A stretch of DNA of 64,000 nucleotides from NCBI GenBank assembly GCA_030157785.1, contig JAOAUC010000055.1:62001-126000 (forward strand). The letters run 5' to 3'. Position numbers and translations under genes: made by a program. Shown here in pieces: positions 1-64,000 of this stretch. The notes beneath the pieces are model-generated. The model did not search any database. It was given only the letters and a program-made list of their open reading frames with translations, and was not told the DNA's origin. Origin of the DNA: Zoogloea oleivorans (GTDB lineage Bacteria > Pseudomonadota > Gammaproteobacteria > Burkholderiales > Rhodocyclaceae). Numbering within the stretch: the first letter of the stretch is position 1; each line of letters opens with the position of its first letter.

Positions 1-129
1 CAGCGAGCGTTCATTCGGGTGGTCGAGAAAATGCAGCCAGGAACCCGGCCGACAGCAACTGCGCGTCACCCACCAGGCCAGCGCAAAAGCGAGCAGCGGC
101 CCAAGCAGGGCGACGTGTTCAAACCCCAT
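1..129 (-). CDS. Undecaprenyl-phosphate sugar-1-P transferase (WecA/MraY-type), 5' end only
   Basis: Only the first 43 codons lie in the window; the gene runs off the left edge. The translation starts MGFEHVALLGPLLAFALAWW, a membrane helix, and ends DHPNERSL. That last motif is typical of the first cytoplasmic loop of the WecA/WbpL/MraY family, which moves a sugar-1-phosphate from a UDP-sugar onto undecaprenyl phosphate at the inner membrane to start O-antigen or exopolysaccharide units. The ATG lies inside the last codons of the upstream epimerase gene (11-base overlap), so the two are probably translationally coupled. Family is fairly safe; sugar specificity cannot be read from this fragment. 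Confidence 0.72.
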   Translation of the reverse strand, partial: MGFEHVALLGPLLAFALAWWVTRSCCRPGSWLHFLDHPNERSL

Positions 130-1081
130 CGAGCATCTCCCGCAGTCCGTCAATCAGGCCAACTTCGGCCCGCCAGCCCAGCTCGGCCTCGATGCGCGCC
201 GGCGAGTAGCAGGCCGATCCGAGCAGGCGCTCCAGCGCCTCGCTGTCGAGGGGCACCCGCCGCCCCGCCAGGGATTCTATCAAGTCGCCACCGCGGGCCA
301 GGGCTGCCAGGGCCATCCGGGGCACCGCCCAACCCACAGGCGCCAGCCCGAGCACAACCCGCAGCGCGTCATACAGGCCACGCCCCGACGGCGTTTCCGG
401 GTGGGCCACGATGTAGGTTCGCCCGGCGGCACGCGCGTCGGCAGCCACCCTGCGCATCACGGCAACCACGTCGCTCACATGTACCAGCGAGCGCCGGTTG
501 GCGGTTTCCGGCAGCGGCGGGAAGAAGCCCCGGCGCACCAGTGTCGCCATCCGCTCCAGGTTGCCGCGGCCACCGGCGCCATACACCATGGCCAGACGCA
601 GATTGGTGACCTGCATGGCGTAGCGCTCGCCAGCCGCCAGCAACGCGTCTTCGGCTGCCCGCTTGGCACAGCCGTAGGCCGACTGCGGCGACACCGGCCA
701 GTCCTCGTCGATGCAGGCCTGGTCGGGCTCACCCATCGCCTTGACGCTGGAAAGAAAGACGAAACGCGCCACGCCGGCCCGCCCCGCCGCCTCTGCAAGC
801 GTCCGGGTGCCTTCGAAATTGACCTGCCAGTGGCGGGCCTCGTCGGCTTCACTCAAGGCACCAAAGGCATGGGCATGGCCGGCACAATGGAAAACCGTTG
901 TCACGCCAGCACAGGCCGCAGCCAGCGCCGTGGAATCGGCCAGATCACCCTCGAACTCGTCCGGTCCGACCGGCGCTCCCCGGGTCAGCACACGCACCGG
1001 ATAGCCGTCCGCCCGCAAAGCCGCCACCAGTCGGCGACCGATGAAGCCGCGGCCCCCCGTGACAAGCGCCAGCTCGTTCAG
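119..1081 (-). CDS. NAD-dependent nucleotide-sugar epimerase/dehydratase (extended SDR)
   Basis: A Rossmann-fold sugar-nucleotide epimerase or dehydratase, probably making a precursor for the neighbouring polysaccharide operon. The nucleotide-binding motif TGGRGFIG comes at the very N-terminus. The later FLSSVKAMGE strand and the YGCAK catalytic Tyr-Lys pair fit the extended SDR family (about 320 aa, normal length). The first ATG/GTG/TTG codon in frame is GTG at 1027, but starting there would delete the glycine motif. The reading frame is open upstream and has a GGAGG four bases before a CTG at 1081 that overlaps the ligase stop (CTGA). I therefore place the start at this CTG. Substrate is unknown; UDP-glucose/UDP-GlcNAc 4-epimerase-like and WbpV-like are both possible. 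Confidence 0.8.
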   Translation of the reverse strand: MNELALVTGGRGFIGRRLVAALRADGYPVRVLTRGAPVGPDEFEGDLADSTALAAACAGVTTVFHCAGHAHAFGALSEADEARHWQVNFEGTRTLAEAAGRAGVARFVFLSSVKAMGEPDQACIDEDWPVSPQSAYGCAKRAAEDALLAAGERYAMQVTNLRLAMVYGAGGRGNLERMATLVRRGFFPPLPETANRRSLVHVSDVVAVMRRVAADARAAGRTYIVAHPETPSGRGLYDALRVVLGLAPVGWAVPRMALAALARGGDLIESLAGRRVPLDSEALERLLGSACYSPARIEAELGWRAEVGLIDGLREMLDGV

Positions 1082-1947
1082 AAAGCCTCCCGGCGGCGCA
1101 GATAACTGGCGAAACGCGGCACACCGTCCTTGGTCAGCTCGCGGTACTGAAACGTCACTAGCGTGCCCACCGGCGGCGGATCGCGGCGCACGGCATCGCT
1201 GAAGCCGGTGCCGATCTCGAAGCGCACGCCGGCGGCGGTCTCGACCCGCAGCGCGCCCATCATGCCGCTCAGGCGCCCCTGGCCCGGCAGATGGGCAATC
1301 ACGGTGGCCTCGGAATCGAGCAGCGGCTTGAGCTTGAGAAGCACATCGCTGCGGCCGGTGAGATAAGGCGCGTCGGCCCGGTGCAGCATCAGGCCCTCGC
1401 CGCGCCCGGCGACGACTTCATCGAGCTTGGCCTGCAGGGCCGGCCGGTCGGCCACACGGAACTGCTCGACGGCCTGCAGCCACGGCACACCAGCGCGGGC
1501 AACGATGCCGCGGAGGCGCTCGATGCGCTCGGAGAAACTGCCGGCGCCATCCGGCTGCTCGAAAATCATGTATTTCACCCGCCGCCAGTCCTCGTCGCGC
1601 GCCTGCTTGCGGCGCACGATGCCGGACAACTCGTCAAAGCGGCCACGGCCAATCCACAGCTCTCCGTCGAGGGGCTCGGGCGGCAGGCCGGCAAGGAACC
1701 AGTCCGGCGCATTGACCAGGCGGCCACTGCGAAAGCGCAGCGTGTGGCCGTCCCAGATCGCCCGGGCACCGTCGAGTTTTTCGCTGACCCAGTAGCGGGT
1801 CACATCCACATCGCCACGCAGCACTTGGGCCAGCAACAGCGGTGGCGCGTCGGGCCCGGCCTTCGCCAGCACACAGGAAGGCCCGGCGAGGGCCAGCGCA
1901 AGCGCCGCGCAACGAAGCCAGGCGCGGCTCCGGTTTGAAGAGTTCAT
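1078..1947 (-). CDS. ligE: Exported minimal ATP-dependent DNA ligase (LigE type)
   Basis: A 289-residue protein with a signal peptide (positively charged start, then WLRCAALALALAGPSCVLA) followed by the ATP-dependent ligase core. Motif I is EKLDG with the nucleotidyl-accepting Lys, near residue 60. KYMIFEQPD fits motif III, EGLMLH motif IV, and LLKLKP motif V, followed by a small OB domain. There is no extra DNA-binding domain, which matches the periplasmic LigE/LigB-type enzymes of Neisseria and Haemophilus that are thought to mend nicks in incoming or extracellular DNA. The chosen ATG overlaps the glycosyltransferase stop (TGATG); another ATG nine bases upstream is possible. Its place in a polysaccharide operon looks incidental to function. 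Confidence 0.85.
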   Translation of the reverse strand: MNSSNRSRAWLRCAALALALAGPSCVLAKAGPDAPPLLLAQVLRGDVDVTRYWVSEKLDGARAIWDGHTLRFRSGRLVNAPDWFLAGLPPEPLDGELWIGRGRFDELSGIVRRKQARDEDWRRVKYMIFEQPDGAGSFSERIERLRGIVARAGVPWLQAVEQFRVADRPALQAKLDEVVAGRGEGLMLHRADAPYLTGRSDVLLKLKPLLDSEATVIAHLPGQGRLSGMMGALRVETAAGVRFEIGTGFSDAVRRDPPPVGTLVTFQYRELTKDGVPRFASYLRRREAF

Positions 1948-2735
1948 CAGTACCATTTCCAGCCATGCAATCGGAAGAAGGTCAGCGCCGAGCGGGCGAA
2001 CAGACCAATGTGACGCAGCCCCTTGCGGGCCGCGTGCCCTCCATGATGCACGACTTTCACGGCCGGAACATATGCGATTCGCGTTATCGCATGCACCCGC
2101 AGGCTGAGGTCGAAATCCTCGAAATACAGGAAGAAGCGGGGATCGAAGCCCTTCAGACGACGCAGTACGTCCGTCCGGAACAACATGCAGCAACCGCTGG
2201 CGATGGGTGGGTCCCACAGCACTTGGTCACCGATGAGGTCGCGCATCTCGTAGCGGGCGAGCCGCCCCTCGAAGCGATGGCGCAGCCAGCCCGGGGCAAA
2301 GCCGCGCAAGAACAGGTCGAAGACCGTCGGTACGCGCTTGCACAGGTACTGGACACGGCCGTCATCCCAGCGGGCGGCCGGCACCAGCAAACCACAGTCG
2401 GACTGCGCCCGCATGAAGGCACGGGCCTCACGCAGGGCATCGGGGGCCAGTTCGAGATCGGGGTTGAGGATCAGGTGGTAGTCACCCGCCCCTTCGAGGC
2501 TAAGGTTATGCCCGTGGCCGAAACCCACGTTGCCATGACCGGTGAAGACATGCACCTGCCAGTCGTCCGGCAGGACCAGCCCGGACAGGGCCACTTCACT
2601 GCCGCCGTTGTCGATCAGAAAAAGGTCGGGCACAAGATCAGCCGCCCGGCTTGCCACCACCAGCGACCGGAGGGTCGCCTGCAGCAGGCCGGGGTCGGCG
2701 CGGTACAGCACGATGCTGACCGTCAGGCGCTCCAT
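1947..2735 (-). CDS. Family 2 glycosyltransferase (rhamnosyltransferase-like)
   Basis: A 262-residue cytoplasmic or membrane-associated GT-A glycosyltransferase. It opens with the family 2 strand LTVSIVLY, followed by GHGNVGFGHGHNLSL and LILNPDLEL, whose Asp residues fit the metal/nucleotide site of WbbL-like rhamnosyltransferases. A C-terminal segment IASGCCMLFRTDVL carries the acceptor-side region of this family. The ATG is preceded by AGGAAAGG at good spacing, so the longer upstream reading frame is not needed. It is co-directional with the epimerases and the WecA-type gene and probably adds a sugar to the same surface glycan; donor and acceptor are not predictable. Confidence 0.85.
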   Translation of the reverse strand: MERLTVSIVLYRADPGLLQATLRSLVVASRAADLVPDLFLIDNGGSEVALSGLVLPDDWQVHVFTGHGNVGFGHGHNLSLEGAGDYHLILNPDLELAPDALREARAFMRAQSDCGLLVPAARWDDGRVQYLCKRVPTVFDLFLRGFAPGWLRHRFEGRLARYEMRDLIGDQVLWDPPIASGCCMLFRTDVLRRLKGFDPRFFLYFEDFDLSLRVHAITRIAYVPAVKVVHHGGHAARKGLRHIGLFARSALTFFRLHGWKWY

Positions 2736-2787
2736 GAACACCTTTCCTGGAATCCGGGGAGCGGGCCCCGGCCCCGCAGGAACAGAC

Positions 2788-3795
2788 TCAAACCTTGTAG
2801 TAGCTCCGGTACCACTCGACGAAGCGGCCGATACCCTCCGGCACCGGGGTCGCCGGCACGAAGCCGGTCCAGGCGTTGAGCGCGTCGGTGTTGGCGTAGG
2901 TGGCCGGCACGTCGCCATCCTGCAGCGGCATGAAGTTCTTCTCGGCCTTCTGGCCCAGCGCGTCCTCGATGGCTTCGACGAACCCCATCAGTTCGACCGG
3001 GTTGTTGTTGCCGATGTTGAACACACGGTACGGCACGTTGCTGGTGCCCGGATCAGGCTGATTGGCGTTGTAGGCTGCATCCGGCTCGGCCACGTGGTCG
3101 AGGGTCTTGATGACGCCCTGCACGATGTCGTCCACGAAGGTGAAGTCACGCTTCATCTTGCCGTGGTTGAACACGTCGATGGGACGGCCTTCGATGATCG
3201 CCTTGGTGAACAGGAACAGGGCCATGTCCGGACGACCCCACGGACCATACACGGTAAAGAAGCGCAGGCCGGTGGTGGGCAGGCCGTACAGGTGGCTGTA
3301 GGTGTGGGCCATCAGCTCGTTGGCCTTCTTGGTGGCGGCGTAGATGCTCACCGGATGGTCCACGCTGTCGTGCTCGGAGAACGGCATCTTGGTGTTGCCG
3401 CCGTACACGCTGGAACTGCTGGCATACACCAGGTGCTTGACCTTGCCGTAGCGACAGCCTTCCAGGATGTTCATGAAGCCCACCACGTTGCTCTCGATGT
3501 AGGCCTGGGGATTGACCAGCGAGTAGCGCACACCGGCCTGGGCGGCCAGGTGGATGACCTTGTCGAACTGCTCTTCAGCGAAGAGTTTCTTCATGCCTTC
3601 GTTGTCCGACACGTCCATTTTCACGAAACGGAAGTTCTCGTGGGGCGTCAGGCGGGCCAGGCGGTCGTGCTTGAGCTGGACTTCGTAATAGTCATTGAGG
3701 TTGTCGAGACCAACCACGTGATCGCCTCGTGCCAGCAGGAGCTGGCTGGTGTGCATGCCGATAAAACCGGCTGCGCCGGTAACGAGAATTTTCAT
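2788..3795 (-). CDS. UDP-glucuronate 4-epimerase
   Basis: A 335-residue extended SDR that probably interconverts UDP-glucuronate and UDP-galacturonate. It starts [18 protein letters not shown] (nucleotide-binding glycines), continues with [13 protein letters not shown] and [11 protein letters not shown], and has the catalytic Tyr-Lys pair in YAATK. The RYS and RPDMA segments are typical of the LpsL/Cap1J subgroup acting on UDP-uronic acids. Length fits the family. This is the first gene of the minus-strand polysaccharide operon; the gap to waaA (3796-3983) must hold divergent promoters. GalA would be available for O-antigen, capsule or lipopolysaccharide core. Confidence 0.88.
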
Positions 3796-3948
3796 GGTCG
3801 GGGAAAGCCTGAGTTGTTGAAATCGGTTCCAGCCTGCGCAGGCGAAAAAACGACGCCCGGATACGCGGCCAGCAGCGCGGCATTTTCGCACGTGCGCATG
3901 GCAGGGTAAATCCGCTGCATGCCCTATCCGTGGCATCTGTAACGACTT

Positions 3949-3954
3949 TATACT
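3949..3954 (+). promoter_or_regulatory. waaA: Possible -10 box for waaA
   Basis: TATACT 30 bases before the proposed TTG start of waaA, with no good -35 hexamer at the usual distance. If used, transcription would begin around 3961. That would leave the in-frame GTG at 3930 outside the message and supports the downstream TTG as the real start. Confidence 0.3.
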
Positions 3955-3983
3955 TCAAGCCCCCGGCAGCAACCCCTATCCCC

Positions 3984-5276
3984 TTGATCCTTCGCACGCT
4001 TTACACTGCCATCTGGTACCTGGCCGCCCCGCTGATCCTGCTGCGCCTGGCCTGGCGCGCGCGCCGCCAGCCCGAATACCTGCAACACCTCGGCGAACGG
4101 GTCGGACGCTACCGGACCCGCATGGCCGGGCCGGTGATCTGGCTGCATGCCGTATCCGTCGGCGAAACCCGCGCCTGCGCCCCGCTGCTGCATGCCCTGC
4201 TGGAAGCCCACCCGGACTACAGCGTGCTGCTGACCCACATGACGCCCACCGGCCGGGCCACCGCCGCAGAACTCTTTGGCGAGCTCGCCCCGCGGGTGCA
4301 AAGCGTCTACCTGCCCTACGACGTGCCGTGGGCAATCCGGCGTTTCCTGCGCCACTTCCATCCGCGCATCGGCATCCTGATGGAAACGGAACTGTGGCCA
4401 AACCTGATCGAAGGCTGCCGGCGCAGCAACACCCCGCTGACCATGGTCAACGCCCGCCTGTCGGAGCGCTCCGCTCGCGGCTACGGGCGCATCGGCAGCC
4501 TGGCCCGCAACGCCTTCGCCCGCCTGAGTGCCATCGGCGCCCAGACCGAAGGCGACAGCCGCCGCATGGCCGAACTGGGCGCCCGCAACCTGCTGGTCAC
4601 CGGCAACATCAAGTTCGACATCGCCCCACCGGCCGAAATGCTGGCCCTCGGCGCCAATTTCCGTAACCGCTTCGGCCCGCAGCGCCAGGTTATCGTTGCC
4701 GCAAGCACCCGGGAAGGCGAAGAAGGCCCGCTGCTCGAAACCTTCGCACGCCTGTGCGCCCCCGACGTGCTGCTGATACTGGTGCCCCGCCACCCCCAGC
4801 GCTTCGACGAGGTGGCAAAGCTGGTCAAGCGCGCCGGCCTCAAAGTGCAACGGCGCTCCCGCGACGTGCCCGTGATGGCCGACACCCGGGTATGGCTGGG
4901 CGATTCAATGGGCGAGATGTATGCCTACTACAGCGCCGCCGACGTGGCGCTGATCGGCGGATCGTGGGAGAAGCTCGGCGGGCAGAACCCCATCGAAGCC
5001 ACGGCCGTCGGCTGTCCGGTGATCGTCGGGCCTCACACCTTCAATTTCTCGGCGGTGTGCAATCAGGCCATCGAAGCCGGAGCGGCTGTGCGTGCCGACA
5101 ACATCGAGGACGGCCTGCACTTGGCGCTGACAATCCTCGGCAGCCCGGCACGGCGCAAGGCCATGGGCGAGGCCGGCCGCAACTTTGCCCAGTCCCACCG
5201 GGGCGCTACCACCCGCACCATTGACCTGCTCACGCCCCTCCTCAAGACCGCCCGGCCACGCAAGCCGGGGCGGTAG
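3984..5276 (+). CDS. waaA: 3-deoxy-D-manno-octulosonic acid (Kdo) transferase
   Basis: Transfers Kdo from CMP-Kdo to lipid IVA on the inner face of the inner membrane, the first core step of lipopolysaccharide. The protein has an N-terminal membrane anchor (LRTLYTAIWYLAAPLILLRL), then WLHAVSVGE, GILMETELWPN and a C-terminal GT-B domain with GGSWEKLGGQNPIEA, all hallmarks of the GT30 family. From TTG 3984 it is 430 aa, the usual length. An in-frame GTG at 3930 would add an 18-residue tail upstream of the membrane helix, which the family lacks. No strong ribosome site precedes either start, so the exact start is uncertain. It stands alone, diverging from the epimerase operon. Confidence 0.93.
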   Translation: MILRTLYTAIWYLAAPLILLRLAWRARRQPEYLQHLGERVGRYRTRMAGPVIWLHAVSVGETRACAPLLHALLEAHPDYSVLLTHMTPTGRATAAELFGELAPRVQSVYLPYDVPWAIRRFLRHFHPRIGILMETELWPNLIEGCRRSNTPLTMVNARLSERSARGYGRIGSLARNAFARLSAIGAQTEGDSRRMAELGARNLLVTGNIKFDIAPPAEMLALGANFRNRFGPQRQVIVAASTREGEEGPLLETFARLCAPDVLLILVPRHPQRFDEVAKLVKRAGLKVQRRSRDVPVMADTRVWLGDSMGEMYAYYSAADVALIGGSWEKLGGQNPIEATAVGCPVIVGPHTFNFSAVCNQAIEAGAAVRADNIEDGLHLALTILGSPARRKAMGEAGRNFAQSHRGATTRTIDLLTPLLKTARPRKPGR

Positions 5277-5277
5277 C

Positions 5278-6171
5278 TCAGGCGCCGGGATTGAGCAGGT
5301 AATCCAGCGCCCAGCCCGTGAAGATCGCGGCCCCGACCCAGTTGTTGTGCAGGAAGGCCTTGAAGCACCTGGGCCGGTCACGTTCGCGGATCAGCGTGTA
5401 GTGGTAGCCCATGATGCCGGCCGCCACCACCAGCCCGGCGACAAAAGCTGCACCCCGCCCGGTGACCAGCCCGACCCAGCCGACCAGCAGCAGGGTCAGC
5501 GCATAGCAGGCCATGATCGCCGTCACCTCGAAGCGCCCGAAGGTGATGGCCGAAGTCTTGATGCCGATCTTCAGGTCATCCGGACGATCCACCATCGCGT
5601 ATTCAGTATCGTAGGCCACCGCCCAGAAGATATTGGCAATCAGCAGCACCCAGCCCACCAGCGGCACCTCACCCTGCAGCGCCGCAAAAGACATCGGAAT
5701 GCCGAAACCGAAAGCGATGCCCAGGTAGGCCTGGGGGATGGCCAGGAAGCGCTTGGTGAAAGGGTAGCTGCCCGCCAGGAAGAGCGCCGGCACGCTAAGC
5801 GCAATGGTCAGGCCGTTGAGCGGCAGGATCAGCAGGAAGGACAGCACCGACAGGCCGACGGCCAGCAGCAGCGCCTCCTTCGGGCTGACCCGCCCGGCCG
5901 CCAGCGGCCGGTTGCGGGTGCGTTCCACGTGGCCGTCGAAGTTGCGGTCGGCGTAGTCGTTGATCACGCAGCCGGCCGAACGCATCAGCACCGTGCCAAC
6001 CACGAAGATGGCCACCACCAGCAGCGACGGCCGCCCGGCGCCGGCCACCCACAGCGCCCACAGGGTCGGCCACAGCAGCAGCAGGATGCCGATGGGCTTG
6101 TCGAGGCGCATCAGTTTTTCGTATTCGGACAGGCGCTGGCTCAGGGTCAGGGACGGGGTCGAGGAAGTCAT
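5278..6171 (-). CDS. ubiA: 4-hydroxybenzoate polyprenyltransferase
   Basis: An inner-membrane prenyltransferase that attaches the polyprenyl tail to 4-hydroxybenzoate in ubiquinone synthesis. It is 297 aa with about eight hydrophobic segments. Both Asp-rich motifs that hold the Mg-diphosphate are present: [10 protein letters not shown] near residue 75, and [13 protein letters not shown] near residue 195. It starts [20 protein letters not shown], and its ATG overlaps the end of ubiC (ATGA), so the two ubiquinone genes form a coupled pair. The stop lies one base from the convergent waaA stop. Confidence 0.95.
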
Positions 6172-6722
6172 GGGGCCAGGTTCAGGATTGCAGGCAAAAA
6201 GATTTCGGTGATCAGGAGCGGCACGCCGCCCCGGTGAAAGGCCGAACGCCGCGCCCACAGGGCGGGCAGATCGTCATGGCCGGTGGCGCGCGCGGCATGA
6301 TGCCAGCGCGAATCGCGGGCATCCAGGCGGGCCGCCTCCAGCGGCGCACGGCGCACCCGCGGATCATCGAACAGCACCGCCGCCAGCGGCCGCCCGCCCA
6401 GGCCGCGCAACAGGTGCCAGGCGGCCGGAACCGTCGTCTCCGCCACCAGCGAGCGGGCGAACACCACCGGCTCGCCGTCGGCGATCAGCAGCACTTCGCG
6501 CTGCCACACGCTGCCGTGGCGATGCACACCGAGGGCCGCCAGCTCGTCGGGCAGCACGGCGCCCTTGCCCTGAAAAACCACCTGCAACGAAAACTGCCCG
6601 CAGCGGGCCCGGATACGTGCGGTGAGCGAACTATCGTCGGTCAGCCAGCCGCGCATGCCGCGCGGCGCACGCCAGGCCGCCATACGGAAGGGATCACGGC
6701 CCGGAAAATGGGCGAGGGTCAT
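6168..6722 (-). CDS. ubiC: Chorismate pyruvate-lyase
   Basis: Cleaves chorismate into 4-hydroxybenzoate and pyruvate, the first step of ubiquinone synthesis in the cytoplasm. The 184-residue product has the UbiC pattern: [12 protein letters not shown] near the N-terminus, the WQREVLL strand with the conserved Arg, and [10 protein letters not shown] at the C-terminus holding the conserved Glu. It directly precedes and overlaps ubiA. The genome has a second possible source of hydroxybenzoate in the XanB2-like chorismatase at 28180-29205. Confidence 0.93.
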
Positions 6723-6806
6723 GGAAAGCGGAAAAGGGTTGAAGCGGGCGCAATTGTAGGGGGTCAGGGCACGACTTTGTAAGGGCGAACACCCACCGCC
6801 GCACCC

Positions 6807-8915
6807 TCACGCCTTGAGCAGCGAGGCGCGTCCGCCGAACCAGCGCGCGGTCACCGCGTCGGCCACCCGCGGCGCGTCCTGCAGGATTTCCTCGGCCAGT
6901 CCGCGGGCGATTTCCACGAGGCCGGCGTCTTCTTCCAGGTCGGCATAGCGCAGCAGCGGCACGCCGCTCTGGCGGGCACCGATGAATTCGCCGGGGCCGC
7001 GGATGCGCAGATCCTCGCGGGCGATGATGAAGCCGTCGGTGTGCTCGTAGATCGCCTTGAGGCGCTCGCGGCCGGTTTGCGACAGCGGCTGGGCAAAGAT
7101 CAGGATGCAGGCCGACTCATGGGCCCCGCGCCCCACGCGCCCGCGCAACTGGTGAAGCTGGGCGAGGCCGAAGCGTTCGGCGTGCTCGATGACCATCAGG
7201 CTGGCGTTGGGCACGTCCACGCCCACCTCGATCACAGTGGTGGCCACCAGCACCTGGATCTGCCCTGCCACGAAGGCGGCCATGGTGGCGGATTTTTCGT
7301 CGTTCTTGAGGCGCCCGTGCACCAGCCCGATCGCCAGCTCGGGCAGCTCGGCGGACAGCGTTTCGTAGGTCTCCTGGGCGGTCTTGAGCTGCAGCGCCTC
7401 GGACTCCTCGATCAGCGGGCACACCCAGTAGGCCTGCCGGCCCTTCAGGCAGGCCTCGCGGACGCGCTGGACCACCTCGTCGCGACGCTCGTCCTTGATC
7501 AGCTTGGTGACGATGGGCGTGCGCCCCGGCGGCAGCTCGTCGAGCACCGACACGTCGAGGTCGGCGTAGTAGCTCATGGCCAGCGTGCGCGGGATCGGCG
7601 TGGCCGACATCATCAGCATGTGCGGCGACTCGCCGGCGACGCCCTTCTCGCGCAGGGCCAGGCGCTGGCGGACGCCGAAGCGGTGCTGCTCGTCCACCAC
7701 CGCCAGGGCCAGCCGCGGCAGCACCACCGGGTCTTCGATGAGTGCGTGAGTGCCCACTGCCAGCAGGGTCTCGCCAGAAGCGAGGCGCGCCATCGTGGCC
7801 TCGCGCTCCCTCTTCTTGCGGCTGCCGGACAGCCAGGCCACCTCGATGCCCATCGGCTTGAGCCAGTCGGTGAGCTTGCGATAATGCTGTTCGGCGAGGA
7901 TTTCGGTCGGTGCCATCAGTACCGCCTGACGACCGTTTTCGGCCGCCTGCAGCATGGCCAGTGCAGCCACGCAGGTCTTGCCGCTGCCCACGTCGCCCTG
8001 CAGCAAACGCTGCATCGGGTGGTCGGAGGCCAGATCGCGGGAGATTTCGGCAAAGGCGCGGCTCTGCGCGCCGGTCAGCGCGAAGGGCAGTTGCGCCAGC
8101 AGATCGCGGGTCAGACGCTGCCGGTGCGGCAGGCTGCGGGCGTTCTTGGCGCGGCGAGCGGCGTAGGCCCGGCGCAGGGAAATCTGCTGGGCCAGCAGCT
8201 CGTCGAGCTTGATGCGCTGCCAGGCCGGATGCCCCCGGTCTTCCATGTCGAGCGCCGACACCGACGGCGGCGGCGCGTGGAGCAGGCGCAGGGCGTCGGG
8301 CAGCGCCGGCATGTTGAGGCGCTGGCGCAGCACCGGCGACAGGTCGTCATTCACGGTATTGTGGCGCAGCGCCCCGCCAATCAGCTTGCGCAGGGCCGAC
8401 TGGGCCAGCCCGGCGGTGGTCGGATACACCGGCGTCAGGCTCTCCGGCAGCGACTCGCCCTCGCTCACCGGCTTGACTCGCGGATGGATCATTTCGGCGC
8501 CGAAGAAACCGTCGCGCACTTCGCCAAAAATGCGCAGCCGCGCGCCCACCGCCAGTTGCTTCTGCTGGCTGGGGTAAAAATGCACGAAGCGCAGCATCAC
8601 CTCGCCGCTGGCGTCGGCGGCACGGGCCACCAGCTGACGACGCGGACGCAGCGTCACCTCGCTGGACAGCACTTCCACCTCGCACTGCACATGCACGCCG
8701 GCACGGGCGTCGGCCAGCATGGTCAGGCGGGTTTCGTCCTCGTAGCGCAGGGGCAGGTGGAGGATCAGGTCGGAGACGGCAAAGATGTCGATCTTCGCCA
8801 GGCGCTCGGCGAGCTGCGGCCCGACGCCCGGCCAGCCGCGCACGGCAGGCTTCTTTGGCGACGGAGGCGCGGGTTCGGCCGGCGCAGTGCCGGCTGGCTC
8901 GACGAGCACGGGCAA
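6807..8915 (-). CDS. recG: ATP-dependent DNA helicase RecG
   Basis: A 702-residue helicase that remodels stalled replication forks and Holliday junctions. The N-terminal wedge (OB-fold) domain spans roughly residues 25-250. The superfamily 2 motor follows: Walker A LLQGDVGSGKTCVA near residue 305, the DEQH box in VVDEQHRFG, and motif VI LHQLRGRVGRG near 600. Length and order fit RecG well. The gene is followed closely upstream by ridA on the same strand with a three-base gap, so they may share a transcript. The start MPVLVEPAG carries a Pro/Ala-rich leader before the wedge domain. Confidence 0.97.
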   Translation of the reverse strand: MPVLVEPAGTAPAEPAPPSPKKPAVRGWPGVGPQLAERLAKIDIFAVSDLILHLPLRYEDETRLTMLADARAGVHVQCEVEVLSSEVTLRPRRQLVARAADASGEVMLRFVHFYPSQQKQLAVGARLRIFGEVRDGFFGAEMIHPRVKPVSEGESLPESLTPVYPTTAGLAQSALRKLIGGALRHNTVNDDLSPVLRQRLNMPALPDALRLLHAPPPSVSALDMEDRGHPAWQRIKLDELLAQQISLRRAYAARRAKNARSLPHRQRLTRDLLAQLPFALTGAQSRAFAEISRDLASDHPMQRLLQGDVGSGKTCVAALAMLQAAENGRQAVLMAPTEILAEQHYRKLTDWLKPMGIEVAWLSGSRKKREREATMARLASGETLLAVGTHALIEDPVVLPRLALAVVDEQHRFGVRQRLALREKGVAGESPHMLMMSATPIPRTLAMSYYADLDVSVLDELPPGRTPIVTKLIKDERRDEVVQRVREACLKGRQAYWVCPLIEESEALQLKTAQETYETLSAELPELAIGLVHGRLKNDEKSATMAAFVAGQIQVLVATTVIEVGVDVPNASLMVIEHAERFGLAQLHQLRGRVGRGAHESACILIFAQPLSQTGRERLKAIYEHTDGFIIAREDLRIRGPGEFIGARQSGVPLLRYADLEEDAGLVEIARGLAEEILQDAPRVADAVTARWFGGRASLLKA

Positions 8916-8918
8916 GAT

Positions 8919-9299
8919 TCAGCCGATGACCAGGATAGCGTCGGATTCGACCACCGCGCCGCGGGGCAGCTCCTTCACGCCGACGGCAGCGCGGGCCGGG
9001 TAGGGCTCGGTGAAATAGCGGGCCATCACTTCGTTCACCTTGGCAAAGTTGGCCAGGTCGGTCAGGTAGATGGTCAGCTTGACCGCGTCGGCCAGCGAAC
9101 CGCCGGATGCCTCGGCCACCGCCTTGAGGTTCTCGAAGACGCGTACCGTCTGCGCTTCGAAGCCTTCGACCAGCTGCATGGAAACCGGATCGAAGCCGAT
9201 CTGGCCGGACAGGTAGACCGTGTTGCCGGCCTTGACGGCCTGGGAGTAGGTGCCAATGGCGGCGGGCGCGTTCGGGGTGGCGATGATCTGCTTGCTCAT
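8919..9299 (-). CDS. ridA: RidA family enamine/imine deaminase
   Basis: A 126-residue cytosolic protein that hydrolyses reactive enamine/imine intermediates such as 2-aminoacrylate from PLP enzymes. It has the family signature order: [20 protein letters not shown] at the N-terminus, [10 protein letters not shown], and near the C-terminus [18 protein letters not shown], with the conserved Arg that binds the carboxylate. The chosen start [12 protein letters not shown] matches the family length; an in-frame upstream extension is GC-rich noise. It lies three bases before recG on the same strand. Confidence 0.94.
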
Positions 9300-9436
9300 G
9301 GAAATACTCCGTAAAGGGGGCTGTGGATTCGGTAAAAAACTCGCGCCATGGAGTTTACCCTGCTCCAGTCCGGCGCACGGCAGTGGCAAGATGACGAATT
9401 GCGCCTTTGTCGCCCATCCCGCCGCCGCCCATCGCC

Positions 9437-10858
9437 ATGTCCGCCCTGCCCGAAACCCTTGTCCAGCAACTCGCCGAGCGCTTCGGCAAGCGCTTTTCCA
9501 CCGCCGAAGCCATCCGCACCCACCACGGCCACGATGAATCCCACTTTCCCGACGCGCTGCCCGACGGCGTGGTGTGGCCCCACTCCACCGCCGAGGTGGT
9601 CGACATCGTCAATCTGTGCCGTGCGCACCGGGTTCCGCTGATTCCCTTCGGCGTGGGCAGTTCGCTGGAAGGCCACGTGCTGGCCACCCACGGCGGCATC
9701 AGCCTCGACATGTCGGAGATGAATCAGGTTCTCGCCATCCACGCCGAAGACATGGACGCCGTCGTTCAGCCCGGCCTGACCCGCAAGGCCCTCAACGCGG
9801 CCCTGCACGGCAGCGGCCTGTTCTTCCCCATCGACCCTGGCGCCGACGCCTCGCTGGGCGGCATGACCGCCACCCGCGCCTCCGGCACCAACGCCGTACG
9901 CTACGGCACCATGCGCGAAAACGTGCTGGCGCTGGAAGTGGTGCTCGCCGACGGACGCGTCATCCGCACCGGCGGCCGGGCCCGCAAGTCGTCGGCCGGC
10001 TACGACCTGACCCGCCTCTTCGTCGGCTCGGAAGGCACGCTGGGCGTGATCACCGAAGTCACCGTGCGTCTGCATCCGCTGCCCGAAGCCGTATCGGCCG
10101 CCACCTGCTCCTTCCCCGACGTGGCCAGCGCCGTGCAGACCGTCATCCAGACCATTCAGCTCGGCGTGCCGGTGGCGCGCATCGAACTCCTCGACGCCCT
10201 CACCGTGCATTCGGTGAACCGCTTCAGCAAGACCAGCCTGCGCGAAGCGCCGATGCTCGTCTTCGAATTCCACGGCTCGCCCGCCAGTGTCGAGGAACAA
10301 GCGCAAACCGTACAGGAACTGGCCCGCGACAACGGTGGCGAGGACTTCGAATGGGCCACCCGCCCCGAAGACCGCACCCGCCTGTGGCAGGCCCGCCACG
10401 ACGTGTACTTTGCCGGCCTCAACCTGCAACCCGGCTGCCGGGCAGTGACCACCGACGTGTGCGTCCCCATCTCGCGCCTCGCCGAGGCCATCGCCGGCAC
10501 CCAGCAGGACATCGCCGACAGCGGCCTCGTCGCCCCGGTGGTCGGCCACGTGGGCGACGGCAATTTCCACGTGCTGATTCTCACCGACCCCGACAACGCC
10601 GATCAGGTCGCCCGTGCCGAAGCCCTCGGCCGGCGCATCGTCGAGCGCGCCCTGGCGCTGGATGGGACCTGCACCGGCGAGCACGGCATCGGCCTCGGCA
10701 AGCGGGATTTCCTCCTCGCCGAGCACGGTGAAGGGGTGGCCGTGATGGCCAGCCTGAAAGCCGCACTCGATCCGCTCATGCTGATGAATCCAGGCAAGAT
10801 CGTGCCGACCTATTTGCATAAAAACAACACCCCTCGTTCAGACACAGCCAATCCGTAG
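9437..10858 (+). CDS. FAD-linked D-lactate/D-2-hydroxyacid dehydrogenase (GlcD/LdhD family)
   Basis: A 473-residue flavoprotein of the vanillyl-alcohol-oxidase fold. The FAD domain shows [11 protein letters not shown], then [20 protein letters not shown] and a [12 protein letters not shown] segment. The C-terminal cap ends with [13 protein letters not shown], the conserved motif of D-lactate dehydrogenase (cytochrome) and glycolate oxidase GlcD. It probably oxidises D-lactate or a related D-2-hydroxyacid and passes electrons to the respiratory chain. There is no iron-sulfur GlcF partner next to it, which favours the single-subunit LdhD type. The start MSALPETL is preferred over an upstream ATG at 9407 that adds a proline-rich leader. 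Confidence 0.88.
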
Positions 10859-10931
10859 CGGATGCGCTAGCATTCTTCGGGCATTGTTCCGGCAGTGCCA
10901 AAACAAACAAACCTATCCGAGGGTCTGACAC

Positions 10932-11414
10932 ATGAAAAAAATCCTGTTCCCGCTGTTTGTTTTCCTTCCCGTTACTGCTTTTGCTGCAGCCAACAACGTT
11001 GGCTCCTGCGGTCTGGGCTCCAAGGTTTTTGAAGGCCAGAAGGGCATTGCCCCGCAAGTGCTCGCCGTCACCACCAACGGCACTTTCGGCAACCAGACCT
11101 TCGGCATCACCTCCGGGACCCTCGGCTGCAGCCAGGATGGCGTGGTCACTTCCGCCTGGAAGACCGCCATGTTCATCGATGGCAACAAGGCCCAACTGGC
11201 CCGCGACGCCGCCTCCGGCCGGGGTGAAACCCTGGATGCGCTGGCTGCCCTGCTGAAGATCGACACCCAGGACAAGGCCGCTTTCGTCAGCCTGACCAAG
11301 GCCCGTCACGCCGAGATCTTCGCTTCCGTCGACTCCGCCGACAGCATCGCCGCCCAGCTCAAGGCTGCCCTGCAGTCCGACAGCCGCCTGGCCAAGTACG
11401 CCGAAGCGGTCTGA
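10932..11414 (+). CDS. DUF3015 family exported protein
   Basis: A 160-residue protein of unknown function, preceded by a GAGGGTCTGACAC ribosome-site region. It has a clear signal peptide (KKILFPLFVFLPVTAFAAA) ending near residue 20. The mature part begins NNVGSCGLGSKVF and contains TFGITSGTLGC; the Cys and Gly pattern fits the DUF3015 family of periplasmic or outer-membrane proteins. It is a single-gene unit with its own terminator just downstream. Function is not known for the family. Confidence 0.85.
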   Translation: MKKILFPLFVFLPVTAFAAANNVGSCGLGSKVFEGQKGIAPQVLAVTTNGTFGNQTFGITSGTLGCSQDGVVTSAWKTAMFIDGNKAQLARDAASGRGETLDALAALLKIDTQDKAAFVSLTKARHAEIFASVDSADSIAAQLKAALQSDSRLAKYAEAV

Positions 11415-11430
11415 TCCTGCTTCAACCCAT

Positions 11431-11456
11431 AAAGCCCTGTGCCCGCACAGGGCTTT
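11431..11456 (+). terminator. Rho-independent terminator-like hairpin
   Basis: Perfect 11-bp stem AAAGCCCTGTG / CACAGGGCTTT around a four-base loop (CCCG), 16 bases after the DUF3015 stop and followed by ATCTTGT. The T-run is short, but the flanking A and T ends make it useful in both directions. Confidence 0.75.
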
Positions 11457-11486
11457 ATCTTGTCCGTCGCCCGCCGCTGCACCAGC

Positions 11487-13379
11487 ATGAAGACACTGCT
11501 CGCCCTCGGCACATCCCTGTGGCTCGCGCTTGCCCTAGCGCCTGTCCACGCCGACACGCCGGACTACCTGGCCACACTGCAGGCCAGCGCCCGCGCCAGC
11601 CATCTGGCCGACGACCCGGCCTGGGCCGATCTGCTGCAGTATGAGCCCTATCCCCTCACCGGCCACCTGCGCAGCCTGGCCGACGACGCAGGCTTCTTCA
11701 ACGCCCCGGACGGCGCCCGCAACCCGGCCGCGGAGCTTGATGCAACCCTCGCCCGCCTGTTCATCCCGCCCCGCCCCGACGCCCCGGACGATCACCCCCA
11801 GTGCCGCTTCCCGGCCCGCTACCACTGGCTGAAAAACCGCCTGACCATCGACCCGGCCCGTCTGCCCGACCAGCCTTGCCCGCGCCTCGACGCATGGATG
11901 AAGGAGATCAATCCGGCCGGCGTGACGCTGGTTTTTCCCTCGGCCTACGTCAACAGTCCGGCCTCGATGTTCGGCCACACCCTGCTGCGCATCGACGCAG
12001 CTGGCCAGACCGAAGCCACCCGGCTGCTCGCCTACACCATCAACTACGCCGCCAAGGCCGACGCGACCGACGGCTTCAGCTTCGCCCTCAAGGGCCTCAC
12101 CGGCCTCTACCCCGGCACCCTGTCCAGCTCGCCCTACTATGCCAAGGTGCGCGAATACAGCGACATGGAAAGCCGCGACGTGTGGGAATACCGGCTCAAC
12201 CTGACGCCCGACGAAACCCGCCAGCTGCTGCGCCACGCCTGGGAAATCGGCGCCACCCGCTTCGACTACTGGTTCTTCGATGAGAACTGCTCCTACATGA
12301 TCCTGCGCCTGCTCGACGTGGCCCGGCCGGGCTTGCGGGTGTCGCAGCAATTCCGCTGGACGGCCATTCCCGTCGACACGGTCAAGGGCGTGGTCGGCGT
12401 CCCCGGGCTGGTCAGCGACATCACCTTTCGCCCCTCGGCAGGCACCGAACTGGCCCACCGGGCCAGCCGCCTCGACACAGCCGAAATGGACGCCGCCATC
12501 GCCGTGGCCGACGGTCGCAGCGCCCCCGCCAGCCTCGGCACCGGGCAAACCGCCATCGAACAACTCGAATTCGCCGACCGCCTGGTGTCTTTCCGCGGCC
12601 ACGCCGGCAAGCTCGAGCAGGACGACGCCCTCGCCCGCCTGAAAGCCATCCAGACCACCCGCAGCCAGTTGCCCGCCATCGACAGCGGCGCCGTGCCGGT
12701 GCCGCCACGCCCGGAAGCCGGTCATGCCTCGGGCCGCATCGGCCTGGCCGCCGGCCATCTGGGCGGCGCATCCGCCCTGTTTCTCGACCTGCGCCCGGCC
12801 TACCACGACCTCCTCGACCCGGAAACCGGCTATGCCCGCGGCGCGCAGATCCGCTTCCTCGACATCGCCGCCAGCCAGCGTGAAGGCCGGGGCTGGCAGC
12901 TCGACCGTTTCCTGCCGGTGGACATCGTCTCCGTCGCCCCCCGCCGCAGCTGGACCCAACCCCTGTCGTGGAAAGTCCGCTTCGGCTGGGAACGCGCCCT
13001 CGGCGCCAACCGGGCGGCCAGCCCGATGCTCGCCGGCGGCCCCGGCGCAGCCTGGGAATGGCAAGGCCTGATCGGCTACGTCTTCCTCGAAAACCAGCTC
13101 CTCAGCCATGGCGACATCCGCGGCGGGTGGACCATCGGCAGCGGCCCTCTGGCCGGGCTCCTGTGGGATGCGGGCAGCCGCAGCCGGCTGCAACTGGAAG
13201 CCAGCCGCCAATGGTTCGTCGAAAACCGCCTCGACCGCTCCGCTGCCCGCGCCAGTTTGCGCACCCGCCTCAGCCCGCAGGACAACCTCGTCGTCGCCAG
13301 CGAATGGACGCGGATTGCGCTGCCCGCAGCCGATCACCAGGAGCGCCGCTTGTCCATCGGCTGGCAGCACTACTTCTGA
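11487..13379 (+). CDS. DUF4105 (Lnb N-terminal-like) exported protein
   Basis: A 630-residue protein with a signal peptide (KTLLALGTSLWLALALAP, cleavage near VHA-DT). The central part carries VFPSAYVNSPASMFGHTLLR and WFFDENCSYMILRLLD, with the conserved His and Cys of the DUF4105 family. In that family these residues suggest a NlpC/P60-like thiol hydrolase. The C-terminal third is rich in alternating aromatic and polar strands, as in an outer-membrane barrel-like domain. Likely periplasmic or outer-membrane; the substrate is unknown. The start at ATG 11487 sits right after the preceding terminator; an earlier in-frame ATG at 11439 lies inside the hairpin. Confidence 0.82.
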   Translation: MKTLLALGTSLWLALALAPVHADTPDYLATLQASARASHLADDPAWADLLQYEPYPLTGHLRSLADDAGFFNAPDGARNPAAELDATLARLFIPPRPDAPDDHPQCRFPARYHWLKNRLTIDPARLPDQPCPRLDAWMKEINPAGVTLVFPSAYVNSPASMFGHTLLRIDAAGQTEATRLLAYTINYAAKADATDGFSFALKGLTGLYPGTLSSSPYYAKVREYSDMESRDVWEYRLNLTPDETRQLLRHAWEIGATRFDYWFFDENCSYMILRLLDVARPGLRVSQQFRWTAIPVDTVKGVVGVPGLVSDITFRPSAGTELAHRASRLDTAEMDAAIAVADGRSAPASLGTGQTAIEQLEFADRLVSFRGHAGKLEQDDALARLKAIQTTRSQLPAIDSGAVPVPPRPEAGHASGRIGLAAGHLGGASALFLDLRPAYHDLLDPETGYARGAQIRFLDIAASQREGRGWQLDRFLPVDIVSVAPRRSWTQPLSWKVRFGWERALGANRAASPMLAGGPGAAWEWQGLIGYVFLENQLLSHGDIRGGWTIGSGPLAGLLWDAGSRSRLQLEASRQWFVENRLDRSAARASLRTRLSPQDNLVVASEWTRIALPAADHQERRLSIGWQHYF

Positions 13380-13472
13380 GACGCCGCAACGTAAGACGCT
13401 TGATCTTGCTCAACGGGATTCACCACCCCGCGCGCTAGCCTGCAAGGAGTACGTCCCCTACCAGGTGACAGC

Positions 13473-15509
13473 ATGCGCGACTCGTCAGTGGTTTCCTTGG
13501 TGCGAAGTACGGACTACCGGGTGGAGGCGCTCGGGCAGGCAATCGAAGAGGCACTCCGGCTGATCGACCTGCCACTGGCCCGACTCATCCGCCCCGGGGC
13601 ACGGGTACTGATCAAGCCTTACCTGCGCCACGGCAGCGTACGCCAGCCCGAAACACGCATGGTGTCGCACCCGGCGCTGATCGAGGCAAGCATCCGGCTG
13701 GTGCGTGACTGCGGCGGCCACCCGGTGCTGGGCGACGAAGGCTCGCGCTACCTGCACAAGCCGCCGCTGCATCCCGACGCCCTGTGGCTGCACTTGCTCG
13801 CCGACCGCAGCGGCGCCGAACTGGTGAGCTTTGCCAAGGCCGGCGGACGCATCCTGCCCAGCCGTATCCCGCGCCCGCGGGAGTACCTGCTGACCCGCGC
13901 CGTGCTCGATGCAGACGTAGTGATCAGCCTGGCCAATCCCCAGCCCCATCCAAGCCTGATCTGGAGCGGCGCGGTCAAGAACATGTTCAACGCCCTCATC
14001 GGCGAGGGCAGCAGCCGGATCTTCACGCTGCTGTACGACGAGGAGAAGATCGCCTCGGCCATGGCCGATGTCTGCCGCCTGTGCCGCCCCACCGTCAGCC
14101 TGGCCGACATGAGCACCATCTGCCCCGGCTACAAGGAGGAGCTGTGGCGGGTCGGCCTGCTCGGCGCCTCCACCGACCCGGTCGCCCTCGACAGCGCCTG
14201 CGTCCAGGCGCTGGGCTGGAATCCGGCGGACATCCCCGGCCTGACCTGGGGCGAGCGGCTCGGCGTGGGTCACTGGCAACGGGAACGCATCGAACTGCGC
14301 GGCTTGCCGTGGTCTGCGCTGCCGGTGTTCGACGTGCCCCGTCCGCCCCTTCGGGCCGACCCGCCGGAAACCGCCTTGCAGGGGGCCATGCGGACCCTCA
14401 CCAAAACCACCCTGCGATCACGGCCGGTCATCGACCGCAAACGCTGCAGCCGCTGCACGGACTGCGTCAGGATCTGCCCGATCGGCGTCATCCGGCAAGA
14501 CACAAGCGGCGCGCCGCACATCGACTACACCCGCTGCGCCGACTGCATGGTGTGCGCCGACGCCTGCCGGGAGAAGGCCATCCAGCTCGCCCCGCGCGGC
14601 TGGGTGGCGGCCCTGCGCTGGCCCGCCGGCCAGGTCCGTCGTTTGTGGCGCCGTGGCAAGGCCGGCCATGTCTGGCGCCTCGGGCCAGTCGCCCTGCGCT
14701 GGCACCTGGAAATCGCCAAGCCTGTCCGCACACCGCGGCATCACCCGCCCCCCGTTTCCGTTGAGGAACCTCAAAACATGGACAACTCCGCTCAAGCGCC
14801 CCGGGAAAACGGGCTGGCCCTGATTGTCGGCGCCGGGCCCGGCCTCGGCAGCGCCCTTGCACGGCGCTTCGCCCGGGCCGGCATGGACGTGGCCGTGGTC
14901 GCCCGCAACGGGCCTCGGCTGGACGGACTGGTTGCCGAGCTGCAGGCGCTTGGCGTCACGGCCCGCGCCTACGCCTGCGACATCACGCAGGACCAGCAGG
15001 TCGTCGACACCGTGCGCGCCGTGTGCTGCGAGATGGATGTGCCGAAGCTGGCGGTGTACAACGTGGAGCATTTCGGGCCCGGCCACGTGGTGGACATAGA
15101 AACCGCTGCCTTCCTCGAATGCTGGCGGGTCAATTGCCTGGGCGCCTTTCTGGTCGGCCGCGAAGTCGCCCGGGCCATGCTTACCCGGGGCCGCGGCACG
15201 CTCATCTTTACCGGCACCACCGCCGCCACCCGCGGCCGCGACGGCTACGCCAACATGGCGGTGGGCAAGTGGGGGCAACGGGCCCTGGCCCAGTGCATGG
15301 CGCGGGAACTGGGGCCGAAAGGCATCCACGTGGCCCACGTGATCATCGACGGCGGCATCCTCAAGGATTACGCCCCGCCTTTCATGCACGAACGCATGCT
15401 CGGGCTCTTCCCCGACGAAATCGCCGAAAACTACCTCGCCCTGCACCGCCAGCACCCCAGCACCTGGACGCAGGAGCTGGACCTGCGGCCATGGGTGGAG
15501 AAGTTCTGA
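13473..15509 (+). CDS. DUF362 - two 4Fe-4S motifs - atypical SDR fusion protein
   Basis: One uninterrupted 678-residue frame with three parts. Residues 1-310 are a DUF362 domain (VLIKPYLRHGSV, GDEGSRYLHK, WSGAVKNMFNALIGEG). Residues about 325-375 hold two ferredoxin-type clusters (CSRCTDCVRICP and CADCMVCADAC). Residues 445-678 are a short-chain dehydrogenase fold (LIVGAGPGLGSALARR). In the SDR part the catalytic Lys is present (NMAVGK) but the usual Tyr four residues earlier is Met. An ATG at 14778, preceded by TGAGGAACC, could start the SDR part on its own. It lies 176 bases before the aryl polyene operon and may add redox chemistry to it, but nothing links it directly. Electron-transfer role is inference. 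Confidence 0.8.
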   Translation: MRDSSVVSLVRSTDYRVEALGQAIEEALRLIDLPLARLIRPGARVLIKPYLRHGSVRQPETRMVSHPALIEASIRLVRDCGGHPVLGDEGSRYLHKPPLHPDALWLHLLADRSGAELVSFAKAGGRILPSRIPRPREYLLTRAVLDADVVISLANPQPHPSLIWSGAVKNMFNALIGEGSSRIFTLLYDEEKIASAMADVCRLCRPTVSLADMSTICPGYKEELWRVGLLGASTDPVALDSACVQALGWNPADIPGLTWGERLGVGHWQRERIELRGLPWSALPVFDVPRPPLRADPPETALQGAMRTLTKTTLRSRPVIDRKRCSRCTDCVRICPIGVIRQDTSGAPHIDYTRCADCMVCADACREKAIQLAPRGWVAALRWPAGQVRRLWRRGKAGHVWRLGPVALRWHLEIAKPVRTPRHHPPPVSVEEPQNMDNSAQAPRENGLALIVGAGPGLGSALARRFARAGMDVAVVARNGPRLDGLVAELQALGVTARAYACDITQDQQVVDTVRAVCCEMDVPKLAVYNVEHFGPGHVVDIETAAFLECWRVNCLGAFLVGREVARAMLTRGRGTLIFTGTTAATRGRDGYANMAVGKWGQRALAQCMARELGPKGIHVAHVIIDGGILKDYAPPFMHERMLGLFPDEIAENYLALHRQHPSTWTQELDLRPWVEKF

Positions 15510-15556
15510 CCAGCCCGGGCTCGCAAACAGTCATTTGTCATCGCCCGGCAGGCGCC

Positions 15557-15583
15557 TTGTTCGACGGGGCCTCATGTTAAAAT
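15557..15583 (+). promoter_or_regulatory. Possible sigma70 promoter of the aryl polyene operon
   Basis: TTGTTC and TAAAAT separated by 15 bases, about 100 bases before the ACP start. The -10 is good; the spacing is short. It is the best match in the 176-base gap between the DUF362/SDR gene and the operon. Confidence 0.3.
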
Positions 15584-15685
15584 CGGACGAATTCTTCTCG
15601 ACCGGCGGCAACGCAGCCCTTGCCGTTCGCAAGGCCCGGTCCGCCCGAGATTCTTTCACGCCCGTTTCCTGCATCCGAACACACC

Positions 15686-15976
15686 ATGACCACGACGCCC
15701 CCTGATAGCACGCAGGACACCACCCCGTCCCTGGCCGAAGTCGCCGAGATCATCGTGACCGCCCTCAATCTGGAAATGTCACCCGCCGAGATCGATCCCG
15801 ATGCCTCCCTCTTCGGTGACGGCCTCGGGCTGGACTCCATCGACATCCTGGAGATCGCCCTCGTCATCTCGAAGCGCTACGGCATCCAGCTGCGTGCCGA
15901 CAGCGAGGACAACACCAGCATCTTCCGGTCGCTGCGCAGCCTCACGAACTACGTCGCCAGCCAAAAGGCCGCATGA
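15686..15976 (+). CDS. Acyl carrier protein of the aryl polyene cluster
   Basis: A 96-residue carrier protein. Its GLGLDSIDILEIAL segment holds the Ser that receives the phosphopantetheine arm (DSID), in the middle of a typical four-helix ACP sequence, with an acidic composition (MSPAEIDPDASLFG). It is the first gene of the plus-strand operon and would carry the hydroxybenzoate starter and the growing polyene. Its TGA overlaps the ATG of the next gene (ATGA). Aryl polyene clusters of Enterobacteria carry two ACPs; only one is visible here. The start at 15686 is chosen because the upstream in-frame extension is not ACP-like. Confidence 0.93.
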   Translation: MTTTPPDSTQDTTPSLAEVAEIIVTALNLEMSPAEIDPDASLFGDGLGLDSIDILEIALVISKRYGIQLRADSEDNTSIFRSLRSLTNYVASQKAA

Positions 15977-16623
15977 ACAGCAAGGTTCGGCCGCTTCTTG
16001 CCGGACTGCTCATCGGTGGGCTGATCGTCTCCTACGACGGTCTCATCCATTACGTCAGCACCTTTCCCGACGCAGCCCCGTGGGCGGCCTTGATCACTCT
16101 GGTGCCCGCCATCGCCTTCGGCCTGGGCCTGCTGTTCAAGCGCTGCGGCTGGCTCCCGGCCACGCTCGGCGGACTGCTCGTGGCCGGTCTTTCCGTGCAG
16201 TTGTGGCCGCTGCTTCGGGAGAACCTGACCTGGCTCTACCTGGCCCAGTACCTCAGCACCAACATCGCCCTCGGCCTGTACTTCGGCCGCAGCCTGGGTG
16301 CGGGCCGGATACCCGTGTGCACCGCCGTCGCCGCCATGGCCCACCCCACGCTCACACCGGCCCTGCAGCACTACACGCGCCGGGTCACCCAGGCCTGGAC
16401 CACCTTCTTCTTTGCCAGTGCGGCGCTCTCGGCGATGCTTTATTTTCTGGCTCCGGCAAAAACCTGGTCCCTGTTCTCGAACGTTTTCTACCTGCCCTCG
16501 CTGGCCCTGATGTTCCTGGTCGAAGGCCTCGTACGGCTGCGTGCCCTGCCCCCGGAAGATCGCCAGAGCGTCATCGCGACGATCCGGGCCTATCAGGCCA
16601 GCACCCGACGAAACAGCGCATAG
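15973..16623 (+). CDS. COG4648-type integral membrane protein of the aryl polyene cluster
   Basis: A 216-residue inner-membrane protein with about six hydrophobic segments (for instance LLAGLLIGGLIVSYDGLIHY, AALITLVPAIAFGLGLLF, TFFFASAALSAMLYFLA). Similar COG4648 proteins sit between the ACP and the adenylate-forming ligase in aryl polyene and xanthomonadin clusters, where their job is unproven. It may organise the membrane-bound synthesis complex. The gene overlaps the ACP stop and is 15 bases before the ligase. Family assignment rests on topology and position. Confidence 0.78.
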   Translation: MNSKVRPLLAGLLIGGLIVSYDGLIHYVSTFPDAAPWAALITLVPAIAFGLGLLFKRCGWLPATLGGLLVAGLSVQLWPLLRENLTWLYLAQYLSTNIALGLYFGRSLGAGRIPVCTAVAAMAHPTLTPALQHYTRRVTQAWTTFFFASAALSAMLYFLAPAKTWSLFSNVFYLPSLALMFLVEGLVRLRALPPEDRQSVIATIRAYQASTRRNSA

Positions 16624-16638
16624 CGCCGACCTGCCTCG

Positions 16639-17976
16639 ATGAGCATCTCCACCCAGCCCCTTACCGACCACCCTGCACCGGACAGCGTCCTTGCCTGGCA
16701 GCCCGACGGCCCGGTCAGCCGCGACCGCTTCCTCGCCGATGTAAACCAGCTGGCCGACCTGCTTCCCGCAGGCCGCCACATTCTCAATATCTGCCAGAAC
16801 CGCTACCACTTCCTGGTCGGGCTTGCCGCTGCCATCGTTACCGGGCGGATCAGCCTGCTGCCCTCTACACTCGCACCGGAAGCCATTGCCCGTCTGCGCA
16901 GCGAAACGCCAGACCTGCTGTACCTGCACGACGGCCATGCCGACACCATCGATCTGCCCGGTCTCGCCTTCCCGGCGCCGCTCCCGCTGACGGACCGCAA
17001 CCTGCCGGTGCCCGGCATCCCCACCGATCAGGTCGTCGCCCACGTCTACACTTCCGGCTCCACCGGCATCCCGCTGACCCACCAAAAGACCTGGGGCGCC
17101 CTCGTCAGCAGTGCCCGCGCCGAAGCCGAACGCCTCGGTGCCCGCGGCCACGCGCTGGTCGGCACCGTCCCGCCCCAGCACATGTACGGCCTTGAATCGA
17201 CCGTGCTGATCAGCCTCCACGGCGGTGCCGCCGCGTGGTCCGGACGCCCCTTCTACCCCGCGGATATCGCCGCTGCGCTGGCCGCAGTACCCGCGCCCCG
17301 CGCCCTCGTCACCACCCCATTCCACTTGCGCACGCTGCTCGACGCCGACGTGTTCATGCCGCCCATCGACTTCATCCTGTCCGCCACCGCCCCCCTGTCG
17401 GAAGAGCTCGCCACCCGCGCCGAGGCCACCCTCGGCGCGCCGCTCCACGAGATCTACGGCAGCACCGAAACCGGCCAGCTGGCCAGCCGGCGCGCCACCG
17501 CCACCCGCGCCTGGCACCTCCTCGGCGACGCCCGCCTGCGTCCCGACGGTGACGGTCACGTGGCCAGCGGCGGGCACGTGGAAGGCATCGTTCCGATCAA
17601 CGACGTCATCGAACCCACCGACGAGCACCACTTCCTGCTCCATGGACGCAACGCGGACCTGATCAACATCGCCGGCAAGCGCACCTCGCTGGCCTGGCTG
17701 AACCAGCAACTCACCGGCCTGCCTGGCGTCCACGACGGCGCCTTCTTCATGCCCGACGAAGAGCCCGACGACCACGTCACCCGCCTGTGTGCCTGCGTGG
17801 TAGCGCCAAGCCATACCGCGAAAAGCCTGCTGAACGCCCTGCGCACACGCATCGACCCGGTGTTCCTGCCGCGCCCGCTGATCTTCACCGACAAGCTGCC
17901 CCGCAACGCCGCCAGCAAGCTGCCGCGGGCCGGCCTGCTGGCCCTGCTGCCGCCCAAGGACAAGGCCGGCGCATGA
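16639..17976 (+). CDS. Adenylate-forming acyl/aryl-ACP ligase
   Basis: A 445-residue member of the ANL superfamily. The phosphate-binding loop is YTSGSTGIPLTHQK near residue 135, the aromatic/acyl pocket region ends with EIYGSTETGQLASR, and the hinge/catalytic part includes LLHGRNADLINIAGKR. The C-terminal lid has the catalytic Lys candidate in LPRNAASKLPR. In aryl polyene clusters this enzyme activates a hydroxybenzoate or related starter with ATP and loads it on the ACP. It is shorter than acyl-CoA synthetases (about 500 aa or more), as usual in these clusters. Stop and next start overlap (ATGA). Confidence 0.88.
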   Translation: MSISTQPLTDHPAPDSVLAWQPDGPVSRDRFLADVNQLADLLPAGRHILNICQNRYHFLVGLAAAIVTGRISLLPSTLAPEAIARLRSETPDLLYLHDGHADTIDLPGLAFPAPLPLTDRNLPVPGIPTDQVVAHVYTSGSTGIPLTHQKTWGALVSSARAEAERLGARGHALVGTVPPQHMYGLESTVLISLHGGAAAWSGRPFYPADIAAALAAVPAPRALVTTPFHLRTLLDADVFMPPIDFILSATAPLSEELATRAEATLGAPLHEIYGSTETGQLASRRATATRAWHLLGDARLRPDGDGHVASGGHVEGIVPINDVIEPTDEHHFLLHGRNADLINIAGKRTSLAWLNQQLTGLPGVHDGAFFMPDEEPDDHVTRLCACVVAPSHTAKSLLNALRTRIDPVFLPRPLIFTDKLPRNAASKLPRAGLLALLPPKDKAGA

Positions 17977-18275
17977 CGGAAATCCACTGGACCGTTCCCG
18001 TCGCCCACCCGGCCTTTCCCGGCCACTTCCCCGGCCGCCCGATCCTGCCCGGCGTCGTGCTGGTGGACCAGGCCATGCGCCTCGCCGCCAGCGTCGTCAA
18101 ACCCGGCGTCGCCATCCGCGGCCTTGGCAACGCCAAGTTCTTCCAGCCGGTCGCCCCCGGCACCAGCCTGTTGTTCCGCTACCCGCCGGCCACCGCCACG
18201 GCGCTACGCTTCGAAATCCTCGCCGACGCGCGCATCGTCGCCTCGGGCAGCTTCACCCTCGGGGACTGCCCGTGA
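17973..18275 (+). CDS. ApeI-like 3-hydroxyacyl-ACP dehydratase (hotdog fold)
   Basis: A 100-residue single hotdog domain. The catalytic loop HPAFPGHFPGRPILPGVVLV holds the active His (GHFPG). The acidic partner position is Asp (LVDQAM), as in FabA, rather than the Glu of FabZ. It probably dehydrates 3-hydroxyacyl-ACP intermediates so that conjugated double bonds build up. In other aryl polyene clusters two different hotdog dehydratases work together; the second is at 24954-25391. Start ATG overlaps the ligase stop, and the stop overlaps the GTG of the acyltransferase, so it is embedded in a coupled run. Confidence 0.85.
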   Translation: MTEIHWTVPVAHPAFPGHFPGRPILPGVVLVDQAMRLAASVVKPGVAIRGLGNAKFFQPVAPGTSLLFRYPPATATALRFEILADARIVASGSFTLGDCP

Positions 18276-19222
18276 GCACACCGGCGGACACCCCGCCGAC
18301 CGCCGACGCCAGCTGGGCCAGACAGGCCGAACGCAGCTCCGTCGGCATCATGCGCTTCATGGTGTGGCTGTCCCTGAGTCTCGGGCGGCGCCTCAGCCGC
18401 ATCGTGCTGCACGGCATCGCCGCCTACTTCCTGCTTTTCGCACCGGCTGCCGGGCGCGCCTCCCGCAGTTACCTGCAGCGCGTCCTCGGCCGCCACCCGA
18501 CGCTGGCCGAGCGCTACCGCCACGTGATGGCCTTCGCCACCACCATCCACGACCGGATCTACTTCCTCAACGGACGCTTCGAGCTCTTCGACATCGACAT
18601 CGCCGGCGCTGAGCTGATTGACGCCGCCCTCGCCGACGGACGCGGGCTGCTGCTCTTCGGCGCCCACCTGGGCAGCTTCGAAGTGCTGCGTGCGGTCGGC
18701 CGGCACCACACGGAACACCCCGTGTGCATGCTCATGCACGAAGAAAACGCGCGCAAGATCAACAGCGTGCTGGCCGCCATCAACCCGGCCGCAACCCGCG
18801 ACATCCTCCCCCTCGGGCAACTCGACTCTATGCTGCGCCTGCGCGATCGCCTCGACGCCGGCCACATGATCGGCGTGCTGGCCGACCGCAGCCCCGGCGG
18901 CGACGGAACCCGCACCATCCCCTTTCTGGGCGATCCGGCGCCCTTTCCGAACGGCCCCTTCCGCCTCGCCGCCATGCTGCGCCGCCCCGTGTTCTTCATG
19001 AGCGGCGTCTATCTTGGCGGCAGGCGCTACCGCATCCGCTTCTCGCCGATCGCCGATTTCAGCCCGGTAGAGCGCAAGGAGCGGACCGCGGCCATCGACG
19101 CCGCCCAGCTCGCCTACGCGGCCCTGCTGGAAGACAGCTGCCGCGATGCCCCTTACAACTGGTTCAACTTCTTCGATTTCTGGAGCGAGCCCGCCGCCCG
19201 CCCGGAACAAAAGCCCCGATGA
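18272..19222 (+). CDS. LpxL/HtrB-like acyltransferase of the aryl polyene cluster
   Basis: A 316-residue lipid A acyltransferase-like protein starting at GTG (GTGA overlap). The hydrophobic N-terminal stretch (GIAAYFLLFAPAAG) anchors it in the inner membrane. The catalytic HX4D-like motif appears as HLGSFE (His with Glu in the acidic position), as in LpxL-type enzymes, followed by VLADRSPGGDGTRTIPFLG. It probably transfers the polyene acyl chain, or a fatty acid, to a glycerolipid-type head group. This is distinct from the two LpxL-type genes at 49-51 kb, which more likely serve lipid A. Confidence 0.85.
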   Translation: MSTPADTPPTADASWARQAERSSVGIMRFMVWLSLSLGRRLSRIVLHGIAAYFLLFAPAAGRASRSYLQRVLGRHPTLAERYRHVMAFATTIHDRIYFLNGRFELFDIDIAGAELIDAALADGRGLLLFGAHLGSFEVLRAVGRHHTEHPVCMLMHEENARKINSVLAAINPAATRDILPLGQLDSMLRLRDRLDAGHMIGVLADRSPGGDGTRTIPFLGDPAPFPNGPFRLAAMLRRPVFFMSGVYLGGRRYRIRFSPIADFSPVERKERTAAIDAAQLAYAALLEDSCRDAPYNWFNFFDFWSEPAARPEQKPR

Positions 19223-19791
19223 CACGACGCCTCCTCGCCACGCTGGCCCTGGCCCTCGCCACCACACCGGCCCTGGCTGCCTGGGACATCGCGCAGCTGA
19301 TGGCCGAACTGGCCCGCAACCCCGGCGGGGAGGCGCTGTTTACCGAGAAGAAATACATCGCCCTGCTCGACAAGCCGGTCGTTTCCTCCGGCCAGATGCG
19401 CTACACCGCCCCCGATTACCTGGAGAAACGCACCCTCCTGCCCCGCCCGGAACGCCTTCTGCTCGACAAGGACGCCATCACCATCGAACGGGGCAAGCAG
19501 AAGTTCACCCTGCGCCTCACCGACCAGCCGGAAATTCTCGCCTTCGCGGACAGCATTCGCGGCACCCTCTCCGGCAACCGCCAGGCCCTCGAACGCAACT
19601 ACGCCCTGCACCTGTCGGGCAGCCGGGACAACTGGACCCTCAACCTGTCGCCGAGCAATCCGCGCATCGCCGAAGTCGTCACCCGCATCACCATCGGCGG
19701 CAGCCGCCAGCAGGTCCGCAGCGTCGAGTACATTCAGACCGACGGCGACCGTGCCGTGATGAAGATCGACCCGGTGGCTGAACCCCGATGA
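19219..19791 (+). CDS. LolA-like outer-membrane lipoprotein carrier protein
   Basis: A 190-residue exported protein with signal peptide TRRLLATLALALATTPALA. The mature part resembles the half-barrel LolA fold (GEALFTEKKYIALLDKPVVS, GQMRYTAPDYLEKRTL, and a C-terminal QVRSVEYIQTDGDRAVMKI). LolA-like proteins are regular members of aryl polyene and xanthomonadin clusters and are thought to ferry the lipid-linked pigment through the periplasm, working with the MMPL exporter encoded next. Both junctions are ATGA overlaps. Confidence 0.85.
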   Translation: MTRRLLATLALALATTPALAAWDIAQLMAELARNPGGEALFTEKKYIALLDKPVVSSGQMRYTAPDYLEKRTLLPRPERLLLDKDAITIERGKQKFTLRLTDQPEILAFADSIRGTLSGNRQALERNYALHLSGSRDNWTLNLSPSNPRIAEVVTRITIGGSRQQVRSVEYIQTDGDRAVMKIDPVAEPR

Positions 19792-22115
19792 GGCTGCGTC
19801 TCGCCCGCCCCGTCCTGCTGTGGCTGCTCGGACTGTTCATCTGCGCCACGCTGGCCCTGCGCGCCCACTACACCGCCGACATGTCGGCCTTCCTGCCGCG
19901 CAGCCCCACGCCGGCCCAGCAGCTGCTGGTGGAGCAGCTCACCGAAGGCGTACTGTCGCGCCTGCTGCTGGTCGGCATCGAGGGCGGCACACCGGCCGAG
20001 CGGGCCGACCTGTCGCGGGCGCTGGCCAAGCGCCTCGAAGAGGGTGGCCTGTTCGTCTCGGTGCGCAACGGCGATGCGGCGATCCTCGCCCGTGACCGGG
20101 AGATCCTGTTCTCCCACCGCTATCTGCTGAGCCCGGCCGTCACCCCGGAGCGCTTCTCCACTGCCGGCCTGCGCGCGGCGGTGGAAGCCAGCATCGACCT
20201 GCTCGCCTCGCCGGCGGGCCTGATGCTCAAGGGCCTCCTCAGTCACGACCCCACCGGCGAAATGATGGAGATGATCGGCACCCTCGACAGCGGCGGCAGC
20301 CCCGCCAGCCAGCACGGCGTGTGGGCCTCGCGGGATGGCGGGCGGGCCATCCTGATGCTGCAGACCCGCGCCGGCGGCGCCGACACCGACGCCCAGGCGG
20401 CGGCCATCGAGCGCATCCACGCGGACTTCGCCGGGCTGCCCAAGGTTAGCCCGGACGCCCGCCTGCTGCTCTCCGGCGCCGCCGTGTTCGCCGTCCATTC
20501 CCGTGCGGCCATCGAATCCGAGGCAGTGCGTCTCAGCACCATCAGCACCGCGGCGGTGATCTGCCTGCTGCTGCTGATCTATCGTTCGGTCACGGCCGTG
20601 GCCCTCGGCCTGCTGCCGGTGGTCACCGGGGCACTGGCCGGCATCGCCGCCGTGGCCTTGGGCTTTGGCTCGGTGCATGGTCTCACCATCGGTTTTGGCA
20701 CCACCCTCATCGGCGAGGCGGTGGACTACACCATCTACTACTTCGTCCAGTCCGACGGCGATGACGGTGAAGGCCGCTGGATGGAACGTTTCTGGCCGAC
20801 CATCCGGCTCGGCGTGCTGACCTCGGTGCTTGGCTTCGCCTCCCTGCTCTTCTCCGGCTTTCCGGGCCTCGCCCAGCTCGGCCTGTATTCCATTGCCGGT
20901 CTGGTCAGCGCCGCCGCAGTCACCCGCTTCGTGTTGCCCCACCTGCGCCCGGCCAAGCTCCGCATCCGCGACATCGCGCCCCTCGGCCGGGCCATGGCCA
21001 GCTTCTGGCGCCAGCTGTCCCGCCTGCGTCTGGCCATCCCGGTGCTCGCCCTCGCCGCCGCGGTCGTCCTCGTTACCCACCGGGACCAGATCTGGAGCAG
21101 CGGCCTGTCCGGCCTCAGCCCCGCCTCCAGCGCCGACCAGGCCCTCGACCAGAGCCTGCGCGCCGACCTCGGCGCCCCCGACCTGCGCTACCTCGTTGTT
21201 CTCAAGGCAGCCGACCGGGAAGCTGCACTGCTGGCCGCCGAAAAAGTCGGCACGCAGCTCGATAAACTGGTCGGGGAAGGCGTGCTCGGCGGCTTCGAAA
21301 GCCCCGCCCGTTTCCTGCCCAGCGAGGCCACCCAGCGCGCGCGCCAGCAATCCCTGCCCGCGCGCGACGAACTCGCCCGCCGCCTCGACGCCGCCCTCAT
21401 CGGCCAGCCCCTGCGGGCCGACAAGCTGGGCGCTTTTCTCGACGACGTGGACGCCGCCCGCCGCCAGCCCCTGCTGACGCCCGAATCCCTGCGCGGCTCG
21501 ACCCTCTCGCTGGCGGTGGACTCCCTGCTCCTCGAGCGCCCCCAGGGCTGGACGGTGCTGATGCCGCTGCGCGCCCCGGCCGGCGACGTGCCCCTCGACC
21601 CGGCCCGCATCCAGGCCGCGCTGGCCGGCAGCGGCGCCCTCTTCGTGGACATCTTCGGCGAATCCAGCCACCTCTATCAGGCCTACCTGGACGAGGCCAT
21701 CCTGCTGTCGCTGGCCGGCTGCCTGGCCATCGTGCTGCTCATGGCTGTCGTCCTGCGCCAGCCCGGGCGCCTGATCCGCGTACTGATCCCGCTGCTTGCC
21801 ACCGAACTGATCGTCATGGCCGGCCTGGCCCTGACCGGCCAGCGCCTGACCCTGCTGCACCTGGTCGGCATGCTGCTGATTGTCGCCGTCGGCTCCAACT
21901 ACGCGCTGTTCTTCGACCGGGCCGACAGCAACCCGGCCGACGATCCACGCACCCTCGCCTCGCTGGTCCTCGCCAACCTGGCCACCGTCATCGGCTTTGG
22001 CGCCCTGGCCTTCTCGCCGGTGCCGGTGCTCAAGGCCATCGGCATCACCGTCGGCCCCGGCGCGGTGCTCACCCTGATGCTCGCCGCCATGCTGGCGCGC
22101 AAGAACAAGCCCTGA
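19788..22115 (+). CDS. MMPL/RND family lipid exporter of the aryl polyene cluster
   Basis: A 775-residue inner-membrane transporter with the MMPL arrangement. One N-terminal helix is followed by a large periplasmic domain (residues about 35-240), a bundle of helices (ICLLLLIYRSVTAVALGLL and following, with GFGTTLIGEAVDYTIYYF), a second periplasmic domain, and a second bundle (LLHLVGMLLIVAVGSNYALF). The paired Asp/Tyr-rich helices match proton-driven MMPL pumps. It probably extracts the finished aryl polyene lipid from the inner membrane and hands it to the LolA-like carrier. It ends two bases before the deacetylase gene. Confidence 0.9.
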   Translation: MRLRLARPVLLWLLGLFICATLALRAHYTADMSAFLPRSPTPAQQLLVEQLTEGVLSRLLLVGIEGGTPAERADLSRALAKRLEEGGLFVSVRNGDAAILARDREILFSHRYLLSPAVTPERFSTAGLRAAVEASIDLLASPAGLMLKGLLSHDPTGEMMEMIGTLDSGGSPASQHGVWASRDGGRAILMLQTRAGGADTDAQAAAIERIHADFAGLPKVSPDARLLLSGAAVFAVHSRAAIESEAVRLSTISTAAVICLLLLIYRSVTAVALGLLPVVTGALAGIAAVALGFGSVHGLTIGFGTTLIGEAVDYTIYYFVQSDGDDGEGRWMERFWPTIRLGVLTSVLGFASLLFSGFPGLAQLGLYSIAGLVSAAAVTRFVLPHLRPAKLRIRDIAPLGRAMASFWRQLSRLRLAIPVLALAAAVVLVTHRDQIWSSGLSGLSPASSADQALDQSLRADLGAPDLRYLVVLKAADREAALLAAEKVGTQLDKLVGEGVLGGFESPARFLPSEATQRARQQSLPARDELARRLDAALIGQPLRADKLGAFLDDVDAARRQPLLTPESLRGSTLSLAVDSLLLERPQGWTVLMPLRAPAGDVPLDPARIQAALAGSGALFVDIFGESSHLYQAYLDEAILLSLAGCLAIVLLMAVVLRQPGRLIRVLIPLLATELIVMAGLALTGQRLTLLHLVGMLLIVAVGSNYALFFDRADSNPADDPRTLASLVLANLATVIGFGALAFSPVPVLKAIGITVGPGAVLTLMLAAMLARKNKP

Positions 22116-22116
22116 C

Positions 22117-22899
22117 ATGGCCCGCTGGCAGCCCAGTCCCTTCCTGCAGGCCAGTGCCGTGATCCACGCAGGAGCCGGTGCCGGCCTGCTCCTCGCTCCC
22201 GCGCACTGGCCGCTGGCCGTCGGCGCCGTGGCCGCCAACCACCTTGCCCTCACCGTGGCCGGCCTGCTGCCCCGCAATGGTCTCCTCGGCCCCAACATCA
22301 CCCGTCTGCCGGCCGACGCCGCCGCCCGCGGCGAGATCGTCCTCTCCATCGACGACGGCCCCGACCCGGATGTCACCCCCCGGGTGCTCGACCAGCTGGC
22401 CGCCGCCAGGGCCCGCGCGACCTTTTTCTGCATCGGCCGCCGGGCTGCCGCCCACCCGGCGCTGGCGCGGGAAATCATCGCCCGCGGCCACACCATCGAG
22501 AACCACAGCGAACACCACTGGAAGCGCTTCTCGACCTTCGGCCCCGGCGGCATGGCACGGGAAATCAGCACCGCCCAGGAGACCCTGACGCAGATCACAG
22601 GCTGCGCACCGCGCTACTTCCGGCCGCCGGCCGGCCTGCGCAACCCCTTCCTCGACCCCGTGCTGGCCCGCCTCGAGCTGCGCCTCGCCACGTGGACCCG
22701 CCGTGCCTACGACACCCGCGTCGGCAACCCGCAGCGGGTTCTGGCGCGCCTCGGCGACGGGCTGGCCGGCGGCGACATCCTGCTCCTCCACGATGGCAAC
22801 GCCGCCCGCAGCCCGGCCGGCACGGCGGTAATCCTCGAGGTCCTGCCGCAGTTGCTGGCCCGCATCCGCGCCGCGGGGCTGACGACCGTCACCCTGTGA
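22117..22899 (+). CDS. Polysaccharide deacetylase (NodB) family protein
   Basis: A 260-residue carbohydrate esterase 4-type protein. After a hydrophobic N-terminal region it has the NodB motifs in order: SIDDGPDP (motif 1 with the metal and catalytic Asp pair), HTIENHSEHHW (motif 2 metal His residues), RYFRPPAG (motif 3) and ILLLHDG (motif 5 His). It should remove an acetyl or acyl group from a sugar. Its place inside the pigment operon suggests it edits the sugar or lipid head group of the exported product; the real substrate is unknown. Confidence 0.87.
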   Translation: MARWQPSPFLQASAVIHAGAGAGLLLAPAHWPLAVGAVAANHLALTVAGLLPRNGLLGPNITRLPADAAARGEIVLSIDDGPDPDVTPRVLDQLAAARARATFFCIGRRAAAHPALAREIIARGHTIENHSEHHWKRFSTFGPGGMAREISTAQETLTQITGCAPRYFRPPAGLRNPFLDPVLARLELRLATWTRRAYDTRVGNPQRVLARLGDGLAGGDILLLHDGNAARSPAGTAVILEVLPQLLARIRAAGLTTVTL

Positions 22900-22963
22900 A
22901 CGCCCTCCGATGGCGGGGGAGCCGCTCTGGTAGACTCGCGCCACTCTTTCCGCGCCTCACACC

Positions 22964-24157
22964 GTGACACCACTGCACCTCGCGCGCCACACCGTCGTCA
23001 CCTGCGTCGGCGACGGGCTGGCCCCCCTTCGTGCCGCCCTCCTCACCGGCACCGGCGGCCTGACGCCCTGCCGCTTCAACGGTGTCGCCCTCGACACCTG
23101 GATCGGTGAAGTCGCCGGCCTCGACGACATCGCGCTGCCCGCCCCGCTGGCCGAATACGACTGCCGCAACAACCGCCTGGCCCGCCGCGGGCTGGAAAGC
23201 GACGGCTTCGACGCCGCCGTGCGTGCCACCATCGCCCGCCACGGCGTGCGGCGCGTCGGCGTGATCCTCGGCACCAGCACCTCGGGCATCCTGAGCACCG
23301 AAGCCGCCTATCGGCAGCGTGACCCGCTCAGTGGCGCCCTGCCGGCCAGCTTCAACTACCGGGGCACCCACAACACCTATTCGCTGGCCGCCTTCGTGCG
23401 TGACTGGTTCGGGCTGGAAGGGCCTGCCGGCGTGGTGTCCACCGCCTGCTCCTCGTCGGCCAAGGTCCATGCCGCGGCGGCCCGCATGATCCACGCCGGC
23501 CTCATCGACGCCGCCATCGTCGGCGGTGTCGACAGCCTGTGCCTGACCACCCTGCACGGCTTTGCCTCGCTGGAACTGACCTCCCCCGAACCCTGCCGCC
23601 CCTACGACGCCGGCCGCAAGGGCATCTCCATCGGCGAGGCCTCCGCCTTTGCGCTGCTCGAACGCCCACCTGCCAGCCTTGATGCCGACGCGGTCCTGCT
23701 GCTGGGCTGCGGCGAATCCAGCGACGCCTACCATATGTCCTCGCCACACCCGGAAGGGCGCGGCGCCCGCCTGGCCATGGAAGCCGCCCTCGCCGACGCC
23801 GGCCTCACGGCGGACGACATCGGCTACATCAACCTCCACGGCACCGCCACGCCCAACAACGACGCCGCCGAAGGCTGCGCCGTCGCGGCGCTGTTCGGCA
23901 CGCGGGTGCCCGGCAGCTCGACCAAGGGCATCACCGGCCACACCCTGGGCGCGGCCGGCGCGCTGGAAGCCAGCGTCTGCGCCCTGGCCCTCGCCGAGGG
24001 CTTCCTGCCCGGCAGTGTCAATACCCGCATGCTCGACCCGACCATCCCCATCGACTACGTGCTGAGCACCCGCGCAGCCGCCATCCGCTACGCCATGAGC
24101 AACTCCTTCGGTTTCGGTGGCAGCAACTGCAGCCTGGTTTTCGGGAGGGCCGGATGA
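22964..24157 (+). CDS. Beta-ketoacyl-ACP synthase (FabF-like) of the aryl polyene cluster
   Basis: A 397-residue condensing enzyme starting at GTG. The full Cys-His-His triad is present: active Cys in VVSTACSSSAKV near residue 165, His in INLHGTATPNND near 290, and His in GITGHTLGAAGA near 325. It would perform the decarboxylative condensations that lengthen the aryl polyene, as a heterodimer with the chain-length factor encoded next (ATGA overlap). A 64-base gap separates it from the deacetylase gene, the longest gap inside this operon, so an internal promoter is possible. Confidence 0.93.
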   Translation: MTPLHLARHTVVTCVGDGLAPLRAALLTGTGGLTPCRFNGVALDTWIGEVAGLDDIALPAPLAEYDCRNNRLARRGLESDGFDAAVRATIARHGVRRVGVILGTSTSGILSTEAAYRQRDPLSGALPASFNYRGTHNTYSLAAFVRDWFGLEGPAGVVSTACSSSAKVHAAAARMIHAGLIDAAIVGGVDSLCLTTLHGFASLELTSPEPCRPYDAGRKGISIGEASAFALLERPPASLDADAVLLLGCGESSDAYHMSSPHPEGRGARLAMEAALADAGLTADDIGYINLHGTATPNNDAAEGCAVAALFGTRVPGSSTKGITGHTLGAAGALEASVCALALAEGFLPGSVNTRMLDPTIPIDYVLSTRAAAIRYAMSNSFGFGGSNCSLVFGRAG

Positions 24158-24960
24158 GCGCCCCGCACAGCCTCTGCGCATGGATCGAAGGCGTCGGCCT
24201 GATCGCCCCGGGCATGCCCGACTGGGCCAGCGGGGCAGAAGTCCTCGCCGGACGTGAGCCCTTTCAAAGCGCCCCCAGCGTGCTCCCGGCTCCGCTGCTG
24301 CTGCCCCCCGCCGAGCGCCGCCGCGCCAGCCGGGTGGTGCGCGTGGCCCTCGCCAGCGGCCTCGCCGCGCTGGAGCATGCGGGTGTCGATGCCGCCGCCG
24401 TGGCGGCAATCTTCTCCGCCTCCACCGCCGACGGGCACAACTGCCACGCCCTGTGCGAAACCCTGGCCTCCAATGACCACCGGGTCTCGCCGACGCGCTT
24501 TCACAACTCGCTCCACAACACCCCGGCCGGCTACTGGAGCATCGCCACTGGCGCCATGAGCGCCAGCCAGTCCCTGTGTGCCTACGACGGCAGCTTCTCG
24601 GCCGGCCTGCTCGAAGCCATGGTGCAGACCGCCACCAGCCAGGCGCCCGTCCTGCTGGTGGCCTACGACGCGGAGCATCCCGACCCCCTGTTCGCCGTTC
24701 GCCCGATTCCCGACGCCGCCGGCATCGGCCTCGTCCTCAGCCCGGTACAGACACCGCGCAGCCTCGCGCGCATCTCTGTCGCGCTGAGCGACACCCCGCC
24801 CGACCCGCTCACAGATCCAGCCCTCGACACTCTGCGCACAGCCATTCCGGCCCTGCGCGGCCTGCCCCTGCTCGGCCTGCTGGCCGCCGGCGGCCCCGGC
24901 TGCGTCACGCTGGAATATCTCGCCCCCCTCAGCCTCAGCGTGAGCCTCGACCGATGCTAG
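24154..24960 (+). CDS. Beta-ketoacyl synthase chain-length factor
   Basis: A 268-residue protein with only the N-terminal half of a ketosynthase fold (SLCAWIEGVGLIAPG at the start, then RVSPTRFHNSLHNTPAGYW). There is no active-site Cys in the TACSSS position and no downstream His residues, so it should not condense by itself. Such short partners pair with the active ketosynthase in aryl polyene clusters and help set chain length. It overlaps the ketosynthase gene at one end and the dehydratase gene at the other, consistent with equal amounts of the partners. Confidence 0.87.
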   Translation: MSAPHSLCAWIEGVGLIAPGMPDWASGAEVLAGREPFQSAPSVLPAPLLLPPAERRRASRVVRVALASGLAALEHAGVDAAAVAAIFSASTADGHNCHALCETLASNDHRVSPTRFHNSLHNTPAGYWSIATGAMSASQSLCAYDGSFSAGLLEAMVQTATSQAPVLLVAYDAEHPDPLFAVRPIPDAAGIGLVLSPVQTPRSLARISVALSDTPPDPLTDPALDTLRTAIPALRGLPLLGLLAAGGPGCVTLEYLAPLSLSVSLDRC

Positions 24961-25391
24961 ACCGCGCCGCCATTGCCGCCCGAATCCCGCACCAGGGGGA
25001 CATGTGCCTGCTCGACACGGTGCGCGACTGGAACGCCTCGACCATCCAGTGCACCGCCAGCAGCCATCGCCGCGCCGACAACCCGCTGCGCAATGACGCA
25101 CAGCTCGGCATTGCCGCCGGCATCGAGTACGCCGCCCAGGCCATGGCCCTGCATGGCGGCCTGCTCGCCGACAGCAGCCAGCCGCCCCGCCAGGGCTACC
25201 TGGCCAGCGTGCGCAGCGTCAACTTCCACACCCTGCGCCTGGACGAGCAGCCCGGCGACCTGTTGGTCGAGGCCGAACGCCTGTCCGGCGACGCCAACCA
25301 GGTGCTCTACCGCTTTGCCGTGTCCGCCGCCGGGCAGCCGCTGCTCGACGGCCGCGCCGCGGTGATCCTCGACGCCGGGGCGCTGGCATGA
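24954..25391 (+). CDS. ApeP-like 3-hydroxyacyl-ACP dehydratase (hotdog fold)
   Basis: A 145-residue hotdog protein. It begins LDRAAIAARIPHQGDMCLLD; the PHQGDM His matches the substrate loop of the ApeP/FabZ-like subgroup. A long central helix follows (GIAAGIEYAAQAMALHGG) with a Glu in the catalytic acid position. It is expected to act as the second dehydratase of polyene extension, alongside the ApeI-like protein at 17973-18275. The ATG lies seven bases before the end of the chain-length factor gene, and the stop overlaps the ketoreductase start. Confidence 0.87.
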   Translation: MLDRAAIAARIPHQGDMCLLDTVRDWNASTIQCTASSHRRADNPLRNDAQLGIAAGIEYAAQAMALHGGLLADSSQPPRQGYLASVRSVNFHTLRLDEQPGDLLVEAERLSGDANQVLYRFAVSAAGQPLLDGRAAVILDAGALA

Positions 25392-26107
25392 GGCGCGCCC
25401 TCGTCACCGGGGCCAGCGGCGGCATCGGCGCTGCCATCGCCCGTCAGCTCGCCGCCGACGGCCATCACGTACTGGTGCACGCCAACCGCAACCCGGACAA
25501 GGCCGCCGCGGTCGTCGCCGACATCCTCGCCACCGGCGGCTCCGCCGAGGCTGTGGCCTTCGACATCACCGACGCCGCCGCCACCGGCGCAGCGCTGGAA
25601 GCCATCCTTGCCAGCGGCCCGGTGCACATCCTCGTGAATAACGCCGGCCTGCACGCCGACGCCGTCTTTCCGGGCATGGGGCCGGACAAGTGGCAGCAGG
25701 TCATGGACGTGAACCTCAACGGTTTCTACAACGTCACCCAGCCGCTGACCATGCCGATGATCCGCGGCCGCTGGGGGCGCATCATCACCATCACCTCGGT
25801 GGCCGGACTGGTCGGCAACCGCGGGCAGGTCAATTACGCCGCCGCCAAGGGCGCCCTGCATGCGGCCACCAAGTCGCTGGCCCTCGAACTGGCCAGCCGC
25901 GGCATCACCGTCAATGCGGTGGCCCCGGGCATCATTGCCACCGACATGATCGAAGGCAGCTTCGACCAGGCCGCCATCGACCGCATCGTGCCGATGAAGC
26001 GCGCCGGCAAACCGGAAGAAGTCGCCGATCTGGTGTCCTTCCTGGCCTCCGGACGGGCCACCTACATCACCGGCCAGGTCATCTCGGTCAACGGCGGGAT
26101 GATCTGA
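25388..26107 (+). CDS. FabG-like 3-oxoacyl-ACP reductase of the aryl polyene cluster
   Basis: A 239-residue classical SDR ketoreductase. The nucleotide-binding motif is VTGASGGIGAAIA, followed by NNAGLHADAVF, ITITSVAG with the catalytic Ser, and YAAAK with the Tyr-Lys pair. The end VISVNGGMI is the usual FabG C-terminus. It should reduce the 3-oxo group formed by the ketosynthase before dehydration. It is the last gene of the plus-strand operon, coupled by ATGA to the dehydratase. Confidence 0.93.
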   Translation: MRRALVTGASGGIGAAIARQLAADGHHVLVHANRNPDKAAAVVADILATGGSAEAVAFDITDAAATGAALEAILASGPVHILVNNAGLHADAVFPGMGPDKWQQVMDVNLNGFYNVTQPLTMPMIRGRWGRIITITSVAGLVGNRGQVNYAAAKGALHAATKSLALELASRGITVNAVAPGIIATDMIEGSFDQAAIDRIVPMKRAGKPEEVADLVSFLASGRATYITGQVISVNGGMI

Positions 26108-26123
26108 ATCCGTAAGTCCCGCT

Positions 26124-26472
26124 GCCGTCAATTTTTCAGTCTCCGTCGATGACTCATCGATCCGCCAGATGGAATCAAGACTGATGGGGCGACCTGTGGG
26201 GGCGACTTCAGTCGCCCAGCTCCCCGTTGAATCATCGACATGCCCTTGATCGGAGTCCGAGGGCGACTGAAGTCGCCCCTACATCACCGAAATTCCGACC
26301 ACTGCGGGTCAAACCGCCGCTTCCTGTTCCCTCGATTGCGAACGCCTAGCGCGGCATCAATATCCGCCGCCGTCGATTAAATATCCCTGGCGATCAAAAC
26401 ATCCCCGCCAGGCATGGAATTTTCCACGCCCGCCGTTGATTTTTCAGTCCAAGTCGATAATTTATCCATCCG
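26124..26472. repeat. Two 41-base degenerate direct repeats
   Basis: Units at 26124-26164 and 26432-26472. Both read GCCGT, two variable bases, ATTTTTCAGTC, three variable bases, GTCGAT, then a variable stretch ending ATCCG. By eye 32 of 41 positions agree. They may be the ends of an old element or two copies of a short dispersed repeat. Confidence 0.55.
26195..26283. repeat. REP-like inverted repeat, copy 1
   Basis: Left arm 26195-26217 and right arm 26261-26283 are near-perfect inverse copies with core GGGGCGACTTCAGTCGCC. Each arm is itself a small hairpin (GGCGACT / AGTCGCC). One base of the outer left end differs (TGTGG instead of TGTAG). Two more copies of the same pair occur at 50882 and 51936. 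Confidence 0.85.
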
Positions 26473-26630
26473 GAGCGGAGATAAATCATCGGCGGGGATG
26501 GATTAAATATCGAAATTCATCCTTTTATTCCCCTCCCGGATTATTAAATCCCTCTCCGGCGATATTAAATCCATGATCGGCATGGAAAGAATGACGCCTG
26601 ACACCCGAAGAAGGATGCGGCGGCATCCCT

Positions 26631-27389
26631 CTACCCCCGCAGCTTCCTCACCACCAGCCCCGGCAGGCGCAGGATGAAACCGACGACCAGCCGCGCGTGC
26701 ATCCAGGTCAGCAGCTTGTTGTCGCGAAAATAGCGGAAGTGCGAGACACCCCCTTCGTCGGCCCTGAAGTAACGCACCGGGGCCGGCAGGTTGATGGGCC
26801 GCACGCCGGCCCAGGCCAGGCGCACCACGGCTTCCGGATCGAAGTCGAAACGGCGCATCCAGCGCTGACGGCTCATGATCCTTTCCAGCGGGGCAACCGG
26901 ATAGACGCGAAAGCCGAACAACGAATCGCCGATGCCCATCCACAGGGTTTCCAGGTTGGCCCACCAGTTGGAGATTTCCCGGCCCTTCACCCGCAATTGC
27001 GGCGCGGCAGCGTCGAAAACCGGCTTGCCGAGCACCATGCAGCCCGGGTTGCGGGCCGACACGGCCATGAACTCGGGGATGCACGGGGCCGGATGCTGGC
27101 CGTCCGAATCCATCGTCAGTACATGCGTAAAGCCTGCGGCGGCGGCGGCGCGCAGGCCTTCCAGCACGGCGGAGCCCTTGCCGCGGTTTTCCGGCAGCAC
27201 GATCACCCGGATGCCCGGGTCGGCCGCGGCCATGGCCTGCAGGCGCTCAGGGCTGCCGTCGGTGCTGCCGTCCACCACGACCCATACGGGGTTCCAGTAG
27301 CGGCGCGCCCCTCGCACGGTTTCGTCCACCTTGGGGCCGGGGTTGTAGCTGGGAATCAGGACCAGATGGGTGGTGGAGACCTCGATCAC
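26631..27389 (-). CDS. Family 2 glycosyltransferase of the aryl polyene cluster
   Basis: A 252-residue dolichyl-phosphate-mannose-synthase-like GT2 enzyme. It starts at GTG (GTGA overlap with the acyltransferase) with HLVLIPSYNPGPKVDETV. It then has VVVDGSTDGSPERL, LPENRGKGSAVLEGLR, and the metal-binding TMDSDGQHP. The C-terminus is hydrophobic and basic (LVVGFILRLPGLVVRKLR), suggesting membrane association. GT2 enzymes occur in many xanthomonadin and aryl polyene clusters and may add the sugar or head group onto the polyene lipid. It is the last gene of the minus-strand operon. Confidence 0.87.
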   Translation of the reverse strand: MIEVSTTHLVLIPSYNPGPKVDETVRGARRYWNPVWVVVDGSTDGSPERLQAMAAADPGIRVIVLPENRGKGSAVLEGLRAAAAAGFTHVLTMDSDGQHPAPCIPEFMAVSARNPGCMVLGKPVFDAAAPQLRVKGREISNWWANLETLWMGIGDSLFGFRVYPVAPLERIMSRQRWMRRFDFDPEAVVRLAWAGVRPINLPAPVRYFRADEGGVSHFRYFRDNKLLTWMHARLVVGFILRLPGLVVRKLRG

Positions 27390-28183
27390 GATGAAGGGCT
27401 TTCACGGTTTGGATTGCCGGGGGACGCGGGGCAGTGGGCCATCTCCTTGCGGAAATAGCCCTCCAGCTCCCCGGTAAAACTGCGGATATGGGCCGGAGCC
27501 CCGAAGCGGCGCCCCAGACGGACAGTGCAGCGAAGCGGCAGCTCCGGCTTGCGGAATAGCGGCCAGGCCTTGCCCAGGTAGGGCGAGCTGAACTCGATGA
27601 TCAGCGACTGCAGCGGCACCCCGGTGCTGCTGGCGATCAGGCCGGCGGCGTTGGTGAAGGCATCGACCGGAAAATGCAGCGTGCGCGAACCCTCCGGAAA
27701 AATCACCAGGTGCACGCCCTGCTGCAGTTCGGCGCAAGCCCGCCGGACCATGCTTACCGGCGCATCGTTGCGGATATAGCGGGCCAGCCGGGCCCCCGCA
27801 CCGAGGAGAATGTTGTCCATCAGCGACGCCTTCATCACGCAGACCGCATTGGGCAGACGGGAGACGATCATCACCACGTCGAGCAGCGAGGGGTGGTTGG
27901 CGACCAGGATCAGGGGCTGGTCGCGGCGCAGGGCATTCAGGGCCGCGAGATCGAAGCGGCAGGCACAGAAGATCGTCAGGAAATGCAGGTACACGCGAAA
28001 CCCCACCGAGATCGCCAGACGCCCGACACGCCGCCCGGCCCGCGCAGGCAGCAAGGCCCCCAGCAGTGCACAGGGCAGCCAGCCCAGGCACAGCAGGGCC
28101 AGGGCACTGAGCCCCAGCACCATGGCGAGGTATTCGTAAACCGTCCACAAACGGCGCCCCAGGCGTGACCCAAAGCTAGTCAT
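27386..28183 (-). CDS. PlsC-type acyltransferase of the aryl polyene cluster
   Basis: A 265-residue lysophospholipid acyltransferase-family protein. A hydrophobic N-terminal segment (YLAMVLGLSALALLCLGWLP) is followed by the catalytic NHPSLLD (HX4D) near residue 98 and the glycerol-phosphate-binding FPEGSRT near 160. It probably esterifies the aryl polyene or a fatty acid onto a lipid head group. The ATG overlaps the chorismatase stop (ATGA), and its own stop overlaps the GTG of the glycosyltransferase. The operon therefore encodes two unrelated acyltransferase types together with the LpxL-like one at 18272. Confidence 0.88.
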   Translation of the reverse strand: MTSFGSRLGRRLWTVYEYLAMVLGLSALALLCLGWLPCALLGALLPARAGRRVGRLAISVGFRVYLHFLTIFCACRFDLAALNALRRDQPLILVANHPSLLDVVMIVSRLPNAVCVMKASLMDNILLGAGARLARYIRNDAPVSMVRRACAELQQGVHLVIFPEGSRTLHFPVDAFTNAAGLIASSTGVPLQSLIIEFSSPYLGKAWPLFRKPELPLRCTVRLGRRFGAPAHIRSFTGELEGYFRKEMAHCPASPGNPNRESPSS

Positions 28184-29205
28184 CGACGGGCAAACAGGTG
28201 ACAGGCCTGGGCTTCGAGCTCGACGAGGAGATCGGCCCGGCACACATCGGCATGGACATAAACGATGGGCGCCTCGGCCCCCAGGGCCCGGACCAGTTCG
28301 GCCTGCACGGCCGCCAGGTGTTCCGGGTGGCGCACATAGGCGCGGCCGCTCAACTCGTCGAGCCGGTAGGCCGGACCGGCGCTGACCCGGCTGGCCTCGG
28401 CGAGCAGCGCCTCCAGGTTGGCGACAATCTCGCGGGTCTGGGCAGTCGGGTCACCAGGATGAACAGTGAGGTGCCCGACGATGCTGGCCGTACCCGATAC
28501 GAACAGCCATTCCTGCCCCGCCACCCGGGCCAGGGCCGCCCGCGAGAAGGTCGGGCTGCGCGGGCCGTAGTCGGCCGGATAGCGGTAGGCACTGAGTTGG
28601 CGGGGATTCTCCAGCGGGGTGCACGGCGCCCGGGCGGCGAGAAAGGCGATGCTCAGGGGGCCGCCCGCCACGCCCAGCGCGCTGGCAGCCGGAATGGTGC
28701 AGCCGTGCAGGCGATTGGCGTCGGCGAAGGCCTGATGCCGACCAATGTTGAACTGGCGGTAACGCTCCAGGCCGTCGGCGGCGCCGTTGATATCGTCGAG
28801 GTAATTCCAGACCCGCCACAGGTGCGGATAGCCCGCCTCGGCAAGCACCCGGAACAGGCTCACGTAAGCGCGCCGGGCGGCCACCTGCAGGGGTGTGGCG
28901 TCTTCATCGCCAGCGTCTTCGGCAAGGGAAATCACGCCGAAAAGCAGATGCCCGTCGCAACGGAAATGCACCCCGTGGGCCACGCTGTCACGAGAGGCGC
29001 CGGCGCCGAACCAGACTTCTGCCGGCCCGCTGTCGTCACCGAGTTGCGGCGCGAAAATCTGCTGCAGGGGCAGCCCGACAGCCGCCAGTCCGGCCGGCAA
29101 CTCACGACCAACCCAGGAAGCCCCGAGCATGGCGGGGTCGTCCGGACTGCCGGCGACAGCGGAAACAGGCAGAAGACGATGCAGGCGGTAGTCCTCGCCC
29201 CTCAC
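28180..29205 (-). CDS. XanB2-like chorismatase (3-/4-hydroxybenzoate synthase)
   Basis: A 341-residue protein related to the XanB2/FkbO/Hyg5 chorismatases, which split chorismate into pyruvate and 3-hydroxybenzoate, 4-hydroxybenzoate or a dihydroxy acid. The C-terminal YjgF-like half shows PRSPTFSRAAL, WLFVSGTASIVGH and PADYGPRSPTFSR, with family Arg and Glu residues. XanB2 itself is about the same length. In xanthomonadin synthesis this enzyme makes the aromatic starter; the same role is likely here. The frame stays open upstream to 29415, but the family-like sequence begins at GTG 29205, which overlaps the TGA of a decayed upstream frame (GTGA), as at other junctions of the cluster. Confidence 0.85.
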   Translation of the reverse strand: MRGEDYRLHRLLPVSAVAGSPDDPAMLGASWVGRELPAGLAAVGLPLQQIFAPQLGDDSGPAEVWFGAGASRDSVAHGVHFRCDGHLLFGVISLAEDAGDEDATPLQVAARRAYVSLFRVLAEAGYPHLWRVWNYLDDINGAADGLERYRQFNIGRHQAFADANRLHGCTIPAASALGVAGGPLSIAFLAARAPCTPLENPRQLSAYRYPADYGPRSPTFSRAALARVAGQEWLFVSGTASIVGHLTVHPGDPTAQTREIVANLEALLAEASRVSAGPAYRLDELSGRAYVRHPEHLAAVQAELVRALGAEAPIVYVHADVCRADLLVELEAQACHLFARR

Positions 29206-29399
29206 CGACCGGCACCCGGCCTGATGCTCATCGGCCGCCGCTGCCAGCCCGCCAGCGACTGACGGAAGTTGCCGATGAAGGAGACGCGGTAGATCACCTT
29301 GAAGAGGTTGCGCATGGTGGAGTTGGTGATCCGGTAGATGAATCACGGGAAGGCCCTGGCGCATTCGAAGCCGCTGTTCACGGCCGGCACCCGCGCGGT
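29202..29399 (-). pseudogene. C-terminal remnant of a lost gene between PAP2 and chorismatase genes
   Basis: A 66-codon stretch in one frame with an in-frame TGA at 29345-29343. Before the stop it reads VNSGFECARAFP and after it FIYRITNSTMRNLFKV, continuing YRVSFIGNFRQSLAG. Its final TGA overlaps the GTG of the chorismatase, the same coupling used elsewhere in the locus, so a real gene probably once ended here. The Tyr/Asn/Arg/Phe-rich tail reminds me of the C-terminus of flavin-dependent oxidoreductases/halogenase-like proteins in aryl polyene and xanthomonadin clusters, but I cannot confirm it. Upstream a TAA at 29402-29400 closes the frame. Confidence 0.45.
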
Positions 29400-29434
29400 T
29401 TATACCGCAATACAAAATAGCCCGCCACCTTTGC

Positions 29435-30151
29435 TCAGGCGGCCGGACGGGGCTTTTTCAGTCCGGGCGACACCAGCGCCATCGTCAGGGCCAGGGCAAA
29501 CCCCGCCACCACGTCGAGCATCACATGCTGCTTGGTTGCCAGCGTCGAAAAGACGATCAGCCCGCACCACAGCCAGTTGCCGTGCCGCCAGCCGCGCCCG
29601 GCCGCCATGCCGCGCAGGTCCTGATTCAGCCAGATGGCGGAATACAGGGCGCTTGCCACGTGCAGCGACGGGCAGGCGTTTCCGCCGGCGTCGATGCCTT
29701 TCAGGAAGGCATAGCCGGGATAGAGCCCCCAGTCCAGGTCGGCCGGCGGCACCGCAGTCGGCCAGAAGACAAAGAACAGGACGCCCGCCAGGCATAGCCC
29801 GCCCATGTGCCAGCCGTAGCTGAACAGGCGTGCCCGGTCCGGAGCCAGGGCCGGCGGCAGGGACACGTAGATCCACAGGGAGGCGTAGGCCACCAGCGCC
29901 CAGGGCTGAAAGCCCACCACCCGATCGACCCACGTGAGGGGCATTGCCACCACCGGAAACAGCGGGTGGTGGAGCAGATGCAGATAGGCCGCGAAGAACG
30001 CCCCCATGAAAAGGCTGATACCACCGGCCTTGAGCCACCACAGGTAACGCAGACGCAGCAGCAACTCGGCCGCCACGGAACGGCCGGCGGGATCTGCCGG
30101 AAGCGCCGGGGAAGCCGGCTCATCCAGGGGCAAGACGCGTGATTCCAACAA
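29435..30151 (-). CDS. PAP2-family inner-membrane phosphatase/transferase
   Basis: An integral membrane protein with about six helices. It keeps the second PAP2 motif (CPSLHVASA, catalytic His) and a third motif LATKQHVMLDVVAG with the second His and Asp. The KQH form is typical of the PAP2_3/inositol-phosphorylceramide-synthase-like subgroup rather than PgpB. No ATG is available near the N-terminus; TTG at 30151 or 30148 follows GGAGTCTTC, so I start there. A TTG at 30184 is the longer option. It could dephosphorylate or transfer a lipid head group for the pigment lipid. First gene of the minus-strand pigment operon. Confidence 0.8.
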   Translation of the reverse strand: MLESRVLPLDEPASPALPADPAGRSVAAELLLRLRYLWWLKAGGISLFMGAFFAAYLHLLHHPLFPVVAMPLTWVDRVVGFQPWALVAYASLWIYVSLPPALAPDRARLFSYGWHMGGLCLAGVLFFVFWPTAVPPADLDWGLYPGYAFLKGIDAGGNACPSLHVASALYSAIWLNQDLRGMAAGRGWRHGNWLWCGLIVFSTLATKQHVMLDVVAGFALALTMALVSPGLKKPRPAA

Positions 30152-30600
30152 GAAGACTCCATGCCGACGTAAGGGACCCGACAAGCGTTCAGCCCCATCG
30201 GGGCCAAGCGGCTATCGCCTATCCTGAGCGGGCCATGTTACGCCGCCTCGCCGCCCGGTCCACGCGTGGACTCCTGCAGCAGGCCGAGCGGAACCTGCGG
30301 CCTCCTTGCTGCCGGGCAGGTCGGGCGCAGAAGCACTCGCCGTCGTCGCCATCCGGCGGGGCCAGTTGCCCGGCCAGCCGGGGCCAAAGGCCAGACGAGC
30401 GAGGATGAGGCTTTCGGAAACAACAGACGGGCGGCGCGTCTTTTGACAGCCACACCGGAACCCCGTCCGCCATCAGGGTATCCAATCATTGAGTTGCCCG
30501 CCGCCGGCAACTACCCTTGCCTTGCAAGACCTCGGCGGCACGGCCCACAAGGCCTGACCCGCGAGCACATCAAAAACACAATTTTTGCGAGGAATCCGTC
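30152..30600. other. 449-base divergent intergenic region
   Basis: Separates the minus-strand pigment operon from the plus-strand indolepyruvate oxidoreductase gene and must hold promoters for both. Short frames exist on both strands but none has a convincing start or protein-like sequence. I find no clear sigma70 box pair. GAGGAATCCGTC before 30601 is the ribosome site of the downstream gene. Confidence 0.6.
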
Positions 30601-33600
30601 ATGGCCGAGCAGGACCCCGTCCGCGCGCTAACCGCACCCAATCCTTCCAGCGCGCTTCTCGACGACAAATACACCACCAATTCCGGACGCGTTTACCTGA
30701 CCGGCTACCAGGCGCTGGTGCGCCTGCTGATGATCCAGCGCGACCGCGACCGGGCCACCGGGCTCAACACCGCCGGCTTCGTCTCGGGCTATCGCGGCTC
30801 GCCGCTGGGTGGCCTCGACCAGACCCTGTGGAAGGCGCAAAAACACCTCGCCAGCCACGACATCGTCTTCCAGCCCGGCATCAACGAGGACATGGCCGCC
30901 ACCGCCGTGTGGGGCAGCCAGCAGGTGTCGCTATCGGCCAAGGCCCGCGTGCAGGGCGTGTTTGCCATGTGGTACGGCAAGGGGCCGGGGGTGGACCGCT
31001 GCGGCGATGTCTTTCGCCACGCCAACGCGGCCGGCAGTTCGCAGTTCGGCGGCGTGCTGGTGATCGCCGGCGACGACCACGCCGCCAAGTCATCCACGCT
31101 GCCGCACCAGACCGATCACTTCTTCAAGTCGATGATGATGCCGGTGCTGGCCCCGGCCGGCGTGCAGGAATATCTCGACTTCGGCGTGCATGGCTGGGCC
31201 CTGTCGCGCTATTCGGGCTGCTGGGTGGCCTTCAAGGCGCTGGCCGACACGGTCGAAACCTCGGCCTCGGTGGATGTGGACCCGCTGCGCGTCACCACGA
31301 AGATTCCCGCCGACTTTGCCCTGCCGCCCGACGGCCTCAACATCCGCTGGCCCGACCCGCCGCTGGTGCAGGAAAAGCGCCTGCTCCATTCCAAACTTTA
31401 TGCCGCGCTCGCCTACTGCCGGGCCAACGGCCTCAACCGCATCGTCATCGACGCACCGCAGCCGCGTCTGGGCATCATCACCAGCGGCAAGAGCTACCTG
31501 GACGTGCGCCAGGCCTTCGACGACCTGGGCATTGACGAGGCGCTCGCCGCCGAGATCGGCATCCGCCTCTACAAGGTGGGCATGGTGTGGCCGCTGGAAG
31601 CCGAGGGCGTGCGCCACTTTGCCGAGGGGCTGGAGGAAATCCTGGTCATCGAGGAGAAGCGCCAGCTCATCGAATACCAACTGAAGGAAGAGCTCTACAA
31701 CTGGCGCGAAGACGTACGCCCGCGCGTCGTCGGCAAGTTCGACGAAAAGGGCGAATGGTCGATGCTCAGCACCCTCGGGCCGGACGGCCGCGTCACCGTG
31801 GACCACGGCGAATGGCTGCTCCCAGCCGCCGGCGAGCTGACCCCGGCGATGATCGCCCGGGTGATCGCCGCGCGCATCGACCGCTTCTTCACGTCCGGAC
31901 ACATCCAGACGCGCCTGGCCTTCCTCGAAGCCAAGGAGGCCACCCTCGGCCGGCGCGTCTTTGCCATCGACCGGGTGCCCACCTTCTGCCCCGGCTGCCC
32001 CCACAACACCTCCACCGTGGTGCCCGACGGCAGCCGCGCGATGGCCGGCATCGGCTGCCATTACATGGCCACCTTCATGCCCGACCGCAAGACCACCACC
32101 TTCACCCACATGGGCGGCGAAGGCGTGCCGTGGGTCGGCCAGGCGCCTTTCATCGACGAACCGCACATCTTCGCCAACCTCGGCGACGGCACCTACTTCC
32201 ACTCCGGCCTGCTGGCCATCCGGCAAGCCGTGGCGGCCTTCAACAAGCCGGGCGTCAGCAGCGGCATCACTTACAAGATCCTCTTCAACGACGCGGTGGC
32301 GATGACCGGCGGCCAGCCGGTGGACGGCGATCTCACCGTGCCCAAGCTGCTGCGCCAGCTGCAGGGCGAAGGAGTGAACAACATCGTCGTCGTCACCGAC
32401 GGCACCGACCGGGCCTGGCACGTGGCCGACATCCCCCACGGCGTCCCGATCCGCCACCGGGACGAACTCGACGTGATCCAGCGCGAACTGCGCAAGGTGG
32501 CCGGCGTGTCGGCCCTCGTCTTCGACCAGACCTGCGCCGCCGAAAAGCGCCGCCGCCGCAAACGCGGCACCTACCCCGACCCGCAAACCCGCGTCTTCAT
32601 CAACGAAGCGGTGTGCGAGGGCTGTGGCGACTGCGGGCGCGAATCCAACTGCATGGCCATCCTGCCCGTCGAAACGGAATTCGGGCGCAAGCGCCAGATC
32701 GACCAATCAGCCTGCAACAAGGACTACTCGTGCATGAACGGCTTCTGCCCGAGCTTCGTCACCATCGAGGGCGGCACCTTGCGCAAGGGCCGCGCCCAGC
32801 AAGCGGATGAATCCCGCTTCGGCGTGCTGCCACCGCCGGTGCTGCCGTCCACGGCGCGGCCGTGGGGCATTCTCGTCACCGGCGTGGGCGGCACCGGGGT
32901 GGTCACCATCGGCGCGCTGATCGGCATCGCCGCGCATCTCGACGGCAAGGGCGTCACCGTGCTGGACATGACCGGCCTGGCCCAGAAGGGCGGCTCGGTG
33001 TTCAGCCACATCCGCATCGCCGACCGGCCGGATGACCTGCACGCGGTGCGCATCGCCGCCGGCGAAGCCAACGCGGTGATCGGCGGCGATGTGATCGTCA
33101 CCGCCAGCGTCGATGCCCTCGCAAAAATGAGCATCGGACGCACCCGCGGCGTGGTGAATTGCGCCGAAACGCCGACATCGGACTTCACCCGCAACCCCGA
33201 CTGGCAGTTCCCGCTCGAAAAAATGGAAGCCGCCATCGTCGAAGCCGTCGGCCCGGACGGCTGCGATTTCCTCGACGCCCAGAACCTGGCCACCAAACTG
33301 ATGGGCGACGCCATCGCCACCAACCTGTTCCTGCTCGGCTACGCCTGGCAGAAAGGCTGGGTGCCGATCAGCGAAGCCAGCCTCGAGCGGGCCATCGAAC
33401 TCAACGGCGCCGCCGTGCCGATGAACCGCCAGGCATTTTTGTGGGGTCGCCGGGCCGCCGTCGACCTGGCCGCGGTGGAACGCGAAGCAACACCGGCGCC
33501 GGTCATCCCGATCCGTCCGGAGGGCCTCGACGAGCGCATCGCCCGCCGCGCCGCCCTCCTCACCGACTACCAGAACGTCGCCTACGCGCAGCGCTACCTC

Positions 33601-34176
33601 GACGTCGTGGCCCGCGTCCGCGCCGCCGAAGCGCCCCTCGGCAGCCAGCACCTCGGCGAAGCGGTGGCCAGCTACTACTTCAAGCTGCTCGCCTACAAGG
33701 ACGAATACGAAGTCGCCCGCCTGTACAGCGACCCGGCCTTCTGGAGCGCGATGAATTCGCGCTTCGACGGCGACTTCACGGTGAACTTCCACCTCGCCCC
33801 GACCTTCCTGGCCCGCCCCGACCCGGCTTCCGGGCGAATCAGGAAGCTCGTCTTCGGCCCGTGGATGAAAACGGCCTTCGGCTGGCTGGCCAGACTGCGC
33901 CGCCTGCGTGGCACACCCTTCGACATCTTCGGCTACCACCCGGAACGCAAGGCCGAGCGGGCGCTGATCCAGCAGTACGAAGCGGACATCACGCTGCTGC
34001 TGGATGGACTCAGCCCCCAAACCCTTGCGCTGGCCGTGGAGATTGCCAGCCTGCCCGAGGAGATCCGCGGCTACGGGCACATCAAGGCCGGATCGATAGC
34101 GAAGGCGGTGGAGAAGCGGGAGGCGCTGCTGGCGCGCTGGCGCAACGCGCTGAGCACATCAGCAAGCGCCGCCTGA
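30601..34176 (+). CDS. Indolepyruvate ferredoxin oxidoreductase, fused subunits
   Basis: A 1191-residue cytosolic enzyme that oxidatively decarboxylates aryl 2-oxoacids (indolepyruvate, phenylpyruvate) to aryl-acetyl-CoA, with ferredoxin as usual acceptor. The alpha-like part comes first (residues 1-440). CPGCPHNTS near 463 and the TPP site GDGTYFHSG near 527 follow. A cysteine cluster CEGCGDCGRESNC is near 670. The gamma-like Rossmann domain starts at VTGVGGTGVVTIGALIG near 759. The fused form is common in Rhodocyclales and other Betaproteobacteria that degrade aromatic amino acids. The ATG has a good GAGGAA site. It appears monocistronic. Confidence 0.93.
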   Translation: MAEQDPVRALTAPNPSSALLDDKYTTNSGRVYLTGYQALVRLLMIQRDRDRATGLNTAGFVSGYRGSPLGGLDQTLWKAQKHLASHDIVFQPGINEDMAATAVWGSQQVSLSAKARVQGVFAMWYGKGPGVDRCGDVFRHANAAGSSQFGGVLVIAGDDHAAKSSTLPHQTDHFFKSMMMPVLAPAGVQEYLDFGVHGWALSRYSGCWVAFKALADTVETSASVDVDPLRVTTKIPADFALPPDGLNIRWPDPPLVQEKRLLHSKLYAALAYCRANGLNRIVIDAPQPRLGIITSGKSYLDVRQAFDDLGIDEALAAEIGIRLYKVGMVWPLEAEGVRHFAEGLEEILVIEEKRQLIEYQLKEELYNWREDVRPRVVGKFDEKGEWSMLSTLGPDGRVTVDHGEWLLPAAGELTPAMIARVIAARIDRFFTSGHIQTRLAFLEAKEATLGRRVFAIDRVPTFCPGCPHNTSTVVPDGSRAMAGIGCHYMATFMPDRKTTTFTHMGGEGVPWVGQAPFIDEPHIFANLGDGTYFHSGLLAIRQAVAAFNKPGVSSGITYKILFNDAVAMTGGQPVDGDLTVPKLLRQLQGEGVNNIVVVTDGTDRAWHVADIPHGVPIRHRDELDVIQRELRKVAGVSALVFDQTCAAEKRRRRKRGTYPDPQTRVFINEAVCEGCGDCGRESNCMAILPVETEFGRKRQIDQSACNKDYSCMNGFCPSFVTIEGGTLRKGRAQQADESRFGVLPPPVLPSTARPWGILVTGVGGTGVVTIGALIGIAAHLDGKGVTVLDMTGLAQKGGSVFSHIRIADRPDDLHAVRIAAGEANAVIGGDVIVTASVDALAKMSIGRTRGVVNCAETPTSDFTRNPDWQFPLEKMEAAIVEAVGPDGCDFLDAQNLATKLMGDAIATNLFLLGYAWQKGWVPISEASLERAIELNGAAVPMNRQAFLWGRRAAVDLAAVEREATPAPVIPIRPEGLDERIARRAALLTDYQNVAYAQRYLDVVARVRAAEAPLGSQHLGEAVASYYFKLLAYKDEYEVARLYSDPAFWSAMNSRFDGDFTVNFHLAPTFLARPDPASGRIRKLVFGPWMKTAFGWLARLRRLRGTPFDIFGYHPERKAERALIQQYEADITLLLDGLSPQTLALAVEIASLPEEIRGYGHIKAGSIAKAVEKREALLARWRNALSTSASAA

Positions 34177-34243
34177 CGGAAGAACCGGCAAAGGCACCGT
34201 GGCGGGATGTATTCTCACGCGGTCCCGACGCCCTGACTTGCCC

Positions 34244-34753
34244 ATGATCACCCTGCGCCCGTTTACTCTTGAAGACGCCGACGCCTTCGCCATGGCCGCC
34301 CGCGAATCTGCAGCCACGGTCGGCCGCTGGATGCCCTGGTGCCACGCCGGCTATTCGACCCGCGACGCCGAGGACTGGATCGGACTCTGCATGCAAGCCC
34401 TGGCAGACAGGACCGCGTACGAGTTCGGCATCTTCAGTGCCGATGGCGGCGAGCTCCTTGGCGGCGCCGGGCTGAACCAGTTCAACCGGCTCCACAACTT
34501 CTGCAACCTCGGCTACTGGGTGCGGGAATCCCGCCAGGGCCAGGGTATCGCCACCGTTGCAGTGCGACGACTGAGCCAGTTCGGCTTCGAAAACCTGGGA
34601 CAGACGCGGATAGAGATCGTCGTCGCCGAAGGCAACGCGCCCAGCAAGGCTGTCGCCCGCAAAGCCGGCGCCCTGTGCGAGGGCCTTGCCCGCAACCGCC
34701 TTTTACTTGCCGGCACGCCGACGGATGCAACGGTTCATTCCCTGGTCCCCTGA
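34244..34753 (+). CDS. GNAT acetyltransferase (RimJ/RimL-like)
   Basis: A 169-residue GCN5-related N-acetyltransferase. It opens MITLRPFTLEDADAFAMA and carries the acetyl-CoA loop RQGQGIATVAVRRL near residue 105, followed by IEIVVAEGNAPSKAVARKAG, the typical Acetyltransf_3 end. It would acetylate an amino group on a protein N-terminus, antibiotic or small amine; the substrate is unknown. ATG 34244 gives the normal family length. Confidence 0.85.
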   Translation: MITLRPFTLEDADAFAMAARESAATVGRWMPWCHAGYSTRDAEDWIGLCMQALADRTAYEFGIFSADGGELLGGAGLNQFNRLHNFCNLGYWVRESRQGQGIATVAVRRLSQFGFENLGQTRIEIVVAEGNAPSKAVARKAGALCEGLARNRLLLAGTPTDATVHSLVP

Positions 34754-34813
34754 ACACCCATCTGCGGATAACCAAGCGCTACACTTGCAGCAAGGATCCA
34801 GCACGCCACCCAC

Positions 34814-35590
34814 ATGCCCCCCGCCCTCAAAGCCCTCCTCGCCCAGCTCCTCGGCTGTGCTGCGGCCTTCGCCGTGGCGCGGAGCTGCCTGCTGCCGACG
34901 GGGCTGTGGCCACTGGTCGCCGTACAGGCCGCGGCGGCCACTGGCGCCGCCGTCGCCCTCAAGAGCGCCCCCTGGTGGCGCTGGATTCACCTGGGCTTCG
35001 TGCCCCTGGTGGTCGGCGCCGTGCAGTTGTCCATCGCGCCGGGCTGGTACCTGGCCGCGTTCCTGGTCTTCGCGCTGATCTACTGGAGCAGCTTCCGCAC
35101 CCAGGTGCCCTTGTTCCTGTCCAACCGACGCACCGCCGAAACCGTTGCCGGCCTGCTGCCGGCCGAACGGCCCGCCAAGCTGCTCGATCTGGGCAGCGGC
35201 ACCGGCTCCCTGCTGCGCCCGCTGGCCCGCATGCGCCCCGACTGTCGCTTCGAAGGCCTCGAATCCGCTCCGGCGCCCTACGCCCTGTCACGCCTGCTGT
35301 CACGCTCGCAACCCAACGTCAGCCTGGCCCGCGGGGATTTCTGGAACATCCCGTGGTCCGACTACGACGTGGTCTATGCTTTCCTGTCACCGGTACCGAT
35401 GCCCCAGGTGTGGCAAAAGGCCTGTGCCGAGCTGCGCCCCGGCAGCCTGCTGGTCAGCAACAGCTTTCCGGTGGAAGGCGTGGAGCCGGAATCGGTGATC
35501 GAGGTGAGCGACCGCCGCGGCACACAGCTTTACTGCTACCTGCCGGCCGGACCGGGCCTCAAGCAAAAAACCGGAATTGCCCGCCCTTAA
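34814..35590 (+). CDS. Membrane-anchored class I SAM-dependent methyltransferase
   Basis: A 258-residue protein with two parts. The N-terminal third is hydrophobic with three or four helices (LLAQLLGCAAAFAVARSC, LGFVPLVVGAVQLSIAPGWY, LAAFLVFALIYWSSF). The rest is a Rossmann methyltransferase with the SAM motif LLDLGSGTGSLLRPLA near residue 122 and the acidic strand FEGLESAP. The motif IV region reads YDVVYAFLSPVPMP. The substrate is unknown; membrane anchoring suggests a lipid, quinone or membrane protein target. Confidence 0.82.
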   Translation: MPPALKALLAQLLGCAAAFAVARSCLLPTGLWPLVAVQAAAATGAAVALKSAPWWRWIHLGFVPLVVGAVQLSIAPGWYLAAFLVFALIYWSSFRTQVPLFLSNRRTAETVAGLLPAERPAKLLDLGSGTGSLLRPLARMRPDCRFEGLESAPAPYALSRLLSRSQPNVSLARGDFWNIPWSDYDVVYAFLSPVPMPQVWQKACAELRPGSLLVSNSFPVEGVEPESVIEVSDRRGTQLYCYLPAGPGLKQKTGIARP

Positions 35591-35673
35591 GCCCTCAATT
35601 CCGCCCGTGGTCGTGCCGTTAACGCGCCAATAATGGCGTCATTGCGCCTGGCGTTCTGCGAGAGGGTTTCACC

Positions 35674-36381
35674 ATGTCCCGGATCATCTGCATCATCGGC
35701 AACAAGGGCGGTACCGGCAAGACCACCCTGTCCCACATGCTCTGTCAGGGCCTCGGGCTGCTCGGCCAGCGCTCTGCCTGCGTGCTCACCGACACCTCCC
35801 GCGAACCCCTGTCGCCGGACGGCCGGCGCTACATTACTGCCGACGCACGCACCCCGGCGGCGCTCCAGAAGGTCGTCGGCAAGCTGCGCAGCATGGAAGG
35901 CTGGATCGGCGTCATCGATGGCGGCGGCAACCGGGCCGATGTAGACCGCAGCCTCAACGAACTCGCCGACATCGTGCTTCTGCCCTTCCGCGACTCCCAC
36001 GAAGACCTACGCACCGTCCTGCGCGACCTGGAAGCCTTCCCCCACGCCTACGCCCTGCCCTCCCAGTGGCCCACCAACGCCTGGCAGCGCGATGCCGCCG
36101 ACCGCAACGTGGCCCAGATGCTCGGCGCCCACAAACACCGCCTCCTGCACCCGGTGGCCAGCCTGTCGGCCTCCAAGCTGCTGCTCCAGAAAACCGCCCC
36201 GGACGGCCTGCCCTCCAACCTGGGCAACGCCTGCCGCAGCCTCGCCCGGCAAGTCATGGACGTCCTCGAGATCGCCACCGCCGAACCGACGCAGGCCCCC
36301 GCCCACAGCGAAGAACACGCCCAGGCCAGCGTGCCGCCCACGGTTCTGCCCGAGGGTTACGCCAGCACTGCCCATCACTGA
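35674..36381 (+). CDS. Orphan ParA/MinD-like P-loop ATPase
   Basis: A 235-residue ATPase of the ParA/MinD group with the deviant Walker A motif GNKGGTGKTT at residues 9-18, which holds both lysines. The Walker B region is WIGVIDGGGNRAD, followed by LADIVLLPFRDSHED. The C-terminal 35 residues are Pro/Glu/Ala-rich and probably disordered. No ParB, parS-like cluster or plasmid gene is nearby, so it is an orphan whose cargo is unknown. It precedes the ccm operon by about 110 bases on the same strand but has no known role in it. Confidence 0.82.
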   Translation: MSRIICIIGNKGGTGKTTLSHMLCQGLGLLGQRSACVLTDTSREPLSPDGRRYITADARTPAALQKVVGKLRSMEGWIGVIDGGGNRADVDRSLNELADIVLLPFRDSHEDLRTVLRDLEAFPHAYALPSQWPTNAWQRDAADRNVAQMLGAHKHRLLHPVASLSASKLLLQKTAPDGLPSNLGNACRSLARQVMDVLEIATAEPTQAPAHSEEHAQASVPPTVLPEGYASTAHH

Positions 36382-36492
36382 CCACCCGGTTTCCACGAGG
36401 CGCACACGGTTTTCCTTGATGTAGCAGGTTTACCCGCCGGGGTGGGTCGGGCAGAATGCGCCGACTCCTCTTTCCGGTGTTTTCCCCTGCCG

Positions 36493-37104
36493 ATGCTTCG
36501 TGCCCACGGCCTTGCCTGCGTTCGCGGTGACCGCCGCCTGTTTTCCGATGTGGACTTCTCCGTCTCCGCGGGGGAATGGTTGCAGGTTGAAGGCGCCAAT
36601 GGCGCCGGCAAAACCAGCCTGCTGCGCATCGTCGCCGGCCTCGCCCACGCCGAAGACGGCCATCTCGAATGGGAGGGCCAGCCGGTGGACACGGTGCGCG
36701 ACGAGTTCAACGCGCGCCTGCTCTACCTCGGCCACGCCCCGGCCATCAAGGACGACCTGTCCGCCCTCGAAAACCTGCGCACCGCTGCCGCCGTCGCCGG
36801 CCGCCCCCTCGACGAAGCCACCGCCCTCGCCGCCCTGCGCCGCATCGGCCTGAAGGGGCGCGAAGACCTGCCCACCCGGGTGCTCTCGCAAGGCCAGAAG
36901 CGCCGTGTGGCGCTGGCCCGCCTGCTGTGCAGCCAGGCCCGCCTGTGGATTCTCGACGAACCCTTCGTGGCCCTCGACGTGGCCGCCGTGGCGCTGCTGT
37001 GCAGCATCCTCGACGAGCATCTGGCCCGCGGCGGAATGCTCATGTTCACCAGCCACCAGGCGGTGCAGCTCGCCGGCAGCGGCGCCAGCCTGAGACTTTC
37101 ATGA
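36493..37104 (+). CDS. ccmA: Heme exporter ATP-binding protein CcmA
   Basis: ABC ATPase of the CcmABCD complex, which releases holo-CcmE during cytochrome c maturation. The 203-residue product has Walker A GANGAGKTSLLR near residue 38, the signature LSQGQKRRVALARLL near 132 and Walker B LWILDEPF. ATG 36493 (MLRAHGLACVRGDR) is preferred; an upstream in-frame ATG adds a cysteine-rich leader not seen in the family. First gene of a nine-gene operon; its stop overlaps the ccmB start. Confidence 0.95.
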   Translation: MLRAHGLACVRGDRRLFSDVDFSVSAGEWLQVEGANGAGKTSLLRIVAGLAHAEDGHLEWEGQPVDTVRDEFNARLLYLGHAPAIKDDLSALENLRTAAAVAGRPLDEATALAALRRIGLKGREDLPTRVLSQGQKRRVALARLLCSQARLWILDEPFVALDVAAVALLCSILDEHLARGGMLMFTSHQAVQLAGSGASLRLS

Positions 37105-37766
37105 ACGCGTTCATCGCCATCGTCCGCCGTGACCTGCTCCTTGCCGCCCGACGCAAGAGCGAGGTGTTCACGGCCCTGTTCTTCTTCATGATCGTGGCCA
37201 GCCTGTTTCCCCTCGGGATCGGGGCCGAAACCAGCCTGCTGCGGCGCATCGCACCGGGCGTGCTGTGGGTTGCGGCGCTGCTGGCCGCCATGCTGTCCCT
37301 CAACCGCATGTTCGCCGCCGACCACCAGGACGGAACTCTCGAGCAGATGGCGCTGTCTCCTACTCCGCTGGCCCTGCTGGTGAGCGGCAAGGTGTTCGCC
37401 CACTGGCTGACTTCCGGCCTGCCCCTGGTGCTGCTGGCGCCGGTGCTGGGGCTGCAGTTCGACCTGAGCCCGCGTTCCCTCGGAATACTGATGATTTCCC
37501 TGCTGCTGGGTACGCCCCTGCTGTCGCTGATCGGGGCCATTGGCGCGGCCCTGACCCTCGGCGTGCGCGGCGGCGGAGTGCTGCTGTCCCTGCTGGTGCT
37601 GCCCCTGTATATTCCGGCGCTGATCTTCGGGGCTGGCGCCGTCGAGGCCGACATGGCCGGGCTGGGTGCCGGCGGCCACCTGTCGCTGCTCGGCGCCCTG
37701 CTGGCACTGGCGGCGTTTTTTGCGCCCTGGGCCGCCACGGCCGCCCTGCGCATCGCCCTCGAATAG
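37101..37766 (+). CDS. ccmB: Heme exporter membrane protein CcmB
   Basis: Inner-membrane permease partner of CcmA. It is 221 aa with six hydrophobic helices. It starts MNAFIAIVRRDLLLAARRKSE, the typical cytoplasmic lead-in, and contains DGTLEQMALSPTPLALLV and LGTPLLSLIGAIGAAL, as in the family. The ATG overlaps the ccmA stop (ATGA). Confidence 0.95.
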   Translation: MNAFIAIVRRDLLLAARRKSEVFTALFFFMIVASLFPLGIGAETSLLRRIAPGVLWVAALLAAMLSLNRMFAADHQDGTLEQMALSPTPLALLVSGKVFAHWLTSGLPLVLLAPVLGLQFDLSPRSLGILMISLLLGTPLLSLIGAIGAALTLGVRGGGVLLSLLVLPLYIPALIFGAGAVEADMAGLGAGGHLSLLGALLALAAFFAPWAATAALRIALE

Positions 37767-37802
37767 GCGCCCCCTCTTCACCTACCTTAACCGGATTCAT
37801 CC

Positions 37803-38552
37803 ATGAGTCAGCGTCTCGTCAACTGGTTCAAGTTCGCCTCCCCGGCGACCTTCTACCCCCTCGCCGGCAAGGCCTGGCCGTGGTTCGCTGCCCTCGGCAC
37901 GGCCTTCGCCGCGGTCGGGCTGTGGATCAGCTTCTTCGTCGCCCCCACCGACTTCCAGCAGGGCGAGGGCTACCGCATCATCTTCATCCACGTGCCGGCC
38001 TCGTGGATGTCCATGTTCATCTACTGCGTGATGGCCTTGTGGGCCGCCATCGGCATCACCTTCAACACGCGCCTGTCGGGCATGATGAGTTCGGCCCTGG
38101 CCCCCACCGGCGCCCTGTTCGCCTTCATTTCCCTGTGGACCGGCGCCCTGTGGGGCAAGCCCATGTGGGGCGCCTGGTGGGTGTGGGACGCCCGCCTCAC
38201 CTCCGAACTTATCCTGCTCTTCCTGTACCTGGGCTACATCGCCCTCACCGCCGCCATCGACGACCCACGCCGGGCCGACAAGGCCGGCGCCATCGTGTCC
38301 CTGGTGGGCGTGGTGAACGTGCCCATCATTTATTTTTCGGTGAAATGGTGGAACACCCTGCATCAGGGCGCGTCTGTATCCATGACCAAGGCACCGACGA
38401 TGGCCACCACGATGCTGTGGGGCATGCTGATCATGGCCCTGGCCTTCTGGATGTACAGCATCGCCATCGCCCTGTACCGGGTACGCGCCATCATCCTTGA
38501 ACGGGAACGTCACGCCACCTGGGTGGCCGAACTGCCGGAGATGCAGGCATGA
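37803..38552 (+). CDS. ccmC: Heme-handling protein CcmC
   Basis: A 249-residue inner-membrane protein with six helices. It holds heme in its periplasmic WWD domain (WGKPMWGAWWVWDARLTSE), flanked by the two conserved His residues (FIHVPASWM and VKWWNTLHQG), and attaches it to CcmE. The order and spacing fit family members. The stop overlaps the ccmD start. Confidence 0.96.
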   Translation: MSQRLVNWFKFASPATFYPLAGKAWPWFAALGTAFAAVGLWISFFVAPTDFQQGEGYRIIFIHVPASWMSMFIYCVMALWAAIGITFNTRLSGMMSSALAPTGALFAFISLWTGALWGKPMWGAWWVWDARLTSELILLFLYLGYIALTAAIDDPRRADKAGAIVSLVGVVNVPIIYFSVKWWNTLHQGASVSMTKAPTMATTMLWGMLIMALAFWMYSIAIALYRVRAIILERERHATWVAELPEMQA

Positions 38553-38731
38553 ACTGGGGAAGCACGAGCGAATTCTTCGCGATGGGAGGCTACGGCCTCT
38601 ATGTGTGGGGCAGTTTCGGCGTCACCGCCCTGACCCTGCTGATCGAAACCGTGCTGGTCCGGAAGCGTTATTCCGACACCCGCCGGGCCCTGCGCCGGGA
38701 ACTGGCGGCCGATAGAGAGAATCAGGAATAA
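38549..38731 (+). CDS. ccmD: Heme exporter protein CcmD
   Basis: A 60-residue single-helix protein that stabilises the CcmABC-CcmE complex. It starts MNWGSTSEFFAMGGYGLYVW, the recognisable CcmD beginning, followed by one membrane helix and a basic tail rich in Arg. It lies between ccmC (ATGA overlap) and ccmE (three-base gap). Confidence 0.92.
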   Translation: MNWGSTSEFFAMGGYGLYVWGSFGVTALTLLIETVLVRKRYSDTRRALRRELAADRENQE

Positions 38732-38734
38732 ACC

Positions 38735-39175
38735 ATGAAGCCACGTCACAAGCGTTTCGCCATCATCGTCGGCGGGCTCGCCGCCCTCGGCATTGCCGCC
38801 ACCCTGGTGCTCAATGCCTTCCAGAGCAATCTGGTGTTCTTCTTCACGCCGACCCAGGTTTCCAAGGGTGAAGCCCCGAAGGACCGCACCTTCCGCATCG
38901 GCGGACTGGTGAAGGAGGGCAGCCTGCAGCGTACCGACATCACGGCCCGCTTCGTCGTCACCGACACCGCCAAGGAAATCCCGGTTTCCTACACCGGCAT
39001 CCTGCCCGACATCTTCAGCGAGGGCAAAGGCGTCGTGGCCCAAGGCAGCCTCGGGGCAGACGGCCAGTTCACCGCCACCGAAGTCCTCGCCAAGCACGAC
39101 GAGAACTACATGCCGCCGGAGGCCAAGGCCGCCGTCGATCAGGCCCACGAAGCCTCGAAGACCCTCAAGCAGTAA
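38735..39175 (+). CDS. ccmE: Heme chaperone CcmE
   Basis: A 146-residue periplasmic heme carrier anchored by one N-terminal helix ([19 protein letters not shown]). The mature OB-fold ends with [12 protein letters not shown], which holds the His that binds heme covalently and the nearby Tyr. It receives heme from CcmC and hands it to CcmF. Normal length and context. Confidence 0.96.
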
Positions 39176-39190
39176 GCCGGGAGGCGCCCC

Positions 39191-41146
39191 ATGATTCCTG
39201 AAATAGGCAGTTTTGCCCTCATCCTCGCCCTGCTTGTCGCCCTCGTCCAGGGCACGCTGCCCCTGATCGGCGCCCAGCGCGGCATTCCCGCCTGGATCGC
39301 CCTTGCGCGGCCGGCCTCGGCAACCCTCTTCCTGCTGATCGCGATTTCCTTCAGTTGCCTCACGGCGAGCTTCATCAACAACGACTTCTCGGTGCTCTAC
39401 GTCGTCCAGCACTCCAACTCGAAACTGCCCATCGAGTACCGCATCGCCGGCGTGTGGGGCGGCCATGAAGGCTCCCTGCTGCTGTGGGTGCAGATGCTGG
39501 CCCTGTGGGCCCTGGCCGTGGCCGCCTTCTCGCGCAGCCTGCCCGATGACATGGTGGCCCGGGTGCAGGGCGTGCTTGGCCTCGTCGCCGCCGGCTTCAT
39601 CCTGTTCATCCTGACCACCTCCAGCCCCTTCGAGCGCTTGCTCCCCGGCGCCGACGACGGTCGCGACCTGAACCCCCTGCTGCAGGACCCGGGCCTGATC
39701 TTCCACCCGCCGATGCTCTACATGGGCTACGTGGGCTTCTCGGTGGCCTTCGCCTTCGCCATCGCGGCGCTGCTGTCCGGCCGTCTCGACGCGGCTTGGG
39801 CGCGCTGGTCGCGCCCGTGGACAACCGCCGCGTGGATCTTCCTGACCCTCGGCATCGGCCTCGGCTCCGTCTGGGCTTATTACGAGCTGGGCTGGGGTGG
39901 CTGGTGGTTCTGGGATCCGGTCGAAAACGCCTCCTTCATGCCCTGGCTGGTCGGCACGGCGCTAATCCACTCCCTGGCGGTCACCGAAAAACGGGGCAGC
40001 TTCAAGAACTGGACCGTATTGCTGGCCATCGGCGCCTTCTCCCTGTCTTTGCTGGGCACCTTCCTGGTCCGCTCGGGTGTGCTCAGTTCGGTGCATGCCT
40101 TCGCCTCCGACCCCAAGCGCGGCGTCTTCATCCTGCTCTTCCTGGCAGTCGTCGTTGGTGCGTCGCTGACACTGTTCGCCTGGCGTGCCCCCAAAGTCAG
40201 CCTTGGCGGCGCCTTCGCACTGGTGTCGCGGGAGACCTTCCTGCTGATCAACAACGTGCTGCTGCTGTCGGCTACCGGCGCGGTCTTCCTCGGTACGCTC
40301 TACCCGCTGGTGATCGATGCCCTCAACCTGGGCAAGCTGTCGGTCGGCCCCCCGTATTTCAACGCCGTCTTCGCGCCGCTGATGGTGCCGGTGCTGTTCC
40401 TGATGGCGGTCGGTCCGGTCGCCCGCTGGAAGCAGACCAATCTGGCCGACATCGTACGGCCCCTGCGCTGGGCCTTCGGCATTGCCGTGGCGGTGGGTGT
40501 CAGCGTGCCCTTCATCGCCGGCGCCTGGTCTGCCGGTGTGGCACTGGGCATCGGGCTGGCAGCCTGGATCGTCGGCTCGTCGGTGGTGCAGATCATCGCC
40601 CGGGTCAAGTCGAGCCTGCCCCCGCGGGCCTTCTGGGGCATGCACCTGGCCCACATCGGCATCGCCGTGACCGTCGTCGGCATCGTCATGGTGAAGCACT
40701 ATGAATCCGAGCGTGACGTGCGCATGGCACCGGGCGACACGGTCAAGACCGGCGACTACCTGATCCGCTTCAAGGGCGTCGAAAGCGCGCCCGGCCCCAA
40801 CTACACGGCCGCCCGCGGCAACCTCGAACTGATCCGCGACGGCCAGGTGGTGATGCTGCTGCACCCGGAGAAGCGCAAGTACCTGTCCTCGGCCATGCCG
40901 CTGACCGAAGCCTTCATCGACCCGGGCTTCACCCGCGACATCTACGTTTCCCTCGGCGACCCGCTCGAAGGCGGCGATGGCGCGTGGAGCGTGCGCGTGT
41001 ATTACAAACCTTTCGTCAGCTGGATCTGGGCCGGCGCCGTGCTGATGGCCCTCGGCGGCATCCTCGCCGCCAGTGACCGCCGCTACCGCCTCAAATCCAC
41101 CTCTGCCAAGGCCAGCAGCCTGGCCGCCCAGGGAGCCGCATCTTGA
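39191..41146 (+). CDS. ccmF: Cytochrome c heme lyase subunit CcmF
   Basis: A 651-residue integral membrane protein with about fifteen helices. It carries the WWD heme-handling domain (GWGGWWFWDPVENASFMPWL) near residue 235 and the conserved GVWGGHEGSLLLW earlier. It takes heme from CcmE and ligates it to apocytochrome c with CcmH and CcmI. The stop overlaps a TTG start of ccmG. Confidence 0.96.
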   Translation: MIPEIGSFALILALLVALVQGTLPLIGAQRGIPAWIALARPASATLFLLIAISFSCLTASFINNDFSVLYVVQHSNSKLPIEYRIAGVWGGHEGSLLLWVQMLALWALAVAAFSRSLPDDMVARVQGVLGLVAAGFILFILTTSSPFERLLPGADDGRDLNPLLQDPGLIFHPPMLYMGYVGFSVAFAFAIAALLSGRLDAAWARWSRPWTTAAWIFLTLGIGLGSVWAYYELGWGGWWFWDPVENASFMPWLVGTALIHSLAVTEKRGSFKNWTVLLAIGAFSLSLLGTFLVRSGVLSSVHAFASDPKRGVFILLFLAVVVGASLTLFAWRAPKVSLGGAFALVSRETFLLINNVLLLSATGAVFLGTLYPLVIDALNLGKLSVGPPYFNAVFAPLMVPVLFLMAVGPVARWKQTNLADIVRPLRWAFGIAVAVGVSVPFIAGAWSAGVALGIGLAAWIVGSSVVQIIARVKSSLPPRAFWGMHLAHIGIAVTVVGIVMVKHYESERDVRMAPGDTVKTGDYLIRFKGVESAPGPNYTAARGNLELIRDGQVVMLLHPEKRKYLSSAMPLTEAFIDPGFTRDIYVSLGDPLEGGDGAWSVRVYYKPFVSWIWAGAVLMALGGILAASDRRYRLKSTSAKASSLAAQGAAS

Positions 41147-41733
41147 AACGTTTCCTGATTCCCCTCGGCCTGTTCCTGGTCCTGGTCGTCTTCCTGGCCG
41201 TCGGCCTCAACCGCGACCCCCACGAAGTACCCTCACCGCTGGTCGGCAAGCCGGCGCCCGAGTTCAAACTGGAGACGCTCGGCGAGCCGGGCAAGACTTT
41301 CTCCCCCGCCGACATGCGCGGCCAGGTGTGGCTGCTCAACGTGTGGGCCTCGTGGTGCGTCTCGTGCCGTGCCGAACACCCGCTGCTGGTGGCCTTTGCC
41401 AGGCAGGGCGGCGTGCCCATCGTCGGCCTGAACTACAAGGAAGTGCGCGGCGACGGTGAAACCAACGTGAAGAAGCTGGCCGGCGACGAAGAAATCGTCC
41501 TCACCCGCCAGCGCGCGGCCGGCTGGCTGACCCGCCACGGCAACCCCTACACCCTGTCGGTGCTCGACATGGACGGCCGGGTCGGCATCGACTACGGCGT
41601 GTATGGCGTGCCCGAAACCTACCTGATCGACAAGAAGGGCGTGATCCGCTTCAAGCAGATCGGCCCGATCACCCCCGAGGCGCTGGAGCAGAAGATCCTT
41701 CCGCTGGCCAAGAAGCTTGCCGAGGAGTCCTGA
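41143..41733 (+). CDS. ccmG: Periplasmic thiol:disulfide oxidoreductase CcmG/DsbE
   Basis: A 196-residue thioredoxin-like protein anchored by an N-terminal helix (FLIPLGLFLVLVVFLAVGL). The active site is WASWCVSC near residue 72; GVPETYLID holds the cis-Pro. It keeps the CXXCH cysteines of apocytochrome c reduced. The start is a TTG that overlaps the ccmF stop (TTGA); no ATG fits, and the membrane anchor begins immediately after it. Confidence 0.95.
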   Translation: MKRFLIPLGLFLVLVVFLAVGLNRDPHEVPSPLVGKPAPEFKLETLGEPGKTFSPADMRGQVWLLNVWASWCVSCRAEHPLLVAFARQGGVPIVGLNYKEVRGDGETNVKKLAGDEEIVLTRQRAAGWLTRHGNPYTLSVLDMDGRVGIDYGVYGVPETYLIDKKGVIRFKQIGPITPEALEQKILPLAKKLAEES

Positions 41734-41734
41734 C

Positions 41735-42226
41735 ATGAAACACCGCCTTGTCTGTGCAGCCGCGCTGCTGCTGTTCGCCCTGCCCCTCGCCCATGCCGGC
41801 GACGCCACTCCGATGGCCGAAGATCCGGTTGTAGAGGCCCGCATGGTCGCCATTTCCGAAGAGCTGCGCTGCCTGGTGTGCCAGAACGAAAGCCTTGCCG
41901 CCTCCCACGCCGAACTGGCCGAAGACCTGCGCCGGGAAGTCCGCACGCTGGTCCGCGAGGGCAAGACCGACCCGGAAATCAAGGACTACCTGGTCAGCCG
42001 CTACGGTGACTTCGTGCTCTACCGTCCGCCGGTCAAGCCCACCACCTGGCTCCTGTGGTTCGGCCCCTTCGTGATTCTCGGCGGTGCCGTCATCGGCCTG
42101 ATCGCCTACCTGCGCCGCCGCGCCGGCAAGGTTCTCGCCCCCGCCCTCTCTGCCACCGACAAGGCGGCCGCCAAGGCCCTCCTCGGCGGCCAGGACTCCC
42201 CCCATTCCCCGAAAGACCAGGCATGA
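41735..42226 (+). CDS. ccmH: Cytochrome c maturation protein CcmH
   Basis: A 163-residue protein with a signal peptide (KHRLVCAAALLLFALPLAHA). The periplasmic three-helix domain carries the redox motif LRCLVCQNES near residue 49, and a C-terminal anchor follows (WLLWFGPFVILGGAVIGLIAYL). It reduces or presents apocytochrome c to CcmF. The stop overlaps the ccmI start (ATGA). Confidence 0.95.
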   Translation: MKHRLVCAAALLLFALPLAHAGDATPMAEDPVVEARMVAISEELRCLVCQNESLAASHAELAEDLRREVRTLVREGKTDPEIKDYLVSRYGDFVLYRPPVKPTTWLLWFGPFVILGGAVIGLIAYLRRRAGKVLAPALSATDKAAAKALLGGQDSPHSPKDQA

Positions 42227-43467
42227 CCGCCTTCTGGATCGCCGCCGGGCTGCTTACTGCCCTCGTCCTCGCCGTACTGTGCTGGCCGCTGCTGCGCCAG
42301 CGCCATGCCGCCAGCACTTCCCGCAAAGCCCTCAACACCGCCATTTACCGGGACCAGATGGCCGAACTCGACCGGGACCTGGCCAGCGGTGCCGTCTCCC
42401 GCGATGACCACGCCACCGCCCGGGAAGAACTCGAACGCCGGGTTCTCGAAGACGTGGCCGAAGACGGTGGCGCCGTCGCGACCGCCCCCCGGCGCCTGCC
42501 ACGCACCGCCCTGGCCCTGGGTGTCGCCCTGCCGGCCGCCGCCGTGGCCCTGTACTTCACCCTCGGCAACCCGACCGCCCTCGACCCCAGCGCCCAGAAA
42601 AACGTCGCCCCGACGGCCGCCGAAGTCGAGAAGATGGTTGGTGCCCTGGCCGAAAAGCTCGAAAAGAACCCGGACAACTTGCAGGGCTGGGTCATGCTCG
42701 GCCGCAGCTACAAGGTCATGGGCCGCTTCGACGAAGCCGCCCGCGCCTTCGAGAAAGCCGGTTCCGCCATGGAGAGCGAACCCGAACTGATGCTGGAAGT
42801 GGCCGAACTGTCGGCCGAGCAGAATCAGGGCAAGGTCGAAGGCAGGGGCCTCAAACTGCTCAAGCAGGTTCTCAAGGATCAGCCGGACAACCCGCAGGCC
42901 CTCGTGCTGGCCGGCACCGACGCCTACTTCCGCCAGAACTACCCCGACGCAGCCCGCTACTGGGAAAGAGTGCTCGCCCAGGTGCCGCCGGACTCCGAAG
43001 ATGCCCGCAACCTCACCGCCGGCCTCGAGAAGGTCCGTAGCATGATGGGTCAGGGGCAGCCTGCCGCCACACCGGCACCGAAGGCCGACGCACCCGCCAA
43101 GCCGGAAGCCCGCGCCGCCGGTGCCACGTCAGTGAGCGGCCGGGTCAGCCTGGCCCCTGCCCTGCTGGCCAAGGCCGGCCCCGACGACACGGTGTACATC
43201 TTCGCCCGTCCCGCCAACGGCCCGCGCATGCCGCTGGCGGTGCTCCGCGTAAAGGTTTCCGACCTGCCGAAGGACTTCAGCCTCGACGACAGCATGGCCA
43301 TGAGCCCGGACCTGAAAATCTCGTCCGCCTCCGAGTTGCGCATCGAAGCCCGCGTTTCCAGGTCTGGCGACGCCATCTCCAAGCCGGGCGACCTGAGCGG
43401 CGAGATCAGCCCGGTCAAGCCGGGTGCACAGAAGCTGCAGCTGGTCATCGACAAGGTCGTGCAGTAA
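42223..43467 (+). CDS. ccmI: Cytochrome c biogenesis TPR protein CcmI
   Basis: A 414-residue apocytochrome c chaperone. It has two N-terminal membrane helices around a cytoplasmic loop (FWIAAGLLTALVLAVLCWPLL, then ALALGVALPAAAVALYFTLG). TPR repeats follow from about residue 130 (GWVMLGRSYKVMGRFDEAAR, then ALVLAGTDAYFRQNYPDAAR), then a Pro/Ala linker and a C-terminal beta domain (VSGRVSLAPALLAKAGPDDT). Last gene of the ccm operon. Confidence 0.93.
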   Translation: MTAFWIAAGLLTALVLAVLCWPLLRQRHAASTSRKALNTAIYRDQMAELDRDLASGAVSRDDHATAREELERRVLEDVAEDGGAVATAPRRLPRTALALGVALPAAAVALYFTLGNPTALDPSAQKNVAPTAAEVEKMVGALAEKLEKNPDNLQGWVMLGRSYKVMGRFDEAARAFEKAGSAMESEPELMLEVAELSAEQNQGKVEGRGLKLLKQVLKDQPDNPQALVLAGTDAYFRQNYPDAARYWERVLAQVPPDSEDARNLTAGLEKVRSMMGQGQPAATPAPKADAPAKPEARAAGATSVSGRVSLAPALLAKAGPDDTVYIFARPANGPRMPLAVLRVKVSDLPKDFSLDDSMAMSPDLKISSASELRIEARVSRSGDAISKPGDLSGEISPVKPGAQKLQLVIDKVVQ

Positions 43468-43478
43468 ATCGGCCGACA

Positions 43479-43512
43479 GCCCGGCTGGCGCAGCCTCCGC
43501 GCTCAGCCGGGC
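43479..43512. terminator. Possible bidirectional hairpin between ccmI and the diguanylate cyclase gene
   Basis: GCCCGGCTG and CAGCCGGGC form a nine-bp stem around a 16-base loop in the 35-base convergent gap, reaching into the last codons of the diguanylate cyclase gene. No T-run follows on either strand, so it may only stall or protect the transcripts. Confidence 0.3.
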
Positions 43513-45992
43513 AAGCCTTCCTCCTCGCGGGCCGCGCTGTCTTCATAAAAACGTATGGCGTTGCGCCCCGCCGACTTGGCCTGGTACATGGCGATGTCGG
43601 CCCGCTTGATAAGTTCGCCCCGCGTCTGGTCGTGCCCGTGAAACGGACACACGCCAATGCTCGCCGTACAGCGGTGGGTAACTTCCTCACCGGTTCCGGG
43701 CACGCTTAGGCGGTAGGGCTCGGCCAGCACCTGGCGCAGTTTCTCGGCAATCCTGGCTGCGGCCTCGCGGTCGGCGGGGTCGAGGTTTTCGAGGATCACC
43801 ACGAACTCGTCGCCGCCCAGGCGCGCCACGGTGTCTGTCTCCCGAACACAGGCTGTCAGGCGACGTGCCACCTCGGTCAGCAGTTCGTCGCCAATGACGT
43901 GGCCGTAGCTGTCGTTCAAGCCCTTGAAACCGTCCAGATCGAGAAACAGCAGCGCCCCGCGGCTACGATTGCGGGCGCTGGCAGCCAGGGCCTGGTCCAG
44001 CCGGTCGTGGAACAGACGGCGGTTGGGCAACTGGGTCAGCGGATCGTAGAAGGCCAACTGGTGAATCCTCTCCTCGGCCTTCTTGTGTTCGGTGATGTCG
44101 GAGAAGGCCGCCACGTAGTGGGTTACCTGCCCATGCCCGTCGCACACCGCCGAGATCGTCACCCACTCGGCAAACACCTCGCCGCTCTTGCGCCGGTTCC
44201 AGATCTCGCCCTGCCAGAAGCCCTCCCGCGCCAGCCCCTCATTCAGGTGCCGGTAGAACTCCGCGCTGTGACGGCCCGATCTGAGCAGGGCCGGCGTCTG
44301 TCCGACCGCCTCCGCAGCCGAATAGCCGGTCATCGCGGTAAAGGCCTGGTTGACCCGAACGATGCGTTTCTGCGCATCGGTGATGAAGATGCCTTCCTGG
44401 GTTTCAAAGGTGGCGGCTGCGATGCGCAGTTCGCTCTCGGTTTCCTTGGCCTCGGTAATGTCGGTCGCAAAACCCTGCCAGGTCACGCAGCCGCCCTCCT
44501 CCGCTTCGGGTAACGCATCCACCCCGAGCCAGCGCACCCCGCGGCGGGGATGCATGATGCGGAACTCCAGATGCCACGGGGCCAGGCAGGCGGCCGAGGC
44601 CTCCAGCGTAGCCATGAAGCCCGGCAGGTCATCCGGATGGATCAAGGCATGCAGGGCCGCTGCGCTCGCTGCCACCGCCTCGGGTTCGACGCCGCACAGC
44701 TCGCGGATCGCGTCACTGGCAAAGGGCAGACTGTGGGCGCCATCGGCACCAAGACGGTACTGGAAGACCACGCCGGGTATCTGCGACACAATGACCCGCA
44801 GGCGCTGGTTGAAGGTGTGCTCCGCCGCCCGCGACTCCCCCTCCATGATGGCGCCGAGCAAGCCATTGAACGCCGCCGCCAGTTCGCCGATCTCATCATC
44901 CCGGCGCACCGGCAGAGGCTGCCGGGGAGTCACGCCGTCACGCATGCGCCCGAGCAGCCAGGCTGCCTCGCCAAGGGGCTGCAACTGGCGACGCAACCAC
45001 CACCAGGCAAGGCTCCCCGCCATGACCGTCAAAGCCATTGCGACGCCCAGCACACGCCATTCCAGCCTGTCGATGGGCGCAAACGCTTCTTCAGCGGGCA
45101 ACACCGCCTGCATCAGCCAGCCTGTCGAAGCCACGCGGCGACTCGACGAAAGCTCCACTACACCCCGTGAGCTAAGCGCCAGACCGGACCCCTCGTAGCC
45201 CGCCAGATAGCGGTCATAAACCGGATTAACCCCGGCAGGTGGCCCCGGCTGCATGACACGGGTCTTGTCGGTTGCTGCAATGAAAATCCGCTGGCGCGGG
45301 TCGGTCAGCAGGTAGCCGCCTTCACGCCCGAAGCGGTTGCTCCCGATCTCGTCAAGAAAGTTGGAAGTTGCCAGATTGGTGAGCCCGATCACCGTCCCGA
45401 TGACCTCGCCACCGGCCCCGCGAACAGGCACGATCATCGGCACCACCGGCTGGTGAGTCGTCTTGCCGACGAGGGCCTCACCCACGCCGCTGCGGCCACT
45501 CTCGATGGTCTCCCGCACGGCCGCCACGTCCAGGTAATTGACGCCCTGCCGGCCCAGCGCTTCGGGCAGACTGACCAACGCGGTCCCGCTCCGGTCGGTG
45601 ACCAGCACTCCCCAGTTGAAAAGCGTGCCGAGCACCTCCTGGTGGCGCAACTCGGCCCCCAGCAGATCGGCCCGGGCCAGCTTCTTCGCATCGATACCGG
45701 CGGCAACGGCCTCCAGGGCCCGCATGCGCTCGGAAACCGACCGGTCGATCTCGTCCGCCAGCAGTGTGACCACCGAAAACTGCTGGGCCGAGAGGGTAGC
45801 CTGCATCTCCTCGCGCAGGAAGAAGCCCAGCACCAGCGTTGTCACCCACAGGGCCAGCAATACGCAGAACAGCACACCGACGGCAACACGCGTCCTCAAG
45901 GAGCGGAAACTGAATCCAAAGCGCCTGGCGAGTTTCACCGCCCCACACCGACAATGATTACCGGCATCACCACGTTGTCTGTTCATCATCAA
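43503..45992 (-). CDS. Cache-HAMP-PAS-PAS-GGDEF diguanylate cyclase
   Basis: An 829-residue membrane sensor that should make cyclic di-GMP. Order: helix at about residue 35-55 (VAVGVLFCVLLALWVTTLVL), periplasmic Cache-type domain to about 310, second helix (GVAMALTVMAGSLAWWWL), HAMP linker, PAS domain around 400-520 (MHPRRGVRWLGVDALP), second PAS 525-645 (FETQEGIFITDAQKRIVRVN), and GGDEF 655-815. The active site GGDEF is intact in VARLGGDEFVVILE, with an inhibitory RxxD (RETD) five residues before it. No EAL domain is present. The Cache ligand is unknown. It is a monocistronic gene convergent with ccmI. Confidence 0.92.
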   Translation of the reverse strand: MMMNRQRGDAGNHCRCGAVKLARRFGFSFRSLRTRVAVGVLFCVLLALWVTTLVLGFFLREEMQATLSAQQFSVVTLLADEIDRSVSERMRALEAVAAGIDAKKLARADLLGAELRHQEVLGTLFNWGVLVTDRSGTALVSLPEALGRQGVNYLDVAAVRETIESGRSGVGEALVGKTTHQPVVPMIVPVRGAGGEVIGTVIGLTNLATSNFLDEIGSNRFGREGGYLLTDPRQRIFIAATDKTRVMQPGPPAGVNPVYDRYLAGYEGSGLALSSRGVVELSSSRRVASTGWLMQAVLPAEEAFAPIDRLEWRVLGVAMALTVMAGSLAWWWLRRQLQPLGEAAWLLGRMRDGVTPRQPLPVRRDDEIGELAAAFNGLLGAIMEGESRAAEHTFNQRLRVIVSQIPGVVFQYRLGADGAHSLPFASDAIRELCGVEPEAVAASAAALHALIHPDDLPGFMATLEASAACLAPWHLEFRIMHPRRGVRWLGVDALPEAEEGGCVTWQGFATDITEAKETESELRIAAATFETQEGIFITDAQKRIVRVNQAFTAMTGYSAAEAVGQTPALLRSGRHSAEFYRHLNEGLAREGFWQGEIWNRRKSGEVFAEWVTISAVCDGHGQVTHYVAAFSDITEHKKAEERIHQLAFYDPLTQLPNRRLFHDRLDQALAASARNRSRGALLFLDLDGFKGLNDSYGHVIGDELLTEVARRLTACVRETDTVARLGGDEFVVILENLDPADREAAARIAEKLRQVLAEPYRLSVPGTGEEVTHRCTASIGVCPFHGHDQTRGELIKRADIAMYQAKSAGRNAIRFYEDSAAREEEGLPG

Positions 45993-46309
45993 TCAAGCTT
46001 AGTCCCTTGCTCTAACATCGGAATTGCACACTCTACCTATTTTCGGCGCCCACTCGGGATGCGCGCGATAGGCAACGCCTATCCGCACAATGGTGATAAT
46101 CAATTGGCCGGTCTCCCGACACTCCAATAGCATGAGGGTTGAAGCAAAGGTCTCCCGGTTCCGGAAGGCCCTTCATTGGCATTGCTGACTCACCGGTGCG
46201 CCGGGGCAAAAAAAGCCCCCAAATCCCTACAGAGACCTCATCCCGGCGCAACCTTTTTCTCTCCGCAGCGGGTCGGGCATACTAGTTGGTCCGAATCCGG
46301 ATCCGGCCC
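45993..46309. other. Divergent intergenic region upstream of the diguanylate cyclase and cupin genes
   Basis: About 317 bases. It holds a 17-base perfect inverted repeat (46067-46083), a GGTCTCCCG motif occurring twice near 46107 and 46161, and a C-rich run. A minus-strand 72-codon frame (46033-46251) lacks homologous features I can name and is not called. Promoters for both flanking genes should be here. Confidence 0.5.
46067..46083. promoter_or_regulatory. Possible LysR/OxyR-type operator
   Basis: GATAGGCAACGCCTATC is a perfect inverted repeat with seven-base arms and contains ATAG-N7-CTAT, the spacing of OxyR half-sites and of LysR-type T-N11-A sites. It lies 75 bases upstream of the diguanylate cyclase start. 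The regulator is not in the window. Confidence 0.35.
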
Positions 46310-46627
46310 ATGTCCAGCAGCAACCTCTTCAGCGCCCTGCCCCCACCCGGCCAGGACGAGCACTTCGAAACCCTTTTCGCCACTCCGGCGTTGCGCATCG
46401 AGCGCATCGTCTCGCACCGCCACGCCAGCCCGCCCGGCTTCTGGTACGACCAGGCCACCGACGAGTGGGTCATGCTGGCGCAGGGGAGCGCCGAACTTGA
46501 ATTTGACGACGGCCGCAGGCAGTCCCTCGCGCCTGGCGACTGGCTGGTGATTCCCGCCGGCTGCCGCCACCGGGTTGCCACCACCGGCCCCGATACCGTC
46601 TGGCTGGCAATACACGCCACCGGCTGA
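46310..46627 (+). CDS. Small cupin-domain protein
   Basis: A 105-residue single cupin barrel. Motif 1 is seen around WVMLAQGSAELEFDDG and motif 2 as PGDWLVIPAGCRHRV, with the metal-binding His residues partly retained (HRHASP, CRHRV). Small cupins of this kind may bind a metal and act as isomerases, dioxygenases or storage folds; no function can be assigned. ATG 46310 gives MSSSNLFSALPPPGQ, preferred over a GTG at 46286. A hydrolase gene follows 61 bases later on the same strand. Confidence 0.8.
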   Translation: MSSSNLFSALPPPGQDEHFETLFATPALRIERIVSHRHASPPGFWYDQATDEWVMLAQGSAELEFDDGRRQSLAPGDWLVIPAGCRHRVATTGPDTVWLAIHATG

Positions 46628-46688
46628 CTTCCGCCCATCACGGCAGTCGTCGTATCCTCTTGTCCTTTCCCGACCCGGAGATTCACCC

Positions 46689-47657
46689 ATGATCCGTCGC
46701 AGTCTCACCGCCATTACCCTTGCCCTTGGCCTCAGCTTTGCCCCCGTCGCACCGGCCTTCGCCGAAGCACCCCCGGTCACGACCCAGGTTCCCGGCTATT
46801 ACCGCATGGCCTTGGGCGAGCTCGAAATCACTGCGCTCTACGATGGTTATATCGACCTGGATACAAAGATCCTGAGCAACACCAGCCCGGCTGAAGTCCA
46901 GCGCCTGCTGACACGCATGTTCCTCGCCGGCCAGAAGGTCCAGACCGCCGTCAATGCCTTCCTGATCAACGCCGGCGGCAAGCTGATCCTGGTGGACACC
47001 GGTGCCGCCAAGGCCTTCGGCCCGACCCTCGGTTTCATCGGCAGCAACCTCAAGGCCGCCGGCTACAGCCCCGAACAGGTGGACGTGGTGCTGCTGACCC
47101 ACCTCCATGCCGACCACGCCGCCGGCCTCCTCAACGCCGAGGGCAAGCCGCTCTTCCCCAACGCCGAAGTCCGCGTCACCCAGGCCGACAGCGACTTCTG
47201 GCTGTCCGAGGAAATCGCCGCCAAGGCACCCGAAGGCTTCCGCCCCTTCTTCCAGATGGCCCGTAGCGCGGCTGCGCCTTACCAGGCCGCCGGCAAGTGG
47301 AAGACCTTCAGCGGCGACGCCGAACTCGCCCCCGGTATCCATGCCGTCGACGCCCACGGCCATACACCCGGCCACACGGCCTACCTGATCGAGTCGAAGG
47401 GCGAGCGCCTGCTGATCGTCGGCGATGCGGTGCATAGCCACGCAGTGCAATTCGCCCGCCCGGAAGTCGCCATCGAGTTCGACAGCGACAAGAAGCAGGC
47501 CGTGATTGCCCGCAAGAAGCTGTTCGCCTTTGCGGCAAAGGAAAAGCTGGCCGTCGCCGGCATGCACCTGCCCTTCCCGGGCATCGGTCACGTGCGCACC
47601 GAAGGCAAGGGCTACGCCTGGGTTCCGGTGGAGTTCAGCCCGATCCGCAGCAAGTAA
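46689..47657 (+). CDS. Exported metallo-beta-lactamase-fold hydrolase
   Basis: A 322-residue MBL-fold protein with a signal peptide (RRSLTAITLALGLSFAPVAPAFA). The zinc motif HLHADH is near residue 140, a second His is in GHTPGHTAYL near 230, and VGDAVHSHAVQF holds the bridging Asp. Periplasmic MBL proteins of this group (quorum-quenching lactonase-like or methyl-parathion-hydrolase-like) act on lactones, esters or phosphotriesters; the substrate here is unknown. A strong terminator follows. Confidence 0.88.
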   Translation: MIRRSLTAITLALGLSFAPVAPAFAEAPPVTTQVPGYYRMALGELEITALYDGYIDLDTKILSNTSPAEVQRLLTRMFLAGQKVQTAVNAFLINAGGKLILVDTGAAKAFGPTLGFIGSNLKAAGYSPEQVDVVLLTHLHADHAAGLLNAEGKPLFPNAEVRVTQADSDFWLSEEIAAKAPEGFRPFFQMARSAAAPYQAAGKWKTFSGDAELAPGIHAVDAHGHTPGHTAYLIESKGERLLIVGDAVHSHAVQFARPEVAIEFDSDKKQAVIARKKLFAFAAKEKLAVAGMHLPFPGIGHVRTEGKGYAWVPVEFSPIRSK

Positions 47658-47680
47658 GGCGCTTCGCACATGCAAAGAAA

Positions 47681-47706
47681 AGGGCGACCCGCGGGTCGCC
47701 CTTTTT
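47681..47706. terminator. Bidirectional rho-independent terminator
   Basis: A perfect 11-bp palindrome AGGGCGACCCG / CGGGTCGCCCT, with TTTT following on the plus strand and an A-rich run (AAAGAAAA) before it, giving a T-run on the minus strand. It separates the MBL hydrolase gene from the convergent metK. Confidence 0.88.
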
Positions 47707-47735
47707 ACTGGCCGGAAAGGAACCGCAGCCGGGGC

Positions 47736-48902
47736 TTAGAGCCCGGCGTCAGCGCGCAGCGCCGCAGCCTTGTCGGTGTTTTCCCAGGTGAAGTCCGCCT
47801 CGTCGCGACCAAAGTGGCCGTAGGCGGCAGTGCGGGAGTAGATCGGACGCAGCAGATCGAGGGTGGCGATGATGGCCTTGGGGCGCAGGTCGAAATGCGC
47901 CTGGATCAGCTCGACGATCTTCTCGTCGGACACCTTGCCGGTACCGAAAGTCTCGACCATCAGGCTCACCGGCTTGGCGACGCCGATGGCGTAGGCCACC
48001 TGCACTTCGCACTTCTCGGCCAGGCCGGCAGCCACGATGTTCTTCGCCACGTAACGGCCGGCGTAGGCAGCGGACCGATCCACCTTCGACGGATCCTTGC
48101 CCGAGAACGCGCCACCACCGTGGTGCGCGGCACCGCCGTAGGTGTCGACGATGATCTTGCGACCGGTCAGGCCACAATCGCCGTTCGGGCCGCCGATGAC
48201 AAAGCGGCCAGTCGGGTTGATCAGGAAACGGGTGTCCGCGGTGAGCATGTCCTTGGGCAGCACCGGCTTGATGATCTCCTCGATCACCGCCTCGGAGAGC
48301 TGGGCATGGGAGACATCCGGATGGTGCTGGGTGGACACCACCACGGTGTCGATCGACACCGGCTTGCCATCCACGTACTTCACGGTGAGCTGGCTCTTGG
48401 CGTCCGGGCGCAGCCACGGCAGACGGCCGTCCTTACGCACTTCGGCCTGGCGCTGCATGATGCGGTGAGCGTAGTAGATCGGGAAGGGCATGAGACTGGC
48501 CGTCTCGTTGGTCGCGTAGCCGAACATCAGGCCCTGGTCGCCGGCGCCCTGGTCGAGGTCGAGGCCTTCGCCTTCATTCACGCCCTGGGCGATGTCGGAC
48601 GACTGACGGTTGATCGCCGTGAGCACCGCGCAGCTCTTGTAGTCAAAACCGATGTCGGAGTCGTCGTAACCGATGCGCTTCACGGTAGCGCGGGCGATAT
48701 CCATGTAGTTGATATCGGCATTGGTGGTAATTTCACCGGAAATCACCACCAGACCGGTGGACACCAGCGTCTCGCAAGCCACCCGGCCACGCGGGTCCTG
48801 GGCGAGAATGGCGTCCAGCACCGCATCGGAGATCTGGTCGGCGACCTTGTCGGGATGGCCTTCGGAGACGGACTCAGAGGTAAAAAGGAATTCACGGGCC
48901 AT
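47736..48902 (-). CDS. metK: S-adenosylmethionine synthase
   Basis: Makes S-adenosylmethionine from methionine and ATP in the cytoplasm. The 388-residue product has the metal and phosphate motifs [14 protein letters not shown] near residue 120 and the glycine-rich [20 protein letters not shown] near 260, plus the N-terminal [14 protein letters not shown]. Normal length. The ATG follows AGGAG seven bases upstream. A strong promoter and a terminator-like hairpin in the about 158-base leader suggest attenuation control. Confidence 0.98.
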
Positions 48903-48915
48903 GAAACGCTCCTAC

Positions 48916-48962
48916 AAAAAACAAAAATCCCCAGTGTTGGCGGCGTTGCCGACTCTGGGGAT
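48916..48962 (-). terminator. metK: Terminator-like hairpin in the metK leader (possible attenuator)
   Basis: On the minus strand ATCCCCAG and CTGGGGAT form an eight-bp stem around an inner GGC/GCC hairpin, directly followed by TTTTTGTTTTTT. The T-run ends two bases before the metK ribosome site (AGGAG). As it stands in the leader of metK, it would stop transcription before the gene unless another structure forms. Confidence 0.75.
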
Positions 48963-49060
48963 CTTCGGAGCGGCGACGCTTTAGCAGTACTTTTTAGGCC
49001 CGTCCGCAGTTAAGCTGCGCACCGCCCCCGCCCTGCAAGTTGTCGGATTAACTCGGCGGA
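48963..49060 (-). promoter_or_regulatory. metK: Structured metK leader upstream of the hairpin
   Basis: About 100 bases between the predicted transcription start and the attenuator. It includes a GCAG-CTTAA-CTGC hairpin and an AGCGTCGCC segment able to pair (one mismatch) with GGCAACGC inside the terminator loop. I do not recognise a known SAM or SAH riboswitch consensus. The regulatory role is inference from position. Confidence 0.35.
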
Positions 49061-49066
49061 ATCACA

Positions 49067-49094
49067 ATTATAGCTTCGCCCCCCCTGCCGTCAA
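49067..49094 (-). promoter_or_regulatory. metK: Sigma70 promoter of metK
   Basis: TTGACG (49094-49089) and a perfect TATAAT (49072-49067) separated by 16 bases on the minus strand. Transcription should begin near 49060. This is the clearest promoter seen in the window. Confidence 0.8.
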
Positions 49095-49115
49095 TTCGGC
49101 CTGCACCCAAACGTG

Positions 49116-49988
49116 ATGGTGTCACTCATTTTTTCCCTGCTGGCCCGACTTCCCCTAGGCCTTCTGCAACGCTGCGGCCTTGTTGCCGGCTGGCTCACCT
49201 ACGCCTGTTCTCCCACCTATCGACGGCGCCTGCGTGCGAATCTTGAGCAAGCCCTCGGCGCCGAAGCGGCCGGCCGGGTGTGGCGCCAGGTGGTGGGAGA
49301 GACCGGCAAACAGGCCTTCGAGCTGCCCTGGGTGCTACTGCGCCCCCAGCAGGAGCTCTTCGCCAAAGTGGTCAAGGTGAGCGGCTGGGAGCACGTGGAG
49401 GCCGCCGAGGCGCGGGACGGCGGCATCATCTTCATCACGCCCCACCTGGGCTGCTTCGAGATCAGCGCCCAGTTCTTTTCCAGTCACAAGCCGATCACCG
49501 TGCTGTATCGGGCCCCCAAGAAAGCCGTACTGCAACCGCTCATCAACGCCGGCCGCAGTCGCGGCAACATGCGCCTGGCGCCCGCCGACACAAGCGGCGT
49601 GCGTCGGCTCATCAAGGCCCTGCGTGCCCGGGAAGCCGTGGGCATGCTGCCCGACCAGGTGCCCGGCGGCGGCGAAGGCGCCTGGCTGCCCTTCTTCGGA
49701 CGACCGGCCTACACCATGACCCTCGGCGCCCGCCTGACCGAACTGCCCGGTGTCACCACGATTTTTGCGTGGGCCGAGCGCCTGCCCGGCGGGCAAGGTT
49801 TTCACCTCCATCTGCGCCCACCCCTGCAGCCGCTGGAAGGGGATACCAACGCCCGCGCGGCCGCCATCAACCGCGAAATGGAAGCCCAGATCCGCGAAAA
49901 CCCGGCCCAGTACCTGTGGGGCTACAACCGCTACAAACGCCCCTCCGGCGCCCCCCCGGCGCCCGCTACCCGAGAAAACCAGGAATGA
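49116..49988 (+). CDS. LpxL/HtrB-family lipid A acyltransferase
   Basis: A 290-residue inner-membrane acyltransferase that should add a secondary acyl chain to Kdo2-lipid IVA. It has an N-terminal anchor (LIFSLLARLPLGLLQRCGLV). The catalytic motif is FITPHLGCFE near residue 108 (His and Glu), followed by LYRAPKKA and VGMLPDQVPGGGEG, as in LpxL. Start choices GTG 49113, ATG 49116 and GTG 49119 are adjacent; ATG is used. The stop overlaps the next gene (ATGA), which encodes a similar enzyme. Confidence 0.9.
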   Translation: MVSLIFSLLARLPLGLLQRCGLVAGWLTYACSPTYRRRLRANLEQALGAEAAGRVWRQVVGETGKQAFELPWVLLRPQQELFAKVVKVSGWEHVEAAEARDGGIIFITPHLGCFEISAQFFSSHKPITVLYRAPKKAVLQPLINAGRSRGNMRLAPADTSGVRRLIKALRAREAVGMLPDQVPGGGEGAWLPFFGRPAYTMTLGARLTELPGVTTIFAWAERLPGGQGFHLHLRPPLQPLEGDTNARAAAINREMEAQIRENPAQYLWGYNRYKRPSGAPPAPATRENQE

Positions 49989-50857
49989 GCCGAATCATCG
50001 TCGCCCTGCTGTGGCTGCTGCACTGGCTGCCCCTTTCCGTGCAGGCCCCCATCGGCCGCGGCCTCGGCCGCCTGCTGTACTGGATCATTTTTCCGCGCCG
50101 CCGGGTGGTGCTGACCAACCTGCGCCTGTGCTTCCCCGAACGCTCCGACAGCGAACGCCGCCAACTGGCCAAGGAGCACTTTGCACTGGCCGGACGCAGC
50201 CTGATCGAACGGGGTCTGGCCTGGTTTGCGCCGGAAGCCCGCATCCGCCGCCTCGTCCACGTCGAGGGCGAAGCCATGCTGCAAAAACTGATCGACGAGC
50301 GCCAGCCGGTGATCCTGCTCACGCCCCACTTCCTCGGCCTGGATCTGGGCGGCACACGGCTGGCCGCGTCCTTCGACTGCGTGAGCATCTACGCGCGCCA
50401 GAAAGACCCGGTGATCGACCACTGGCTGCTCCACGGACGCAGCCGTTTCGGCAGCCAGATCCTGCTGCGCCGTGACGAAAGCATCCGCGCCTCGATCAAG
50501 GCCATGAAGGATTGCCGGCCGTTTTACTACCTGCCGGACATGGACAACGGGCCCAGCGAATCGGTCTTCGTGCCCTTCTTCGGCGTGCAGGCCGCCACCC
50601 TGGGCGCCCTGCCGCGCTTCGCCAGACTGGGGGGGGCCGTGGTGGTGCCGTGCATCAGCCGCATGCTGCCGGGCGGCCAGGGCTATGTGGTGGAGTTGGG
50701 AGAGCCGTGGACCGACTTCCCGGGCGACAGCGTCGAAGGCGACGCCCGGCGGATGAATGCCTTCCTCGAAGACCGCATCCGCACCATGCCGGCCCAGTAT
50801 TACTGGGTACACCGCCGCTTCAAGACCCGCCCCCCGGGCGAGCCGAAGATCTACTGA
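49985..50857 (+). CDS. LpxL/LpxM-family lipid A acyltransferase
   Basis: A second 290-residue enzyme of the same family, coupled to the preceding gene. It begins MSRIIVALLWLLHWLPLSVQ, then VVLTNLRLCFPE, the catalytic ILLTPHFLGLD (HX4D), IYARQKDPV and FYYLPDMDNGPSESVFVPFFG. The HX4D motif differs from the HXXXXE of the first gene, so the two probably add acyl chains at different positions or with different donors. Together they finish hexa- or penta-acyl lipid A. A REP-like repeat follows. Confidence 0.9.
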   Translation: MSRIIVALLWLLHWLPLSVQAPIGRGLGRLLYWIIFPRRRVVLTNLRLCFPERSDSERRQLAKEHFALAGRSLIERGLAWFAPEARIRRLVHVEGEAMLQKLIDERQPVILLTPHFLGLDLGGTRLAASFDCVSIYARQKDPVIDHWLLHGRSRFGSQILLRRDESIRASIKAMKDCRPFYYLPDMDNGPSESVFVPFFGVQAATLGALPRFARLGGAVVVPCISRMLPGGQGYVVELGEPWTDFPGDSVEGDARRMNAFLEDRIRTMPAQYYWVHRRFKTRPPGEPKIY

Positions 50858-50881
50858 AACGCCGGGCGCCTGTAGTGCCCC

Positions 50882-50979
50882 TGTAGGGGCGACTTCAGTC
50901 GCCCATCCGGTGCTTGATCAACGAAAAGGCGGGCGACTGAAGTCGCCCCTACAAGTCGCCCCTACAGGCGCCCCTGCAG
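50882..50979. repeat. REP-like inverted repeat, copy 2
   Basis: Arms 50882-50904 and 50931-50953 are exact inverse copies with core GGGGCGACTTCAGTCGCC; the loop contains TTGATCAACGAAAA. The right arm is followed by two partial copies of its own end (AGTCGCCCCTACA and GCGCCCCTGCA). It lies between convergent genes. Confidence 0.9.
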
Positions 50980-50986
50980 CGGTTTC

Positions 50987-51214
50987 TTACCGGGATTCGT
51001 CCTTGGCAGCCAGTTCGGCCAGCACCAGCGGAAACGCAGCGCTGCCCACCAGCGCCACGCCGGAAACGATCAAGACCAGCCCGGCGCCGGACTCCTGCAG
51101 CAGCGGATGCAGATCGGCGCCAAAACCCGCCAGCAGGACCAGCCCGGCGAGCAGGCACAGCAAGCCGGGCACGCCCAGCAGCCAGGCGCCAACAGGAAGT
51201 CGCTTGAGGGCCAT
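50987..51214 (-). CDS. Small membrane protein, unknown function
   Basis: A 75-residue protein with two hydrophobic helices (VGAWLLGVPGLLCLLAGLVLLAGF and AGLVLIVSGVALVGSAAF) and a short charged tail. I do not recognise a family. The ATG (MALKRLPVG) follows the trmB stop by two bases, so it is probably translated from the trmB message. A longer GTG/ATG start at 51244 inside trmB is less likely. Confidence 0.6.
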   Translation of the reverse strand: MALKRLPVGAWLLGVPGLLCLLAGLVLLAGFGADLHPLLQESGAGLVLIVSGVALVGSAAFPLVLAELAAKDESR

Positions 51215-51216
51215 GG

Positions 51217-51918
51217 TCAGACCCGCTTGAAAACCACGTCCCACACCCCGTGGCCGAGCTTGATGCCGCGGTTTTCAAACTTGGTCAGCGGGCGGTAATC
51301 GGGCTTCGGCGCAAAGCCGTCGGCCGTATTGGCCAGCAGCGGCTCGGCCGACAGCACCTCGAGCATCTGGTGGGCGTATTCCTCCCAGTCCGTCGCGCAG
51401 TGCAGGTAGCCGCCCGGCGCCAGGCGCGAGGCGATCAGCTTCACAAACGGCCCCTGCACCAGACGGCGCTTGTGGTGACGCTTCTTCGGCCAGGGATCGG
51501 GGAAGTAGATGTGCACGCCGGCCAGCGAGCCTTCCGGAATCATGTCGCGCAGCACTTCCACCGCATCGTGCTGGACGATGCGCAGGTTGCTGATGCCGCC
51601 CTCTTCGATCAGCTTGCACAGGCCGCCGACACCCGGCGCATGCACCTCGATACCAAGGAAGTCCTCGTCCGGCCGGGCCTGGGCGATGACTGCGGTCGAT
51701 TGCCCCATGCCGAAACCGATCTCGACGATGTGCGGCGCCTGCCGCCCGAAAACCGCATTCAGGTCGACGGCTTCGGGCCGGTACGGGACACCCACCTTCG
51801 GCATCATCTCGTCGAGGAAACGATGCTGCGCATCCGACATGCGCCCCTGGCGGAGCACAAAACTGCGGATCGACTGGGAGGTAAGGCGCGAGCCCGGAAC
51901 CTGTTCTTCTTCGCTCAT
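51217..51918 (-). CDS. trmB: tRNA (guanine-N7-)-methyltransferase
   Basis: Methylates G46 in the variable loop of tRNAs. The 233-residue product has the SAM motif [16 protein letters not shown] near residue 72, [20 protein letters not shown]-type catalytic region ([15 protein letters not shown]) near 150, and the family end [17 protein letters not shown]. It has the usual length. It starts ATG 51918, just downstream of REP-like copy 3. Confidence 0.97.
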
Positions 51919-51935
51919 GCCGCAAATCCGAAATA

Positions 51936-52014
51936 TGTAGGGGCGACTTCAGTCGCCCGCGGAGGTTAATCAACGAAAACGGGCGACTGAAGTCGCCCCT
52001 ACAGTCGCCCCTGC
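51936..52014. repeat. REP-like inverted repeat, copy 3
   Basis: Arms 51936-51958 and 51981-52003 are exact inverse copies with core GGGGCGACTTCAGTCGCC; the loop contains TTAATCAACGAAAA, matching copy 2. A partial extra end (GTCGCCCCTGC) follows. It lies between thiG and trmB. Confidence 0.9.
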
Positions 52015-52024
52015 TAACTGGCGT

Positions 52025-52810
52025 TCAGCTGCCGATCAGGCCGCTGGTGGGTGAGCTCGGGCTCGCCGTATAGAACTTCCTGGGCATGCGCCCGGCCAGA
52101 AAAGCCTCGCGGCCGGCCTCGACGCCCTTTTTCATGGCGCCGGCCATCCTCACCGGGTCTTGCGCCAGCGCGATGGCGGTGTTCATCAACACGCCGTCAC
52201 AGCCCAGCTCCATGGCAATCGCGGCATCCGACGCCGTACCCACGCCCGCATCCAGCAGCACCGGCACCTTCACCGCGTCGCGCACCAGTTGCACGTTCCA
52301 CGGGTTGAGAACACCCATGCCCGAGCCGATCAGCGAGGCCAGCGGCATCACCGCCACGCAGCCGATGTCTTCCAGCATCTTTGCCTGGATCGGATCGTCG
52401 GAGCAGTACACCATCACCTGAAAACCCTCTTTCACCAGCGTTGCCGCGGCCTTCAGGGTTTCCGGCATGTTGGGGAACAGGGTGTGCGGGTCACCCAGCA
52501 CCTCCAGCTTCACCAGCTTGTGGTCGTCCAGCAGCTCGCGGGCCAGGCGCAGGGTGCGCACCGCATCGTCGGCGGTGTAACAGCCGGCGGTGTTGGGCAG
52601 GTAAGTGAATTCGGACGGCGGCAGCGCATCGAGCAGGCTCGGCGTGTTCGGGTCCTGACCAATGTTGGTCCGGCGGATCGCCACGGTGACAATCTGCGCC
52701 CCGCTCGCCACGATGGCCTCGCGGGTTTGTGCGAAATCCTTGTACTTGCCCGTGCCCACCAACAGCCGGGAGGAATAGCCCGTGCCTGCAATCGTCAGCA
52801 AATCGTCCAT
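52025..52810 (-). CDS. thiG: Thiazole synthase ThiG
   Basis: Forms the thiazole ring of thiamine from deoxyxylulose phosphate, dehydroglycine and ThiS thiocarboxylate. The 261-residue TIM barrel begins [20 protein letters not shown]. It has [11 protein letters not shown], the Lys-bearing VKLEVLGD segment, VMVYCSDDP, and [22 protein letters not shown] with the phosphate-binding glycines. It is 31 bases after thiS, which supplies the sulfur. Confidence 0.97.
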
Positions 52811-52841
52811 CGAAGCGCCAGTCTAAAAGTATGAGAGTTGA

Positions 52842-53069
52842 TCAACCGCCGCCAACGGCAACGACAATTTCGAGCCGGTCGCCGGAAGCCAGCCCGGTGG
52901 TGGCGTGCAGGCCCTTGGGCACAATCTCGCCGTTACGCTCCACCGCCAGCCGCTTGCCGGTCAGCCCCATCTCGTCGAGCAGGGACGCCACGCTGGCCGG
53001 GGCCGCAAACGAACGCGCCTCGCCGTTGATCGTCAGGGAAAGAAGGTTGGAAGCAGCTTGAGCAGACAT
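52842..53069 (-). CDS. thiS: Sulfur carrier protein ThiS
   Basis: A 75-residue ubiquitin-like sulfur carrier ending in Gly-Gly-Gly (VVAVGGG); the terminal Gly becomes the thiocarboxylate used by ThiG. LTINGEARSF is the first strand and LLDEMGLTGKRLAVERNGEIV the core. The first ten residues (MSAQAASNLL) are longer than in short homologs, and an internal start is possible. First gene of thiS-thiG. Confidence 0.93.
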   Translation of the reverse strand: MSAQAASNLLSLTINGEARSFAAPASVASLLDEMGLTGKRLAVERNGEIVPKGLHATTGLASGDRLEIVVAVGGG

Positions 53070-53095
53070 GGCCGAAGTTTACCATGCCTCGCCGG

Positions 53096-53124
53096 TTGCC
53101 CTCCGCCCCGCCCATGCGTACAAT
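53096..53124 (+). promoter_or_regulatory. Promoter of tRNA-Gly
   Basis: TTGCCC and TACAAT separated by 17 bases, ending 12 bases before the mature tRNA. It is divergent from the thiS start nearby. Confidence 0.65.
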
Positions 53125-53136
53125 CCGGGCCTCCGA

Positions 53137-53210
53137 GCGGGCGTCGTATAATGGTAATACCCTAGCTTCCCAAGCTAGAGCCGTGGGTTCGATTCCCATC
53201 GCCCGCTCCA
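53137..53210 (+). tRNA. tRNA-Gly (anticodon CCC)
   Basis: 74 bases with the encoded CCA end. Acceptor arms GCGGGCG and CGCCCGC pair. The anticodon stem CTAGC / GCTAG encloses the loop TTCCCAA, giving anticodon CCC, which reads GGG. The T arm has GGTTCGATTCC. A terminator follows 34 bases later. Confidence 0.96.
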
Positions 53211-53243
53211 CACCGGATTCCTCCAGGTTGTTGAACTGGAAGC

Positions 53244-53275
53244 AAAAAGGCCAACCTCCAGGGGTTGGCCTTTTT
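53244..53275. terminator. Bidirectional terminator after tRNA-Gly
   Basis: AAAAAGGCCAACC and GGTTGGCCTTTTT form a 13-bp stem with a six-base loop. It closes tRNA-Gly on the plus strand and hsdR on the minus strand. A terminator with identical arms lies at 63173-63205, at the other end of the accessory region. Confidence 0.92.
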
Positions 53276-53352
53276 GTTGTCTGGTCGAAGGTGGATCGGG
53301 TCAAATCAAGCGCAGCCCAGCACAATGCGGCTGACACCCGCATCGTGTCAGC

Positions 53353-56300
53353 CTAGTGGAGTACCGCTGGGTTGCCAAAATCGCCGGTAAAGAGATGTGC
53401 GAACACTGCACCGGCTTTCAAGTTGATTTCGTCGTCGCCGTACGCCCCGGAAGGTAGGTTGGCGAAGAGGTGCTTGATGATTTCAGCCTTGACCTGTGCC
53501 TGGGCGGTTGCCTTTTCGCGCCAATGGTCAATCTGCAGCTTGCCGCTGGCCAGCTTGTTCAATAGCTCCTTGGCGACCGTCTTGATGGCGTCACGATCCC
53601 CCTTTGTCAGCGAGTCCTTCTGCAACAGATCGAATATGGCCAGCTGGTCTTCATTTTCCAGTTCCTCGCGCAGGTAGCGTTTTTCTTCTTCGCTACAGTC
53701 ATCGTTGAAGGCAAAGAGATCATCCATGACCTTCTGGATCTCGCCGGCATCCTTGTCCTTGTTGTACTCCTGCACGATTTCCTGATAACGCTCGTAGAGG
53801 TCCACCCGCGACGGATTGCGGGCCACCATCATCGCCAGACGCTCTTCGATCTTTTCCATCAGGTTCATGGCAACCACGTTCTTGAAGGGGGTCTTTTCAA
53901 ACTCTGCCCGCAGACGGGAAAAATCGATATTCGATAGGTCGTAGCGCGCCGGCTTCTCCTTGACGCCAGGTGTTTCGCTGACCAAGGCCAGGTCCACCAC
54001 ATCGTACAAATCCTGTAGCAGGGCACTCACATCGGGAGAGACGCGGGCATCCTCCAGCTTGTTGTAGATAGCCGACAGAGCACTTTCCTCTGCATCAAGG
54101 TCGAACAAGCCCGGGTGAGGAAACAAGCCCCGATGACGGGCCTGCACATCCTCCACGATGACCTGATAGGTTTTCCGGCGCTCGTCACTCTCGCATAGCA
54201 GATTCATAGCAACCAGAATCAAGCGCTGCTTTTCAAAGCCCTTCGCCGCAATGAGTGCATCCAGATCAAAACCCTGGTCGCCCAGGAAGTCGCGCGCAGC
54301 CTTGACGCTGTTCGCGTATTCAGCCAAGGCCTCGGAGGCATCCCGCACGGTCTCTGCTTCGCCCTCGCCCTTGCCTGTACCGGCACGATCACCCTGGGCG
54401 AAGGTGGCCAGCGCACGGCGCAGGCTCTTGATCATGCCGTTGTAGTCGATGATCAGCCCGTGCTTCTTGCCGCCACCCACCCGGTTCACCCGTGCAATCG
54501 CCTGCATCAGCGTGTGGCCCTGCATGGGCTTGTCCAGGTACAGCGTCGCCAGACACTTCACATCAAACCCCGTTAGCCACATGGCGCAGACAATGGCAAT
54601 ACGGAAGGGGTGATCAGCCTTCTTGAATTCTTTTTCAAGATCGCGCTTGACCATCGTCTCGCGGTGAGGCGTGATCTCCAGCGGTTCGTCTCGAAAGTTT
54701 TTCCATTTCCTGAACTCCCCGACCTCCCCCTGCTCCTGCGACACCACCACACAGCATTCAGTGGCCTTCATCCACTCCACCTGCTCGCGACGCTGCTTGA
54801 GCAAGCCGCCTGGGGCTTTGCCTTTGGCGGCAAACAAGGCTTCCTCGGCCACGACAAGAGCATCCAGTTGGGCTGCTTTCTCCTGCCATTTTGCTTTGAC
54901 CAGATCATGCATCTTCACGCAGGTGATCTTATCCAGACAGACCATCAAGGCCTTGCCGCCCCCGTTTTCCACCACACGCCAGCGTTCATGAAAATGATCT
55001 ACCAAGTGCTGCGCCACCTTGTCCAGGCGGGTCGGAGCGGTCAGGATGGGGTAATCACGTGCCAGTTCGCGGTAGAGCTTCTCCTCCTTGTCATCGCTCC
55101 ATGGGTCGTCCAGGGTGGCTGACTGCTTGGCCGTCTCGATGTACTCGGCAATGCGTTCACTTACCTTCGGATCGATGATCTTGAGCTTTTCGCCCGCGTT
55201 CTCGTAGAAGAGGGGGAGCGTTGCGCCATCGGCCACCGCGCGCTGGAAGTCGTAGATCGACACATAGTCACCAAACACGGCGCGGGTCAGCGCCTTCTCC
55301 CCAGCATCGATCAGCGGTGTGCCGGTAAAACCCAGGAACTTGGCCCGTGGCATGCCCTTGCGCATGTTCATGGCCAGGCGCCCGTACTGGGTGCGGTGAG
55401 CCTCATCACTGATGACGATGATGTCATCCCGGTCGGAATACGGCTCGGTCACCCTCTCCCGGTATTTCTGGATCAGGCCGAACACGTAACGGCGGTTCTG
55501 ATCGCGCAGCATCCGGCGCAAGGCGTCGCCGCTCGAAGCCTGGTCGGTCTTGCTGCTCGCTCGCCCGCAGTTGGTGTAGGTGGAGGCGATCTGGTCATCC
55601 AGCTCCGAACGGTCGGTTATCACGACAAACGAGTAGGACGCCGATAGCTTGCGGTGGATTTTCTCGGTCAGGAACACCATCGAATACGACTTGCCCGAGC
55701 CCTGGGTGTGCCAGAAGACGCCCAAAGCGCCAGCCCCGACCTCGGCCTGAATCTTCGGGTCGGTCGAAGTCAGCCGATCAATGACCCGATTCACACCGAG
55801 GTACTGGTGATTGCGCGCCACGATCTTGTGCGTGCTGCCCTCGGAGGTGTCGAACAGAACGAAATTCTCCACGATGTCCAGCAGACGCTGCTTGTGCAAC
55901 ATGCCGTCCAACAGGAGGGGCAGCAGGGGCTGGTCCTTCTTTGGCTCCGGATCATCCTCGTCCTGCCGCTTCCACCGGTAGAAATGCTCCTTGGTGGACG
56001 TTAGCGACCCGTACTGCGCGTCGTGGCCGTTGGCGAGCACAATCAGGGCGTTCCAGTGAAAGAGATGGGGGATGGTGTCCTGATAGTCGGCGTAGTTCTT
56101 CTTGTAGGCGTTGTCGATATGCACATCGAAACCTTTCAGTTCGATGAATACCAGCGGCAGGCCATTGACGAAGCCGATTATGTCCGGGCGGCGCAGCCAC
56201 AGCTTGCCCCGTACCCACATCTCACGGACGGCCCGGTAGCAGTTCTTGCCCGGGTCGTCGAAGTCGATCAGGCGGAGGCGTTTATCCATCAGGCGCCCGG

Positions 56301-56646
56301 CTCCTTTTGCGTCAATCGTGCGGAACTTCACTGGCACGCCGTCGCGCAGCAGACGGTACTTTTCCTCGTTGAGGGCAATCAACGACTTGGTGATGTCATG
56401 CTGAACCACTACCGCCAAGGCCTGCTGGTAGGCGTCAGCGGGCAGGCCTGGATTCAGCCGCTTGAGAGCGGCCAGTACGTCCCGGGTCAGCACCACCTCA
56501 CGATCCGACGCCCGTCCGAGCAGGCTGTCGGGGCCGACACCCTCATCGTCCTGCGCGAATACGTTCTGCCACCCCAGTTTCTGTTCCAGAAACTCTGCGG
56601 TAGGCGCCTGGATCAGCAGGTCTTCGGAGTACTCTTTTTTGGCCAT
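53353..56646 (-). CDS. hsdR: Type I restriction endonuclease subunit R
   Basis: A 1097-residue motor and nuclease subunit of a type I restriction-modification system. The N-terminal PD-(D/E)xK nuclease has DIIGFVNGLPLVFIELKG near residue 160. The helicase motor has Walker A FWHTQGSGKSYSMVFL near 312, motif II ISDEAHRTQYGR near 415 and motif VI-like QAIARVNRVGGGKKHG near 725. A helical C-terminal region follows (PF12008-like). It cleaves unmethylated DNA far from the recognition site. Codon and base use are less GC-rich than the flanking core genes. A 147-base gap separates it from the regulator gene upstream, so it may have its own promoter. Confidence 0.95.
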   Translation of the reverse strand: MAKKEYSEDLLIQAPTAEFLEQKLGWQNVFAQDDEGVGPDSLLGRASDREVVLTRDVLAALKRLNPGLPADAYQQALAVVVQHDITKSLIALNEEKYRLLRDGVPVKFRTIDAKGAGRLMDKRLRLIDFDDPGKNCYRAVREMWVRGKLWLRRPDIIGFVNGLPLVFIELKGFDVHIDNAYKKNYADYQDTIPHLFHWNALIVLANGHDAQYGSLTSTKEHFYRWKRQDEDDPEPKKDQPLLPLLLDGMLHKQRLLDIVENFVLFDTSEGSTHKIVARNHQYLGVNRVIDRLTSTDPKIQAEVGAGALGVFWHTQGSGKSYSMVFLTEKIHRKLSASYSFVVITDRSELDDQIASTYTNCGRASSKTDQASSGDALRRMLRDQNRRYVFGLIQKYRERVTEPYSDRDDIIVISDEAHRTQYGRLAMNMRKGMPRAKFLGFTGTPLIDAGEKALTRAVFGDYVSIYDFQRAVADGATLPLFYENAGEKLKIIDPKVSERIAEYIETAKQSATLDDPWSDDKEEKLYRELARDYPILTAPTRLDKVAQHLVDHFHERWRVVENGGGKALMVCLDKITCVKMHDLVKAKWQEKAAQLDALVVAEEALFAAKGKAPGGLLKQRREQVEWMKATECCVVVSQEQGEVGEFRKWKNFRDEPLEITPHRETMVKRDLEKEFKKADHPFRIAIVCAMWLTGFDVKCLATLYLDKPMQGHTLMQAIARVNRVGGGKKHGLIIDYNGMIKSLRRALATFAQGDRAGTGKGEGEAETVRDASEALAEYANSVKAARDFLGDQGFDLDALIAAKGFEKQRLILVAMNLLCESDERRKTYQVIVEDVQARHRGLFPHPGLFDLDAEESALSAIYNKLEDARVSPDVSALLQDLYDVVDLALVSETPGVKEKPARYDLSNIDFSRLRAEFEKTPFKNVVAMNLMEKIEERLAMMVARNPSRVDLYERYQEIVQEYNKDKDAGEIQKVMDDLFAFNDDCSEEEKRYLREELENEDQLAIFDLLQKDSLTKGDRDAIKTVAKELLNKLASGKLQIDHWREKATAQAQVKAEIIKHLFANLPSGAYGDDEINLKAGAVFAHLFTGDFGNPAVLH

Positions 56647-56755
56647 GTCTTGACGCCTATGAACACAAACCGCATGGGCTCAGCCATCCGTGGATTGTCA
56701 GAATCACTTTTAAATCAGAACACTAAAAGAACAAGCCCGCGTTCTATGGATGCGA

Positions 56756-56782
56756 CTTATAAACATGCCCGGCTGAATTCAA
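56756..56782 (-). promoter_or_regulatory. hsdR: Possible separate promoter for hsdR
   Basis: TTGAAT and TATAAG separated by 15 bases on the minus strand, in the relatively AT-rich 147-base gap before hsdR. Spacing is short, so this is tentative. Confidence 0.3.
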
Positions 56783-56793
56783 ACCCCGTGCGT

Positions 56794-58431
56794 TTATAGC
56801 GGCACAGAGTAGCGTGCCCACCGCCGCTCACCTTCCATGCCCACCTGACCGGCCGCCACCAGCTTCGTCAACACGGCCTGCAAGCGCCGTCGGGGAATCT
56901 CAAGGCCAATGCGTTTGTGGATGTCGCCAATGGCAGACGCCGGATACCGGCCCAGATCCTCCAGTACCAAGGCACGCAGCCGATGGTCCTCGATGCGCTT
57001 GAGCGTGGTCACAGCGGGAAACGCCAGCGTCCGCAGCAGATCGGGATTCACGAAGTAGCGCGTGGCCTGGGTTCGGCCGATCTGGCCCACCAGCCCCCAG
57101 TCGCACAAGCGCCCCAGCCAGGGGCGCAACTGCTCGGCGCTCGTCAGTTCCAGTTGCTCCTCCAGCTCACGGGCCGTCAAGGCCTCATGCCGGGCCAACA
57201 AACCCAAGGTAATCCGCTCGCGCTGCGTCAGCGGATGCGCTTCACCAGCCTTGACGATGAAGGCCAGGACTTGCCGGTCCGGCGCGGTACGCGCCAGGGT
57301 CACACGCACCCAGTCCGGCCCTTCCTCGACAAGCGGCGCGGGACGCCCTTGCGAGAGCAGCACGTCGTAAATGGCGTCGAAACCGCTACCCTCGCGCTCC
57401 ATCAGCTTCAGGTCATGGCACAGCCGGGCCAGGTGGTCATTACGTCGTACCGATGCATGCAGCACATTGCTCGGGGTCACGCCCATGGGCAACAGCCCCG
57501 GATTGACGATCTCCAGCCGATCGGCGTACAGGTTCAGATAAAGGTCGCCGCGCTGTGTATAGGGCCGGTGCACCAGCGCATTGATCAGCAACTCCCGGAT
57601 CACCCGCTCATCGAACGCCGACACCTGGGTGCGGAACAGGCCCTCCGCCACCTCGTAGAACTCGCGAAAGTCGGGAACATCACGCCACACCGCGTCCACC
57701 AGTTCCATCGGCGACAAGGTGTGGTCATCCCAGGTCAGCTTGTTGACCTTCTGCTCCTGGGCGTCGCGCTTGATGAACTGGATCACCGGCGCCGTGCCCA
57801 GGCGCGCCCGGTCTGCCTGCCGGCCCACGCACAGCACGCCCAAATGGGTGAGCCATTCGTCCCGGGCAAGCAGGTAGTGGTCGAGCAATTCGTCATCGGT
57901 CTTTTCCTTCACCGACGACTTGACGCGATCCGAGGTCCGCAGCGCCCCCAGCAGGGCCGCGAGCTTGGCCGGATCAGCCTGATGCCGCGGTACGCCAAGT
58001 GTCGTCAGGGTCTCCCACGGCAAGGCCGACCGCTCGCCGGCAAGACGCATCACCTCATCCCCCAGCACAGGCTTGCTGGCATCCCCGATGCGCAAGAAGT
58101 AACGTCCGTCAGAGGTCGACGCCACCGAGGCCGCCCGGTCGATGGCCAGTTCGATGAACTCCCCGCCATTGACCGCGGCCTGCACGACGGGCCGCACCGA
58201 CACATTGACGGTGAGTTCGGCCATGCGGCGGCGCAGGGTGTCGGGCAGACCCGCGGGAATGTGTTGCGCCGCAGGGGGATCGTTCTCGCCGTCTTCAATG
58301 CCGATCAGCAGGCGCCCGCCCAAGGCATTGGCGAAAGCCACGCAGTCTTTCGCCAGTTCGCCCCAGTCGGCCGTCTTGCCGGTGACGGCACGCAGCGACT
58401 TGCGGTCCAGGTGCTGGCCTTCAAGACTCAT
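56794..58431 (-). CDS. AlbA_2/Schlafen-like ATP-binding regulator within the type I R-M operon
   Basis: A 545-residue COG2865-type protein. The N-terminal AlbA_2 (Schlafen-like) domain has ESKxL-like beginnings (HLDRKSLRAV) and FANALGGRLLIGIEDGE near residue 35. The middle GHKL-type ATP-binding part has VIRELLINALVHRPYTQRGD and LEIVNPGLLPMGV near 290-330. The C-terminus has winged-helix segments (LTQRERITLGLLARHEALTA, then LRALVLEDLGRYPASAIGDI). Its ATG overlaps the hsdS stop, so it belongs to the R-M operon. It may control expression or act as an accessory defence factor; its role is unproven. Confidence 0.8.
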   Translation of the reverse strand: MSLEGQHLDRKSLRAVTGKTADWGELAKDCVAFANALGGRLLIGIEDGENDPPAAQHIPAGLPDTLRRRMAELTVNVSVRPVVQAAVNGGEFIELAIDRAASVASTSDGRYFLRIGDASKPVLGDEVMRLAGERSALPWETLTTLGVPRHQADPAKLAALLGALRTSDRVKSSVKEKTDDELLDHYLLARDEWLTHLGVLCVGRQADRARLGTAPVIQFIKRDAQEQKVNKLTWDDHTLSPMELVDAVWRDVPDFREFYEVAEGLFRTQVSAFDERVIRELLINALVHRPYTQRGDLYLNLYADRLEIVNPGLLPMGVTPSNVLHASVRRNDHLARLCHDLKLMEREGSGFDAIYDVLLSQGRPAPLVEEGPDWVRVTLARTAPDRQVLAFIVKAGEAHPLTQRERITLGLLARHEALTARELEEQLELTSAEQLRPWLGRLCDWGLVGQIGRTQATRYFVNPDLLRTLAFPAVTTLKRIEDHRLRALVLEDLGRYPASAIGDIHKRIGLEIPRRRLQAVLTKLVAAGQVGMEGERRWARYSVPL

Positions 58432-59681
58432 GCGGCCACCTCATCGGGCAAGGGGATGCTGCTCACGTCGAGTTGGCCGGACATAAGTCTGGGGAGGAGG
58501 AGGTCACGGGCGCTGGCGAGTTGCTGGATTTGCTTCTTGTTCAACCGGACCTGTTGTATCAACGGATACGCCCTATCTTCGAATAATTTCAGTAACTCAT
58601 CTGTCGGCCAAAGCACAGGCAAGGCACGAAAGGTCTTTTTCGAGATTTCCTTGAACGTCGCCCCCGTTGCCAACCCGATCATTTCTTCAACGCGGCCCAG
58701 CAAGTTGAACAGCAGGAACATCCGAGAGTTCGCGTACTTTGGAAGCACAGAAATGAAGCCTTGATTGGTACAGGCGGGCTTATCCATCAGCGCGAAGAAG
58801 CCAATCGATGCTCGACTGGTCATCAAGATCGTGTCTGGTGGCACCAGCTTGGCCGATGAACTCGCCAAACCCGATTCCGTGATCTTCTTTTCCGAGTCGA
58901 GCAGCGCGAGACAGTCGTTACGGGTTACGTCTGTCGGCGTAACCCACACCACGTCGCCTCCCCAATACTCAGGCCGCGAAGTCGATGGTGTTCCGCCACC
59001 GACTGCATCGCAAACTTCATTCAAGATTAGCGGTTTCCACCCCTCCGGCACCCCGTTCTTCACCAGCATCGTCTCATGGCCGGGAAAGCGCAGATGCACG
59101 AACCACTCGCGGTAGAGGCGGCGGGCGGCATCTTCAAGGAGGGCAATCCGGCGCTGGTTGGTGGCGATCAGGTCGTCGTAGGCGGACAAGCAATCAACGA
59201 TGCGTGACTGGTCGTCGAGGCCCGGCAAGTCAAACTCGTAGGACGCAATGTCCTTGCCGCTGATGTGAGGAATATTGGCACCGGTGGTGATCCGGTGAAT
59301 GTGAGCGGAAAAGTCGGGGGCCGCCAAGACGTAGCGAATGAAGTTGGTCAGTGCCATACCCTTCTTACCGCGCAAACGGCAAACTCGCTGAACGAGGAGT
59401 GCGGGCAAGTCCTCTGACCTGATCCAAGCCATCTTCAGTCCATCCCCGACGATGGGACGATCCATTGCAAGGATCACATCGTCCTCTGCGAGCTGGTAAC
59501 GCTCCAGGTCATCGCACTGTGCAATTGGCCACTTCTTGGTCTTATCCCCCCAGCGGATGTAGCCCTGCTGCACGTTGTCGCCACGCAATAGGCGAACGCC
59601 ATCTGAACCCCCATCCAGAAAGCCCACACTCTTGAAGGCGAAGCCAACCAGCATGTCAGACACGTCACCCAACCGCGTCAT
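58428..59681 (-). CDS. hsdS: Type I restriction-modification specificity subunit S
   Basis: A 417-residue DNA-recognition subunit with two target-recognition domains. TRD1 spans about residues 1-150 (TRLGDVSDMLVGFAFKSVGF). It is followed by the conserved helical spacer RIVDCLSAYDDLIATNQRRI. TRD2 runs from about 215 (VPEGWKPLILNEVCDAVGGG), followed by a second helix (IQQVRLNKKQIQQLASARDL). The target is bipartite but cannot be read from sequence. The start overlaps the hsdM stop (ATGA), and the stop overlaps the regulator start. Confidence 0.93.
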   Translation of the reverse strand: MTRLGDVSDMLVGFAFKSVGFLDGGSDGVRLLRGDNVQQGYIRWGDKTKKWPIAQCDDLERYQLAEDDVILAMDRPIVGDGLKMAWIRSEDLPALLVQRVCRLRGKKGMALTNFIRYVLAAPDFSAHIHRITTGANIPHISGKDIASYEFDLPGLDDQSRIVDCLSAYDDLIATNQRRIALLEDAARRLYREWFVHLRFPGHETMLVKNGVPEGWKPLILNEVCDAVGGGTPSTSRPEYWGGDVVWVTPTDVTRNDCLALLDSEKKITESGLASSSAKLVPPDTILMTSRASIGFFALMDKPACTNQGFISVLPKYANSRMFLLFNLLGRVEEMIGLATGATFKEISKKTFRALPVLWPTDELLKLFEDRAYPLIQQVRLNKKQIQQLASARDLLLPRLMSGQLDVSSIPLPDEVAA

Positions 59682-61855
59682 CCCAGCAGCTCCTCGAAGT
59701 TGCTGGCAATCCGCCCCGCCAGTTCCACCGCCTTGTCGTTCAGTTCGGCAAGCTCGTCGTGGATCTCGCGCAGTTTTTCAACGAAGTTGTCTTCGTCTTC
59801 AGCCGCGGCGGCCGCCACGCCCACGTAGCGCCCCGGCGTCAGCGAGTAGTCGTTGGCGGCGATCTCGTCCATCGTGACCGCCTTGCACAGGCCCGGCACG
59901 TCCTCGAACAGCCCGTGCGGAAAGCGGCCGTGCAGCCAGTGGACCTGGTGGATGAAATAGGCTGCCTGCTTGAGTGCGTCGAGCACCGCATCGCGCACGG
60001 TGGGGTCTTCGTTCTTCTTCGCATCGGCGGCCAGCAAGCTGCGCTTGGCGTCGCGGGCAGCCTTGCCGTCGAAGGCTTTGCTCAAGCGCGCACGCAGGGC
60101 CTTCTCCGCCGTGTCCAGCAACTTGAGCCACTGCTTGTGGCGGGCTTCCAGCGCCTTGCCCAAGGCCTTGAGCTGCGGGGCCAGGGTATCTAGCGTGGCC
60201 TGCAAGGCCACCTGCCCGGCATGGCTGGCGAGGTCCGCCTGAGCAAGGGCAGCGCGAGCCTGGGTACTGGCGGTCAGCAGCGCGGCGATGGTGTCCGCCA
60301 CCTGCCTGTCGGCCTGTGCACCAGACAGCTCGGCCTTGAATGCGTCGAGTTGGGCCAGAGTGAGGTGTGCTTCCTCGGGCTGGCCGGCGTTGAGCTCGGC
60401 CAGCGTGGCGCCTGCCGCGAAGGTGGCGAGCCGGGCAGCCAGTGCCTTCACTGCCGCCGTGTCGGCGGCGAGGCGCTCGGGCAGTACGGCCAGCCAGTCA
60501 TCCACCTGCCGCTGGTAGCGCCCCACCAGGGCAGTGAACTTTTCCTGCGCGCCCCGATACAGCCAGACGATGGCGTTGAGGTTGGCCAGCTGCTCTTCGG
60601 TGAAGACGTGGGAGCGGGCCGAGACTACGTGGTAGACGTTGCGCGCGTCGATCATCAGCACCTGATCGTGCAGGTCTTCCGGCTTGCCCTTGTCGAAGAA
60701 CCAAAGGGTGCAGGGCAGGCTGCGGGTGTAGAAGAACTTGTTGCCGATGGCCATCATCACATCTACATGGCCGGTCTTGACCAGCTTCTCGCGGATGTCC
60801 CTGTCCTTGTTGCCGGCGTCGGACGCGCTGGAGGCCATGACGAAGCCGGCTCGCCCCGTGTCGTTCAGATAGGCGTAGAAGTACTGAATCCACAGGCTGT
60901 TGGCATTGCTGATGGCGCCGGTCTTGGCATTGGTGCCGGGCAGGCCGAAAGGCAGGCGACCGGCTTCGTCCACCTGCCCCTCCACCTTCTTGGTGTCCAC
61001 GCCGTCCACATTGAAGGGCGGGTTGGCCATGACAAAGTCGCACTCCCCCACCAGGTGCTCGACCTGATCGTAAAAGGTGTTGCCCTGGCGGATGTTGGAG
61101 GCATCCAGCCCGTGCACCACCAGATTCATGCGCGCCAGCTTGGTGTTGGTGTCGCTTTTTTCCTGGCCGTGGAAGGTCGCGGCGTCATTCACCACCCCGT
61201 GACGCACTTCTTCGATGAAGTGGCCGCTCTGCACGAACATGCCCGCCGAACCGCAGGCCGGGTCGAGCACCAGACCGTGGTCGGGTTCAATGATGTTGAC
61301 GATCATGCGCACCAGTGAGGGCGGCGTGAAGAATTCGCCGCCCTCCTGCGCACCGCTCATGGCGAACTTGTTGAGGAAGTATTCGTAGATACGGCCAAAT
61401 ACGTCGCCCGTGGCGGCTTTGATGGCGGGGCGGTCGAAGATCTTGACCAGTTCGGCCAGCAGGTCCGGCTCAAAAGCGGTGTAACCCCGCGGCAACGCGC
61501 CATTGAGTACCTCGTACTCGGCCTCGATCACGTCCATTGCGGTGTCGATGGCTTCTCCGACCTTGGCACCCTGCGGCAGGTTGACGATGCGATCGAAACG
61601 GGCGGCCTCCGGCAGGTAGATGGCGGCCTTGCCCTGAAAACCGAGCTTGATCAACGCTTCCCGCTGGGCTGCGGGAACCTGGACCGGGATGTCAGCCTCA
61701 ATGTCGGGCAGGTAGGCCTTGAAGCGGTTGTCGGCGTGGCGCAGGAAGATCAGGCCCAGCACCGGCATCGAGTATTCAGCGGCCGTGAGCTTGGAGTTGG
61801 CGCGGAGCTGGTCCGCCGCCTCCCAGAGCTCATTTTCAAGTTGTTGGACGTTCAT
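59678..61855 (-). CDS. hsdM: Type I restriction-modification DNA methyltransferase subunit M
   Basis: A 725-residue N6-adenine methyltransferase. The N-terminal helical domain (residues 1-150) includes LWEAADQLRANSKLTAAEYS. The SAM motif is LVLDPACGSAGMFVQSG near residue 195, and the catalytic NPPFNVDG near 278. It is much longer than the classic about 500-residue HsdM. The extra C-terminal third (about 470-725) is alanine-rich and helical (ALIKLG-like heptads, LAAFAAGATLAELNAGQ), probably coiled coil that packs with HsdS. It is the first gene of the operon. Confidence 0.94.
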   Translation of the reverse strand: MNVQQLENELWEAADQLRANSKLTAAEYSMPVLGLIFLRHADNRFKAYLPDIEADIPVQVPAAQREALIKLGFQGKAAIYLPEAARFDRIVNLPQGAKVGEAIDTAMDVIEAEYEVLNGALPRGYTAFEPDLLAELVKIFDRPAIKAATGDVFGRIYEYFLNKFAMSGAQEGGEFFTPPSLVRMIVNIIEPDHGLVLDPACGSAGMFVQSGHFIEEVRHGVVNDAATFHGQEKSDTNTKLARMNLVVHGLDASNIRQGNTFYDQVEHLVGECDFVMANPPFNVDGVDTKKVEGQVDEAGRLPFGLPGTNAKTGAISNANSLWIQYFYAYLNDTGRAGFVMASSASDAGNKDRDIREKLVKTGHVDVMMAIGNKFFYTRSLPCTLWFFDKGKPEDLHDQVLMIDARNVYHVVSARSHVFTEEQLANLNAIVWLYRGAQEKFTALVGRYQRQVDDWLAVLPERLAADTAAVKALAARLATFAAGATLAELNAGQPEEAHLTLAQLDAFKAELSGAQADRQVADTIAALLTASTQARAALAQADLASHAGQVALQATLDTLAPQLKALGKALEARHKQWLKLLDTAEKALRARLSKAFDGKAARDAKRSLLAADAKKNEDPTVRDAVLDALKQAAYFIHQVHWLHGRFPHGLFEDVPGLCKAVTMDEIAANDYSLTPGRYVGVAAAAAEDEDNFVEKLREIHDELAELNDKAVELAGRIASNFEELLG

Positions 61856-62176
61856 GCGTTCTGTGTGCCCGAGGAGATACGTTGTATATCGCCCTCATTG
61901 TAAGCGGAACCACGCAGGGCTCGATTTCAGGCCCCGCCCTGGGGCTGATCTCCAACGCTACTCCCTCCTCTCTCCGAAGCCCTCCGCTCCCCCTCCCGAA
62001 CAGCCCTGTCCATGCCCCGCACTGCTCGGGTCGATGTCCCGGACCGCCCGCCCCCACCCGCGTGCTACTCATGAGACGTTCCAGGTATGGCCGGCCCTGT
62101 CCGCGGGATAGGGCCGGACTGTCCCGTCAGTACTCGCGAGACACCCACAGACAGGGCCGACCACCAAGCGTGGTGC
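61856..62176. other. hsdM: 321-base intergenic region upstream of hsdM
   Basis: Lies between the start of hsdM and the stop of the next minus-strand gene, so it should hold the hsd promoter. A TATACA near the hsdM start on the minus strand and a CT-rich, low-complexity stretch (about 61945-62060) are visible, but no convincing -35/-10 pair. I see no gene here. Confidence 0.5.
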
Positions 62177-62644
62177 TCAGGCGGCCGGTTTGGCAGGGCT
62201 GCGCGGCTTGCGGGACAGGCGGGTCTGCATGGCGCCCCTGAGGGTATCCAGGGCGGTGCCCTTGCCGCCGACCTTGGCCAGGGCGTAGCCGTCGAAGGAG
62301 GCGCTCATGATGTCGCTGCCGAGGGCCAGTTCAGTGTCGTCGCTGCGGTCGGTGAGGGTGCGCAGGCGCTGCTGGAGCGGACGCAGGGCGTCGAGGGCCA
62401 CGATGTCCTGCTGGAGACCGGCGAGATCGAAATTGCCGGGCACGATGCCGGGGTTCTGGCGCAGCACCAGTTCGGTCTGGCGGCAGAAGACTTCGGATTT
62501 GTCGCCCATCTTGATGGCTTTGCGGCGCTCGTCGGCGGAGAGCGTGATGAGGACGTCGAGCTTGGCTTCGAGCACCGCGAGGGCGCCGTTGATGGCCTCG
62601 AGATCAGCGGGGGAGAATTCGATGGCAACGAGGTTCTGGGTCAT
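62177..62644 (-). CDS. Conserved hypothetical protein
   Basis: A 155-residue, probably cytosolic, helical protein. It begins MTQNLVAIEFSPADLEAING and contains VLEAKLDVLITLSADERRKA and VFCRQTELVLRQNPGIVPGN, with a basic C-terminal tail (TRLSRKPRSPAKPAA). I do not recognise a family and see no catalytic motif. ATG 62644 is preceded by AAGGAGCC on the minus strand (spacing seven bases), which favours it over an upstream start. Confidence 0.7.
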   Translation of the reverse strand: MTQNLVAIEFSPADLEAINGALAVLEAKLDVLITLSADERRKAIKMGDKSEVFCRQTELVLRQNPGIVPGNFDLAGLQQDIVALDALRPLQQRLRTLTDRSDDTELALGSDIMSASFDGYALAKVGGKGTALDTLRGAMQTRLSRKPRSPAKPAA

Positions 62645-62872
62645 GGGAAAGGCTCCTTGGCGTTGATGGAATCGCAAACCAATGACATCCTCTTGTGCGG
62701 ACGTCATTGTCAAAAGCCGCCGACCTTACAACAGAAAGATGCCCACGACATCCACCGAAAATGGAGGGAGAAGGGGGTGACGGCCAGGCTTACATGCGGA
62801 TACAGATAGCCGGTCATCGAAACCTCGTGGTCTTCGTTAGTCGCTCATAGGCACAGACAACCGGAGACGCAA

Positions 62873-63148
62873 ATGCTCACCAACCCCAGCAAAGAATCCA
62901 CCCAGTTCATCAACTCGCTCAAGCGGGCGGGGATTCAGATCAATAACGAGCGCGAAGTCATCGAGCGCCTGGAGGAAGCCCGGGAATGGCACTACGCCTT
63001 CACGACGCTGGCCCGGGAAGGCAAGCGGATCGGTATCTGGTTTGCGGCCACCGCCAAAACCCGCTCGGATCAATTGCAGCGCCTGTTTGCCAAGTACCAT
63101 TTCTCGGGCAATGCCGAGGCAGCCTTCGAGTCCAGCCTGGTGCGCTGA
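62873..63148 (+). CDS. Small hypothetical protein
   Basis: A 91-residue soluble protein with CGGAGACGCAA before the ATG. It reads as alternating helices and a hairpin: STQFINSLKRAGIQINNERE, WHYAFTTLAREGKRIGIWFA, and a Lys/Arg-rich C-terminal helix. I do not recognise the family. It ends just before the terminator shared with katG. Confidence 0.65.
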   Translation: MLTNPSKESTQFINSLKRAGIQINNEREVIERLEEAREWHYAFTTLAREGKRIGIWFAATAKTRSDQLQRLFAKYHFSGNAEAAFESSLVR

Positions 63149-63172
63149 GGCACGCATCGCTGAATTGGCGGC

Positions 63173-63205
63173 AAAAAAAGGCCAACCTCTGCGGTTGGCC
63201 TTTTT
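63173..63205. terminator. Bidirectional terminator before katG end
   Basis: AAAAAGGCCAACC and GGTTGGCCTTTTT form the same 13-bp stem as at 53244-53275, here with a five-base loop and two extra A. It serves the small plus-strand gene and the minus-strand katG. Confidence 0.92.
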
Positions 63206-63218
63206 GCTTCAGGCGGGA

Positions 63219-64000
<782 letters not shown>

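Follow-up and report, generated by a model that had tools for sequence, protein, structure and literature searches.

Three described systems frame the locus studied here. The closest, the arcuflavin (arc) cluster of Azoarcus sp. BH72 (PMC3949708), comprises genes for an ACP, ArcU, a ligase, two dehydratases, two acyltransferases, a LolA protein, an exporter, a polysaccharide deacetylase, a ketosynthase (KS) with a KS-like partner, a reductase, a glycosyltransferase and a chorismatase. The E. coli ape cluster, as tabulated in PMC8253772, contains a KS:CLF (chain-length factor) pair, an acyl-ACP ligase, two dehydratases, a reductase, a COG4648 protein, a LolA-like protein, an RND-family exporter and acyltransferases, together with two ACPs, ApeR, a methyltransferase (ApeB) and a thioesterase; neither a chorismatase nor a NodB-type deacetylase is listed in that table. 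The xanthomonadin cluster of Xanthomonas (PMC3949708) shares with these a chorismate-utilising enzyme, a ketosynthase with an unusual CLF-like partner, a reductase, a dehydratase and an acyltransferase, and xanthomonadins vary in bromination and methylation.

All of the gene kinds named above for BH72 and Xanthomonas were also found in the window (the whole stretch of 64,000 nucleotides that was analysed, from a Zoogloea species), as compared by annotation and order for BH72 and by description for Xanthomonas. The window has one ACP, as does the corresponding part of arc, and a single locus where BH72 has two; unlike BH72, it has no methyltransferase, halogenase, antiporter or MipA-like protein, DarB was not found, and it carries a PAP2 gene absent from Table 1 of PMC3949708. 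Of the further genes in that table, arcF, arcL, arcO, arcW and arcX, none was noticed within the cluster. Nor is a halogenase or methyltransferase left in comparison with the xanthomonadin cluster. The ape genes up to the acyltransferases are shared, whereas the two ACPs, ApeR, ApeB and the thioesterase are not, and the window has both the chorismatase and the deacetylase.

Gene content and order of the locus

An aryl polyene (APE) cluster of the arc type known from Azoarcus occupies positions 15686 to 30184 and is intact; it very probably works, in pruned form, to make an APE lipid. Clusters of this kind, a bacterial yellow-pigment type, are already known, and the parallel pruning described below is the part of interest. 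The gene list and order of the original prediction were borne out, all genes being present as open frames, and its arcuflavin- or xanthomonadin-like reading was correct for the gene set and the KS pair (gene kinds as in BH72 arc, structure matches to ApeO:ApeC). The cluster consists of a plus arm (ACP to FabG) and a minus arm (GT2 to PAP2):

15686 to 15976, plus: ACP (ArcV position), Ser in GLDSIDIL; Pfam PP-binding 37.5 bits, NCBIfam NF006617 127 bits (cut-off 70)
15973 to 16623, plus: COG4648-like membrane protein (ArcU/ApeG position); conserved position
16639 to 17976, plus: AMP-forming acyl-ACP ligase (ArcT); Pfam AMP-binding
17973 to 18275, plus: hotdog dehydratase (ArcS/ApeI-like); Pfam FabA-like, ApeI-like model 24.9 bits, below the cut-off of 28.5
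18272 to 19222, plus: LpxL-type acyltransferase (ArcR); Pfam Lip_A_acyltrans
19219 to 19791, plus: LolA-like carrier (ArcQ); Pfam LolA_3, 69 bits
19788 to 22115, plus: MMPL exporter (ArcP); Pfam MMPL
22117 to 22899, plus: NodB-type polysaccharide deacetylase (ArcN); Pfam PF01522, DDGP and HSEHH motifs
22964 to 24157, plus: ketosynthase (ArcK/ApeO); NF006618 537 bits (cut-off 407)
24154 to 24960, plus: chain-length-factor-like partner (ArcJ/ApeC); PDB 6qsp_B, 7f28_A
24954 to 25391, plus: hotdog dehydratase (ArcI/ApeP-like); conserved position
25388 to 26107, plus: FabG-type ketoreductase (ArcH/ApeQ); NF004200 364 bits (cut-off 273)
26108 to 26630, no strand: intergenic gap between the convergent arms, with a dispersed repeat; site of an arcG-type antiporter in Z. 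oleivorans
26631 to 27389, minus: GT2 glycosyltransferase (ArcE); Pfam PF00535
27386 to 28183, minus: PlsC-type acyltransferase (ArcD); Pfam PF01553
28180 to 29205, minus: chorismatase (ArcB/XanB2 position), GTG start; Pfam PF21168, Hyg5 5ag3, FkbO 4bps
29435 to 30184, minus: PAP2 phosphatase-like membrane protein; Pfam PAP2_3

Two cluster proteins had no family match above cut-off: the COG4648-like protein (no Pfam match), named from gene order and conservation, and the second hotdog protein (24954 to 25391), for which Pfam, NCBIfam and PDB searches gave nothing and which owes the name ArcI/ApeP to position and conservation. With this positional assignment, an ACP, an acyl-ACP ligase, a ketoreductase and two hotdog dehydratases lie in one cluster, alongside the LolA-like, MMPL exporter, COG4648-like (by position) and acyltransferase genes expected of an APE locus. 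The best PDB matches of ArcK were 7f28_B and 6qsp_A, and its intact triad, as predicted, was confirmed by the Cys-His-His motifs (TACSSS and both His motifs). The only PDB matches of ArcJ at E up to 1 were 6qsp_B and 7f28_A, both from solved ApeO:ApeC complexes. ArcJ had been described as lacking Cys, which holds at the KS nucleophile column (Ala), but not eight residues further on, where a Cys (SLCAYDG) is common to most aligned relatives. A KS with Cys-His-His and a nucleophile-less KS-like partner, as in the ApeO:ApeC type of type II synthase, are therefore both present.

The deacetylase, previously considered unusual, proved to be ordinary: it corresponds to arcN of Azoarcus and lies between the exporter and the KS in all 74 testable loci. 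This placement, together with the glycosyltransferase, acyltransferase and chorismatase genes, is that of arc-type clusters. The order R-Q-P-N-K-J-I-H on a single strand was kept in 62 of the 63 loci where all eight genes were found, and the GT2 gene was convergent in 53 of 56. A PAP2 match was present in 20 of 80 loci. A promoter and terminator scan between the arms was uninformative, with 1 and 2 sites compared with 0.4 and 0.8 in shuffled sequences.

The likeliest start of chorismatase translation is the GTG at 29203-29205, which leaves the front part of the long ORF 28180-29415 outside the gene. The class of the enzyme, CH-Hyg5 (CH-II) or CH-XanB2 (CH-III), was approached through the CH-II signature by alignment to Hyg5. 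With residue numbers transferred from Nat-hyg5 by a constant offset, the second Gly, the Cys (DVCR) and the Glu (LLVELE) were present, and the first Gly was Ala.

Predicted pathway and product

We infer the entire chemistry from these gene kinds, including how the anchor steps follow one another and what the deacetylase and PAP2 proteins act on. The chorismatase ArcB would make hydroxybenzoate, which ArcT would load onto the ACP ArcV; the ArcK:ArcJ pair would then extend the ArcV-bound starter with malonyl units, each of them being reduced and dehydrated by ArcH and the hotdog proteins ArcS and ArcI to give a conjugated polyene. A lipid anchor, built with the help of ArcE, ArcN and PAP2, may receive the polyene acid through ArcR and ArcD, and ArcP and ArcQ may bring the lipid to the outer membrane.

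No gene of the DarB type turned up in the assembled genome, so the likely product is an APE lipid without decoration or dialkylresorcinol rather than an arcuflavin hybrid, and 'arcuflavin-like' must not be taken to mean that arcuflavin is made. The deletion of accessory genes (see below) predicts a product that is also free of arcM-type methylation and ArcA-type halogenation. A polyene-dialkylresorcinol ester of the arcuflavin or flexirubin type is suggested by the closest described cluster being that of arcuflavin and by three other Zoogloea genomes (G001, G004 and G011), where the PF08541 search revealed a second KASIII-like gene with a DarA-like neighbour (a KASIII-like gene of this kind was also found in G020). 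In the assembled genome carrying the window (87% complete), the same search returned only a protein presumed to be FabH and, below threshold, a thiolase-like protein, and no DarB-type enzyme, which makes the ester highly improbable even though the search misses FabH itself in the incomplete genomes G002 and G007.

Lost genes and constraint on those retained

The locus of Z. oleivorans L012 (NZ_SDKK01000005.1) lies at the same place, before IOR, and has the shared genes in the same order (79-97% protein identity). It keeps ACP1, a second KS (KS2), a methyltransferase, an antiporter, a MipA-like protein and a FAD halogenase, all of which are absent from the window, and has no DUF362-ferredoxin-SDR gene at the cluster site. 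Deletions were mapped by blastn against L012 and had sharp junctions. Besides the antiporter gap (26120..26351, matching L012 13157|14450) and the MipA deletion point (28191-28195, at the 3' end of the chorismatase gene), the following features were resolved:

13473 to 15509, plus: DUF362 domain, two 4Fe-4S motifs and SDR in one fusion; Pfam and motifs
15604 to 15648, plus: 3' tail of the deleted KS2; 37/45 bases as in L012, stop codon gone
22900 to 22963, plus: 64-base gap at the site of the arcM-type methyltransferase of Z. oleivorans; junction 22904|22915 matching L012 9219|9952
29190 to 29389, minus: remnants of an ArcA-type FAD halogenase gene, broken and interrupted by stops; blastn pieces and C-terminal part, low edge approximate

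The halogenase pieces (29297-29355 and 29352-29389) were 86% and 89% identical to L012, respectively. An apparent further deletion inside the MMPL gene was discarded, as the extra length of L012 was a run of N. The single ACP and missing methyltransferase of the original prediction are real, and gene loss is their best explanation. Set against Z. oleivorans, the locus shows five separate losses, two of them (KS2 and halogenase) with fossils. Neither an ArcM methyltransferase nor, apart from the fossil, an ArcA halogenase of the arc type is present.

KS2 was rejected as an orthologue of ApeR, its best PDB matches being FabF enzymes and ApeR (7f27) ranking lower. Full-length polyene was obtained in vitro with ApeO-ApeC alone in the experiments described in PMC8358021, so synthesis could continue after the loss of such an additional KS; ApeR, another second KS, is described there as raising throughput, so the loss may cost yield.

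That the missing genes merely reflect assembly has a next to negligible probability. The genome is a single draft (87 contigs, 87% complete), and some lost gene could therefore sit in the missing part; yet a single 441-kb contig contains the whole window, the fossils differ in sequence from the L012 genes, and no KS2, halogenase, methyltransferase, antiporter or MipA gene (the last two searched at DNA level) was found on the other contigs, ACP1 not being its own query. Loss could instead mark a dying cluster, its accessory genes gone first and the remainder already non-functional or unexpressed, as the five losses with two fossils might suggest, along with the 14 of 23 Zoogloea genomes (some incomplete) in which a cluster KS was not detected at E up to 1e-60. 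We consider this unlikely, given that every retained frame is intact and that the losses are accessory only, leaving the synthesis core complete. Retained genes had pairwise dN/dS values of 0.07-0.33, and nonsynonymous to synonymous codon changes were 40/142 on the window branch and 27/108 on the L012 branch (Fisher p 0.78), in a test that cannot place losses in time along the branch. Taken together, the retained genes show no relaxed selection; U (6/4) and LolA (4/4) lean the other way on the window branch, in small counts, and speak for the dying cluster.

The left edge originally set at 13473 takes in, at 13473-15509, a DUF362-4Fe4S-SDR fusion that the original prediction did not mention and that is probably a neighbour outside the APE pathway. 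Its strand and its position upstream of the ACP, at the ACP1-KS2 site of other Zoogloea, would fit a new enzyme replacing the lost ACP1-KS2 step. Such a replacement is nevertheless very unlikely: the fusion occurs in six other Zoogloea genomes, none with a detected cluster KS (two about 80% complete), directly precedes the IOR gene in three of them, and has its DUF362 part in 0 of 83 other cluster-region loci, many of which do not reach upstream of the ACP.

Pruning in other Zoogloea

Both methyltransferase and halogenase are present in seven of the nine cluster-bearing Zoogloea, and a second lineage is independently without the same genes, and also without the chorismatase. Outside the genus, a Variovorax plasmid matched with a KS that has no other APE genes annotated nearby, and a Caballeronia plasmid match, having no gene table, was used solely as DNA.

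It is possible, though doubtful, that arc-type clusters contain a single dispensable module for decoration, made up of the halogenase, methyltransferase, antiporter, MipA-like protein and ACP1-KS2 and shed whole and independently by at least two Zoogloea lineages while selection keeps the bare polyene-lipid pathway. The fitness benefit would then come from the undecorated lipid alone, and ACP1-KS2 would serve the decorated product, not basic chain building. Strict all-or-none co-loss was rejected across wider taxa, where partial sets are common, and such sets count against the module: locus L011 keeps KS2, methyltransferase and chorismatase with no antiporter, MipA or halogenase match, and L017 keeps a halogenase match without methyltransferase and antiporter. 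Close relatives that carry either a full or a pruned cluster at one and the same site in the chromosome constitute a natural knock-out series, across which a comparison of pigments would show the contributions of halogenation, methylation and the second ketosynthase.

Identity and layout of the cluster

The source genome, a 4.69-Mb draft in 87 contigs at 87% completeness, is placed in one genus with Z. oleivorans assembly G018, in which the ketosynthase (KS) was matched at the coordinates of L012, the full Z. oleivorans cluster (NZ_SDKK01000005.1); the KS proteins are 94% identical. The originally predicted gene inventory was recovered on both strands:

15686-26107, plus strand, plus-strand cluster arm
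26631-30184, minus strand, minus-strand cluster arm

Plus-strand neighbours overlapped by 4-7 bases at 8 of 11 junctions, as in an operon. Between the arms lies a palindromic, REP-like element of about 97 bases (26186-26284), found in at least 38 other places in the genome (82 matches listed, both strands; 40 of 120 candidates scored). The intergenic stretch 26363-26626 matches one other genome place (C25) at 77%.

The KS passed NCBIfam subfamily NF006618 and had 7f28_B and 6qsp_A as its best solved relatives, while 6qsp_B and 7f28_A were the sole PDB matches (E up to 1) of its chain-length-factor-like partner. Entry 6qsp is presumably the Xenorhabdus ApeO:ApeC pair. Entry 7F28 is described as the AbApeO-AbApeC complex (PMC8358021). 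Motifs of KS, FabG, ACP, deacetylase and chorismatase were all present. We take the motifs of the first four to be signatures of those enzymes. The partner had been called Cys-less, which held for the nucleophile column, where Ala aligned to the KS nucleophile, but a Cys lies close by (SLCAYDG) in the window protein and 7 of 8 aligned relatives, the alignment register being uncertain.

The cluster is real and of an ordinary kind, correctly recognised as an aryl polyene (APE) cluster of arcuflavin type: its gene kinds are those of Azoarcus sp. BH72 (Table 1 of PMC3949708, compared by table), and among solved structures its KS pair is nearest to ApeO-ApeC. Arc letters were given by annotation and gene order. 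A KS scan of genome contigs yielded at least 595 stretches, at least 544 of them encoding KS relatives, and cluster genes were mapped on the best 80 loci and three plasmid records (83); counts cover 82 of these, leaving out L151 (KS, no other core gene), with per-gene denominators restricted to loci with enough flanking DNA. The order and strand of R-Q-P-N-K-J-I-H (acyltransferase through FabG) were identical in 62 of 63 loci having all eight genes, and the GT2 glycosyltransferase gene was convergent in 53 of 56. The NodB-type deacetylase is no oddity, since it lay between transporter and KS in all 74 loci holding both, and BH72 Table 1 lists arcN as a polysaccharide deacetylase (PMC3949708). 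The methyltransferase was found in 56/77 loci, always between deacetylase and KS, the antiporter in 51/65, a second ketosynthase (KS2) in 18/26, a halogenase match and a MipA-like gene in 16/18 each, and the chorismatase in 15/18. This operon is also found on an annotated Azospirillum plasmid, where a single ACP, the deacetylase and the methyltransferase are present and a chorismatase is absent. PAP2 (window 29435-30184; also L017, L054, L058 and L075) accompanied clusters in at least 20 of the 80 loci at varying positions, among them the deacetylase-KS interval; this recurrence suggests a pathway gene, one absent from the BH72 table.

Gene loss in the window cluster and a reduced cluster in a second Zoogloea lineage

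Aligning the window against L012 located four deletion junctions:

Window 15604-15609, joining L012 283 and 1798: ACP1 and KS2 absent
Window 22904 to 22915, joining L012 9219 and 9952: methyltransferase absent
Window 26120 to 26351, joining L012 13157 and 14450: antiporter absent
Window 28191-28195, joining L012 16303 and 17136: MipA-like gene absent

The L012 genes called ACP1, antiporter, MipA-like and halogenase are presumed to be such from the BH72 table order and the look of the translations. The L012 halogenase gene is missing as a full gene, with three pieces left, and KS2 has left a 3' tail without its stop codon; these remnants show loss, not original absence, of both genes, and we infer that ACP1, methyltransferase, antiporter and MipA-like gene were also lost. 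The chorismatase GTG overlaps the TGA of the halogenase remnant, which may explain why that end persisted. Elsewhere in the assembly (87% complete) no KS2 (best match 35%, presumed FabF), halogenase orthologue or methyltransferase was found, nor, at the DNA level, the antiporter or MipA-like gene. The methyltransferase was rightly reported missing and the single visible ACP rightly noted; the BH72 table likewise lists one ACP, arcV (PMC3949708). The window thus holds a pruned cluster that still carries gene fossils.

The APE KS occurred in 9 of 23 Zoogloea genomes (E up to 1e-60). Methyltransferase and halogenase orthologues were found in the same seven of these (the halogenase partial in G001), with no methyltransferase in the other 14 genomes; weak halogenase-search matches in G007 (27%) and G018 (a second, 28%) were not counted as orthologues. 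KS2 was present at 79% or more in six of the nine, the G008 copy being cut by a contig end; the G001 contig (L010) begins at the ACP, placing the upstream KS2 position outside it. The two genomes without KS2 were that of the window and G013, whose locus L002 additionally lacks antiporter, MipA-like gene and chorismatase. Compared with its intact sister L006, L002 had junctions different from those of the window, and no gene fossils were found in it. Eight proteins, concatenated for 14 loci, gave a tree in which the window groups with L012, and L006 with L002 (support 100 each), so that under parsimony the reductions are independent, adding pruning of the same genes in two separate Zoogloea lineages. 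Among the papers listed by literature searches, none mentioned Zoogloea together with aryl polyenes, which is no proof of absence, and no title concerned tailoring-gene loss from xanthomonadin/arcuflavin clusters.

Pairwise dN/dS of the cluster genes against L012 was 0.07-0.33, and that between two full clusters (L003 and L004) 0.06-0.37. Branch codon changes, polarised by three full-cluster relatives, were 40/142 (nonsynonymous/synonymous) for the window and 27/108 for L012 (p 0.78), which argues against general decay without dating the losses. On the window branch, U (6/4) and LolA (4/4) had nonsynonymous changes equal to or above synonymous ones, in small counts.

Predicted product and starter

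With methyltransferase and halogenase gone, the expected product is an undecorated hydroxyaryl polyene on lipid, and the deacetylase might act on an amino-sugar anchor. The chorismatase has Hyg5 and FkbO as closest solved structures. Among the residues named for CH-II chorismatases (signature Gly, Gly and Cys, plus Glu; PMC7170507), the second Gly, Cys and Glu are present and the first Gly is replaced by Ala, so that the starter may be either 3-HBA or 4-HBA. The ApeO-ApeC pair is reported to give full-length polyene in vitro on its own, with ApeR raising throughput (PMC8358021), so a single KS pair should suffice, perhaps at a cost in yield.

DarB was not found in the window genome (87% complete), where the sole PF08541 matches were a presumed FabH and, below threshold, a thiolase-like protein. 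Across the genus, a second KASIII-like gene adjoined a DarA-like gene in G001, G004 and G011, and G020 had a further KASIII-like match inside a 777-residue frame; the incomplete G002 and G007 gave no PF08541 match. The Dar names are presumed from protein look and BH72 table order. Dar-like clusters with a DarA/DarB-like pair and ABC transporter genes occur in addition to the APE cluster in G011 (L163, 5212-12147), G004 (L164) and G001 (L165), with ACP and KS in the first two; arcuflavin-type hybrids may therefore occur in Zoogloea.

The left-edge fusion gene and its chromosomal slot

The cluster had been started at the following gene:

13473-15509, fusion of DUF362, double 4Fe-4S and SDR parts (678 residues, one frame)

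Relatives over all three parts (66-71%) were among the matches listed in 6 of 22 other Zoogloea genomes (G005 cut by a contig end); the DUF362 part had none among those listed from 37 genomes outside the genus. No APE KS was found in the six (E up to 1e-60). In three, all cluster-free, the fusion gene directly precedes the indolepyruvate-ferredoxin-oxidoreductase-like gene (IOR) that follows the APE cluster in the window; in the other three the contig ends before IOR. In several genomes this position is flanked by the same genes, presumably RecG and RidA. The fusion gene therefore shares a variable chromosomal slot and is most likely not a pathway enzyme. This slot, from RecG-RidA to IOR (window 6810-34176), holds varying combinations of APE cluster, GlcD-like gene, DUF3015-DUF4105 pair, fusion gene and MCP-like gene, some of these names being presumed.
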